A stretch of 64,000 bases of DNA from Hydractinia symbiolongicarpus (taxonomy: Eukaryota > Cnidaria > Hydrozoa > Anthoathecata > Hydractiniidae). The stretch's first letter is position 1; each line of letters opens with the position of its first letter. Below the pieces are notes generated by a model. It was not told where the DNA came from. It searched no databases and saw nothing but the letters and a program-made list of their open reading frames with translations. The DNA is taken from positions 21,489,501-21,553,500 of the forward strand of contig NC_079881.1 of the NCBI RefSeq assembly GCF_029227915.1, written 5' to 3'. Positions 1-64,000 of the stretch are shown piece by piece. A program made the translations under genes and the position numbers.

Positions 1-741
1 GAAAAACTCACTTGATGTAGCAGTCTCAACAAAACCCTTATAATTTAACAATACTTTTATATTTTTTCTTCTTTTTTGTTTCTGAATGCTTGATGAAAGA
101 CTTTTTTGATGGTGTTATTTCCGGGTAATGTTAATTTTCCAAAAAAGAAAATGTAATGAAATAAACACACCATTTTTTTCACTGTACGATTTAAAATGGC
201 TTCTTTTTCTGAACGCCTGATAAAGATGATAGAAGTGCGAACTTTTTGTTTATGCGTGCACACATTCAGAATTATTAATAGACAGAAGTCAGGGTTACAA
301 GAGACAGCTCATATATATACTGCTTAACTTTGATTTTTTTAATGATTTTTTATATGACAACATTTATATATTTATCGATGGTGAAAGTAAACTATCTAAA
401 AAATATTATTATGCATATGTTTATACGGGAGTACCATATCATTCATAATATTTACAAAAAATATGCTTAACTCATTTTGCACATATTTTCTCGAAGGTGT
501 GAAGGATATAACACTTCTGAAAAGGCTTTTTCCAGAAAAAAAAGGGATGTTCCAAATATTTTCATGGAATATAAAATATGTTATTCGAAAGAAATTTTTT
601 TTTCTATATGTCATGAGCTTTTTGCAAAAAACCTAAAATTGTTTCCTTTACAGTAAAAATATTTAAAAAAACAACGTTTAAGAGATTGAGTGGGATGCTT
701 TAGTGTTACAAAAAAGTGTTTGTGAGATTTGGTATATTTGC
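1..741. other. RPL10 intron, 5' portion, no recognised element
   Basis: This AT-rich stretch should be intron, because the first RPL10 coding exon (the conserved amino-terminal residues before the Asp at 1363) is not found anywhere in the window. Only short unsupported ORFs are present. I see no repeat or RNA here that I can name. Confidence 0.5.
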
Positions 742-811
742 CAGATGTGATGAACATCGAACTTCAGGTCCGTGTTTTTGACTTGAATGATACTAATGAA
801 GTTCTGATCTG
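742..811 (+). ncRNA. box C/D snoRNA, U18 (SNORD18) type, copy 1
   Basis: Box C GTGATGA lies at 747-753 and box D CTGA at 804-807. A terminal stem CAGAT/ATCTG (742-746 with 807-811) encloses them. An internal D'-like TTGA (778-781) is preceded by the guide GGTCCGTGTTT (767-777), and a C'-like ATGATA follows at 787-792. The guide is complementary to the conserved 28S rRNA segment AAACACGGACC. Human U18 carries the same guide next to its D' box and directs 2'-O-methylation of 28S A1313; the fifth base from D' here also faces an A. In vertebrates U18 sits in RPL4 introns, while here it is in an RPL10 intron. The D' box is TTGA rather than CTGA. Confidence 0.85.
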
Positions 812-1002
812 TGCTTTTCAGTAAAGTATTGAATTCGAAACATCAATTTTATATACCTCATTAATTATTATTATTTGCAAAAAATAACAAAAAAATGAAG
901 TACGAAGTTAAACCGTATAATATAATCAAACTAAAACATACAGTTTTGTGTTGTTTTTAATGTTCTCACACAACATTGCAGTGTATTCTCTTATACTGTT
1001 AA

Positions 1003-1143
1003 TGATGCATGATTGCAGGATTCCTTGTAAGATGTTTTCTTCACATCTTCCAAGGCCAGTCATCATGCTAAAGCATAAGCCAGACTCTAGTTATAAGCTT
1101 TTAGTATTGTTTATGCTTATTATACTGGGTAAAGCGTACAATT
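1003..1143 (+). ncRNA. H/ACA-like snoRNA, copy 1, in RPL10 intron
   Basis: The first hairpin has an outer stem GCATGAT/ATCATGC (1007-1013 with 1062-1068) and an inner stem CCTTG/CAAGG (1023-1027 with 1051-1055). The large internal loop between them (1014-1022 and 1056-1061) looks like a pseudouridylation pocket. An H-box candidate AAAGCA is at 1070-1075. A second hairpin with CCAG/CTGG and ATAAGC/GCTTAT stems follows, and an ACA trinucleotide sits at 1138-1140. A paralogue about 170 bp downstream keeps the pocket and changes the stems in a compensating way. The rRNA target is not assigned. Human RPL10 hosts the H/ACA snoRNA SNORA70, but I cannot show that this is its orthologue. Confidence 0.6.
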
Positions 1144-1172
1144 AAAAATATTAAAAGTATTGTGTTTTTTAT

Positions 1173-1318
1173 GGATGCATAGCTGCAGGATTCCCTTGAA
1201 GATAATTTTCAACACCTTTAAGGGCCAGTCTCTATGCTAAAGCATAAGTTGTCTTCTAGTAAAAACATATGTTAATGATGTGTTTTAGCACTAGTTTAAC
1301 GTACATATCCATAACTTC
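1173..1318 (+). ncRNA. H/ACA-like snoRNA, copy 2, paralogue of the upstream one
   Basis: It has the same layout as the copy at 1003. The outer stem is GCATAG/CTATGC (1177-1182 with 1232-1237) and the inner stem CCCTT/AAGGG (1193-1197 with 1220-1224). The pocket sequences CTGCAGGATT and CCAGTCT are almost identical to copy 1. The H-box candidate AAAGCA is at 1239-1244, a second hairpin uses CTAGT/ACTAG, and ACA is at 1313-1315. Both stems differ from copy 1 by paired substitutions, which argues that the structure is selected. The 3' hairpin is less convincing than the 5' one. Confidence 0.55.
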
Positions 1319-1362
1319 CTTTTTTTTTTTTAATCTTCTAAAAAACCATTAATTTTTTTTAG

Positions 1363-2320
1363 ACTCCAAAATCAGAATTTTTGATTTGGGTAAAAAAAAG
1401 ACGCCAGTTGATGACTTTCCTAAGTCCGTCAATCTTGTGTCAGATGAATACGAACAGTTGTCTGCCGAGGGGTTAGAAGCTGCTCGTATCTGTGCTAACA
1501 AGTACATGATCAAATTTGCTGGTAAAGACTCTTTCCACATTCGTATCCGAGTCCACCCATACCATATTGTTCGCATCAATAAAATGTTGTCGTGTGCTGG
1601 AGCTGATAGGCTTCAAACTGGAATGAGAGGTGCTTTTGGTAAGCCACAAGGAACAGTAGCACGTGTGAACATAGGGCAACCTTTAATATCTATCAGATGT
1701 AAAGATGCACATGAAGCCACTGCAATTGAAGCATTGAGAAGAGCTAAGTTTAAGTTTCCAGGTCGTCAAAAGGTAATGTTAACTACAATTTTATTATCGT
1801 TTTTTTTAAATTGCAAGACAGCTAGGTGCATACATATATATAACTGAGGATAAGAATTTATTTAAAGGTGTAAATTAGTTAGGGTTAAGTTGTATATGCA
1901 AGTGACAGGGTATTGATTGATATCAAACAGATTTTGTAGATATGATGAGCTTAACACTTCAGGTCCGTGTTTTTGAATAGAATGATACTGATGAAGTTCT
2001 GATCTGCAGTTTAATGTTCCTATTTAATTTTTTTCAATGATTTACAAGTGAAGGTTTTGACTTGTACAACAAAAGTGAAACAAGTAGTGTTTCACTTACG
2101 TCTACTGAAATGATTTTGTAATATATTTATCATTTACACTATGGTAAACTTAAATTTCTAGATCTTTGTCTCCAAAAAATGGGGATTTACAAAATGGGAC
2201 CGCGAAGAATATCTTGAGCGTCGACGAGATGGGTCTATCAAACCAGACGGTACAAATGTTCAATATTACCCGAACAAAGGAAAATTGAAGGACTGGAAGT
2301 GGAGGGAGAGTCGTTGTTAA
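1363..2320 (+). CDS. RPL10: 60S ribosomal protein L10 (uL16), 3' two exons
   Basis: This protein of the large ribosomal subunit joins late in 60S assembly and helps form the tRNA-binding core. Exons are 1363-1772 and 2162-2320, with AG/GT borders and stop TAA at 2318-2320. The reading starts with the AC of a split Asp codon ([10 protein letters not shown]), runs through [36 protein letters not shown] and [14 protein letters not shown], then [13 protein letters not shown] in the last exon. The match to animal RPL10 is nearly continuous. The amino-terminal exon lies upstream of the window, so the gene is 5' partial with an intron of at least 1362 bp. The methionine at 1386 is an artefact of reading into the exon, not a start. 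Both visible introns carry snoRNAs. A poly(A) signal AATAAA is at 2346-2351. Confidence 0.96.
1936..2007 (+). ncRNA. box C/D snoRNA, U18 (SNORD18) type, copy 2
   Basis: This second U18-type snoRNA lies in the last RPL10 intron (1773-2161). Box C ATGATGA is at 1942-1948, the guide GGTCCGTGTTT at 1962-1972, D'-like TTGA at 1973-1976, C'-like ATGATA at 1982-1987 and box D CTGA at 1999-2002. The terminal stem is GTAGAT/ATCTGC with one G-U pair (1936-1941 with 2002-2007). The guide and the 3' half are nearly identical to the copy at 742, while the box C flank has diverged. This suggests intragenic duplication with the guide under constraint. Confidence 0.85.
2043..2097 (+). other. two adjacent perfect hairpins in RPL10 intron
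   Basis: TACAAGT/ACTTGTA pairs across a 10-nt loop (2043-2066). Six bases later AAGTGAAAC/GTTTCACTT pairs across a 7-nt loop (2073-2097). They lie 36 nt beyond the second U18 copy. They could be a small structured RNA or remnants of an inverted-repeat element. No family is recognised. Confidence 0.4.
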
Positions 2321-2351
2321 ATAATTTGTAGTAAGACGTGGTACAAATAAA

Positions 2352-2973
2352 ATTAACAGAACAGCCTTAACTTCGTATTCTTTGTCTTTTCTTCTAGTTT
2401 ACTGTTTGATGCTGAAATAATATTGTCCATGAAGGGTAGCTTTTTATTCGGAATCTTTTTCTTTTACCAGCGTTCCGATGCAGCAGGGGATGCTAACAAA
2501 GAATCTTTTTAAAAAAAGAAAAGGCTATTGTTAAAAAAATAACAAACATAAAAAATCATCACACCGTTATAAGAGGGTTAACCCGAGGTTCATTTAAAAA
2601 CAAGCTGATGAAAAAGAACGAGATCGTAAAGTTAAAATTTCGTAGAAGCAGAAGCTAGATCATTTTATTATGTAAGGCTATATTTCTAGAAAATAATTGG
2701 CTGTTTGGACAGCTAAAAAAGAGATACTGCCACCTTAAAGGCCAATGCCGTGCAGCAGCATTTTACCACTGTTTTTCTGCGTCATAAATATTGACGAATC
2801 TCAAATCGTACAGCAACGTAAATCTTCTGTTTACATCAGTTATGTTTGACAACAGTATGCAAGCAAAAAACATTTTCGGATGAAATGGTTTCAAAGTGCG
2901 ATAAAGTATGGGAACCGACCTTTATTTATAAAATAAAGTGCACACAATCAAAAATGCATTATATAACAGAATA
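2352..2973. other. intergenic DNA downstream of RPL10
   Basis: This is AT-rich sequence after the RPL10 poly(A) signal. No ORF of interest, RNA or clear repeat is seen. Confidence 0.4.
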
Positions 2974-4586
2974 CAGTATTCTCTCCAATTGTCTGTTTTC
3001 TGGTCAAAGTCTCAAAAAACTCTAATTAGCAGACAAATTTTTTAGCACGAAGTGGCAACTTTAGGCGTTCTCTCCAATTAGCGCACAGTCCTAAGAATAA
3101 GGGAGCAGCATAAACACTTTAAAAATTTAGAAGCAATGTTGGCTTCTACAGCCTCAATTTTCTTCGCAAACCAGTCAATCAACTTTAGTTGTCCATAAAA
3201 CTTATAACTGCTATTTCCAGACCATAATAACCGTCTTTCTACAAACCTTAGCTGTAATCGATTCGATTCGCAGAGTTCTGGGGAACGCGACACGCATTAT
3301 ACGCACCCGTCATGATCAGAGGTCTGATCGGGGTGAAGCATTCTCTGTTGAGAATAAAATACGGATGTGCTATGATAAATACTCACCTATATGTATACAC
3401 ACCATCCGGATAATCTGAGTTCATCGTTAACATATTGCTGCACGTAGTGTAGTGGGTTCGTCTGTGGCTCCAGTTCTGGGGACCGCTGATAGAATCCCGC
3501 TCGCTGCTTGGCAGTATGTTAGTGATGAACAAAGTAGTTCTTCTTCAATATGACTTACACGCATTATACTCGCCCGTCATGATCAAAGGTCTGATCGGGG
3601 TGAAGCATTTTCTGTTAAGAATGAAATGCGGATGTGGTATGATAAATACTAACCTATATGTAATCATATTTGTGTTACCAAATAAAAAGTTCTTATGGAC
3701 AATAAACTAAAATTTTAGAATGAGTAAATGAATGATCGATTGTTTTTCAAAAAAATCCTTCAAATGCTAAGACGTTACTTCTGACACAATCCAAAACTGC
3801 TTTTCCAACTGTTGTTACTAAAGCTGTTTTTACACGATCAAATTTATATGATTTTATTTTCGTCTCGCAGTTCAGTAAAAAAAAGAGATAAAAGGCGCTG
3901 GGGACGAGTTTGATGATCATATAGTATATGTCATATAAAATTTGATGGTGTAAAAGCGGCTAAATGAAAAAAGTGAAGATGAAAAAGATATCATCGATGA
4001 GGAGTTCAAAGAACTTTTCAGAGTGAGTTTAGTAGAAAACTGTGTGATAGAATATCCCTGTAAAGAAACTATAGTTGATGTAGAAGAGGTTTCATCTGGA
4101 TGAGAGTGATAACGATTTTGATGACGTTGAAGAGAAGACATGCATGCATGAGGCGCTGACCATGATTGATAGATTAATAAACTTAAAAGATTTTATTATA
4201 GAAGGAAGAATTTCTTTATCCTCACCTAAAGAGTCATAACTTAAAACAACAATCTATTAAAAAATTTCAAGTAAAGTTTTTTAAAAAAATCTTTTCCTTA
4301 TTTTAGTTGATATTGTGATGTTGATATTTGTTTGTTATTTTTTTAAAAAAATTATATTACGTTCAATTTAGTTGTTTTCTTCTTTTTTCGTGTCTAAGTC
4401 CAGCACGCTAATTTTTTATGTTTACGTTTTAACATTTCGTATACAAAACTTTTAACATTTTGTATACAAAATCGTGTTTTCTTCAAATTTCGAGCTTACG
4501 TTGCAAAACTTACCAAAAGGCGAACACCTCTAATTAGCGCACACTTTGTTTATGCACCAACGGTGTCCGCTAATTAGAGAGAACTG
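2974..4586 (+). mobile_element. degenerate pogo/Tigger-type DNA transposon
   Basis: The ends are imperfect inverted repeats: CAGTATTCTCTCCAATT at 2974, against CAGTTCTCTCTAATTAGCG read inward from 4586. A related motif, CTCCAATTAGCGCACA or CTCTAATTAGCGCACA, recurs inside both ends (near 3071 and 4528), as expected for transposase-binding subterminal repeats. Near the 3' end, positions about 4110-4239 read as an acidic tail followed by EALTMIDRLINLKDFI. This resembles the carboxy end of pogo/Tigger transposases, and it is preceded by stops. The left flank is TA but the right flank is not, so the target duplication is lost or was overwritten by the adjacent element. The coding region is otherwise destroyed. 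Confidence 0.5.
3290..3663 (+). repeat. diverged direct duplication of about 107 bp inside the transposon
   Basis: Positions about 3290-3396 and 3557-3663 share ACGCATTATAC(G/T)C, CCCGTCATGATCA, GGTCTGATCGGGGTGAAGCA and TATGATAAATACT in the same order. Scattered substitutions separate the two copies. Confidence 0.7.
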
Positions 4587-4587
4587 G

Positions 4588-4680
4588 TCGTTAACCCGAG
4601 AAAAAACCCACGGGTTTGCCCGTCCTTTTTATACCACATTGCGTGCGTCTCGCTACTTGCGTAGCTAAGCTACCATTATA
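4588..4680 (+). repeat. head of unclassified GTCGTTAACCCG repeat family
   Basis: It begins GTCGTTAACCCG, continues with a CCCACGGGTTTGCCCGTCC block and TTTTTATA, then carries AT-rich DNA. The same head occurs at 29733 and, shorter, at 6294 and 7934. It abuts the pogo-type element. The 3' limit is not defined. Confidence 0.45.
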
Positions 4681-5215
4681 TATTATTATATATTACAATA
4701 TTGATACTGTATATGACATGTTACTAACAATTTCGTCCAGAAATGAAAAAAAAACTAGGTTTATTCTAGGTCGTTGGAAACGACACTACTTTTTTACATT
4801 AAATGTTCTCTAGATGATGAAAATTTGTTACTTTTACAGAGGGTTTTTTCCTTGCATGGCTAGCAGAAATATCAAACGGGGTTAAATCATTACACCTCTT
4901 CTGAGAATTTGATTACAGGTAAAGTAAATGTGGTGGGTACCTCAGACAAGTTAAATGTTTTGTTTATCTCAATAAGGGGGAGAAGTGGAATTAAGCGCAA
5001 AGGCTACAAAAAAATTTGAGAATTTAGTAAGAGAAATCCGGGGGCAACGTTGACCCCAAAATTTCTTAGGTTTTTATGCTTGGACAGCCTAACAAGTGCT
5101 CTAGAGGGTGAACAAATCTCAAAATAGCGATCATCATAATTCAGTCGTAAATATATATATTTTTTGATTCAAAGAAATAAAGACGAGAAATCACAGTAAC
5201 AACACAGAACAGTAT
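4681..5215. other. intergenic, no recognised feature
   Basis: AT-rich DNA between two transposon remnants. Only short ORFs without recognisable content are present. Confidence 0.4.
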
Positions 5216-6030
5216 GAACAGCACCAAAGTCTGCTAAAGAACGTTACAAAATCAAAAAATATGTCTCTGAAAATGGGAACGCTGCTGCTTTAAGACATTT
5301 TAAATCCAAAGACTTAAAGGAAGTACCGTGCTCACTTTTAAATCAAAATATCAAATCCAGGTTTTGATGCGAAAATTCTAAAGTTGTTGAAATTATCAAG
5401 AAGCAGTGAGCTGTTATAAATTATAGGTATTGCAACAGCAATGTTGAAAGTATAAACCACCAAATTCGTACAAGACCATGGACGCAGAGTCTCTTCCGTC
5501 GAATGGGGTTTGTACAAAGATTCACAACAACTGGGAAAGTTGAAATATCAGAGGGTGTTAAAAGCAAAGCTTCTTTTCTTTATTTATGAGATCGTTCTAC
5601 TAGTTGAGAACCATGACCCATCAATAGTTTTGAACCTCGCCCAAACACCCCATTGAAGTACGTTCGTTGTGGAAAAACTACACTCGCGAGAATATCGTAC
5701 AGTAAATATCAGATAAAGCATGAAAATATCAACATTTGCGTTTACGCGTGATAGTCGATTTCTGCCCATGCCAGCTCATCTACTATGGAAAAACCGAACG
5801 GAGTATCCCAAAAATGGAGTTTCCCTAAGGCTTCTCTCTGATTACAAAATTTAGCAACGAAAGGGAGTGCCTCAAATTGATGTGAAAGATCATTATTTCG
5901 TAATTCAATAATGAACGAAGGAGAATTGGATTGCAAATGAAACATTCACTTCTGATCATATGCATTTAAGGGATAGACAACCCGAGACGTCAGAGATCTC
6001 CTTAAGCTACCTTACATTTATTTTCAATAT
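5216..6030 (+). pseudogene. pogo/Tigger-type transposase pseudogene
   Basis: Fragments in several frames read in the family's order. First comes an amino-terminal helix-turn-helix (KSAKERYKIKKYVSENGNAA, then LRHFKSKDLKE, with a frameshift before STVLTFKSKYQ). Next is a piece around 5500-5690 with RMGFVQRFTTTGKVEISEGV and LNLAQTPLKYVRCGKTTLA, the start of the DDE domain. Around 5765-5945 it has QLIYYGKTERSIPKMEFP, a stop, GFSLITKFSNERECLKL and further stops. These match the layout of pogo-superfamily transposases of cnidarians and other animals. Several frameshifts and stops show that it is dead. The carboxy half of the catalytic domain is not found. Confidence 0.75.
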
Positions 6031-7432
6031 CGTCCATTAAGCCAATCAAATAAGCAACAAAACTTTGCTGCCTGAACCAAACACTCATACCTTGCTTCGC
6101 AGTTATGACTGAATTATAACATATGTTTACAAAAAATAGATTTCATTTTGTAAATTGACCCGGAGAGAAACAAAGGGCATAAATCAAAAGTCGAAAAAAT
6201 CTCCTTTTTATGTGTTGCGGATGCTTCAAGCGATGGAGAATAAAAAGTTTTACATTTCTAACAACTTGTTGCATAAGAATTATAATAAACTAGTCGTTAA
6301 CCCGTGGAATAATCTCAACACAAGTTAGTTCAAAAAGAAACAAAACTAGTATCCGCATTAGTTACACGAAAAAAAAACACAACCTGACAAATTTGTTACA
6401 TTTTCTATTTGCAGAGTATTTGCAGCTAACTTCTTAATACGTTCATTAAGTCGAAAGCCATATCTAGTCATAACGAAACAGGAATGCACCATTTCTCAAA
6501 TATTTTATACAAACTACATATCATTATTCAAACTTCCACTTCCATTAATTAGACTATCTGTTCCCTTTTGGGAAATATTTCCTCGTAAACCGGGAAAATC
6601 TTTCAGCACGATTTCAGGTCCAAATCCTGCTGAAAAACTAATTCAAGAACTTAATTGTGTTAACATGAAAATAATATTTATCCCCTTACTACAGTCTCGG
6701 GTGCGCATGATCGAGATCTCAGTATAAACAGACGTTTCCTCGGCAGGCGGAATAAATATATTCGGCATAATTTTTAACATAAACCAGAGATTCTAATAAA
6801 AAAAATGTCTCGTACTTTCCCAACTTGGGTAAACGTTTTCTAACCCATGCCATATGAAGAAAACGTAAAATTATATCATGCTAAAACTTTTCCTGCTAAC
6901 CAAGAAAATATTTTCTATATGAACATTTCATCCCAAAGTCGGATCTTCGTTTAACAAATCGCGGATGGGTTATTTGCACCCATTTCGCCCAGCGAAAACC
7001 CGACTTTCCGATTTGTTTTTTCTTTATCTTGTACATGTTATATAATATTTCTCCAAAACAAAATGATAATAAAATAAAATTTGTAAAAACTCACAATGCA
7101 AAATTTTATCTGCATTCTCTAATTAAAATGAAAGTACATGGTCAAACATACTATTTGCACAGTTAAAAATTTAAAAAAGAAGTTCTAACAAGTATGTAAA
7201 AACAATGAATGCGGTAAGCATTATCTCTTTTCAGATTCACAGCCAACCGAGAACCTTCAATTTAAAGTCAGCATAATTATATTCCGGCTATAACTGCTGA
7301 CGTCAGCATAAATTCTTTAAATTTTTTGACTCGCTTTAATATTTTGCGTAAACGCCAACTTGGGTGGTTTTCAATGGAATATTTGTTTCGTACGACAATA
7401 ACAGAAAACATTTCTCGTGGATCAGATGGGTA
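6031..7432. other. intergenic DNA downstream of the KCTD gene
   Basis: AT-rich sequence with a short GTCGTTAACCCGTGG repeat head near 6294-6310. No coding exon is recognised. The 3' UTR of the minus-strand KCTD gene should lie in the upper part. Confidence 0.4.
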
Positions 7433-10400
7433 TCAGGTCCCTCTTAGCTGAAACACCTGAAACAAAAAAAAAGTATTTAAACTGAAAACGTATACATAAC
7501 TAATCCTATGCGTGCGTCACTTTAGGCTGGAGACAAAAACTATTTACAAAGAAGTGCGCGGTAACAGAAGCATGTTGTTTCTTAGAACATCATGACACAT
7601 GGATTTAGTAGCAGTCAATGTTGGAAAAAAAAGATATAGGCGTAAAAGCGTTGGAAAATTCAAAAATTCAAAAAAAAATAGATCGAATCATACAAGCAGT
7701 ACCTTGGGGTTAAAATTCGTCGGGACCATTTCTTCTGCTGATGCATTTTGTGAATCTGTAATGTCTTTGGATACAATGCACAGGTATTCGCCTTGCTCGT
7801 CTGGTCCATAGTTATAATTACTTCCTATGTTTAACAACTAAACAGAAAGACATCACTTGAGTTGTTCAAATTTCAAAAAGTCTTGCATATATATAAGAAT
7901 ATATATGCAAATATATATAATATAAATATATAAGAAACTAGTCGATAAAGCCCGTGGAGAAATCCACTTAGGCAGAAGGAAAATGAAAAAATAGGTTGTT
8001 TTAATTTTTTTGCTGACGACAGCAGTGCAGATACAAAAAAAATAGCGAAATTTAGTTTATTCGTTGCCTGTAATATGTAGAGCTTAAACTTCTGATCAAG
8101 AAGATGTATATAATCATGTGCTTTTGATGAGTGGTTAATGAGATATAAGGGTTTAAAAATTTTGCTGACGTGAGCAAAGACCTGCTAAGATACTGTTGCC
8201 TTCAACGCATAGATCTTGAAACCCTGATCAAGAAAATGTATAGGTTCATGTATCTTATGTGTAGGATCATGTATTTTTGACAAACGGTTGCAGAGTTATT
8301 GGGGTTTAAAGGTTTTCTGATGACGTCATTAACCTGTCCATTCCAAAACGGATTTAGAGACCCAGGTTTAGGAAACTTACCCAAATTGGTCCTAGGTGGT
8401 CCCTAGTTATCCACGTGGTGAAAAATCATTGACGTCACCACCTCGTTTCCAAGTTATTTGGCCTCAAAGTTTTAGGTGCACTGTAATGGCTTCATCAATT
8501 TAATATAAGATATTGACGTTAAAGTAGTATTATTGACGTCGCGCCAAACGTCAGAAAATTTAACATATTAGACATGCATTTTTCGGTTACTTCAAAGAAA
8601 ATTTCGGCGAGATCAAAGGAAAACGAACATATCCACTTTGCCTGGACACACACCGAACTGGCGTATTATTATATAAGAGAATTCGCCTTTTGGACAAAGG
8701 AGTCAGAATAAAACTTTTTTTGTTCAAAAGAAGTCTGTTAACACAATTTGATAAAAAACTACCCTCCTTAGTTAATTAAGTTTTATTCTTAGACCCGTAA
8801 TAAGGGGTTAACCCTTTTTACCTGTCTAAGAATAAAAATCCACCCACTTTAATTTATTAACACCTTTCACAACTACCGATTTAAAATTATTATCAGACAC
8901 CTTCCCTTTCTTCAATAAGCCTCCTCCCACAATTAGGTTCGCTCCGTCCTAAACGCCCACCTTAAAAATCCCCGTTACAATAAAGAAGAACAAAAACAGA
9001 CAAAAGAACCTTTACCTGCTCAAATCTCCATCCATCTGACATGTTCGATATTGTGTGTGCTAGTTCCTCCTCTTGACACTGCAAAACTCTATATACATGT
9101 TTCATACCAGCCTAGAGAAAAAATAAGTTTTATATGTATAAAAGCACCACCCACGCCTATCAATAAGGGGAGAGTGATCACTCTTGCTGAATTTTGAGAA
9201 ATGAGCCATAAATTGCTCCCTCAATTCCACAAAATTTTGTCTGGCTGACCAATATCACTTCATCTCACATGGAAATCCATGTTATCTTTCTTATTATTTG
9301 CATTAACTAAAATATATAAAAAAGCCAAGATAAAATACATAAAAAAAGATTTTGTAAAAAGTATACATTTATAAACTTATTCTATTTATTCAGATTGCTC
9401 GCCCAGTCTAAATTACTGTAACTTTATGCGAGCGATTTATTGCTTGGATGTTATTTTCTTATTGAGGCTTGACCAGCCTTAAGTCAAGTCTACAAACCAA
9501 AATGTTGACACGGATGATCTATGCTTACCACTGTATTCACTTTCAGTCTTTCTCGAAGTTGATGAACTAGCGACTTTAAATTATAAAATTCTGCTTCAGC
9601 CAAAACACCTGAAATAAATGTGCAGGAAACTCAAATCAATATTTGCCCTTTAAGAAAGCAAACTTCAGTAGCATAGACGGACTGTTTTTATTGAGGCTTT
9701 TAAAATAAACAAAAATTAGTAAAAGACATTGAATTTCATTTTCTCTTTAGCATTATTTTTACATTTCTAATATCTATCATGACGTGTTGAGAAGTAATTT
9801 TCTTAATAATTTTAAAATGGGCAAAAAACAAACTTGATTTTCAAAATGATTAAAGAACGGGGCAAAGACTGCCCAATATTAGGAAACTAGCTGAATAAAA
9901 TAAAATTTATTGAATATATATTCTTTAAAACTTTAAAAATTTTGGGGCCTTTTCGTGCAACTAGACAACACAGAAAATATACCTCTAATCAAGGTAATTG
10001 GCACAAACAGCCATATCAATAAAAAAGAATGAGGAAAACAGTTCATCACTGACCTTCCACAGATAAACCTTGATCGATTATAATTTTACCATGACGTAAG
10101 TAATTTAGTATGGGACTAAAATACTTTGGATCACGATCAATCAGATAAGCATTGTTTTCATCCTAAAAATTAATTATTTTTTTGAATAGATAATTGGTTG
10201 CTGTTCTGTTTATAATATTAACAAGTTTTTGATTTTTACAATAGTATTTATTCCTGTGTAATTACAAATATCTATTGTTACTTTTATCTCATCTCTCTAA
10301 TAATACAGAGAGTGTGTGTGTCTGTGACAGGCAAAGTGGGTGTGTATAATCATATTCCTTTGATATTGCCAAAAAAATTATGTCTAATTTGTTAATCTTT

Positions 10401-13400
10401 CTGATGTTACAGTGCAACGCAATAACATAAATATAACGTCAATATTTTAATTTAAATTAGTGAAGCCACTACAGTGCACTTTGAGGTCAAATAACTTGGA
10501 AACGAGGTGGTGACATCAGTTATTTTTCACCGCGTTGGTAACTAGGGACCACCTGAGATCAATTTTGGTATATTTTCCAAACTTAGGTCCCTGAATCCTT
10601 TTCTTAATGGACAGGTTGATGACTTTATCAAAAAACCTTTAAACTCTCTGCAACAGTTTGTCAAAGATTCATGATTCTATATATTTCCTTGATCAGCGTT
10701 TTAAAATATATACGATGAAGGCAATGGGTATATAAAATATTTCAAGTTTTGACGGATCTATTCTTGCTGAGGTCAGTTAAATTTTAAACCCTTATATCTC
10801 CTAAGGCATTCGTCAAAAACATATGATCCTATACATTATTTTGACCAGCATTTCAACCTCTACACACTACAGACAAAGAATGAACAAATTTCGTCAATTT
10901 TTTTACCTGCACTGCACTGCTGACGTTAGTAAAACATCTAAAACAATCCATTTTATATTGTCCTTTTTCTAATTGCATCAGAAAAATTTTTAAACCCTGA
11001 TATCTCATTAACCGTTCATCGAAAGCACATGACCATTACATCATATATATGCATTTTCTTAATCAGTGCTTTAAGCTCTACACAATAGAGGCAACTTGAA
11101 AACAGGATTCTATTTTTTTTTTGTGGATGGATTGCTGACGTCATCAAAATTTTTATCTTGCCTCAGTGGATTTTTCCACAGGCTTTATCGATTATACATG
11201 AATTGCATGTGTCGGTCTGTGACAGACAAGTGGATGTGATCATATTTTTTTTGAAGTAGCCAAAAAGCATGTCTAATTTGTTAAGCATGTTCTAGCACAA
11301 TAACAGCACATTAGACTAACGTCAATAGCATTTATAAAATAACTAAAGTCATTGCATTGCACTTTTGGGTTTAAGACAGAATATCTTAGAAACGACAAAT
11401 GGAAATAACCAGTGTCATTTCCACATGTGTAACCGGGGAGTACCTGGGGTCACACTTATATGCTACTTTTGTGGAAAAAAATTAAAGTTGTACATTTACA
11501 AAACTCAGCGGCGAAATAAATTAAAAGGAAAAAGAAGTGACATAAGTTAACATAAGTAACATAAGTAAGAAACATTTGACGATTTACTGGTCTGATTGAC
11601 TTTATATTATATTTCACTAAAATGAGAATTTGTTTGTCATTTAACACCAGTTTTGAGGGTTTCTTTTATTTTCAAACCATGGCTGGCATTAACTGAAGCG
11701 CAATGATAAGTGTACAATGGCTACGTTGAGATCAAGGGATAATACATTGTTTCCTATTTTAGGCTATTCACAAACAAAAGGTTTTAGTTTGGTGACTTTA
11801 TGCTTTTTGTCACATCTAACCTTGGAACAAGACGTCATAACTGTTGTAAACTTTGTAAACAATGACATAAAAATGCTTTTGATTAAAGAAACTTAAATTT
11901 TAATGCATTTGATGCAAATACAATGAAATATGTTAATCGTCTCTTTGACTAAATTCTTCTCACTTATTTCATGATTTAGACACTTTATGTTAGACACAGG
12001 CCTGGTTGTAGGCAGTCGAGTGACACAACACTCGCCTTAAAACTTAAACCGTAGATGTGTTACGGATACTGTGCATCTTAACTGGCTAGGGAGGGTGATT
12101 CATATTTTTCGTAATTTAAGGTATATGTTAACACATCTTACATCAAAAGAACTTGTCAAATGTATCTCACTTATATTGTTATAATGAAAGTGCGACATCA
12201 AACGAAAAAATCATTCGAAACTTTTGAGAAAGTGTTTTAAATTTTAGAAAATTATCTATATTATTAGAAAAAAAATTATCACATATTGTCTGTAACAATG
12301 ATGTTCAGAAGATTCTTTTTTTGATATTTTATAATTTTATTATCTGTTTTTATATTAGCAATCACAACGTGTATAATAAAATTAGTTGCAGTAATGGGGA
12401 GGTAGTTGCACGTATATATATACTTTATTCGTTGTAATTTTTTAATATTTAAAGTGGTCACCTGTTGCTTGAGAGTAGCTAAACTAAAAAAACAAACAAA
12501 AAATTATCATTTAAATTTAATTTTGACATTTTTCATTATTAAGCCCAGAGGCAGACCGAGAAAGACTTGACAGGAGGTTATAAGGACAGATTTGATACAA
12601 AGGAAGTTGAGTTTAGATCTAACACAGTCTAGATCAGATTGGAAGGGGGTCATTAATATACCCCATCCAACCCATGTTAGCTAGATAGATAGATAGATAG
12701 ATAGATGTGCATATTTTACATGGCTAGCCTCACAAATATCGAGGGATATACATCCAACAGCCCACACAGTTTGCCATCTTCCCAATTTCCCTCACATGGC
12801 TTGGGTTAACCCGGGGCTATGGTAACATTCACTCGCCCATGTTGAATCGCCGTCAAGAGGAATCGAACCCCGGTCTCCCCCACAGAGTACGAGAGCTATA
12901 ACCACTAATCTACGGCGCCATAAAGCATGGAAAACGGACGTTAAGCCGAGAATGATGATGATTTCAACGGCAATTAAAAATTAAATCCTGGGCACTAGGT
13001 TGCGAAATATATATTTCAATAACACATAGAAATGATACCTGCTATACACTGTTACTTTACCAGAAGCAAATCATTTCAATATGCTCAAAGTGATTGCAAA
13101 GATATAAAAATATTAGCATAGCATTGAACACAGAAGAGTTGTTTTTAGAGAGGGCATGAGAATTTTAATTAAGGAGAAATAATTAAATTGCATAAGGGAA
13201 GTAAGGTTACATGATCACATAATAATGTGCAGATTTTATCCATGTAAGCACATCCTCCTTTTTAAACTCCTATCTAAAAAATTGTGGCTAAAAGTGACTA
13301 TAAAGTTAGCTAACTATGTAGTCATTTAGATTATTGCTAGATTATTGTTAGTTGTTTAAGAACTATAGCTGCAACGAGCTAGCTATTGCTAGCTAAATGA

Positions 13401-13620
13401 AATTAACAATGCAAAATTTTTATTAAACTTTGTTGTTGCACCTTCAACTTTGATTTAATATGTCTTTTACCTTATCCGAAGGCAGGTCGGGATCTTCTGT
13501 CGCTAATCTGGCTAAAAAACTTTCAGGTTCTTTAGTTAAACTTGTTTTTGTAGTTAGAAAAGTTATTCCACCGACATTTAATTTTATCCAACTACGTGAA
13601 GTGCATCCATTTCCTGCCAT
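7433..13620 (-). CDS. KCTD5: BTB/POZ protein of the KCTD2/5/17 group
   Basis: This is a predicted substrate adaptor for Cullin-3 ubiquitin ligases; in mammals KCTD5 acts on G-protein beta-gamma. Six minus-strand exons join in frame: 13620-13471, 10162-10054, 9608-9529, 9111-9016, 7837-7703 and 7456-7433, giving 197 residues. Exon 1 has [18 protein letters not shown] and ends SDK. Exon 2 continues [19 protein letters not shown] then NYLRHGK. Exon 3 has [18 protein letters not shown]. Exon 4 has [19 protein letters not shown] then DGWRFEQ, and exon 5 has [20 protein letters not shown]. The start is the Met at 13620, just before the BTB fold; an in-frame Met upstream gives no family-like residues. 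Exon 5 can splice at its GT (7702) to a short last exon ending KVFQLRGT, like the family's KILQERG ending, or read through to KVLLV and stop at 7688. KCTD2 or KCTD17 are equally possible symbols. Confidence 0.92.
7926..8683 (+). repeat. unclassified interspersed repeat, copy A, inside KCTD intron
   Basis: It begins near AGTCGATAAAGCCCGTGG and ends near GCGTATTATTATATAAGAG. Internal blocks (the CCTGTCCATT area at 8333-8346, the GGTCCCTAGTTA and CACCACCTCGTTTCCAAGTT area at 8397-8458) reappear reverse-complemented at 10290-11200. No coding capacity is seen. It is a non-autonomous element of unknown class, sharing its head with the repeats at 4588 and 29733. Confidence 0.65.
8690..9010. other. 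KCTD intron sequence
   Basis: AT-rich intron with polypyrimidine runs. Nothing is recognised between the repeat copy and exon 4. Confidence 0.4.
10290..11200 (-). repeat. unclassified interspersed repeat, copy B, opposite to copy A
   Basis: It is the reverse complement of the 7926-8683 family. It has AACTTGGAAACGAGGTGGTGA at about 10494-10514, ACTAGGGACCACCTGAGATCA at 10540-10560, and a right end GTGGATTTTTCCACAGGCTT then TATCGATTA near 11166-11195. It lies in the first KCTD intron, so copies A and B form an inverted pair flanking exons 2 to 4. Confidence 0.65.
11205..11460 (-). repeat. truncated third copy of the same repeat, tandem to copy B
   Basis: GTCTGTGACAGACAAGTGG, TGTCTAATTTGTTAA, AACGTCAATA and the GAAACGA and ACCGGGGAGTACCTGGGGTC blocks follow the order seen at 10320-10560. 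The copy stops near 11460, so only one end of the element is present. Confidence 0.55.
11461..12540. other. KCTD intron 1, unassigned
   Basis: AT-rich intron. There is a short imperfect run of CATAAGT units near 11539-11570. No RNA gene or coding exon is recognised. Confidence 0.4.
12541..12966 (+). mobile_element. non-LTR retrotransposon 3' tail, split by a SINE
   Basis: Positions 12546-12680 read PRGRPRKT, a stop where Trp is usual, [31 protein letters not shown]. This resembles the RGRPxKTWxExVxxDL carboxy tail seen in many LINE-type reverse transcriptases. The tail resumes after the SINE at 12921 with GCATGGAAAACGGACGTTAA then GCCGAGAATGATGATGAT. A second copy in the other orientation lies at 18396-18545 without the insertion, which defines the empty site. 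Confidence 0.6.
12681..12920 (-). mobile_element. tRNA-derived SINE
   Basis: On the minus strand it starts GGCGCCGTAGATTAGTGG and has an A-box-like region (12912-12893). The B box GGTTCGATTCC is complementary to 12859-12869. A tRNA-unrelated body follows (with ATGTGAGGGAAATTGGG), and it ends in a (TCTA)n tail complementary to 12683-12706. A tRNA-like head, an unrelated body and a simple-repeat tail are the usual SINE build. It sits inside the LINE tail; the uninterrupted relative at 18396 supports a later insertion. Confidence 0.8.
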
Positions 13621-13881
13621 TTTGTGCCTTACTTCTTCTTTTCGTTCGCCTTTAAAAGCCGTGGGCTTACCTACATAACAAAGGTACATGGATACATTTT
13701 TGAAAATATTTTTTGTCAAAAAAGGTTTTATCTGCTGTAGGTTGACCGCGGATAGTAAACAATTTTATTCTGACCCATATTGAAATTCATTCACGGTGAA
13801 TACGGACGTTCTTTTGTCGTGGGTGAATGAAAAGTTGGTGAGAAAGAGACTAGAGATAGCTAAAACCAAAAGGAGTCCATC
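13621..13881. promoter_or_regulatory. putative bidirectional promoter, KCTD / PHF5A
   Basis: The start codons of the minus-strand KCTD gene (13620) and plus-strand PHF5A (13882) are 261 bp apart. Both 5' UTRs and promoters must fit here unless a non-coding first exon lies farther out. No TATA box is evident. There is a GACCGCGG motif at 13743-13750. Confidence 0.5.
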
Positions 13882-16800
13882 ATGGCAAAACATCACCCTG
13901 ATTTAATATTTTGCCGTAAACAACCTGGTGTTGGTAAGTTGACAAAATTAAAGATTATAGAAAAAAGACAAAGGTCACGTTCAGGTCTCTCATACGAAAA
14001 ATGTGTATTCCCAAATTTTACCTAGGATTTGAGAAGGGTGTTAATCCTGCTTTTACAGGCCATTAAGGTATTATTTATTTCACAAGGCAGGGTGTTAATT
14101 CTTATGAGGTACTAATTCGATGAGAATACCTGCATTCAAAATATGTCAGATTGGTGTATTTTCAGGGAATAGAAACGAGGGTGCCGATAAGCCGCATACG
14201 CCGTAAAAAGTGCGGGTGTTTTCGGGCGAGTTCGGCGTTTTAAAAAAATTCAGGTATTTGCCCAAAAAACCCGCATAGTCCCAAACAATGCCTGAAAGAA
14301 AAAATTTTTCACTATAAATGACTCTCGAAGAATTATTTAAAAAAGTATAAAAATTATACTTATATATAAACTATATAAAACTATATGGTAGCTAAGTTCT
14401 TAAAAGAACTGTTATTTACGGTTTTGACAAGATTTACTTGATAAATAACTTATATATAAACTTTCTTACCTCCATTTTCTTCAAGCGCGTTCTTTGAATT
14501 GTCGTCCGCCATGTTTATGTTACAAGGTGTTGCATTTCGGGAATGATTCGGTCGTGTTTGGAAAAGTGCGGGCCGTTTCGGCGGACAACCGTCAATTTAA
14601 TTCGAAAAGTTGCCCAAACTCGCCCTTATATATGCAGGTATTTTGGCTTATTGGCACCCTCTTGAAATAGACCATTTCGGAGATTATGTGCCATTATGGA
14701 TTTTCGAAGCCCGGTGTTGCAAGTTGAACTATGAAACCTATATGCCATAGTAGAAAACTCTCTTAAAACACACAAAAAGAAACAAGTTTTGTATACACTC
14801 TTAGCGTGTTTAGGTCTTCGTAATGTTTTTATCTAAGTAACAGGGGATAACACCAGAGAACATTTATTTAGCTTTGGTCTATTGATGAATTAGAAATAGC
14901 AATTAAATACACATGTAGGATTTTTTGTTTTGGATTTTATAAGAGTTGTTTATTGAATAAATGATATAGAAAACAGTCTTCCACTACCATTGCTCGACAT
15001 TAAAAGAATAAGTTATACATGGAAATAAATGTTAAAATAAATGTTGTTTTGGGTTGATTCGGATTTCTTCAGGCAAAATTTTAATTTTTTTAAAATATGC
15101 CGGAAGTCCTCTGACAGCCCCCATAGTTTTTGTGGCGTTTCCAGCGAGTCAGAAAAATGCGAACGTTTAAGGACGAGTTTTGCGTTTTGGAAAGAAATCA
15201 AGTTTCACCTGAAAAAACCCCTCATGGATCAATGTTTGAGATATAAAAAAATGGAGATGCAGATGGACAGATAAATTGTTGTAGGACGACCTTTTTTTTT
15301 CAAAAGAAGTTATTTTTTAACAAGTTGCCATAGCAAAGTCCATTCTCAAACAAGAGATTTTCTTAAATAGATAACAAGTCATATTAACCCTTTCCCTCCC
15401 ATGGGCCCGCAGAGCGAGTCCTAAAAAACCCCTTTAATTCCCTGAGGTCTTTAAAATATGCCAGTCTCTGCCGTCTTACGGGCGGTAAAATAGCGTGTTC
15501 TGTACAGCAATGGAAAATAGAAAAATTTGTTGAACAGGAACTGAAAACCCTCTCAAATTATGAATATCTTACAGAGGCTATTGTATTTTGAAAATTGTTA
15601 GAAAATGACCCAGTGCTTTATCCAAACAAGTCCTTTCAACTGTATCATACTGTTTTTGAGTACTCGAAGGAGTAACTTTGTTGTGGAAAGTTATTTATAT
15701 ACCATCATAACATGTTCTACGTGTTAGTGATAGCATGGAAACCAGACTCCTGAGCTAAAGAATGAGTCAAAAAGTCTGAAAGGAAATTTGGGTTTAAGTT
15801 GAATATTTTTATCCTTATCACGCTTTCTTTTTGTTACAGTCAATCTGACTGTTTCCATGGAACCGCTCAAAATCTTTGATAAGTGTGAAACAGCTTTAGC
15901 TATTGTCATCAACTTTTCAGAGAAAGTCCCTAATATATAGACTAGTCATATGCAGTTGTAATATATTTAAATATGCTTTCTAAGGTATAATTATTTTCTT
16001 TTAAAAATCAAAAAAAGGAAAAAAAAGATTTTTTTAATCCTGCAATTTTTGGTCAGATGATGTTGAAAATATTTTAGGAAAATTTTTCCACATATTTTCT
16101 GAACTGACTATCTATCACAAAAAAAGGGTGAAAATTTGAGACAATTTGACCCAGGGGTCAGGTTTTTATTAGGTGTTGAGTGTTGATGGTCAATAATGCT
16201 GTTTTTTACCCGAGGAAACATGAGGGATTTCCATAGGAGGGAAAGGGTTAAAGCCCACCTTTGCTCCAGTAGATTGCCTTATTACCCTTATAATATATGG
16301 CCGCTTTGCTGATTTTGAAAAAAAGATGTATAAAGAATAATTGCTAAAAACTAAACATTGTGTTTTTTCTGACGGAAACACTCCACACTTCCCAACACAT
16401 TTAATGATTGATGTGTTACAGCCTGCAAAAAAATTAGGTAACTCCCTCGACATGGTAGATCCTGGGAAAGTCAAAAGACAGTGTATATATATAATTTTAA
16501 AATGAATGTTTTTCCACTTTTCACGTTTTTTTAAATTACATCAAGATATTTCTTAAAAGAAAAAATCTAAATCTGGCAAAATCTAAGTAAATACATCAGC
16601 ACGAAACTTGGACAATCTGAATTCTTTAAAAATGAGAAGTGAATGTTGATGTTAAGTGAACATAGCCATTGAACCAACTTAGCGAAAGAGTCAAAAGACA
16701 AGTAGCCAACAATTATTTTTTTAAGTTCTGAAAACAGAACAATATAATGATGGAGAGTCCCTCCTAAGGATAGGTGACTATGGGTGCAGGCCTTGGCATG

Positions 16801-19800
16801 AGTTTTAGTTGCGAGTGTGACAAATTGCACGCACAAATGGCCCTGGACGTGTGATGGCGTGCAGTTTTTTTTAAAATTGTTTTAACGTTTCTGAACTTCA
16901 TGTTTTTCTTCCACCAGGCTTTCTCGGGTTCTTCAAAATATGTTACTTATTATTAAAATCCACATCAACTTGTTCCTGAGAAAAAGTCACTAGCTAACAA
17001 AAAGAATAATATTAGAGCACATCATCACCCTGGCATCGCCACCTGCCGCCATCTTTAAATTAAACTTTGGGAATTCGGTTCCATATAATTCAATAATTTT
17101 TTGACCAAAGCAAACCATGTTTATATGTAATACTGAGCAGATAAATTTTATAAAAATTGAAACGATAATTTCTATGATCCCGTCTTCATGTTCTTTAAAC
17201 GATCTAATGCCATCTTTTCGTTTTCTGCGATCCCGTTTTTATGATTTTTAAACGATCTACGACGATCTTTTGGCTTTCTACAATGCTGTTTCCATCATTT
17301 TTAAATGATCTACGGCGATGCAACAAAATGCAACGCAACAAAATTAATAAAACTTAGGATTCATGAAAATGGCAAATTACTTTATTTGTTTTAATCTTCG
17401 TCAAGTAGGTTGAATTTGATCAACCGAAACTAATATTTGAAAACTACTACTTTTAGCCACATGCACAAAAATCAAGGCATGTGAGTATCAAAACAGTGTT
17501 CTCAAAATAGAAATAAAAAAACAGGTAGCAGTGCGCAAGATACAAAGCTATTATAAAAAGTTTTAGTATGATCGCTTTGATTTACATTCTTCGCATAAAC
17601 ATGATTTTGCATTAAACACAAAACACTTTACGAGTGTTAATTCATTTTTTAAAAATATCTTTTAACAGATAGTTAACACTTTTAAACAATACCATGCATG
17701 TTACATGTAAGAACAAAAGGATTCATGAAATCGTATTGTTATGACTCGTGCACAACGATTACCATAGAAAAAAAATAAGTTCATCATGTAAACAAAAGAT
17801 ATGCGAAGGTTCCTTATGTAGACATAAGATCGTTATATGACGTTGTAAAACTCTTGTACATGTAAAGTTAGATTTAAGCTGTACTATACCCTGTTTTAAA
17901 TTAATTTCTCGTATGTAAATTATTTTTCGTGGTGCAGTTAAAACTGCAGTTAAAAAAAGATTAAGAAATAACAATGCAAGGTAAATAAGGAAATCACTTT
18001 GAATGTTATACGATTTTGTGTGTGTGCTCAATCGCATACCTCTCATGGCAAGGCCTGTGGATGAGGCGTAAATGAAGTTACCTTATTGTTCAAAACATCT
18101 TTGCTTTTTTAACTTCAACGTGAGTTTTTGCTAGTTTAGTTTTTTTTTTCAGATATTGTATTTTTTTTTATGAACATTTGCTACTTTATAGGACCTATCT
18201 AATGTCGTCATTACCCCTGATGTCACCAATTTTAAAAACAGAACACTGATGTGTCACTTTAGCAAATAAATATTTTTGATTCTTGCTTCCACAAAAACAT
18301 TTTTTATTAACTTTTCCCTTGTATTCTTCAAAAAAAATTTTATCTCTGCTTTGTTTCCTCAAAAAATTATTTTTTTAATGTGTCATATATCAAAAGATGA
18401 TGATAATCATCCATCATCATTCTCAGCTTAACTTCCAGTTTCCATGCTAGCTTTGTTTGGATGGGGTATTTTAATGACTCTTCCAATCTGATCTAGACTG
18501 TGTTAGATCTAAATTCAAATTTGTCTGCATTCCTTAAATGAATTAGACAAATGCTATCATTTTGAAAATATTAAAAAAGGAAGTTAGGGTGGAGAGATTT
18601 CCTATGTTCAAAGACTCATTTATCGTGTTTGGGGTTAATAATCTCAAATGTTCCCCAATTTTCTGTTGCAGAAGCATAAATTTAAATACTTTTTGCAGTC
18701 AACAAGTTATACAGAAGACTAAGGAAATAACTGACGTCCTGAACTTCTTGCAAAAATGCATTGGTTGGTTAGTTAGATTGTTTGCGTAGGTCTTCTGATC
18801 AGCAAAAATAAATTTGTTTCCAGTACCGTGAAACAATTTGCTGCATTGCTAGAAACTTAGCAGCAATGTTATTACTGAGAAAAAGTTGATATGCAAGTGG
18901 TCCCGTTAAAGCTTTATTTGTGGGGATTTCTTCATCGAAAGTCATTCTTTTCCCTCACCCAAAAATGGTACTACGTGACATTTAAACAAGTTTGCAAACA
19001 ACTCAGTTTTACACCGACCTGAAAAAAGACAATTTTTAAAGTAAACAGGGTTGTGCGATTCTTTAGCTAAATATTTTTTTGTGTTGGTAGGATAAGTGTT
19101 TTTGTCACTTTCAAGTTTTCATAGGGTTACAAGATACACTGGTGCTGTGCTAAGATTAAATGTTTTTTTCAAATAAATGCACAGTTTTTCTTAAATTGAT
19201 TTAAAGACACTTTTTATGGGATATGTAACTTATGCACACTCTATAGCCTATAGACAACCCTGATTAAAAATATTTTTTGTTGTTTAAGTATACAACTTCG
19301 TTTTGTGTGATTCAATTTTCTATGTTCATTTTAGCTATTGGAAGGCTTTGTGAAAAAGGTGCGTAAAATGCTTTTGTGTGTTAGTATATTTTGTTTGCTT
19401 TTTTTCTGTTTGTTTGTTTGTTTGTTTGTTAGTTTATCTGTTTGTTTGTTTTGTTTGTCCATTTAGCTTGATAGTTTGTCTTCTTTTTTGTTTTTAGATG
19501 ATGGCAAATGTGTAATATGTGATTCATACGTGCGTCCTTGCACTTTGGTTCGAATCTGTGACGAATGTAATTATGGCTCATACCAGGGACGTTGTGTTAT
19601 ATGTGGTGGTCCAGGAGTATCAGATGCGTATTATTGTAAAGAATGCACTGTGCAGGAAAAAGATGTAAGTTATAGTGCAGAGAAGATTTAGCATAATTGA
19701 GGAATTCTCCATAGTACACTAAAAAGTTTTCACAAGTCGTTTTGTCATCAATTTGCATGAGAAGCATTTTGAACAGAGAATCTTTAGTAGATGTTTTTTC

Positions 19801-20299
19801 TGGGTAATTTTTCTGCTTTTACCGAGAAGCTATATCAAGCTTCAAATATTTAAAAAAAATCACAATTTGTGTCCCCACGGACATGGGGGCAGGGGTGTCA
19901 AAAAGCACACAGGCATGGAAAAGGAGGGAGAGGGGGTAAAAAAATTGTCAGGCGGACGTCCTTTTATGGATGGCCTCATATATGAAAACAAAATTTATCA
20001 ATTCATTCTAAAATAAAGATGATTTTGATAGATTTTATTCTGGGTGTAATTCTTTTGTTAAAATAACCGATGCTGAATGATCACGATATGAATTGTATTA
20101 TAAAGCTTTTTTTCTGGATTTTTAAGAAAACTATTTCATTTTTTACCACTCGCCAAATTAAATCCACAGCATCCTCAGTTAAAGTATTTTTTGTCTATTT
20201 TATTATTAGCGAGATGGCTGTCCGAAAATTGTAAACTTGGGAAGCTCGAAAACGGACTTGTTTTACGAAAGAAAGAAATACGGCTTTAAGAAACGCTAA
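13882..20299 (+). CDS. PHF5A: PHD finger-like protein 5A, SF3b subunit
   Basis: PHF5A is a core subunit of SF3b in the U2 snRNP and contacts the branch-site adenosine pocket together with SF3B1. Exons are 13882-13933, 19335-19358, 19498-19664 and 20210-20299. They join to 110 residues, the same length as the human protein. The sequence follows [25 protein letters not shown], then [39 protein letters not shown], and the end [10 protein letters not shown]. The protein is a knot of three zinc sites. At residue 26, where the family has a zinc-binding Cys (CEKCDGKC), the exon 2/exon 3 junction here gives Asp (CEKDDGKC). The lengths show that no codon is missing. Intron 1 is 5.4 kb and holds several MITE-type elements. 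A poly(A) signal is at 20375-20380. Confidence 0.95.
14179..14661. mobile_element. inverted-repeat MITE in PHF5A intron 1
   Basis: Terminal inverted repeats GAGGGTGCC(G/A)ATAAGCC are at 14179-14195 and in complement at 14645-14661. Beyond that, both ends contain matching GGGCGAGTT blocks. The length is 483 bp and there is no ORF. No convincing target duplication is visible, so the superfamily is open. Confidence 0.7.
14662..15383. other. PHF5A intron 1, unassigned
   Basis: AT-rich intron between two MITEs. Overlapping short ORFs near 15013-15274 on both strands look like chance reading frames. Confidence 0.4.
15384..16251. mobile_element. piggyBac-type MITE with TTAA target duplication
   Basis: The element at 15388-16247 (860 bp) is flanked on both sides by TTAA (15384-15387 and 16248-16251). 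Its ends are inverted: CCCTTTCCCTCCCATGGG inward from the left, and CCCTTTCCCTCCTATGG inward from the right. TTAA duplication with C/G-rich ends beginning CCC is the hallmark of the piggyBac superfamily. No transposase is encoded, so it is non-autonomous. Confidence 0.8.
16252..17170. other. PHF5A intron 1, unassigned
   Basis: AT-rich intron DNA with only short, unsupported ORFs. Confidence 0.4.
17171..17322 (+). repeat. degenerate tandem repeat, about 54-bp unit, 2.7 copies
   Basis: The motif TTCTRYGATCCCGTTTTTAT, followed by TTTTTAAACGATCTACGRCG, recurs three times with drift (near 17171, 17224 and 17277). Confidence 0.65.
17323..18395. other. PHF5A intron 1, unassigned
   Basis: AT-rich intron with poly(T) runs. 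Nothing is recognised. Confidence 0.4.
18396..18545 (-). mobile_element. LINE 3' tail fragment, uninterrupted relative of 12541-12966
   Basis: On the minus strand it shares TTTAGATCTAACACAGTCTA, GATCAGATTGGAAG, CCCCATCCAA, GCATGGAAACTGGAAGTTAA and GCTGAGAATGATGATGG with the plus-strand copy at 12541. No SINE lies between CCATCC and GCATGG. Truncated at its 5' side. Confidence 0.65.
19405..19463 (+). repeat. (TTTG)n simple repeat
   Basis: An imperfect run of TTTG units in the short intron between PHF5A exons 2 and 3. Confidence 0.85.
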
Positions 20300-20380
20300 T
20301 CAAAATGAAACTCCTGTCAAAAGATGATCTCGATGATGGTACTGTATTTTGATGAATGGATACGTCAGTAGTGAAATAAA

Positions 20381-20867
20381 GAGAATTGGGAATATGAAGA
20401 GACGGAACGTGAAATTTTTATGTTTTTTGTAAATATTTCTACCTTTTTCACATTAAGAATGTCTTCTTTCGCGAATCTGATTTTTTTTATTTTTTGTTTT
20501 CTTTGGAAAAGAAAACATTCTTTATTCTTATATGGAATTAAGTGAGTATTCTAAAAAAGGTGGTGTTGGTTGATCTAAACAGTAGGACGGTTGCATCCGT
20601 TTTTATAAAAGTTAGAATCCGCTAAGGAGAATGTAAGGCATATGGAGGATCAACTAGCTCTGAAAATGGATTAAGCTTAAAATTCATTACTCCTTATTTC
20701 CGTCAAAAAGTTTAAAAATTTTTTTTCCTACAAAATCTTTTCCATTATCCAAAGAATTTTTTGATTTTTATCAAAATGTGTAAGCCGTCTTCACAGATAA
20801 TATGATAGTAGATAAAACACCAACAACGCTCATTTTGGCGAAGAAGGATTTTTTACTTTATGTTGAT
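20381..20867. other. intergenic downstream of PHF5A
   Basis: AT-rich DNA after the PHF5A poly(A) signal. No feature is recognised. Confidence 0.4.
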
Positions 20868-21374
20868 AAATTTTCGCGAGGATTAATTATGCGAATTCTT
20901 TCTTTATTCGCGAAAATTTGTTTGCACGAAATTACTAAAAATGACTGAAATTAACTTTGCGAAACGTTTGGAAATAAAAAATAATTTTTTTTCTTTAGTT
21001 TCTCTCCGTAATTATTTTTGTGATAGGTAAAAAAATGGCTCTGAGATATGAGCAATCTCGATTAAACCTGCTTTATCTCAACGAATAAAATAAAATTAAA
21101 CTATAATAAATTAAACGTACACAAGTGAAAATAATAGTTCGCGAAACGTGATTTAACAGAAACTATCAAGCGTGACATGAGATATCTTAATAACTTGGTT
21201 ATTGTTTCATGTAAAGGATCTCCTTTGTACAATCGATCAAAATATTTAGCTTTCAATCTTACAATTGCAAAGAGTGATCACTGTAACAGGATAAGGGGAG
21301 AAAATTTTTCGAGAAAAAATTTACGGGAAGAAATTTTGCGAATTTTGCTTAATTTGCTCATTCGCGAAAATTAA
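20868..21374. mobile_element. possible MITE with AATTTTCGCGA ends
   Basis: The left end reads AAATTTTCGCGAGGATTAAT and the right end, in complement, TAATTTTCGCGAATGAGC, with further GCGAATT-type motifs inside both ends. The inverted match is short and no target duplication is clear. Confidence 0.35.
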
Positions 21375-22442
21375 GTATAATAATAGCTTTTTTGAAAATA
21401 TATACAAAATATATACAAAAAATGTCTTGTAATTTTTAGAAATATTCACATTTGTTGTTCCAAAGATTTTGAAGATAGTGTTTCTTATGCCAACTCGTAA
21501 ATAAAATTTGGGGTTAAAAAAATTGGGAGTTTAATTGATAAACAATAAATAATAACTTTCCCCTTTTTTATGGGAAGTTTTCTCGTCTTTCTTAGTTGTT
21601 GTTTCCTGTTTCCTGTTACATCTTTGCTGCCATAAAAACAATGTTGTTATTATTTTTAAATTGCGTAGCCAAATGTATTTTCTGTTTACGGCAGCCATTT
21701 TATTCTGAATATCTCTTCTCTCCAGCGGAAAATTGATTTCCAATAAGTAAGAACAATATATAAGAACAATGCTCCTGAGCTTACTACGTTCGAGGGGATA
21801 ATGCAGTCGTATGGAAACCTACCTTAAGGCATGTGAATCGTAAGACGAAGTGTATCGTTTGATGTACACAAATAAACCAATAAATGACACGTTACATCTC
21901 GTATCATCAGAGAGTTCTTGTTAAATGATGAAAATGAGAATAAAACACGTATCGTAAAAGAAAACTGAATCTCCACAATAGTTTGGGAATTTATTTATTT
22001 GACGATATTTTCTACACGCAAACTGACTTTTTCCGTGCTTTGCGAAAAGAAAAACAAAGAAGTAACTAAAATCGCGTCCTTGAGGCTCTTCCACGCCTAT
22101 GATATTTTGACGGGACGGCTGGGAGAAACTATTGTTTTTAATTTTAAAAGAATCAGAGCGCCGCTCTCGATCAAGCCTTTTTTGAGAAGAGTGATCAAGT
22201 TTCAAATTCTCCGTTACTATAGTGTCTTACTTCATTCTTTGGAAATCTGGCTTTGACACGATGTCGAGTAAAATTTAAAAACAAATTATTAACTATTTTG
22301 TAAAAATAGCATGTAAAAACAACCTCGTTTCCACTCCTAGGACGTAAAAATAGGTGGTGGGACTAAGTTATATTTATTTGCAAGCTAGAGAATTCTCATA
22401 TTAAAAAGAATTGATAAAAAGGGGCTGGCCAAGGTCGAAAAA
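21375..22442. other. intergenic, unassigned
   Basis: Overlapping ORFs near 21921-22256 on both strands have somewhat higher GC than the surroundings, but I recognise no domain in either. I do not call a gene. Confidence 0.35.
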
Positions 22443-22830
22443 ATGTGTGAAAGATTAATGCTTATTTTACCAAGCTTTGTGGTAGCTGATATATATATCC
22501 AAATGTGTAAAACTACAGATTTATCAACCGCAGATCACGCTCTGATAGTTTGGGAAAGATTTGTGGATGACGTCTCCTTAATAATTAAAAAAGGAAATAT
22601 AGATGCAGTTCAGAAACGTAACAAATAATTTACATCCGAAAATGCAATTTACAATGGAATGCGAGAAGAATGGTACGTTTACTTTCTTAGACAGTCTTCC
22701 TGCAAAACGGTAGTAACTCAACCGCAAACTAAACTCATGCTGATCAATATTTCAACTACACATCTCATCAAAATTCCTGCAAAGAAAGTGTAGTGTCCTC
22801 AGAACAGTCAATGTAGACAACAAAGAAAAT
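22443..22830 (+). pseudogene. Penelope-type reverse transcriptase fragment
   Basis: The first frame reads LIVWERFVDDVSLIIKKGNI, carrying the RT catalytic motif in the form FVDD. After a frameshift, about 22626-22714 reads NLHPKMQFTMECEKNGTFTF then LDS. A third frame (about 22735-22818) reads THADQYFNYTSHQNSCKESV then V. The order RYVDD, HPxIQFTMExExxGxxxFLD, THTDQYLxxxSxHPxxxKxSVV is typical of Penelope-like and related reverse transcriptases. Frameshifts and stops show decay. No endonuclease domain is found next to it. Confidence 0.7.
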
Positions 22831-22867
22831 GACAGACAGAGTTAACTCACTTTAAATACCTTACCTG

Positions 22868-22940
22868 CAAAATTTTCTCAAAGTAATAAATTAGTGGATG
22901 GGTATCCGACCCATTAACCAATTATTTTGAGAAAATTTTA
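22868..22940. repeat. palindromic hairpin element
   Basis: AAAATTTTCTCAAAGTAAT at the left pairs, with minor mismatch, with ATTATTTTGAGAAAATTTT at the right. A second inner pairing is GATGGGT/ACCCAT. It directly follows the RT fragment. Confidence 0.6.
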
Positions 22941-23024
22941 GATCAAGCTTGTTCCAGTCGGACACTTACTAACACTAAAACGCACTAATATTTATGCTTG
23001 GTAAGATAATTAAGTAGTAATAAC

Positions 23025-23073
23025 AAAAAAAACGTGTAAAAAGCTTAGGGATTCTTGCTTACACGTTTTTTTT
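23025..23073. repeat. perfect 15-bp inverted repeat with 19-nt loop
   Basis: A8-CGTGTAA (23025-23039) and TTACACG-T8 (23059-23073) are exact complements. Function unknown. Confidence 0.75.
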
Positions 23074-24523
23074 ATAAGAGACATGTTTATAAGAAACCTA
23101 CATGTAGAATCTTCAAAAATTAGGAAACTTTTACTACTACATTCTATGTCTATTTCTGAAATAAGAAACTTATTTCTAACTAATTCTTACAATTAATTGA
23201 AGAAGATGTTACAATCATCACTGGGGAGAGACTTTGAAATGCTTTATTTTTTTATTTTAAAAACCAACTAGTCCAAAGACTAAAAAAACTGTTAGAAATA
23301 GCTATTTATTTGATATGAGAAGCCCAAACTAAGAAAATTTAGAAACTAAATAAGAAATTTTTGGAACTAAAAACAGGGAATTTCCGCCTACAAATAAGAA
23401 ACTTTTAGAACTAGGCCCTTGGCCAGGTTAGCCGTTTAAGCGCTAGCGGCCTTGACATCAAGCAATAAATCCTAGGAACGAGAACGAAATTAAGAAGGTG
23501 CGGAGACAAGATTGTCCATTTTTTGTTTTTTTTCTGAAACTGATAGAAATATCTTCCTTCTCTTGACAATCAATAAACTCAAAAGAAAAATCGATCGGGG
23601 ATTGCAGTCTGTACCGTTATCCAATATTAAACTGGATGAAGGTACGCGTCTCGAATTTCTAGACGGAGAAGGAACAGAACAGGCATCACACAAAACAAAG
23701 AAAGGGTAACCATGATTTTATAATTAGGTACAAGTTTATAAAATACGCATCTTGGTCACTGTGCTACCTTTTTCAAACAATTAAGTTGTATATTCCTTTA
23801 TGTTTGCCTGAACTTCCTGTTTTCTCTATTTCTGTTAAGAAATAAAGTTAGCAGCCAGATAGCTAGCCTAGCTAGCTAGTCATTTATTATACTTTGAAGT
23901 AAAACAAAAGAAGGTAGCTGTAGTCAATAAAGGCACAGGTGAAAGGTACTGTTACCTGATTAGAATATTGCACAAATCTTGATCTCCGTTATTGTAATTC
24001 TATGAGTATATGACCCACAAAATTAACAAACTATGTCTAAAGAAGGCTTTTCATCTTAAAGACGAAATTTTAAGTAAAAATGACATTTTTTAAAATTGTA
24101 TAATAAATCACGAATGGACCTTGTATCTAAAGGAAGTGTAAGGAACATTGTATATGAGTTGCAAATAATTTATTTTTGGAAAAAATATGTTTTTAACTTT
24201 TACGAGTTATAAAATTTAAAATTTTTGATAGACATTTAATGCTTCTCAGTGAGATAGTAAACTTTGATTTACTATTGGCATAGAGATTTCCTTATTCAGG
24301 GTTGGATATCAATGTTGCCGTCCAGTTATGTTGTTGTAAATATTGTCCTAGGTTACACAGTGAACATGAAAATAACCTAGTAGAGTTAAGAAATAACTAT
24401 TACCAAATACATCAGAAGCTGTTTTGACAGTATTTAGATTACAAGTGAACTATTCAAATGTTTATGCACAAGCTGAAATAATATGAATAACATTTTTATT
24501 TCCTGTGGTAGTATATATATATT
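23074..24523. other. intergenic upstream of WDR45B
   Basis: This contains overlapping ORFs at 23490-23709. The plus-strand one ends in a charged segment with GTRLEFLDGEGTEQ but matches nothing I know, and no flanking exon can be joined to it. The WDR45B promoter and 5' UTR should lie near the right end. Confidence 0.35.
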
Positions 24524-27500
24524 ATGAATATTGGTGGTAACAATGCACACAGCAATGGCTTGCTTTTCGCTGGATTCAATCAAGATCAAGGTATGTTTTA
24601 TTGTTTATTCAATTTATTTTTTTTACCTTTTGTGTTTTTGATGCTTCTTAAGAAGTTGTTAGGTATTATAAAAGGTCCTGCATTTAGTTTAAAATATTAT
24701 GTATAGTAATTCATCATTCCTACCTAATATAGGATGTTTTGCATGTGGTATGAATGATGGTTTCCGTGTGTATAATTGTGATCCTGTAAAGGAGAAGGAA
24801 AGGCAGGGTATGTTATGATTAAATTTATCAAGAAACAGAAACAGAAAATATGTTGTTTGATGACTTAAGTGCTAAAAAAATAATTTTGCTGAACAAGAAC
24901 ATTTTTGATTAGATGATATTACATAGAAATAGGGGCTTTTAGTTAATCTCTCACCTTGTTGATTAATGATAAAGTTTTTGATTTGTTTTCTGACTCTTAT
25001 CTGTCTTCGTAACTACAAAACTATTTTTTTGAGAAAAAACTAATGCTTTATATAAATCGTCTAATTAAAATTAATTTGCATATACAAATTGTGTCACTTT
25101 TACTAACCTTACTGGATTTAATGTCATTGTTTCCTAGACTTTAATGATTGTGGCATTGCCCATGTAGAAATGTTGTTTCGATGCAATTATTTAGCTTTGG
25201 TTGGTGGAGGTAGCAGTCCCAAATTTCCTCCCAATGAAGGTGATTATTAACAAGTTTTTGTGTCCATACGAATACATAGATCCACAATGTCCTCACTGCA
25301 GTGCTGCAAGCATACAAAAAGCAGCAATTCTAATGATAAATTTTACATTTCAGTAAAAATTTGGGATGATCTGACAAAGAAGTGTGTCATTTCATTGGAT
25401 TTCTCCAGCGATGTCAAGGGTGTAAAACTTAGGAGGGATTGGTAACTACTTTTATAAATTATTTATCTCTTTAGTAATAACCGTTGCCTGTCTGTTTCTG
25501 TACAACATGATAATGCAAGCAGCGAGACACACGAAATGCGCTATGTAAAGAGCAGGCAAACCTTTTTGTCTGTCCCTGCGTTTTTTAGTAATCCTACAGA
25601 TGCTTGAAATACAAGCACTTAATTCTTATATTTGCTATATTTTATATTTGCTACAAGCGAATATCATTCAAATTATCCATCTAAATATAACATATAAAAT
25701 AACAGTAACTCGTGAAGTCAGGTTTTTTACATAATAATAATTTTAAACCGATTTTGTTATTGCCTCAAATGTTTCAAACTTTCAAGTTAAATTAGATTTT
25801 ATTTCCAAAATTTAAAAATAGATTACATTAAAGCAAGTAGTGTGATAAATATTTTTAGGAAAACTACGGTAAATGATGTAAAGCAAATTTCTAAATCTGC
25901 ATTGATATATTAAAATCATTAGATTGCTGTAATTTCCTGCAACCTTCCCTTTTTTAAAAACAATGTTCTTATTCTCCCTGTACAGTTCTTTAAATTTGTA
26001 AACTTTCACAGCTGAGTTCTTTTATTTACAAACAGGAGATCAATAGTTCTTTTGCTTAATTTTATTTGTAAAAAAGTATGAGTTCAAAACAATTTCATTT
26101 CACCATAATTTTATTACTATTTTAATAAATCAGTAATTAAATCTTCCAGAAATAAATAGCTCAACAGACTTGAACCTGAAACATATTACAAAATCATATA
26201 AAACCAAAAAAAATTTAAATTCGGAACTTACGTATCACTACACTAGACTTGTATTGCTTGGTATTCACTAGTCTCATAAAAAAACAGCAAAATTTTAAAT
26301 TTTCATGTTTCGTTAATTCTTGCATATATTTATTGATAATGTTAAGTACTTTATTTTTTTCAGGATTGTGGTTGTGTTGGATACCATGATCAAAGTTTAC
26401 ACCTTTACAAGAAACCCACAACAACTACACGTGTTTGAAACTTGTCCTAACCCGAAAGGTATTGTAGTAAAACAAACATGAAAATGTTATTAACGGACGT
26501 AAAGTTTATTTGTTTACACTTTATTATTACTTGACGACGACATCAATACTAGTTATGTTTCCAAATCCATGTGGGTTTTATGTTGAAAACAAACCTATTA
26601 GCCTGGTGTCTAGCTGGTTATTTACTCCTTTTAGTACTTACTTGTTGTTTACATATTATAAAATAACAGTTGGCAACAACAAAAACTTTTTAGGACTTAT
26701 ATATTACTATATTTTTTGTTTTAGGTCTATGTGTTCTGTGTCCAAGTAGCAGTAATTCCTTGTTGGCGTTTCCAGGTCGAAAGCCTGGCCATGTGCAAGT
26801 CGTAGACCTGTCAAGTACAGAAAAACCACCTAGCGAAATAGATGCTCACGAAGCAGTGCTTAGTTGCATGTCACTAAATTTAAACGGAACCAGACTCGCC
26901 ACAGCTTCTGAAAAGGTTAAATTTTTGTCATTTTTTTTTAATGCATACTATTTGTAATGTGTTTGTTTCTTAAAAGCCTGTAGTGAGTTTCATTTTTTTA
27001 TATGTACCCATCAGTCTGATAAAAATCTCCACTGGTTGTGTTGCGTTAAGAAACATACCAACATTGAGTTGCATTAAAATTTAAACCTGTCTGTTGAAAT
27101 ATGTTGGCAGGAATGAAGAAGTACACGGAAGGAATTTTTATTATTTTTCTCGTACAGGGTACATTGATTCGTGTATTCGACACAGCCACCAATCAGCAAC
27201 TTCACGAATTACGACGAGGGGCTGGAAATGCGAACATATACTGGTGGGTATTTTCTTTTTAAAATGGTGTTCGGAAATACGTTTAGTTTAGTTATTGTAG
27301 AGCTTGTATCAGCTGTGAGGTATCGTGGAATAATGCGGATAATATTTTATATTAACTTATTTCACAATAGAAACTTTCTTGTTTTATGGCATTTAAATTT
27401 CGGCATGAATTATAATTGTTATAAATATCAAAAACATTTTTCTGTATATATGTATTTTATGAAACGGAAAAGCTTTAGTTTTTGTGTGAAAAGAGGCGTT

Positions 27501-28939
27501 TCAAGCCTAAATATATATATATATGTTTTTATTTTTTTTGTCAGTATTAACTTTAATCACGACTCATCTTTACTCTGCGTATCAAGTGATCATGGAACTG
27601 TTCATATTTTCGCTGTCGAGGATCCAAGAAGAAACAAAACGTCCAGGTAAGCATCATTTTTTTTTCTATCAAGTATTAGATTTTTTCTGAATGGAGTTAC
27701 AAAAATAAGTCCTTGATGTGATTACTGTCTATTCGGTGCTGTTTCTTCGTTGCATTTTGTCTACATCAATAAAAATTACTTTTAGCTTGTCATCATCGTT
27801 ACTACCAAAGTACTTTAGTTCGAAGTGGAGCTTTTCCAGATTTCAAGTTCCCAGCTCGTCACATTGTATTTGTGCGTTTGGCGCAGACAAAAACTCCGTC
27901 GTTGGTAAGTTAAAACTTAACTTTCCAAACGTACATCTCTGTACACAAAATTTGGTTGTGTTCTCCTCCTACAATCAGGTTACTAAGAAGATTAGTTATG
28001 AAACATTCCCCTTCATTACACCTAGGAGTTTTACCTTTGTTCAGGAGTAAGTAAGTAAGTAAGTAAATACATTTATTTAATTGTCTAGAGTATAAATAAT
28101 GCAATAATCTAACCTAACAGGAGAGCTAGTCAAATAGATAAATCTAATCAAAAACTAGCCCCCCTGTCAACAAAAAAAATAAGATAGACATATATATATA
28201 TACGTGGTAGAAATAAATTAGAAGACAAAGACAAAACAAACAAAAAAAACACAAGAAAAACAAACAAAAAATCAATAAATGAAATAAGATAAACAAAAAT
28301 TAAACAAAATTAAATAAAAAAATATAGCTATATATATACAAAAAATGAATAACTAATTAAACTTAAATTTAAATTTAAGTGTAGCAAATAAATTATTAGT
28401 TTATATGTATTCCTTATAAGTATTTACTTAACAATTGATTTGTAATTATTTTTTTGCACTGGTTTTTGGATAGTGATGACAGCTTTTTATCACTGTGTTG
28501 GTTATTAATTGTATTCCAGCAACGGATTGATTGATATTTTATACTATAAATTCCATACCAAGTGGTACTAACATTTGGAAGTATTAGGTTATTGTTTGAT
28601 GCATTTCTGGTATTATGGGTATGAGTATTTGCAACCAGAGTGAAAATGCCTTGCAGGGGTTTAGGCAAATTTTTATGATAATGATCATACGCAAATAAAA
28701 AGTCTTTCAGGAACCTGAAAATATGGCAAATACCCTTAAACGTGTTCACAAAGAATGGCAGACGCTATTCTAGTGCACTCCATCGTCGCACATGAATTTT
28801 TTAGAATTAATTATTCGTTGTTTTTTTTTTTATAGTGATATGTGCTGACGGAAGTTATTACAAATTTATTTTTAACAACAAGGGGGAGTGCACGCGTGAC
28901 TCGTACCACGACTTTCTTCAAATGACGGATAACGATTAA
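24524..28939 (+). CDS. WDR45B: WIPI3 / WDR45B beta-propeller phosphoinositide-binding protein
   Basis: This is a PROPPIN-family seven-bladed beta-propeller that binds PI3P/PI(3,5)P2 and acts in autophagosome formation and lysosomal nutrient signalling. Ten exons join without a break: 24524-24590, 24733-24807, 25138-25239, 25354-25441, 26364-26458, 26725-26915, 27158-27243, 27545-27646, 27786-27904 and 28836-28939. The product is 342 residues, against 344 in human. Recognisable blocks are [55 protein letters not shown], the lipid-binding LRRG in [30 protein letters not shown] and [19 protein letters not shown]. The start Met precedes residues aligned with the human amino terminus. Intron 9 holds a LINE fragment. 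Possible poly(A) signals lie at 29316 and near 29403. Confidence 0.96.
28044..28760 (-). mobile_element. 5'-truncated LINE in WDR45B intron 9
   Basis: A minus-strand frame at 28749-28414 contains [16 protein letters not shown] and [15 protein letters not shown], resembling the carboxy end of non-LTR retrotransposon reverse transcriptases in cnidarians. It is followed by an AT-rich 3' UTR and a tail of TTAC units (plus strand GTAA repeats at 28044-28065). The insertion is opposite to WDR45B. Confidence 0.65.
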
Positions 28940-29730
28940 GCGATAATTGCGCGGGAAACTTTCAACGTCTTTGGGACTCGAATGGATGGTTGCTATATCG
29001 ATCTGTTGTGGTTTTTGGCAATACGCCTTTGGGCTGAAACAGTCAGATTTTTAATCATGTTAACTTGAATCAGATAGCAAGTTTGGTTATCTGTAATACT
29101 TCGGAAATTGAGGAAGTCCCAGGATGCATTCGTTTCTTAAGTGTACACTTTACGCGAATTGTCTATCCATTTTCTAGCTGCTTTAACCTACTTTTCAATT
29201 AGAAAGCGAAGCATAACTACAAATAGTCCTCCCTGTTCTAACTGACTACTCCAGGGTAGTGTAGTCAAATTCCTTTTCTCTGAATAACACGCTTGCGTTA
29301 CACCAGAAAGTTCAGAATAAAATTTTGCAGAATATATTTTAGCAGAGATATGTAAATATTTTTTATATCTTACCGCATTTATTTTAATTTTTTTTTGTCA
29401 TATCGTAAATAAAAACTTAAATATAACAAGCTTAACGTTTCTCTTTCCTGGTGCGTTTCTAGTGAAACTAAAAGAGTGAATGGTCACGTGACCGAAACAA
29501 AATAAAACAAGGAAGCCAAGCACCAAGCCTTGTTCTTCCCCTTATCCCCCCATCCTTCGTAGCATGGGCCCTGAAAAGTAGGACGTTGCATTCACGACCC
29601 AAGTCGTCATAAAAAACTGAAAAATCAAAATCGATGCCACGAATACGTATTTGCATCTACGAAATTATTATGACTGGCATTAAATTTACAGACTCTTCTC
29701 TAGGGTTGGCTATTGGTTATTATTAAAATA
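28940..29730. other. WDR45B 3' flank
   Basis: Presumed 3' UTR and intergenic DNA. Two AATAAA hexamers near 29316 and 29403 are candidate poly(A) signals. No further gene is seen. Confidence 0.4.
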
Positions 29731-29912
29731 TAGTCGTTAGCCCGTTGAAAAATCCATGGGTTCGCCCGTCCTTTATATTTACCCGTTGCAACAACGTGGA
29801 TAAAAATATATCGCATTTGATATTCGTGTTTCCGTAACATCATTTTTTAACTCAGCGGGGGGTCCGCGCAGAGACAGACAGACGACGGCTATTATTATAG
29901 AGATTGAGGCGA
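29731..29912 (+). repeat. short complete copy of the GTCGTTAACCCG repeat family
   Basis: It starts TAGTCGTTAGCCCGTTG, has the CCATGGGTTCGCCCGTCC block, and ends CTATTATTATAGAGATTGAGG. That end resembles the TATTATTATATAAGAGA end of the long copy at 7926-8683. At about 180 bp it may be an internally deleted form of that element. Confidence 0.5.
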
Positions 29913-30631
29913 CGAACTAAAGTCGAAGTAAAATGTAATACGATCCCTAGGATTTTCGGCTCGGGAGGGCCGCGCTGATAGGGCGCAGAGGTTTGTCCAT
30001 AGAGTTTTTTTAAAGTAAAATAGCTAGTTGAACAATTTATGCGATGACCAGCTCTAGAAAGGGATGGGCTGAGTTACAGTGCCGTTATCGGAAAGGAGGG
30101 TAAAATAAAATGGAGGTCACAAATACGAATTCGTAGTATCGATTTTGTCAAATATCTAAAAAATACAATTATACTTACCCTTAAAGGGTGGAACTCATGG
30201 TCGAAAATATTTTTACCCCTTGTTACCCCTTGATCATCGCAAATACAGTGCTGATCTCTAGAGACGGGGACTACACATATCGCGACTAAAACTCCGAGTG
30301 TTGGCGGCAAAACTTTTGCGACAAATTGAAGTGAACACGGATTGTTTTCGACCCTCCTGCCGCCTCATCACCAACGGCCCTGCTTCTTTCTCGCAACAGG
30401 CGGCGTTTACTTAATAAATAACCGTGGTCGGACGTATTAACATTGATTGCCAAGAAAATATTTATTATTTTTATCGTGTGTGTGAAGCTCTGACTTTAAG
30501 AATTAAAATGCCTTTCATTTGGTAAACATGAATGAAATGAAAGAGATCACATGAGGTATGTATTTTATGTAATTAAATGGAACGATATAAACATCACGTG
30601 TTTGTCAGCATCTACCTAGCTGGGCGTTTGT
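29913..30631. other. upstream region of the GILT-like gene
   Basis: Mixed composition with a GC-richer part near 29950-30420. ORFs here match nothing. The promoter of the next gene lies at the right end. Confidence 0.35.
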
Positions 30632-30638
30632 TATAAAT
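30632..30638 (+). promoter_or_regulatory. TATA box of the GILT-like gene
   Basis: TATAAAT lies 52-58 bp before the start codon at 30690. This leaves room for a transcription start near 30660 and a short 5' UTR. Confidence 0.5.
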
Positions 30639-30689
30639 TAGAACGAAACAACAGAAGGCCAAATCAGTTTCTACTGTTCTACGAATAGA

Positions 30690-31793
30690 ATGTCATCTCT
30701 CAATCAGTCGTGGCTTTTGGTGTTGATTTTTTCATGCCTTGCTGCAACAGTCTTTTCTGCTCCAGAGGAATGCAAACAAGGACCCAGTAAATGGTGCTTG
30801 AATGCTGAAACTGCTAAAAAATGTGGTGCAATAAGTTTTTGCTTGTTTGAGAAAGAGTTTTACAACAACAAGATCAAGTTTGTACCCGATCAACATAAAA
30901 AACAACAACATGATGAGTCTGGTTTCAAACTAGATGCCCCTCCAGTCAATGTTACCTTGTATTATGAATCTTTGTGCCCAGACTGCAAAGAAGTTTGGCA
31001 GTATCAGTTATTTCCAACCTTTCAAAAGTTAGCTTCCAGTGGAATTTTGAATGTGTACCTTGTTCCCTATGGAAATGCACAGGAGAGACAATATGGAAAT
31101 CAGTGGATATTTTATTGCCAGCATGGACAAGCTGAATGCATCGGTAAACTTATTTGAAATTATAAGTTTGAGATTATGAGTGCACACCCAGTTTTAATTA
31201 CATTATGTGTCTTTTGACTTATTTGTTTGATCAACAATGGATAATATCAAGACATTTTGACACATTTATGAACTGATCTTTTGTTATAACGTCTGATGTT
31301 TTGTTTGTTCTCAGCATAGTTCTTTTAATATGAAAACATTTTTGTTGGCAGATTGTGTCTCGTCAATCAATTTATTTTTTAAGCATACTCTTTGCATGTT
31401 TTAGGTAATTTAATAGAAACATGTGCTTTACACCATTATCCTGATCAAAACGTGTACATGCCCTTTCTTCATTGCGTTGAATATTATGGCCCAACAGCAA
31501 CGAATGCAAGATATTGTGCCAGTCTTCAAAAAATGGACTATAATGTGATATCTTCTTGTGCAGCTGGCACTGAAGGTAATCAACTACAGCACCAAATGGC
31601 TGTGAAAACGGAGACTTTAAGTCCACCGCACCAGTATGTTCCTTGGTTTACCATGAATGGATATCACAGTTACACAATACAACAACAGCTGTCGTCAAAT
31701 ATGTTAGCCTATGTGTGCAATTCATATACTGGCACAAAACCTGCAGCTTGCTCACAAAAAAAGAAAATCGGTGCTTGTTATCGAAACCAATGA
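30690..31793 (+). CDS. GILT-type lysosomal thiol reductase with saposin-A domain
   Basis: The GILT family (gamma-interferon-inducible lysosomal thiol reductase, IFI30) reduces disulfides at low pH in lysosomes and is often secreted. Exons 30690-31143 and 31405-31793 give 280 residues. Residues 1-23 are a signal peptide ending VFSA. Residues about 26-50 carry CKQG, WC, CGAISFC spacing, as in a saposin-A domain. The thioredoxin-like domain begins near residue 86 with an NVT glycosylation site and the active-site motif CPDC. The family signature CQHGxxECxxNxxxxC is complete across the exon junction (CQHGQAECIGNLIETC). Later cysteines and the PPHQYVPWFTMNG block also fit. The TATA box is at 30632 and the poly(A) signal at 31910-31915. 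The saposin-A plus GILT combination is known from invertebrates. Confidence 0.93.
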
Positions 31794-31915
31794 TAACTTT
31801 TTTTAACTTAAGACTTTTTTTACATTGTTTATTCACATAGGATTTACACTTGTGTAATTGTTTTGGAAGGATTATTATTTATTTTAATTTTTGTGATATA
31901 ATTTTTTTAAATAAA

Positions 31916-32590
31916 TGCATTCATCTTGTTGTCAGTAATCTTTTTCTAAATAGACATAAAGTCATAGTATTTATAGCCTAGTTAACTAAGCTTTCTTCAA
32001 GGACATCAAAAAGTTCAATTTCCCTCGTACGAAAGCTTAGACGCAAGCAAATGTGTTACAGCAAATCTGTAAAGTTCAAATCCACAAATTCATGCAGAAT
32101 ACTTTCCCAAAGATAAACTAAAATCAACTAATGAGCAGAAAGCCAGTGCAGTCACATCCTATCCTCCTTTTAAAGAACAATAAAAGTAACCAATCAAAAA
32201 GCGCGGTCAGTATTTCGCCTCAACTATAAATGTTTGTATATAAAGTGTTAACTTGAGATTAAAAGTAATGTATGCCACAAGATTGTACTAAAGATGTTAA
32301 TGAAAGCTTACTTTTTTTTTCAAAAAAGCTGCACGGTTGCGATAAAACATCTAAATGGGATATGTCCATGAAATCAGACAACTGAAAGTTAACAAGCGCT
32401 GTCAATGAGAAAAAAAAACATAGCATTATCATATTATTTCATATTTTATTTGCATGTTGGCATGAATTTTGTCTTGAAAAATTTTCTTTTAAAAAATAAG
32501 ATGCAAAAAAATAATTTTTTGAGGAAACAACTTTTTTCTCATTATGTTTGAGCAATTCATGGTAAGAGCACATTGTAATGCTTTTTTTGT
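31916..32590. other. intergenic between GILT-like and AROS-like genes
   Basis: AT-rich DNA without recognised features. The end is a pyrimidine-rich tract leading into the splice-acceptor-like TTCTAG at 32590-32595. Confidence 0.4.
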
Positions 32591-32596
32591 TCTAGC

Positions 32597-33833
32597 ATGT
32601 CGACAAAACTGGCACTAAAAAGTATGCAGTTGCTGACGCAAGAGCAGGCAACAAGTAAAGTAAGAAAACAAGATGCAAACAGAAAAAAGAAAAAGAAGAA
32701 AACTACATCACAATGTATAGGTGGTGTATTTTAGTATTTTGTTTAAAACTGAACTCTCTTTTTATTATAAAAATTATAATCTGCTCTTTTCTCTCCATTA
32801 AAAGGTTTGCAATTTGCGTACAACCGTAATCTTTTAAGTTTTTAGAATGATAATGGCACTCGTTTTGTTACATCTATAGCTGCACTTTTATCATTGGCTT
32901 TGTATTATTTTTATCATAAATACACAAGGCCAATCAAGATTTAACTTTTAAATTATTTTATTGATTAACGTCAATCTTTTTCTTCTGTTATTTTTTAGTT
33001 AACGGCGATGTCTTTCATAAGAATCTGGCCTTCTTAATTGCTCAAGAAAGAAAGAAAGACGCACATCAGAGTAAAGGACTTGTTGATACTGATCTGGTTA
33101 GTAATTTGTACACACATTTTTTTTCAACTTGTAATCATATATCCGTTACACGTTTATATGTATTTTTATGTTTTTTTTTGGCTTATTAAAGCATGTTAAA
33201 GCAATGGTAATACATTTTTGTTTTACTACACCTTTTTAGCCATACGAAAATTTAGCTTAATTTACCGTGTGCTTAATTTAAAAATCAATATTTAATGAGA
33301 AAAGCTGCAAAATTTATTTTTTTAATCAGAGCTGCCACCAAATCAAGAAAATCAGGGGTATTGAATTTGATCAGAGGAAAATTGGGAAATCAGAATTTTT
33401 ATTCTTTATGTATTATATGCTTTTCTAGTTACTAAATCCTAACCATTAAAATAAAGAATAGAACACTACATAAAGCTCAATAAATCATAGAAATTTGTTA
33501 GTTGCCATGAGCCATGAAAAGAAATGATTTTTTTTTCTCTTTGAATCAGGGACAACATTAGTTTTTACTTTTAAATTAAAGATAGAATAAATAACAATGC
33601 AACAATGTGAATGTCGGATGATTTAGATATTACGCCATGTAAAAAGAAATTCTCGGGCGTCGTTATCAAGCCAACAAAAATGCGAAAAAGCAAACACGGA
33701 ACACTACGATCCAGATTTAGACTTCGAAGACACTGGACTTTTCAACGATGATGATGATGATGATGATGATGATTACGACAACAGGAAGGGAAAGAAATCA
33801 ATAAAGCGTGTTACTTTTAAGCGAAAAAAATGA
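32597..33833 (+). CDS. small basic nucleolar-type protein, RPS19BP1/AROS-like
   Basis: Exons 32597-32720, 32999-33096 and 33627-33833 join to 142 residues. The amino terminus MSTKLALKSMQLLTQE resembles the MSxxLxxxxxxLL start of AROS (active regulator of SIRT1, RPS19BP1, 136 residues in human). A Lys run (residues 30-35) follows. The middle NLAFLIAQERKK, and ILRHVKRNSR after the second intron, recall the NLKFL and ILRQNRGRK blocks of that family. The carboxy end has nine Asp in a row, encoded by a GAT repeat, and a basic tail. AROS binds ribosomal protein S19 and SIRT1 and works in small-subunit assembly. The assignment rests on weak block similarity. The ATG lies one base after a TAG acceptor-like site, so a 5' non-coding exon or a trans-spliced leader is possible. 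Confidence 0.6.
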
Positions 33834-34431
33834 GCAAAAACAGATATCCTATAATGCAGAAGGGCAGATATGATGAAGCTTATGAGCTGGCGAGTTGTGT
33901 AATACTTGCTTATAAAAACTGGTGGCGCAAACAACTGTGACTTTCAATTAACTATTCACACAATTGTACGCTGTATTGTACGCGATAGTGATAGATTCCA
34001 TCCTAAGGTCGTAAATGACACCTATCATTTCTGGCGCAAAATCAGTGTAACGGCTTTGTGACCTACTGATCTAGATTATAAACACATATCCTCTGCGCAA
34101 ATCTCTTACACATTCATCATGACCGATCCTATACTCTGTTTCATCAGACCCGCATCCTAAGCTGTTCACATGAAAACCTTTGTATATCTCGAAAAAATAT
34201 CTCAGCAAAAAAGATTTCAGGGTATTCCCACAAGTAGATACGCATATACTTCGAATATAAAACACCGGATTTTTAACTTGTCTAAGTTTACTTGTCCACG
34301 CTTATAGCGGACTTAGGACTTAGGATATTAGGTTTTCTGGTTAGTCCTTTTTAGGTTCCAATGAACTTAATATTTTCTGACGACCCATTTTCCGAAATTC
34401 AAATCCTTTCGCACACGGTGGGGATCTTACG
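33834..34431. other. spacer between the AROS-like gene and the U4 array
   Basis: The single-copy-looking AT-rich sequence ends abruptly at 34431. It shares no visible homology with the 534-bp unit. Confidence 0.45.
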
Positions 34432-34736
34432 TGAGCTCACGAAGACTGCGTCGAATGCAAGAAAAGCGCAAAAATTCTTGTTTGCTCGCTTCCGGATGGA
34501 GAAGAACCCTTTCGTGTAAAGCAGGACACATTATGCATCGCCTCTTTTCAACGCAACTGGTCACTTCCGCAGACGGTGGGCATTCTAGGTGTAAATGGCG
34601 AATCAGTGGTGGAGACAAAGCGCTCGTTGCGGCACTGGCCCTTACTCTCACGACGACAACGGACACTTGTCTTAGTTCGGCTATGAATATGAAAACTGTT
34701 TAAGTGGCACAAGGGAAAGGCGAGATGGGGACCAAA

Positions 34737-34753
34737 ATGCCGTAACCACAAGC
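34737..34753 (+). promoter_or_regulatory. PSE-like element of U4 gene (recurs every 534 bp)
   Basis: ATGCCGTAACCACAAGC lies at -66 to -50 from the U4 start. It resembles the vertebrate proximal sequence element (for example ACCGTAACTTGAAAG in the human U6 gene) in sequence and position, sharing CCGTAAC and the downstream AA. No TATA box follows at -30, as expected for a Pol II snRNA gene. It is identical in every unit, so conservation within the array is not independent evidence. Confidence 0.55.
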
Positions 34754-34802
34754 AATCGATAACGTTAAAGAAGCACGCGATGGTTGCCGCTCTTGTTGGC
34801 TT

Positions 34803-34943
34803 AGCTTTGCGCAGTGGCATTACCATAGCCAATGAGGTTTAACCGAGGCGTGGTGATTGCTAATTGAAAACTTTTCCCAATATCCCGCATGACGGCGTGA
34901 AACATCGCCGGCGTTGCAATATTTGGAGGTTCCCACTGGGACC
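34803..34943 (+). ncRNA. RNU4: U4 spliceosomal snRNA, first of 55 copies
   Basis: U4 pairs with U6, keeps it inactive, and enters the spliceosome in the U4/U6.U5 tri-snRNP. The 5' end AGCTTTGCGCAGTGGCA is the stem II region. The 5' stem-loop holds the kink-turn halves CCAATGAGG and CCGAGGCG that bind the 15.5K/SNU13 protein, closed by ACCA/TGGT where human has AUCG/CGAU (a compensating change). GATTGCTAATTGAAAACTTT then TCCCAATA is the stem I and single-stranded region, nearly identical to human. A central hairpin CGGCG/CGCCG follows, then an Sm site AATATTTGG and a 3' hairpin GGTTCC/GGGACC with loop CACT. Length is about 141 nt, against about 145 in human. Numbering through nucleotide 52 matches human U4. 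The 3' end is set by the hairpin and could differ by a few bases. Confidence 0.96.
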
Positions 34944-34949
34944 ATGCCT

Positions 34950-34958
34950 AAAAATAGA
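34950..34958 (+). terminator. 3'-box-like snRNA processing signal (recurs every 534 bp)
   Basis: AAAAATAGA starts 6 nt after the inferred U4 3' end. It resembles the AAANNNAGA part of the metazoan snRNA 3' box, the Integrator-dependent 3'-end signal, at the usual distance. The GTTT half of the consensus is absent. Confidence 0.45.
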
Positions 34959-37900
34959 AATCTGCTGAGCTCACGAAGACTGCGTCGAATGCAAGAAAAG
35001 CGCAAAAATTCTTGTTTGCTCGCTTCCGGATGGAGAAGAACCCTTTCGTGTAAAGCAGGACACATTATGCATCGCCTCTTTTCAACGCAACTGGTCACTT
35101 CCGCAGACGGTGGGCATTCTAGGTGTAAATGGCGAATCAGTGGTGGAGACAAAGCGCTCGTTGCGGCACTGGCCCTTACTCTCACGACGACAACGGACAC
35201 TTGTCTTAGTTCGGCTATGAATATGAAAACTGTTTAAGTGGCACAAGGGAAAGGCGAGATGGGGACCAAAATGCCGTAACCACAAGCAATCGATAACGTT
35301 AAAGAAGCACGCGATGGTTGCCGCTCTTGTTGGCTTAGCTTTGCGCAGTGGCATTACCATAGCCAATGAGGTTTAACCGAGGCGTGGTGATTGCTAATTG
35401 AAAACTTTTCCCAATATCCCGCATGACGGCGTGAAACATCGCCGGCGTTGCAATATTTGGAGGTTCCCACTGGGACCATGCCTAAAAATAGAAATCTGCT
35501 GAGCTCACGAAGACTGCGTCGAATGCAAGAAAAGCGCAAAAATTCTTGTTTGCTCGCTTCCGGATGGAGAAGAACCCTTTCGTGTAAAGCAGGACACATT
35601 ATGCATCGCCTCTTTTCAACGCAACTGGTCACTTCCGCAGACGGTGGGCATTCTAGGTGTAAATGGCGAATCAGTGGTGGAGACAAAGCGCTCGTTGCGG
35701 CACTGGCCCTTACTCTCACGACGACAACGGACACTTGTCTTAGTTCGGCTATGAATATGAAAACTGTTTAAGTGGCACAAGGGAAAGGCGAGATGGGGAC
35801 CAAAATGCCGTAACCACAAGCAATCGATAACGTTAAAGAAGCACGCGATGGTTGCCGCTCTTGTTGGCTTAGCTTTGCGCAGTGGCATTACCATAGCCAA
35901 TGAGGTTTAACCGAGGCGTGGTGATTGCTAATTGAAAACTTTTCCCAATATCCCGCATGACGGCGTGAAACATCGCCGGCGTTGCAATATTTGGAGGTTC
36001 CCACTGGGACCATGCCTAAAAATAGAAATCTGCTGAGCTCACGAAGACTGCGTCGAATGCAAGAAAAGCGCAAAAATTCTTGTTTGCTCGCTTCCGGATG
36101 GAGAAGAACCCTTTCGTGTAAAGCAGGACACATTATGCATCGCCTCTTTTCAACGCAACTGGTCACTTCCGCAGACGGTGGGCATTCTAGGTGTAAATGG
36201 CGAATCAGTGGTGGAGACAAAGCGCTCGTTGCGGCACTGGCCCTTACTCTCACGACGACAACGGACACTTGTCTTAGTTCGGCTATGAATATGAAAACTG
36301 TTTAAGTGGCACAAGGGAAAGGCGAGATGGGGACCAAAATGCCGTAACCACAAGCAATCGATAACGTTAAAGAAGCACGCGATGGTTGCCGCTCTTGTTG
36401 GCTTAGCTTTGCGCAGTGGCATTACCATAGCCAATGAGGTTTAACCGAGGCGTGGTGATTGCTAATTGAAAACTTTTCCCAATATCCCGCATGACGGCGT
36501 GAAACATCGCCGGCGTTGCAATATTTGGAGGTTCCCACTGGGACCATGCCTAAAAATAGAAATCTGCTGAGCTCACGAAGACTGCGTCGAATGCAAGAAA
36601 AGCGCAAAAATTCTTGTTTGCTCGCTTCCGGATGGAGAAGAACCCTTTCGTGTAAAGCAGGACACATTATGCATCGCCTCTTTTCAACGCAACTGGTCAC
36701 TTCCGCAGACGGTGGGCATTCTAGGTGTAAATGGCGAATCAGTGGTGGAGACAAAGCGCTCGTTGCGGCACTGGCCCTTACTCTCACGACGACAACGGAC
36801 ACTTGTCTTAGTTCGGCTATGAATATGAAAACTGTTTAAGTGGCACAAGGGAAAGGCGAGATGGGGACCAAAATGCCGTAACCACAAGCAATCGATAACG
36901 TTAAAGAAGCACGCGATGGTTGCCGCTCTTGTTGGCTTAGCTTTGCGCAGTGGCATTACCATAGCCAATGAGGTTTAACCGAGGCGTGGTGATTGCTAAT
37001 TGAAAACTTTTCCCAATATCCCGCATGACGGCGTGAAACATCGCCGGCGTTGCAATATTTGGAGGTTCCCACTGGGACCATGCCTAAAAATAGAAATCTG
37101 CTGAGCTCACGAAGACTGCGTCGAATGCAAGAAAAGCGCAAAAATTCTTGTTTGCTCGCTTCCGGATGGAGAAGAACCCTTTCGTGTAAAGCAGGACACA
37201 TTATGCATCGCCTCTTTTCAACGCAACTGGTCACTTCCGCAGACGGTGGGCATTCTAGGTGTAAATGGCGAATCAGTGGTGGAGACAAAGCGCTCGTTGC
37301 GGCACTGGCCCTTACTCTCACGACGACAACGGACACTTGTCTTAGTTCGGCTATGAATATGAAAACTGTTTAAGTGGCACAAGGGAAAGGCGAGATGGGG
37401 ACCAAAATGCCGTAACCACAAGCAATCGATAACGTTAAAGAAGCACGCGATGGTTGCCGCTCTTGTTGGCTTAGCTTTGCGCAGTGGCATTACCATAGCC
37501 AATGAGGTTTAACCGAGGCGTGGTGATTGCTAATTGAAAACTTTTCCCAATATCCCGCATGACGGCGTGAAACATCGCCGGCGTTGCAATATTTGGAGGT
37601 TCCCACTGGGACCATGCCTAAAAATAGAAATCTGCTGAGCTCACGAAGACTGCGTCGAATGCAAGAAAAGCGCAAAAATTCTTGTTTGCTCGCTTCCGGA
37701 TGGAGAAGAACCCTTTCGTGTAAAGCAGGACACATTATGCATCGCCTCTTTTCAACGCAACTGGTCACTTCCGCAGACGGTGGGCATTCTAGGTGTAAAT
37801 GGCGAATCAGTGGTGGAGACAAAGCGCTCGTTGCGGCACTGGCCCTTACTCTCACGACGACAACGGACACTTGTCTTAGTTCGGCTATGAATATGAAAAC

Positions 37901-40900
37901 TGTTTAAGTGGCACAAGGGAAAGGCGAGATGGGGACCAAAATGCCGTAACCACAAGCAATCGATAACGTTAAAGAAGCACGCGATGGTTGCCGCTCTTGT
38001 TGGCTTAGCTTTGCGCAGTGGCATTACCATAGCCAATGAGGTTTAACCGAGGCGTGGTGATTGCTAATTGAAAACTTTTCCCAATATCCCGCATGACGGC
38101 GTGAAACATCGCCGGCGTTGCAATATTTGGAGGTTCCCACTGGGACCATGCCTAAAAATAGAAATCTGCTGAGCTCACGAAGACTGCGTCGAATGCAAGA
38201 AAAGCGCAAAAATTCTTGTTTGCTCGCTTCCGGATGGAGAAGAACCCTTTCGTGTAAAGCAGGACACATTATGCATCGCCTCTTTTCAACGCAACTGGTC
38301 ACTTCCGCAGACGGTGGGCATTCTAGGTGTAAATGGCGAATCAGTGGTGGAGACAAAGCGCTCGTTGCGGCACTGGCCCTTACTCTCACGACGACAACGG
38401 ACACTTGTCTTAGTTCGGCTATGAATATGAAAACTGTTTAAGTGGCACAAGGGAAAGGCGAGATGGGGACCAAAATGCCGTAACCACAAGCAATCGATAA
38501 CGTTAAAGAAGCACGCGATGGTTGCCGCTCTTGTTGGCTTAGCTTTGCGCAGTGGCATTACCATAGCCAATGAGGTTTAACCGAGGCGTGGTGATTGCTA
38601 ATTGAAAACTTTTCCCAATATCCCGCATGACGGCGTGAAACATCGCCGGCGTTGCAATATTTGGAGGTTCCCACTGGGACCATGCCTAAAAATAGAAATC
38701 TGCTGAGCTCACGAAGACTGCGTCGAATGCAAGAAAAGCGCAAAAATTCTTGTTTGCTCGCTTCCGGATGGAGAAGAACCCTTTCGTGTAAAGCAGGACA
38801 CATTATGCATCGCCTCTTTTCAACGCAACTGGTCACTTCCGCAGACGGTGGGCATTCTAGGTGTAAATGGCGAATCAGTGGTGGAGACAAAGCGCTCGTT
38901 GCGGCACTGGCCCTTACTCTCACGACGACAACGGACACTTGTCTTAGTTCGGCTATGAATATGAAAACTGTTTAAGTGGCACAAGGGAAAGGCGAGATGG
39001 GGACCAAAATGCCGTAACCACAAGCAATCGATAACGTTAAAGAAGCACGCGATGGTTGCCGCTCTTGTTGGCTTAGCTTTGCGCAGTGGCATTACCATAG
39101 CCAATGAGGTTTAACCGAGGCGTGGTGATTGCTAATTGAAAACTTTTCCCAATATCCCGCATGACGGCGTGAAACATCGCCGGCGTTGCAATATTTGGAG
39201 GTTCCCACTGGGACCATGCCTAAAAATAGAAATCTGCTGAGCTCACGAAGACTGCGTCGAATGCAAGAAAAGCGCAAAAATTCTTGTTTGCTCGCTTCCG
39301 GATGGAGAAGAACCCTTTCGTGTAAAGCAGGACACATTATGCATCGCCTCTTTTCAACGCAACTGGTCACTTCCGCAGACGGTGGGCATTCTAGGTGTAA
39401 ATGGCGAATCAGTGGTGGAGACAAAGCGCTCGTTGCGGCACTGGCCCTTACTCTCACGACGACAACGGACACTTGTCTTAGTTCGGCTATGAATATGAAA
39501 ACTGTTTAAGTGGCACAAGGGAAAGGCGAGATGGGGACCAAAATGCCGTAACCACAAGCAATCGATAACGTTAAAGAAGCACGCGATGGTTGCCGCTCTT
39601 GTTGGCTTAGCTTTGCGCAGTGGCATTACCATAGCCAATGAGGTTTAACCGAGGCGTGGTGATTGCTAATTGAAAACTTTTCCCAATATCCCGCATGACG
39701 GCGTGAAACATCGCCGGCGTTGCAATATTTGGAGGTTCCCACTGGGACCATGCCTAAAAATAGAAATCTGCTGAGCTCACGAAGACTGCGTCGAATGCAA
39801 GAAAAGCGCAAAAATTCTTGTTTGCTCGCTTCCGGATGGAGAAGAACCCTTTCGTGTAAAGCAGGACACATTATGCATCGCCTCTTTTCAACGCAACTGG
39901 TCACTTCCGCAGACGGTGGGCATTCTAGGTGTAAATGGCGAATCAGTGGTGGAGACAAAGCGCTCGTTGCGGCACTGGCCCTTACTCTCACGACGACAAC
40001 GGACACTTGTCTTAGTTCGGCTATGAATATGAAAACTGTTTAAGTGGCACAAGGGAAAGGCGAGATGGGGACCAAAATGCCGTAACCACAAGCAATCGAT
40101 AACGTTAAAGAAGCACGCGATGGTTGCCGCTCTTGTTGGCTTAGCTTTGCGCAGTGGCATTACCATAGCCAATGAGGTTTAACCGAGGCGTGGTGATTGC
40201 TAATTGAAAACTTTTCCCAATATCCCGCATGACGGCGTGAAACATCGCCGGCGTTGCAATATTTGGAGGTTCCCACTGGGACCATGCCTAAAAATAGAAA
40301 TCTGCTGAGCTCACGAAGACTGCGTCGAATGCAAGAAAAGCGCAAAAATTCTTGTTTGCTCGCTTCCGGATGGAGAAGAACCCTTTCGTGTAAAGCAGGA
40401 CACATTATGCATCGCCTCTTTTCAACGCAACTGGTCACTTCCGCAGACGGTGGGCATTCTAGGTGTAAATGGCGAATCAGTGGTGGAGACAAAGCGCTCG
40501 TTGCGGCACTGGCCCTTACTCTCACGACGACAACGGACACTTGTCTTAGTTCGGCTATGAATATGAAAACTGTTTAAGTGGCACAAGGGAAAGGCGAGAT
40601 GGGGACCAAAATGCCGTAACCACAAGCAATCGATAACGTTAAAGAAGCACGCGATGGTTGCCGCTCTTGTTGGCTTAGCTTTGCGCAGTGGCATTACCAT
40701 AGCCAATGAGGTTTAACCGAGGCGTGGTGATTGCTAATTGAAAACTTTTCCCAATATCCCGCATGACGGCGTGAAACATCGCCGGCGTTGCAATATTTGG
40801 AGGTTCCCACTGGGACCATGCCTAAAAATAGAAATCTGCTGAGCTCACGAAGACTGCGTCGAATGCAAGAAAAGCGCAAAAATTCTTGTTTGCTCGCTTC

Positions 40901-43346
40901 CGGATGGAGAAGAACCCTTTCGTGTAAAGCAGGACACATTATGCATCGCCTCTTTTCAACGCAACTGGTCACTTCCGCAGACGGTGGGCATTCTAGGTGT
41001 AAATGGCGAATCAGTGGTGGAGACAAAGCGCTCGTTGCGGCACTGGCCCTTACTCTCACGACGACAACGGACACTTGTCTTAGTTCGGCTATGAATATGA
41101 AAACTGTTTAAGTGGCACAAGGGAAAGGCGAGATGGGGACCAAAATGCCGTAACCACAAGCAATCGATAACGTTAAAGAAGCACGCGATGGTTGCCGCTC
41201 TTGTTGGCTTAGCTTTGCGCAGTGGCATTACCATAGCCAATGAGGTTTAACCGAGGCGTGGTGATTGCTAATTGAAAACTTTTCCCAATATCCCGCATGA
41301 CGGCGTGAAACATCGCCGGCGTTGCAATATTTGGAGGTTCCCACTGGGACCATGCCTAAAAATAGAAATCTGCTGAGCTCACGAAGACTGCGTCGAATGC
41401 AAGAAAAGCGCAAAAATTCTTGTTTGCTCGCTTCCGGATGGAGAAGAACCCTTTCGTGTAAAGCAGGACACATTATGCATCGCCTCTTTTCAACGCAACT
41501 GGTCACTTCCGCAGACGGTGGGCATTCTAGGTGTAAATGGCGAATCAGTGGTGGAGACAAAGCGCTCGTTGCGGCACTGGCCCTTACTCTCACGACGACA
41601 ACGGACACTTGTCTTAGTTCGGCTATGAATATGAAAACTGTTTAAGTGGCACAAGGGAAAGGCGAGATGGGGACCAAAATGCCGTAACCACAAGCAATCG
41701 ATAACGTTAAAGAAGCACGCGATGGTTGCCGCTCTTGTTGGCTTAGCTTTGCGCAGTGGCATTACCATAGCCAATGAGGTTTAACCGAGGCGTGGTGATT
41801 GCTAATTGAAAACTTTTCCCAATATCCCGCATGACGGCGTGAAACATCGCCGGCGTTGCAATATTTGGAGGTTCCCACTGGGACCATGCCTAAAAATAGA
41901 AATCTGCTGAGCTCACGAAGACTGCGTCGAATGCAAGAAAAGCGCAAAAATTCTTGTTTGCTCGCTTCCGGATGGAGAAGAACCCTTTCGTGTAAAGCAG
42001 GACACATTATGCATCGCCTCTTTTCAACGCAACTGGTCACTTCCGCAGACGGTGGGCATTCTAGGTGTAAATGGCGAATCAGTGGTGGAGACAAAGCGCT
42101 CGTTGCGGCACTGGCCCTTACTCTCACGACGACAACGGACACTTGTCTTAGTTCGGCTATGAATATGAAAACTGTTTAAGTGGCACAAGGGAAAGGCGAG
42201 ATGGGGACCAAAATGCCGTAACCACAAGCAATCGATAACGTTAAAGAAGCACGCGATGGTTGCCGCTCTTGTTGGCTTAGCTTTGCGCAGTGGCATTACC
42301 ATAGCCAATGAGGTTTAACCGAGGCGTGGTGATTGCTAATTGAAAACTTTTCCCAATATCCCGCATGACGGCGTGAAACATCGCCGGCGTTGCAATATTT
42401 GGAGGTTCCCACTGGGACCATGCCTAAAAATAGAAATCTGCTGAGCTCACGAAGACTGCGTCGAATGCAAGAAAAGCGCAAAAATTCTTGTTTGCTCGCT
42501 TCCGGATGGAGAAGAACCCTTTCGTGTAAAGCAGGACACATTATGCATCGCCTCTTTTCAACGCAACTGGTCACTTCCGCAGACGGTGGGCATTCTAGGT
42601 GTAAATGGCGAATCAGTGGTGGAGACAAAGCGCTCGTTGCGGCACTGGCCCTTACTCTCACGACGACAACGGACACTTGTCTTAGTTCGGCTATGAATAT
42701 GAAAACTGTTTAAGTGGCACAAGGGAAAGGCGAGATGGGGACCAAAATGCCGTAACCACAAGCAATCGATAACGTTAAAGAAGCACGCGATGGTTGCCGC
42801 TCTTGTTGGCTTAGCTTTGCGCAGTGGCATTACCATAGCCAATGAGGTTTAACCGAGGCGTGGTGATTGCTAATTGAAAACTTTTCCCAATATCCCGCAT
42901 GACGGCGTGAAACATCGCCGGCGTTGCAATATTTGGAGGTTCCCACTGGGACCATGCCTAAAAATAGAAATCTGCTGAGCTCACGAAGACTGCGTCGAAT
43001 GCAAGAAAAGCGCAAAAATTCTTGTTTGCTCGCTTCCGGATGGAGAAGAACCCTTTCGTGTAAAGCAGGACACATTATGCATCGCCTCTTTTCAACGCAA
43101 CTGGTCACTTCCGCAGACGGTGGGCATTCTAGGTGTAAATGGCGAATCAGTGGTGGAGACAAAGCGCTCGTTGCGGCACTGGCCCTTACTCTCACGACGA
43201 CAACGGACACTTGTCTTAGTTCGGCTATGAATATGAAAACTGTTTAAGTGGCACAAGGGAAAGGCGAGATGGGGACCAAAATGCCGTAACCACAAGCAAT
43301 CGATAACGTTAAAGAAGCACGCGATGGTTGCCGCTCTTGTTGGCTT

Positions 43347-43487
43347 AGCTTTGCGCAGTGGCATTACCATAGCCAATGAGGTTTAACCGACGCGTGGTGA
43401 TTGCTAATTGAAAACTTTTCCCAATATCCCGCATGACGGCGTGAAACATCGCCGGCGTTGCAATATTTGGAGGTTCCCACTGGGACC
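43347..43487 (+). ncRNA. RNU4: U4 snRNA, 17th copy, G45C kink-turn variant
   Basis: It is identical to the other copies except at 43391, where U4 nucleotide 45 is C instead of G (CCGACGCG). In human U4, nucleotide 45 pairs with C28 next to the two sheared G-A pairs of the kink-turn. The change would put C opposite C there and should weaken 15.5K/SNU13 binding. This copy may be a hypomorph or pseudogene within the array. Confidence 0.9.
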
Positions 43488-46400
43488 ATGCCTAAAAATA
43501 GAAATCTGCTGAGCTCACGAAGACTGCGTCGAATGCAAGAAAAGCGCAAAAATTCTTGTTTGCTCGCTTCCGGATGGAGAAGAACCCTTTCGTGTAAAGC
43601 AGGACACATTATGCATCGCCTCTTTTCAACGCAACTGGTCACTTCCGCAGACGGTGGGCATTCTAGGTGTAAATGGCGAATCAGTGGTGGAGACAAAGCG
43701 CTCGTTGCGGCACTGGCCCTTACTCTCACGACGACAACGGACACTTGTCTTAGTTCGGCTATGAATATGAAAACTGTTTAAGTGGCACAAGGGAAAGGCG
43801 AGATGGGGACCAAAATGCCGTAACCACAAGCAATCGATAACGTTAAAGAAGCACGCGATGGTTGCCGCTCTTGTTGGCTTAGCTTTGCGCAGTGGCATTA
43901 CCATAGCCAATGAGGTTTAACCGAGGCGTGGTGATTGCTAATTGAAAACTTTTCCCAATATCCCGCATGACGGCGTGAAACATCGCCGGCGTTGCAATAT
44001 TTGGAGGTTCCCACTGGGACCATGCCTAAAAATAGAAATCTGCTGAGCTCACGAAGACTGCGTCGAATGCAAGAAAAGCGCAAAAATTCTTGTTTGCTCG
44101 CTTCCGGATGGAGAAGAACCCTTTCGTGTAAAGCAGGACACATTATGCATCGCCTCTTTTCAACGCAACTGGTCACTTCCGCAGACGGTGGGCATTCTAG
44201 GTGTAAATGGCGAATCAGTGGTGGAGACAAAGCGCTCGTTGCGGCACTGGCCCTTACTCTCACGACGACAACGGACACTTGTCTTAGTTCGGCTATGAAT
44301 ATGAAAACTGTTTAAGTGGCACAAGGGAAAGGCGAGATGGGGACCAAAATGCCGTAACCACAAGCAATCGATAACGTTAAAGAAGCACGCGATGGTTGCC
44401 GCTCTTGTTGGCTTAGCTTTGCGCAGTGGCATTACCATAGCCAATGAGGTTTAACCGAGGCGTGGTGATTGCTAATTGAAAACTTTTCCCAATATCCCGC
44501 ATGACGGCGTGAAACATCGCCGGCGTTGCAATATTTGGAGGTTCCCACTGGGACCATGCCTAAAAATAGAAATCTGCTGAGCTCACGAAGACTGCGTCGA
44601 ATGCAAGAAAAGCGCAAAAATTCTTGTTTGCTCGCTTCCGGATGGAGAAGAACCCTTTCGTGTAAAGCAGGACACATTATGCATCGCCTCTTTTCAACGC
44701 AACTGGTCACTTCCGCAGACGGTGGGCATTCTAGGTGTAAATGGCGAATCAGTGGTGGAGACAAAGCGCTCGTTGCGGCACTGGCCCTTACTCTCACGAC
44801 GACAACGGACACTTGTCTTAGTTCGGCTATGAATATGAAAACTGTTTAAGTGGCACAAGGGAAAGGCGAGATGGGGACCAAAATGCCGTAACCACAAGCA
44901 ATCGATAACGTTAAAGAAGCACGCGATGGTTGCCGCTCTTGTTGGCTTAGCTTTGCGCAGTGGCATTACCATAGCCAATGAGGTTTAACCGAGGCGTGGT
45001 GATTGCTAATTGAAAACTTTTCCCAATATCCCGCATGACGGCGTGAAACATCGCCGGCGTTGCAATATTTGGAGGTTCCCACTGGGACCATGCCTAAAAA
45101 TAGAAATCTGCTGAGCTCACGAAGACTGCGTCGAATGCAAGAAAAGCGCAAAAATTCTTGTTTGCTCGCTTCCGGATGGAGAAGAACCCTTTCGTGTAAA
45201 GCAGGACACATTATGCATCGCCTCTTTTCAACGCAACTGGTCACTTCCGCAGACGGTGGGCATTCTAGGTGTAAATGGCGAATCAGTGGTGGAGACAAAG
45301 CGCTCGTTGCGGCACTGGCCCTTACTCTCACGACGACAACGGACACTTGTCTTAGTTCGGCTATGAATATGAAAACTGTTTAAGTGGCACAAGGGAAAGG
45401 CGAGATGGGGACCAAAATGCCGTAACCACAAGCAATCGATAACGTTAAAGAAGCACGCGATGGTTGCCGCTCTTGTTGGCTTAGCTTTGCGCAGTGGCAT
45501 TACCATAGCCAATGAGGTTTAACCGAGGCGTGGTGATTGCTAATTGAAAACTTTTCCCAATATCCCGCATGACGGCGTGAAACATCGCCGGCGTTGCAAT
45601 ATTTGGAGGTTCCCACTGGGACCATGCCTAAAAATAGAAATCTGCTGAGCTCACGAAGACTGCGTCGAATGCAAGAAAAGCGCAAAAATTCTTGTTTGCT
45701 CGCTTCCGGATGGAGAAGAACCCTTTCGTGTAAAGCAGGACACATTATGCATCGCCTCTTTTCAACGCAACTGGTCACTTCCGCAGACGGTGGGCATTCT
45801 AGGTGTAAATGGCGAATCAGTGGTGGAGACAAAGCGCTCGTTGCGGCACTGGCCCTTACTCTCACGACGACAACGGACACTTGTCTTAGTTCGGCTATGA
45901 ATATGAAAACTGTTTAAGTGGCACAAGGGAAAGGCGAGATGGGGACCAAAATGCCGTAACCACAAGCAATCGATAACGTTAAAGAAGCACGCGATGGTTG
46001 CCGCTCTTGTTGGCTTAGCTTTGCGCAGTGGCATTACCATAGCCAATGAGGTTTAACCGAGGCGTGGTGATTGCTAATTGAAAACTTTTCCCAATATCCC
46101 GCATGACGGCGTGAAACATCGCCGGCGTTGCAATATTTGGAGGTTCCCACTGGGACCATGCCTAAAAATAGAAATCTGCTGAGCTCACGAAGACTGCGTC
46201 GAATGCAAGAAAAGCGCAAAAATTCTTGTTTGCTCGCTTCCGGATGGAGAAGAACCCTTTTGTGTAAAGCAGGACACATTATGCATCGCCTCTTTTCAAC
46301 GCAACTGGTCACTTCCGCAGACGGTGGGCATTCTAGGTGTAAATGGCGAATCAGTGGTGGAGACAAAGCGCTCGTTGCGGCACTGGCCCTTACTCTCACG

Positions 46401-49400
46401 ACGACAACGGACACTTGTCTTAGTTCGGCTATGAATATGAAAACTGTTTAAGTGGCACAAGGGAAAGGCGAGATGGGGACCAAAATGCCGTAACCACAAG
46501 CAATCGATAACGTTAAAGAAGCACGCGATGGTTGCCGCTCTTGTTGGCTTAGCTTTGCGCAGTGGCATTACCATAGCCAATGAGGTTTAACCGAGGCGTG
46601 GTGATTGCTAATTGAAAACTTTTCCCAATATCCCGCATGACGGCGTGAAACATCGCCGGCGTTGCAATATTTGGAGGTTCCCACTGGGACCATGCCTAAA
46701 AATAGAAATCTGCTGAGCTCACGAAGACTGCGTCGAATGCAAGAAAAGCGCAAAAATTCTTGTTTGCTCGCTTCCGGATGGAGAAGAACCCTTTCGTGTA
46801 AAGCAGGACACATTATGCATCGCCTCTTTTCAACGCAACTGGTCACTTCCGCAGACGGTGGGCATTCTAGGTGTAAATGGCGAATCAGTGGTGGAGACAA
46901 AGCGCTCGTTGCGGCACTGGCCCTTACTCTCACGACGACAACGGACACTTGTCTTAGTTCGGCTATGAATATGAAAACTGTTTAAGTGGCACAAGGGAAA
47001 GGCGAGATGGGGACCAAAATGCCGTAACCACAAGCAATCGATAACGTTAAAGAAGCACGCGATGGTTGCCGCTCTTGTTGGCTTAGCTTTGCGCAGTGGC
47101 ATTACCATAGCCAATGAGGTTTAACCGAGGCGTGGTGATTGCTAATTGAAAACTTTTCCCAATATCCCGCATGACGGCGTGAAACATCGCCGGCGTTGCA
47201 ATATTTGGAGGTTCCCACTGGGACCATGCCTAAAAATAGAAATCTGCTGAGCTCACGAAGACTGCGTCGAATGCAAGAAAAGCGCAAAAATTCTTGTTTG
47301 CTCGCTTCCGGATGGAGAAGAACCCTTTCGTGTAAAGCAGGACACATTATGCATCGCCTCTTTTCAACGCAACTGGTCACTTCCGCAGACGGTGGGCATT
47401 CTAGGTGTAAATGGCGAATCAGTGGTGGAGACAAAGCGCTCGTTGCGGCACTGGCCCTTACTCTCACGACGACAACGGACACTTGTCTTAGTTCGGCTAT
47501 GAATATGAAAACTGTTTAAGTGGCACAAGGGAAAGGCGAGATGGGGACCAAAATGCCGTAACCACAAGCAATCGATAACGTTAAAGAAGCACGCGATGGT
47601 TGCCGCTCTTGTTGGCTTAGCTTTGCGCAGTGGCATTACCATAGCCAATGAGGTTTAACCGAGGCGTGGTGATTGCTAATTGAAAACTTTTCCCAATATC
47701 CCGCATGACGGCGTGAAACATCGCCGGCGTTGCAATATTTGGAGGTTCCCACTGGGACCATGCCTAAAAATAGAAATCTGCTGAGCTCACGAAGACTGCG
47801 TCGAATGCAAGAAAAGCGCAAAAATTCTTGTTTGCTCGCTTCCGGATGGAGAAGAACCCTTTCGTGTAAAGCAGGACACATTATGCATCGCCTCTTTTCA
47901 ACGCAACTGGTCACTTCCGCAGACGGTGGGCATTCTAGGTGTAAATGGCGAATCAGTGGTGGAGACAAAGCGCTCGTTGCGGCACTGGCCCTTACTCTCA
48001 CGACGACAACGGACACTTGTCTTAGTTCGGCTATGAATATGAAAACTGTTTAAGTGGCACAAGGGAAAGGCGAGATGGGGACCAAAATGCCGTAACCACA
48101 AGCAATCGATAACGTTAAAGAAGCACGCGATGGTTGCCGCTCTTGTTGGCTTAGCTTTGCGCAGTGGCATTACCATAGCCAATGAGGTTTAACCGAGGCG
48201 TGGTGATTGCTAATTGAAAACTTTTCCCAATATCCCGCATGACGGCGTGAAACATCGCCGGCGTTGCAATATTTGGAGGTTCCCACTGGGACCATGCCTA
48301 AAAATAGAAATCTGCTGAGCTCACGAAGACTGCGTCGAATGCAAGAAAAGCGCAAAAATTCTTGTTTGCTCGCTTCCGGATGGAGAAGAACCCTTTCGTG
48401 TAAAGCAGGACACATTATGCATCGCCTCTTTTCAACGCAACTGGTCACTTCCGCAGACGGTGGGCATTCTAGGTGTAAATGGCGAATCAGTGGTGGAGAC
48501 AAAGCGCTCGTTGCGGCACTGGCCCTTACTCTCACGACGACAACGGACACTTGTCTTAGTTCGGCTATGAATATGAAAACTGTTTAAGTGGCACAAGGGA
48601 AAGGCGAGATGGGGACCAAAATGCCGTAACCACAAGCAATCGATAACGTTAAAGAAGCACGCGATGGTTGCCGCTCTTGTTGGCTTAGCTTTGCGCAGTG
48701 GCATTACCATAGCCAATGAGGTTTAACCGAGGCGTGGTGATTGCTAATTGAAAACTTTTCCCAATATCCCGCATGACGGCGTGAAACATCGCCGGCGTTG
48801 CAATATTTGGAGGTTCCCACTGGGACCATGCCTAAAAATAGAAATCTGCTGAGCTCACGAAGACTGCGTCGAATGCAAGAAAAGCGCAAAAATTCTTGTT
48901 TGCTCGCTTCCGGATGGAGAAGAACCCTTTCGTGTAAAGCAGGACACATTATGCATCGCCTCTTTTCAACGCAACTGGTCACTTCCGCAGACGGTGGGCA
49001 TTCTAGGTGTAAATGGCGAATCAGTGGTGGAGACAAAGCGCTCGTTGCGGCACTGGCCCTTACTCTCACGACGACAACGGACACTTGTCTTAGTTCGGCT
49101 ATGAATATGAAAACTGTTTAAGTGGCACAAGGGAAAGGCGAGATGGGGACCAAAATGCCGTAACCACAAGCAATCGATAACGTTAAAGAAGCACGCGATG
49201 GTTGCCGCTCTTGTTGGCTTAGCTTTGCGCAGTGGCATTACCATAGCCAATGAGGTTTAACCGAGGCGTGGTGATTGCTAATTGAAAACTTTTCCCAATA
49301 TCCCGCATGACGGCGTGAAACATCGCCGGCGTTGCAATATTTGGAGGTTCCCACTGGGACCATGCCTAAAAATAGAAATCTGCTGAGCTCACGAAGACTG

Positions 49401-52400
49401 CGTCGAATGCAAGAAAAGCGCAAAAATTCTTGTTTGCTCGCTTCCGGATGGAGAAGAACCCTTTCGTGTAAAGCAGGACACATTATGCATCGCCTCTTTT
49501 CAACGCAACTGGTCACTTCCGCAGACGGTGGGCATTCTAGGTGTAAATGGCGAATCAGTGGTGGAGACAAAGCGCTCGTTGCGGCACTGGCCCTTACTCT
49601 CACGACGACAACGGACACTTGTCTTAGTTCGGCTATGAATATGAAAACTGTTTAAGTGGCACAAGGGAAAGGCGAGATGGGGACCAAAATGCCGTAACCA
49701 CAAGCAATCGATAACGTTAAAGAAGCACGCGATGGTTGCCGCTCTTGTTGGCTTAGCTTTGCGCAGTGGCATTACCATAGCCAATGAGGTTTAACCGAGG
49801 CGTGGTGATTGCTAATTGAAAACTTTTCCCAATATCCCGCATGACGGCGTGAAACATCGCCGGCGTTGCAATATTTGGAGGTTCCCACTGGGACCATGCC
49901 TAAAAATAGAAATCTGCTGAGCTCACGAAGACTGCGTCGAATGCAAGAAAAGCGCAAAAATTCTTGTTTGCTCGCTTCCGGATGGAGAAGAACCCTTTCG
50001 TGTAAAGCAGGACACATTATGCATCGCCTCTTTTCAACGCAACTGGTCACTTCCGCAGACGGTGGGCATTCTAGGTGTAAATGGCGAATCAGTGGTGGAG
50101 ACAAAGCGCTCGTTGCGGCACTGGCCCTTACTCTCACGACGACAACGGACACTTGTCTTAGTTCGGCTATGAATATGAAAACTGTTTAAGTGGCACAAGG
50201 GAAAGGCGAGATGGGGACCAAAATGCCGTAACCACAAGCAATCGATAACGTTAAAGAAGCACGCGATGGTTGCCGCTCTTGTTGGCTTAGCTTTGCGCAG
50301 TGGCATTACCATAGCCAATGAGGTTTAACCGAGGCGTGGTGATTGCTAATTGAAAACTTTTCCCAATATCCCGCATGACGGCGTGAAACATCGCCGGCGT
50401 TGCAATATTTGGAGGTTCCCACTGGGACCATGCCTAAAAATAGAAATCTGCTGAGCTCACGAAGACTGCGTCGAATGCAAGAAAAGCGCAAAAATTCTTG
50501 TTTGCTCGCTTCCGGATGGAGAAGAACCCTTTCGTGTAAAGCAGGACACATTATGCATCGCCTCTTTTCAACGCAACTGGTCACTTCCGCAGACGGTGGG
50601 CATTCTAGGTGTAAATGGCGAATCAGTGGTGGAGACAAAGCGCTCGTTGCGGCACTGGCCCTTACTCTCACGACGACAACGGACACTTGTCTTAGTTCGG
50701 CTATGAATATGAAAACTGTTTAAGTGGCACAAGGGAAAGGCGAGATGGGGACCAAAATGCCGTAACCACAAGCAATCGATAACGTTAAAGAAGCACGCGA
50801 TGGTTGCCGCTCTTGTTGGCTTAGCTTTGCGCAGTGGCATTACCATAGCCAATGAGGTTTAACCGAGGCGTGGTGATTGCTAATTGAAAACTTTTCCCAA
50901 TATCCCGCATGACGGCGTGAAACATCGCCGGCGTTGCAATATTTGGAGGTTCCCACTGGGACCATGCCTAAAAATAGAAATCTGCTGAGCTCACGAAGAC
51001 TGCGTCGAATGCAAGAAAAGCGCAAAAATTCTTGTTTGCTCGCTTCCGGATGGAGAAGAACCCTTTCGTGTAAAGCAGGACACATTATGCATCGCCTCTT
51101 TTCAACGCAACTGGTCACTTCCGCAGACGGTGGGCATTCTAGGTGTAAATGGCGAATCAGTGGTGGAGACAAAGCGCTCGTTGCGGCACTGGCCCTTACT
51201 CTCACGACGACAACGGACACTTGTCTTAGTTCGGCTATGAATATGAAAACTGTTTAAGTGGCACAAGGGAAAGGCGAGATGGGGACCAAAATGCCGTAAC
51301 CACAAGCAATCGATAACGTTAAAGAAGCACGCGATGGTTGCCGCTCTTGTTGGCTTAGCTTTGCGCAGTGGCATTACCATAGCCAATGAGGTTTAACCGA
51401 GGCGTGGTGATTGCTAATTGAAAACTTTTCCCAATATCCCGCATGACGGCGTGAAACATCGCCGGCGTTGCAATATTTGGAGGTTCCCACTGGGACCATG
51501 CCTAAAAATAGAAATCTGCTGAGCTCACGAAGACTGCGTCGAATGCAAGAAAAGCGCAAAAATTCTTGTTTGCTCGCTTCCGGATGGAGAAGAACCCTTT
51601 CGTGTAAAGCAGGACACATTATGCATCGCCTCTTTTCAACGCAACTGGTCACTTCCGCAGACGGTGGGCATTCTAGGTGTAAATGGCGAATCAGTGGTGG
51701 AGACAAAGCGCTCGTTGCGGCACTGGCCCTTACTCTCACGACGACAACGGACACTTGTCTTAGTTCGGCTATGAATATGAAAACTGTTTAAGTGGCACAA
51801 GGGAAAGGCGAGATGGGGACCAAAATGCCGTAACCACAAGCAATCGATAACGTTAAAGAAGCACGCGATGGTTGCCGCTCTTGTTGGCTTAGCTTTGCGC
51901 AGTGGCATTACCATAGCCAATGAGGTTTAACCGAGGCGTGGTGATTGCTAATTGAAAACTTTTCCCAATATCCCGCATGACGGCGTGAAACATCGCCGGC
52001 GTTGCAATATTTGGAGGTTCCCACTGGGACCATGCCTAAAAATAGAAATCTGCTGAGCTCACGAAGACTGCGTCGAATGCAAGAAAAGCGCAAAAATTCT
52101 TGTTTGCTCGCTTCCGGATGGAGAAGAACCCTTTCGTGTAAAGCAGGACACATTATGCATCGCCTCTTTTCAACGCAACTGGTCACTTCCGCAGACGGTG
52201 GGCATTCTAGGTGTAAATGGCGAATCAGTGGTGGAGACAAAGCGCTCGTTGCGGCACTGGCCCTTACTCTCACGACGACAACGGACACTTGTCTTAGTTC
52301 GGCTATGAATATGAAAACTGTTTAAGTGGCACAAGGGAAAGGCGAGATGGGGACCAAAATGCCGTAACCACAAGCAATCGATAACGTTAAAGAAGCACGC

Positions 52401-55400
52401 GATGGTTGCCGCTCTTGTTGGCTTAGCTTTGCGCAGTGGCATTACCATAGCCAATGAGGTTTAACCGAGGCGTGGTGATTGCTAATTGAAAACTTTTCCC
52501 AATATCCCGCATGACGGCGTGAAACATCGCCGGCGTTGCAATATTTGGAGGTTCCCACTGGGACCATGCCTAAAAATAGAAATCTGCTGAGCTCACGAAG
52601 ACTGCGTCGAATGCAAGAAAAGCGCAAAAATTCTTGTTTGCTCGCTTCCGGATGGAGAAGAACCCTTTCGTGTAAAGCAGGACACATTATGCATCGCCTC
52701 TTTTCAACGCAACTGGTCACTTCCGCAGACGGTGGGCATTCTAGGTGTAAATGGCGAATCAGTGGTGGAGACAAAGCGCTCGTTGCGGCACTGGCCCTTA
52801 CTCTCACGACGACAACGGACACTTGTCTTAGTTCGGCTATGAATATGAAAACTGTTTAAGTGGCACAAGGGAAAGGCGAGATGGGGACCAAAATGCCGTA
52901 ACCACAAGCAATCGATAACGTTAAAGAAGCACGCGATGGTTGCCGCTCTTGTTGGCTTAGCTTTGCGCAGTGGCATTACCATAGCCAATGAGGTTTAACC
53001 GAGGCGTGGTGATTGCTAATTGAAAACTTTTCCCAATATCCCGCATGACGGCGTGAAACATCGCCGGCGTTGCAATATTTGGAGGTTCCCACTGGGACCA
53101 TGCCTAAAAATAGAAATCTGCTGAGCTCACGAAGACTGCGTCGAATGCAAGAAAAGCGCAAAAATTCTTGTTTGCTCGCTTCCGGATGGAGAAGAACCCT
53201 TTCGTGTAAAGCAGGACACATTATGCATCGCCTCTTTTCAACGCAACTGGTCACTTCCGCAGACGGTGGGCATTCTAGGTGTAAATGGCGAATCAGTGGT
53301 GGAGACAAAGCGCTCGTTGCGGCACTGGCCCTTACTCTCACGACGACAACGGACACTTGTCTTAGTTCGGCTATGAATATGAAAACTGTTTAAGTGGCAC
53401 AAGGGAAAGGCGAGATGGGGACCAAAATGCCGTAACCACAAGCAATCGATAACGTTAAAGAAGCACGCGATGGTTGCCGCTCTTGTTGGCTTAGCTTTGC
53501 GCAGTGGCATTACCATAGCCAATGAGGTTTAACCGAGGCGTGGTGATTGCTAATTGAAAACTTTTCCCAATATCCCGCATGACGGCGTGAAACATCGCCG
53601 GCGTTGCAATATTTGGAGGTTCCCACTGGGACCATGCCTAAAAATAGAAATCTGCTGAGCTCACGAAGACTGCGTCGAATGCAAGAAAAGCGCAAAAATT
53701 CTTGTTTGCTCGCTTCCGGATGGAGAAGAACCCTTTCGTGTAAAGCAGGACACATTATGCATCGCCTCTTTTCAACGCAACTGGTCACTTCCGCAGACGG
53801 TGGGCATTCTAGGTGTAAATGGCGAATCAGTGGTGGAGACAAAGCGCTCGTTGCGGCACTGGCCCTTACTCTCACGACGACAACGGACACTTGTCTTAGT
53901 TCGGCTATGAATATGAAAACTGTTTAAGTGGCACAAGGGAAAGGCGAGATGGGGACCAAAATGCCGTAACCACAAGCAATCGATAACGTTAAAGAAGCAC
54001 GCGATGGTTGCCGCTCTTGTTGGCTTAGCTTTGCGCAGTGGCATTACCATAGCCAATGAGGTTTAACCGAGGCGTGGTGATTGCTAATTGAAAACTTTTC
54101 CCAATATCCCGCATGACGGCGTGAAACATCGCCGGCGTTGCAATATTTGGAGGTTCCCACTGGGACCATGCCTAAAAATAGAAATCTGCTGAGCTCACGA
54201 AGACTGCGTCGAATGCAAGAAAAGCGCAAAAATTCTTGTTTGCTCGCTTCCGGATGGAGAAGAACCCTTTCGTGTAAAGCAGGACACATTATGCATCGCC
54301 TCTTTTCAACGCAACTGGTCACTTCCGCAGACGGTGGGCATTCTAGGTGTAAATGGCGAATCAGTGGTGGAGACAAAGCGCTCGTTGCGGCACTGGCCCT
54401 TACTCTCACGACGACAACGGACACTTGTCTTAGTTCGGCTATGAATATGAAAACTGTTTAAGTGGCACAAGGGAAAGGCGAGATGGGGACCAAAATGCCG
54501 TAACCACAAGCAATCGATAACGTTAAAGAAGCACGCGATGGTTGCCGCTCTTGTTGGCTTAGCTTTGCGCAGTGGCATTACCATAGCCAATGAGGTTTAA
54601 CCGAGGCGTGGTGATTGCTAATTGAAAACTTTTCCCAATATCCCGCATGACGGCGTGAAACATCGCCGGCGTTGCAATATTTGGAGGTTCCCACTGGGAC
54701 CATGCCTAAAAATAGAAATCTGCTGAGCTCACGAAGACTGCGTCGAATGCAAGAAAAGCGCAAAAAGTCTTGTTTGCTCGCTTCCGGATGGAGAAGAACC
54801 CTTTCGTGTAAAGCAGGACACATTATGCATCGCCTCTTTTCAACGCAACTGGTCACTTCCGCAGACGGTGGGCATTCTAGGTGTAAATGGCGAATCAGTG
54901 GTGGAGACAAAGCGCTCGTTGCGGCACTGGCCCTTACTCTCACGACGACAACGGACACTTGTCTTAGTTCGGCTATGAATATGAAAACTGTTTAAGTGGC
55001 ACAAGGGAAAGGCGAGATGGGGACCAAAATGCCGTAACCACAAGCAATCGATAACGTTAAAGAAGCACGCGATGGTTGCCGCTCTTGTTGGCTTAGCTTT
55101 GCGCAGTGGCATTACCATAGCCAATGAGGTTTAACCGAGGCGTGGTGATTGCTAATTGAAAACTTTTCCCAATATCCCGCATGACGGCGTGAAACATCGC
55201 CGGCGTTGCAATATTTGGAGGTTCCCACTGGGACCATGCCTAAAAATAGAAATCTGCTGAGCTCACGAAGACTGCGTCGAATGCAAGAAAAGCGCAAAAA
55301 TTCTTGTTTGCTCGCTTCCGGATGGAGAAGAACCCTTTCGTGTAAAGCAGGACACATTATGCATCGCCTCTTTTCAACGCAACTGGTCACTTCCGCAGAC

Positions 55401-58400
55401 GGTGGGCATTCTAGGTGTAAATGGCGAATCAGTGGTGGAGACAAAGCGCTCGTTGCGGCACTGGCCCTTACTCTCACGACGACAACGGACACTTGTCTTA
55501 GTTCGGCTATGAATATGAAAACTGTTTAAGTGGCACAAGGGAAAGGCGAGATGGGGACCAAAATGCCGTAACCACAAGCAATCGATAACGTTAAAGAAGC
55601 ACGCGATGGTTGCCGCTCTTGTTGGCTTAGCTTTGCGCAGTGGCATTACCATAGCCAATGAGGTTTAACCGAGGCGTGGTGATTGCTAATTGAAAACTTT
55701 TCCCAATATCCCGCATGACGGCGTGAAACATCGCCGGCGTTGCAATATTTGGAGGTTCCCACTGGGACCATGCCTAAAAATAGAAATCTGCTGAGCTCAC
55801 GAAGACTGCGTCGAATGCAAGAAAAGCGCAAAAATTCTTGTTTGCTCGCTTCCGGATGGAGAAGAACCCTTTCGTGTAAAGCAGGACACATTATGCATCG
55901 CCTCTTTTCAACGCAACTGGTCACTTCCGCAGACGGTGGGCATTCTAGGTGTAAATGGCGAATCAGTGGTGGAGACAAAGCGCTCGTTGCGGCACTGGCC
56001 CTTACTCTCACGACGACAACGGACACTTGTCTTAGTTCGGCTATGAATATGAAAACTGTTTAAGTGGCACAAGGGAAAGGCGAGATGGGGACCAAAATGC
56101 CGTAACCACAAGCAATCGATAACGTTAAAGAAGCACGCGATGGTTGCCGCTCTTGTTGGCTTAGCTTTGCGCAGTGGCATTACCATAGCCAATGAGGTTT
56201 AACCGAGGCGTGGTGATTGCTAATTGAAAACTTTTCCCAATATCCCGCATGACGGCGTGAAACATCGCCGGCGTTGCAATATTTGGAGGTTCCCACTGGG
56301 ACCATGCCTAAAAATAGAAATCTGCTGAGCTCACGAAGACTGCGTCGAATGCAAGAAAAGCGCAAAAATTCTTGTTTGCTCGCTTCCGGATGGAGAAGAA
56401 CCCTTTCGTGTAAAGCAGGACACATTATGCATCGCCTCTTTTCAACGCAACTGGTCACTTCCGCAGACGGTGGGCATTCTAGGTGTAAATGGCGAATCAG
56501 TGGTGGAGACAAAGCGCTCGTTGCGGCACTGGCCCTTACTCTCACGACGACAACGGACACTTGTCTTAGTTCGGCTATGAATATGAAAACTGTTTAAGTG
56601 GCACAAGGGAAAGGCGAGATGGGGACCAAAATGCCGTAACCACAAGCAATCGATAACGTTAAAGAAGCACGCGATGGTTGCCGCTCTTGTTGGCTTAGCT
56701 TTGCGCAGTGGCATTACCATAGCCAATGAGGTTTAACCGAGGCGTGGTGATTGCTAATTGAAAACTTTTCCCAATATCCCGCATGACGGCGTGAAACATC
56801 GCCGGCGTTGCAATATTTGGAGGTTCCCACTGGGACCATGCCTAAAAATAGAAATCTGCTGAGCTCACGAAGACTGCGTCGAATGCAAGAAAAGCGCAAA
56901 AATTCTTGTTTGCTCGCTTCCGGATGGAGAAGAACCCTTTCGTGTAAAGCAGGACACATTATGCATCGCCTCTTTTCAACGCAACTGGTCACTTCCGCAG
57001 ACGGTGGGCATTCTAGGTGTAAATGGCGAATCAGTGGTGGAGACAAAGCGCTCGTTGCGGCACTGGCCCTTACTCTCACGACGACAACGGACACTTGTCT
57101 TAGTTCGGCTATGAATATGAAAACTGTTTAAGTGGCACAAGGGAAAGGCGAGATGGGGACCAAAATGCCGTAACCACAAGCAATCGATAACGTTAAAGAA
57201 GCACGCGATGGTTGCCGCTCTTGTTGGCTTAGCTTTGCGCAGTGGCATTACCATAGCCAATGAGGTTTAACCGAGGCGTGGTGATTGCTAATTGAAAACT
57301 TTTCCCAATATCCCGCATGACGGCGTGAAACATCGCCGGCGTTGCAATATTTGGAGGTTCCCACTGGGACCATGCCTAAAAATAGAAATCTGCTGAGCTC
57401 ACGAAGACTGCGTCGAATGCAAGAAAAGCGCAAAAATTCTTGTTTGCTCGCTTCCGGATGGAGAAGAACCCTTTCGTGTAAAGCAGGACACATTATGCAT
57501 CGCCTCTTTTCAACGCAACTGGTCACTTCCGCAGACGGTGGGCATTCTAGGTGTAAATGGCGAATCAGTGGTGGAGACAAAGCGCTCGTTGCGGCACTGG
57601 CCCTTACTCTCACGACGACAACGGACACTTGTCTTAGTTCGGCTATGAATATGAAAACTGTTTAAGTGGCACAAGGGAAAGGCGAGATGGGGACCAAAAT
57701 GCCGTAACCACAAGCAATCGATAACGTTAAAGAAGCACGCGATGGTTGCCGCTCTTGTTGGCTTAGCTTTGCGCAGTGGCATTACCATAGCCAATGAGGT
57801 TTAACCGAGGCGTGGTGATTGCTAATTGAAAACTTTTCCCAATATCCCGCATGACGGCGTGAAACATCGCCGGCGTTGCAATATTTGGAGGTTCCCACTG
57901 GGACCATGCCTAAAAATAGAAATCTGCTGAGCTCACGAAGACTGCGTCGAATGCAAGAAAAGCGCAAAAATTCTTGTTTGCTAGCTTCCGGATGGAGAAG
58001 AACCCTTTCGTGTAAAGCAGGACACATTATGCATCGCCTCTTTTCAACGCAACTGGTCACTTCCGCAGACGGTGGGCATTCTAGGTGTAAATGGCGAATC
58101 AGTGGTGGAGACAAAGCGCTCGTTGCGGCACTGGCCCTTACTCTCACGACGACAACGGACACTTGTCTTAGTTCGGCTATGAATATGAAAACTGTTTAAG
58201 TGGCACAAGGGAAAGGCGAGATGGGGACCAAAATGCCGTAACCACAAGCAATCGATAACGTTAAAGAAGCACGCGATGGTTGCCGCTCTTGTTGGCTTAG
58301 CTTTGCGCAGTGGCATTACCATAGCCAATGAGGTTTAACCGAGGCGTGGTGATTGCTAATTGAAAACTTTTCCCAATATCCCGCATGACGGCGTGAAACA

Positions 58401-60968
58401 TCGCCGGCGTTGCAATATTTGGAGGTTCCCACTGGGACCATGCCTAAAAATAGAAATCTGCTGAGCTCACGAAGACTGCGTCGAATGCAAGAAAAGCGCA
58501 AAAATTCTTGTTTGCTCGCTTCCGGATGGAGAAGAACCCTTTCGTGTAAAGCAGGACACATTATGCATCGCCTCTTTTCAACGCAACTGGTCACTTCCGC
58601 AGACGGTGGGCATTCTAGGTGTAAATGGCGAATCAGTGGTGGAGACAAAGCGCTCGTTGCGGCACTGGCCCTTACTCTCACGACGACAACGGACACTTGT
58701 CTTAGTTCGGCTATGAATATGAAAACTGTTTAAGTGGCACAAGGGAAAGGCGAGATGGGGACCAAAATGCCGTAACCACAAGCAATCGATAACGTTAAAG
58801 AAGCACGCGATGGTTGCCGCTCTTGTTGGCTTAGCTTTGCGCAGTGGCATTACCATAGCCAATGAGGTTTAACCGAGGCGTGGTGATTGCTAATTGAAAA
58901 CTTTTCCCAATATCCCGCATGACGGCGTGAAACATCGCCGGCGTTGCAATATTTGGAGGTTCCCACTGGGACCATGCCTAAAAATAGAAATCTGCTGAGC
59001 TCACGAAGACTGCGTCGAATGCAAGAAAAGCGCAAAAATTCTTGTTTGCTCGCTTCCGGATGGAGAAGAACCCTTTCGTGTAAAGCAGGACACATTATGC
59101 ATCGCCTCTTTTCAACGCAACTGGTCACTTCCGCAGACGGTGGGCATTCTAGGTGTAAATGGCGAATCAGTGGTGGAGACAAAGCGCTCGTTGCGGCACT
59201 GGCCCTTACTCTCACGACGACAACGGACACTTGTCTTAGTTCGGCTATGAATATGAAAACTGTTTAAGTGGCACAAGGGAAAGGCGAGATGGGGACCAAA
59301 ATGCCGTAACCACAAGCAATCGATAACGTTAAAGAAGCACGCGATGGTTGCCGCTCTTGTTGGCTTAGCTTTGCGCAGTGGCATTACCATAGCCAATGAG
59401 GTTTAACCGAGGCGTGGTGATTGCTAATTGAAAACTTTTCCCAATATCCCGCATGACGGCGTGAAACATCGCCGGCGTTGCAATATTTGGAGGTTCCCAC
59501 TGGGACCATGCCTAAAAATAGAAATCTGCTGAGCTCACGAAGACTGCGTCGAATGCAAGAAAAGCGCAAAAATTCTTGTTTGCTCGCTTCCGAATGGAGA
59601 AGAACCCTTTCGTGTAAAGCAGGACACATTATGCATCGCCTCTTTTCAACGCAACTGGTCACTTCCGCAGACGGTGGGCATTCTAGGTGTAAATGGCGAA
59701 TCAGTGGTGGAGACAAAGCGCTCGTTGCGGCACTGGCCCTTACTCTCACGACGACAACGGACACTTGTCTTAGTTCGGCTATGAATATGAAAACTGTTTA
59801 AGTGGCACAAGGGAAAGGCGAGATGGGGACCAAAATGCCGTAACCACAAGCAATCGATAACGTTAAAGAAGCACGCGATGGTTGCCGCTCTTGTTGGCTT
59901 AGCTTTGCGCAGTGGCATTACCATAGCCAATGAGGTTTAACCGAGGCGTGGTGATTGCTAATTGAAAACTTTTCCCAATATCCCGCATGACGGCGTGAAA
60001 CATCGCCGGCGTTGCAATATTTGGAGGTTCCCACTGGGACCATGCCTAAAAATAGAAATCTGCTGAGCTCACGAAGACTGCGTCGAATGCAAGAAAAGCG
60101 CAAAAATTCTTGTTTGCTCGCTTCCGGATGGAGAAGAACCCTTTCGTGTAAAGCAGGACACATTATGCATCGCCTCTTTTCAACGCAACTGGTCACTTCC
60201 GCAGACGGTGGGCATTCTAGGTGTAAATGGCGAATCAGTGGTGGAGACAAAGCGCTCGTTGCGGCACTGGCCCTTACTCTCACGACGACAACGGACACTT
60301 GTCTTAGTTCGGCTATGAATATGAAAACTGTTTAAGTGGCACAAGGGAAAGGCGAGATGGGGACCAAAATGCCGTAACCACAAGCAATCGATAACGTTAA
60401 AGAAGCACGCGATGGTTGCCGCTCTTGTTGGCTTAGCTTTGCGCAGTGGCATTACCATAGCCAATGAGGTTTAACCGAGGCGTGGTGATTGCTAATTGAA
60501 AACTTTTCCCAATATCCCGCATGACGGCGTGAAACATCGCCGGCGTTGCAATATTTGGAGGTTCCCACTGGGACCATGCCTAAAAATAGAAATCTGCTGA
60601 GCTCACGAAGACTGCGTCGAATGCAAGAAAAGCGCAAAAATTCTTGTTTGCTCGCTTCCGGATGGAGAAGAACCCTTTCGTGTAAAGCAGGACACATTAT
60701 GCATCGCCTCTTTTCAACGCAACTGGTCACTTCCGCAGACGGTGGGCATTCTAGGTGTAAATGGCGAATCAGTGGTGGAGACAAAGCGCTCGTTGCGGCA
60801 CTGGCCCTTACTCTCACGACGACAACGGACACTTGTCTTAGTTCGGCTATGAATATGAAAACTGTTTAAGTGGCACAAGGGAAAGGCGAGATGGGGACCA
60901 AAATGCCGTAACCACAAGCAATCGATAACGTTAAAGAAGCACGCGATGGTTGCCGCTCTTGTTGGCTT

Positions 60969-61109
60969 AGCTTTGCGCAGTGGCATTACCATAGCCAATG
61001 AGGTTTAACCAAGGCGTGGTGATTGCTAATTGAAAACTTTTCCCAATATCCCGCATGACGGCGTGAAACATCGCCGGCGTTGCAATATTTGGAGGTTCCC
61101 ACTGGGACC
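60969..61109 (+). ncRNA. RNU4: U4 snRNA, 50th copy, G43A kink-turn variant
   Basis: The only visible change is at 61011, where nucleotide 43 is A instead of G (CCAAGGCG). G43 forms a sheared pair with A33 at the heart of the kink-turn, so an A-A mismatch is expected. Everything else, including the PSE-like element and 3' box, is intact. Confidence 0.9.
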
Positions 61110-63638
61110 ATGCCTAAAAATAGAAATCTGCTGAGCTCACGAAGACTGCGTCGAATGCAAGAAAAGCGCAAAAATTCTTGTTTGCTCGCTTCCGGATGGA
61201 GAAGAACCCTTTCGTGTAAAGCAGGACACATTATGCATCGCCTCTTTTCAACGCAACTGGTCACTTCCGCAGACGGTGGGCATTCTAGGTGTAAATGGCG
61301 AATCAGTGGTGGAGACAAAGCGCTCGTTGCGGCACTGGCCCTTACTCTCACGACGACAACGGACACTTGTCTTAGTTCGGCTATGAATATGAAAACTGTT
61401 TAAGTGGCACAAGGGAAAGGCGAGATGGGGACCAAAATGCCGTAACCACAAGCAATCGATAACGTTAAAGAAGCACGCGATGGTTGCCGCTCTTGTTGGC
61501 TTAGCTTTGCGCAGTGGCATTACCATAGCCAATGAGGTTTAACCGAGGCGTGGTGATTGCTAATTGAAAACTTTTCCCAATATCCCGCATGACGGCGTGA
61601 AACATCGCCGGCGTTGCAATATTTGGAGGTTCCCACTGGGACCATGCCTAAAAATAGAAATCTGCTGAGCTCACGAAGACTGCGTCGAATGCAAGAAAAG
61701 CGCAAAAATTCTTGTTTGCTCGCTTCCGGATGGAGAAGAACCCTTTCGTGTAAAGCAGGACACATTATGCATCGCCTCTTTTCAACGCAACTGGTCACTT
61801 CCGCAGACGGTGGGCATTCTAGGTGTAAATGGCGAATCAGTGGTGGAGACAAAGCGCTCGTTGCGGCACTGGCCCTTACTCTCACGACGACAACGGACAC
61901 TTGTCTTAGTTCGGCTATGAATATGAAAACTGTTTAAGTGGCACAAGGGAAAGGCGAGATGGGGACCAAAATGCCGTAACCACAAGCAATCGATAACGTT
62001 AAAGAAGCACGCGATGGTTGCCGCTCTTGTTGGCTTAGCTTTGCGCAGTGGCATTACCATAGCCAATGAGGTTTAACCGAGGCGTGGTGATTGCTAATTG
62101 AAAACTTTTCCCAATATCCCGCATGACGGCGTGAAACATCGCCGGCGTTGCAATATTTGGAGGTTCCCACTGGGACCATGCCTAAAAATAGAAATCTGCT
62201 GAGCTCACGAAGACTGCGTCGAATGCAAGAAAAGCGCAAAAATTCTTGTTTGCTCGCTTCCGGATGGAGAAGAACCCTTTCGTGTAAAGCAGGACACATT
62301 ATGCATCGCCTCTTTTCAACGCAACTGGTCACTTCCGCAGACGGTGGGCATTCTAGGTGTAAATGGCGAATCAGTGGTGGAGACAAAGCGCTCGTTGCGG
62401 CACTGGCCCTTACTCTCACGACGACAACGGACACTTGTCTTAGTTCGGCTATGAATATGAAAACTGTTTAAGTGGCACAAGGGAAAGGCGAGATGGGGAC
62501 CAAAATGCCGTAACCACAAGCAATCGATAACGTTAAAGAAGCACGCGATGGTTGCCGCTCTTGTTGGCTTAGCTTTGCGCAGTGGCATTACCATAGCCAA
62601 TGAGGTTTAACCGAGGCGTGGTGATTGCTAATTGAAAACTTTTCCCAATATCCCGCATGACGGCGTGAAACATCGCCGGCGTTGCAATATTTGGAGGTTC
62701 CCACTGGGACCATGCCTAAAAATAGAAATCTGCTGAGCTCACGAAGACTGCGTCGAATGCAAGAAAAGCGCAAAAATTCTTGTTTGCTCGCTTCCGGATG
62801 GAGAAGAACCCTTTCGTGTAAAGCAGGACACATTATGCATCGCCTCTTTTCAACGCAACTGGTCACTTCCGCAGACGGTGGGCATTCTAGGTGTAAATGG
62901 CGAATCAGTGGTGGAGACAAAGCGCTCGTTGCGGCACTGGCCCTTACTCTCACGACGACAACGGACACTTGTCTTAGTTCGGCTATGAATATGAAAACTG
63001 TTTAAGTGGCACAAGGGAAAGGCGAGATGGGGACCAAAATGCCGTAACCACAAGCAATCGATAACGTTAAAGAAGCACGCGATGGTTGCCGCTCTTGTTG
63101 GCTTAGCTTTGCGCAGTGGCATTACCATAGCCAATGAGGTTTAACCGAGGCGTGGTGATTGCTAATTGAAAACTTTTCCCAATATCCCGCATGACGGCGT
63201 GAAACATCGCCGGCGTTGCAATATTTGGAGGTTCCCACTGGGACCATGCCTAAAAATAGAAATCTGCTGAGCTCACGAAGACTGCGTCGAATGCAAGAAA
63301 AGCGCAAAAATTCTTGTTTGCTCGCTTCCGGATGGAGAAGAACCCTTTCGTGTAAAGCAGGACACATTATGCATCGCCTCTTTTCAACGCAACTGGTCAC
63401 TTCCGCAGACGGTGGGCATTCTAGGTGTAAATGGCGAATCAGTGGTGGAGACAAAGCGCTCGTTGCGGCACTGGCCCTTACTCTCACGACGACAACGGAC
63501 ACTTGTCTTAGTTCGGCTATGAATATGAAAACTGTTTAAGTGGCACAAGGGAAAGGCGAGATGGGGACCAAAATGCCGTAACCACAAGCAATCGATAACG
63601 TTAAAGAAGCACGCGATGGTTGCCGCTCTTGTTGGCTT

Positions 63639-63779
63639 AGCTTTGCGCAGTGGCATTACCATAGCCAATGAGGTTTAACCGAGGCGTGGTGATTGCTAAT
63701 TGAAAACTTTTCCCAATATCCCGCATGACGGCGTGAAACATCGCCGGCGTTGCAATATTTGGAGGTTCCCACTGGGACC
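63639..63779 (+). ncRNA. RNU4: U4 snRNA, last complete copy in the window (55th)
   Basis: Full-length and identical to the first copy. The window ends 221 bp later inside the next spacer, in which 63919 is T instead of C. Confidence 0.95.
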
Positions 63780-64000
63780 ATGCCTAAAAATAGAAATCTG
63801 CTGAGCTCACGAAGACTGCGTCGAATGCAAGAAAAGCGCAAAAATTCTTGTTTGCTCGCTTCCGGATGGAGAAGAACCCTTTCGTGTAAAGCAGGACACA
63901 TTATGCATCGCCTCTTTTTAACGCAACTGGTCACTTCCGCAGACGGTGGGCATTCTAGGTGTAAATGGCGAATCAGTGGTGGAGACAAAGCGCTCGTTGC

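Follow-up and report, generated by a model that had tools for sequence, protein, structure and literature searches.

A 64,000-nucleotide stretch of the Hydractinia symbiolongicarpus genome (hereafter the window, C7:21,489,501-21,553,500 of the 480.9-Mb assembly) ends in near-identical 534-bp repeats, in each of which a U4 snRNA can be recognised. This raises the questions of whether the locus is a working array of U4 genes and how its many copies are kept alike. Tandem organisation of snRNA genes is familiar from human RNU2. For Hydractinia, the accessible text of Schnitzler et al. 2024 (PMC11067881) describes ncRNA genes in tandem arrays of tens to hundreds of copies; U1, U2, U5 and U6, not U4, are named there among the arrays common to both Hydractinia genomes, and rRNA, U3 and tRNA gene arrays are likewise described in H. 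symbiolongicarpus, whose assembly in that work comprises 406 Mb in 4,840 scaffolds.

The repeat unit and its U4 gene

The Rfam U4 model (RF00015) gave 55 matches in the window, all on the plus strand between 34803 and 63777 and spaced at exactly 534 bp. Fifty-three copies score 120.4 bits, one 116.1 and one 113.2 against a cut-off of 46, each thus more than twice the cut-off, and all 55 alignments span model positions 1-138. The first-pass annotation had placed at least 55 U4 genes on this unit; the model bears this out in number, strand and spacing and failed for none of the copies. The units lie head-to-tail, are near-identical and each hold a whole U4 gene, as in a tandem snRNA gene array. 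Across the 29.6 kb in the window (54 whole units and a 362-bp tail) we found seven substitutions relative to the consensus, each confined to a single copy, and no indels. The left edge of the array is abrupt. It falls at unit position 164 in a numbering that starts at the U4 5' end, and the array therefore opens with 371 bp of an incomplete unit that lacks U4. GC content is 49-50% in the U4 unit, compared with 33% in the flank.

Sequence features of the U4 gene are largely as expected. The kink-turn of the 5' stem-loop, the binding site of 15.5K/SNU13, reads CCAAUGAGG...CCGAGG in agreement with the Rfam consensus, its predicted fold is as expected, and it is altered in the window copies at 43347 and 60969. 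The stem I and stem II sequences that pair with U6 align to the Rfam consensus without gaps. The Sm-like site is AAUAUUUGG in the consensus of either array described below, as it is in a variant found towards the old end of the first. This deviates from the Rfam consensus AAUUUUUGG; the form that we used as the standard for an Sm site is AAUUUUUG(G/A). The consensus also has the 3' stem-loop and a terminal hairpin. Each unit holds a complete U4 gene, as the first-pass annotation had described, and its Sm site is atypical.

The core of the snRNA 3' box is AAARNNAGA, and AAAAATAGA, a few bases 3' of U4, matches it exactly. When a 3' box was sought anywhere in the spacer, the best score was reached by 60 of 300 shuffled sequences. 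Promoter motifs fared similarly, the best scores in the unit being reached by 38 (ZNF143/Staf), 298 (octamer), 90 (PSE) and 285 (TATA) of 300 shuffles; these motifs and the 3' box were tested in their consensus forms.

Three other readings of the repeat and its flank were rejected. A composite unit, in which 5S, a second snRNA or some other known RNA would accompany U4, was discarded, as no further Rfam family matched at E<=5 in 1.9 kb taken from the start of the array. A coding repeat was likewise dismissed: with the unit taken as circular, its longest open frame has 137 codons, within the range of resampled units (median 106, 95th percentile 170 in 500 resamplings), and a scan of two frames from the first unit gave no Pfam match, so the 'recurring proteins' suggested by translation, against which the first-pass annotation had cautioned, look incidental. 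Relics of the spacer in the left flank were rejected on blastn E values of 0.79 for the best match and 5.7 for a 20-base match next to the edge.

Further into the left part of the window, two SNORD18 snoRNAs (742-811 and 1937-2006) flank an exon of uL16/RPL10 and are apparently intronic; in vertebrates, SNORD18 is located in RPL4.

Table 1. Features of the U4 array and its surroundings, in window positions unless stated otherwise
Feature	Position	Strand	Remarks
uL16 (RPL10) exon	1356-1769		100% identical over 99% of its length to H. symbiolongicarpus protein
Left part of U4 array 1, 534-bp head-to-tail unit	34432..64000	+	C7:21,523,932 onward
Truncated first unit, without U4	34432..34802	+	Spacer side only (unit positions 164-534)
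First complete U4 snRNA gene	34803..34943	+	Rfam match 34803-34941; last two bases finish the terminal hairpin
Parts of the first U4 gene: 5' stem-loop with kink-turn, 3' stem-loop, Sm-like site AATATTTGG, terminal hairpin			Rfam alignment and predicted folds
AAAAATAGA, fits 3'-box core exactly	34950..34958	+	Unit positions 148-156
U4 copy with G45C in the kink-turn stem	43347..43487	+	113.2 bits
U4 copy with G43A in the kink-turn	60969..61109	+	116.1 bits
Last complete U4 gene of the window	63639..63779	+	Unit continues past the window end
Distinct complete U4 copies	865-1002 and 2466-2603 of the array-1 end piece		3' stem-loop predicted more stable

Two arrays on one chromosome and their known relatives

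As the first-pass annotation had proposed, the array runs off the end of the window: it continues for 236 kb, and its right boundary, which was to be found in the neighbouring sequence, lies at C7:21,789,889. This array (array 1, plus strand, C7:21,523,932-21,789,889) measures about 266 kb and comprises about 498 units, with one diverged fragment behind its end. We read it to C7:21,753,500 and again in an end piece, the interval 21,753,501-21,785,600 being sampled by three 600-base probes, and counted 430 U4 starts in the read part and eight U4 in the end piece. A second array (array 2) lies on the minus strand at C7:33,010,620-33,204,352, inverted relative to array 1. It spans about 194 kb, of which 33.3 of 193.7 kb were sampled, and holds about 357 units, an estimate that leaves out one retrotransposon insertion; it adjoins a 500-N assembly gap at 33,204,352. 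The two arrays together hold an estimated 855 or so U4 units, taking the unread parts to be continuous. The array as first described is thus confirmed in the assembly, and its size had been understated: the full length is some nine times greater, and C7 carries a sister array as well. C7 itself starts with CCCTAA telomere repeats.

U4 loci elsewhere in the genome were the other matter raised by the first-pass annotation, and the search brought up array 2. Forty-two of 32,923 first-look candidates were scored, and all 42 lie on C7 within the two arrays, one group on the plus strand at 21.52-21.74 Mb and the other on the minus strand at 33.02-33.10 Mb; given the share of candidates scored, there may still be U4 loci elsewhere. 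Patterns of the U4 core had no match in viral and prokaryotic contig collections, which is unsurprising for such collections.

Array 2 carries a non-LTR retrotransposon (RVT_1 domain, A-rich tail) at C7:33,079,492-33,082,470. It lies antisense to one U4 gene, right where that gene begins, and next to it some 80 bp of the U4 5' part are duplicated; being the one insertion in the stretches read, it gives no evidence that the element targets U4. Beyond the 500-N gap lies an array of tRNA genes (C7:33,204,897-33,209,904, spacing about 617 bp), which ARAGORN assigns mostly to Met, Gln, Val and Val.

The first-pass annotation knew of no pure U4 array of this size. U4 is indeed the one major spliceosomal RNA absent from the published statement on Hydractinia snRNA arrays, as far as its text is accessible, but the arrays already described there, of U1, U2, U5, U6, rRNA, U3 and tRNA genes (PMC11067881), weaken the claim of novelty. 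Those arrays likewise consist of evenly spaced near-identical genes, in the same genus, and the published list covers arrays found in both genomes, so that a U4 array of a single species may be in its tables. Elsewhere in Cnidaria, the part of the Acropora study available (PMC8167085) also reports a tandem snRNA repeat, but one that mixes U1, U2 and 5S, whereas the Hydractinia arrays contain U4 alone. The U1 and U2 arrays of Xenopus, as given in the accessible portion of PMC10361878, amount to about 11-40 copies per chromosome by BLAST, as against about 498 and 357 U4 units here. In fish, chromosome mapping handles U4 genes as a repeated family, and no sequenced pure U4 array figures in the cited text: Ancistrus is reported not to have its U4 confined to single sites, with reference to U4 copies that are defective or transposed (PMC10532334, in part), and mapping of U4 snDNA in Parodontidae appears as a title cited in PMC11468460 and PMC12923391. 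Among the matches listed in our literature search, which extended to few subscription papers, there was no U4-only tandem array. We therefore regard the U4 array as an extension of the snRNA arrays known in Hydractinia, the less expected part being the one-sided gradient described below. With one long gapless array and a second that is partly sampled, concerted evolution can be read here unit by unit.

Variation among units and its polarity

To compare units of array 1 we used 415 of the 429 units; the last 36 kb of the array lie outside these counts, and the 14 units left out comprise 13 of 533 or 535 bp and an artefactual one at the end of the read stretch. U4 positions 1-141 equal the consensus in 313 of the 415. 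Variable sites are about as frequent in U4 (58 of 143) as in the spacer (144 of 391; p 0.48), and in the array-2 sample 15 of 60 distinct substitutions fall in U4, where 27% would be expected (p 0.88, indels left out). As U4 varies as much as the spacer, single copies are not visibly protected, and their likeness seems to be maintained by exchange among copies rather than by selection on each. The consensus units of the two arrays differ at six spacer sites and nowhere in U4; if all sites were equal, the chance that none of the six falls in U4 is about 0.15. The distinct variants lean towards AT, with 115 changes from GC to AT and 67 from AT to GC. If the consensus represents the ancestral state, this bias corresponds to an equilibrium GC of about 36%, lower than the 49% of the unit.

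Some of this variation touches positions that matter in human U4. Using the sensitive regions of human RNU4-2 given in the available part of PMC13253345, we found 38 of 415 array-1 units altered at or near such positions, a set that is roughly mapped from human, includes 71-74 and places its Sm part some two bases off the Sm-like site of the Hydractinia U4. The same source lists n.45G>C among the recessive-disease variants of RNU4-2, and G45C in the window is the same change. G45C occurs in two and G43A in seven of the 415 units. Since about 855 copies include a few with a kink-turn change that is associated with human disease, the question of which copies are used can be addressed by sequencing.

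The arrays bear the marks of concerted evolution, with array-specific spacer alleles and, in array 1, variants shared in blocks. Thus 418C, 457G and 492C are each carried by 14 to 16 of the 17 array-2 pieces but by none of the 415 array-1 units. Rare variants of array 1 recur in runs of neighbouring units, for example 148-150, 210-212, 226-228, 240-242 and 245-247, and 192 of 646 pairs of units that share a variant lie within 20 units of each other; 200 random placements gave 87 such pairs on average and 116 at most. Such multi-unit blocks are of the kind that unequal exchange or block duplication would be expected to leave.

Divergence is distributed one-sidedly, lowest at the upstream and highest at the downstream end of both arrays. 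When array 1 is divided into bins of 42 units, the mean pairwise differences per unit climb from 0.14 in the leftmost bin to 4.89 in the rightmost, with one step down, and in the read part position correlates with unit divergence (Spearman 0.65) and with the differences between neighbours (0.63). The left end is occupied by 227G, 522C and 532C and the right end mostly by 227A, 522T and 532G; the latter are also the alleles of array 2, which makes those of the left end look derived. Array 2 shows a trend of -0.70 on plus-strand coordinates in 20 sampled pieces, with a p value of 0.0006 that takes neighbouring pieces as independent. It is uneven, the leftmost pieces being divergent (one at 16.0 differences per unit) and the middle nearly flat. 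The last five pieces on the right, and one piece of the flat middle, show zero differences, and all 16 whole units before the gap are identical. Array 2 becomes uniform rightward, which is upstream of its minus-strand genes, so its polarity relative to transcription is that of array 1; agreement between two arrays would arise by accident with even chance, and the array-2 end concerned sits at an assembly gap.

In the usual picture the edges of an array are its most divergent parts. We tentatively suggest, as a possibility to which we would give rather long odds, that the arrays are fed from the upstream, promoter-side edge, where new units would arise, and that homogenised units age as they move towards the downstream edge, on a conveyor oriented by transcription. 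Such a conveyor, if it does operate, would keep the active genes young and leave decaying copies at the tail. Were this so, concerted evolution would be directional here, unlike the usual picture. The one-sided age gradient offers a testable case of directional array turnover.

A probable working gene array and its alternatives

We consider it probable, judging from sequence, that the locus is a working array of several hundred U4 genes whose copies are kept alike by exchange and can be spared singly. Many units would be transcribed, most likely by RNA polymerase II as in other animal U4 genes, and would supply U4 to the spliceosome; copies so numerous would each be individually dispensable, and unequal exchange or block amplification would maintain the common consensus, the quickest turnover being at the upstream edge and units growing older towards the downstream one.

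The main rival is a satellite derived from U4: tandem DNA, selfish or neutral, would have spread from a single U4 locus, the majority of units would be silent, and the working U4 genes would be small in number or lie elsewhere. It could accommodate the free variation of U4 positions in both arrays, the atypical Sm-like site of the consensus forms seen and promoter motif scores that do not exceed chance, and the genomic setting is favourable to it: in the accessible text of PMC11067881, the share of the assembly made up by tandem repeats is 18.7% in H. echinata and 15.7% in H. symbiolongicarpus, and RNA gene arrays account for only 4.8% and 7.7% of these repeats, respectively. What it explains poorly is that the consensus U4 is complete in both arrays, that all 42 genome matches scored, out of 32,923 candidates, fall inside them and that complete U4 persists at the old end. 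A distinct U4, present in two identical copies close to the downstream end of array 1, scores 121.6 bits, above the main type, and it is this variant that has the more stable predicted 3' stem-loop. On balance we think a satellite unlikely.

Still less probable is that the assembler inflated the copy number or the homogeneous left block. The left 9 kb of array 1 is variant-free, the longest variant-free stretches of the window measure about 8.5-9 kb, and array 2 stops at the 500-N gap behind identical units, all of which would suit such an artefact. However, 229.6 kb of array 1 contain no N at all, the variants form a mosaic with shared blocks that is not obviously the product of looping over one stretch, and none of the variant-free stretches of the window reaches 13.2 kb, the N50 of the HiFi reads behind a published chromosome-level H. 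symbiolongicarpus assembly (PMC10411563, in its available part) that probably underlies the one analysed here. An assembly artefact is therefore unlikely as far as the existence of the array is concerned, and possible for the exact counts and for the edge of array 2.

For U6, the partner of U4 in the spliceosome, a search of the same genome in which 48 of 42,524 candidates were scored produced no convincing gene. It yielded four matches, one of them above the cut-off (47.5 bits). The other three lie on three different contigs and, as judged by eye, consist of a U6 3' end adjoining tRNA-like sequence, an arrangement that resembles a composite SINE.
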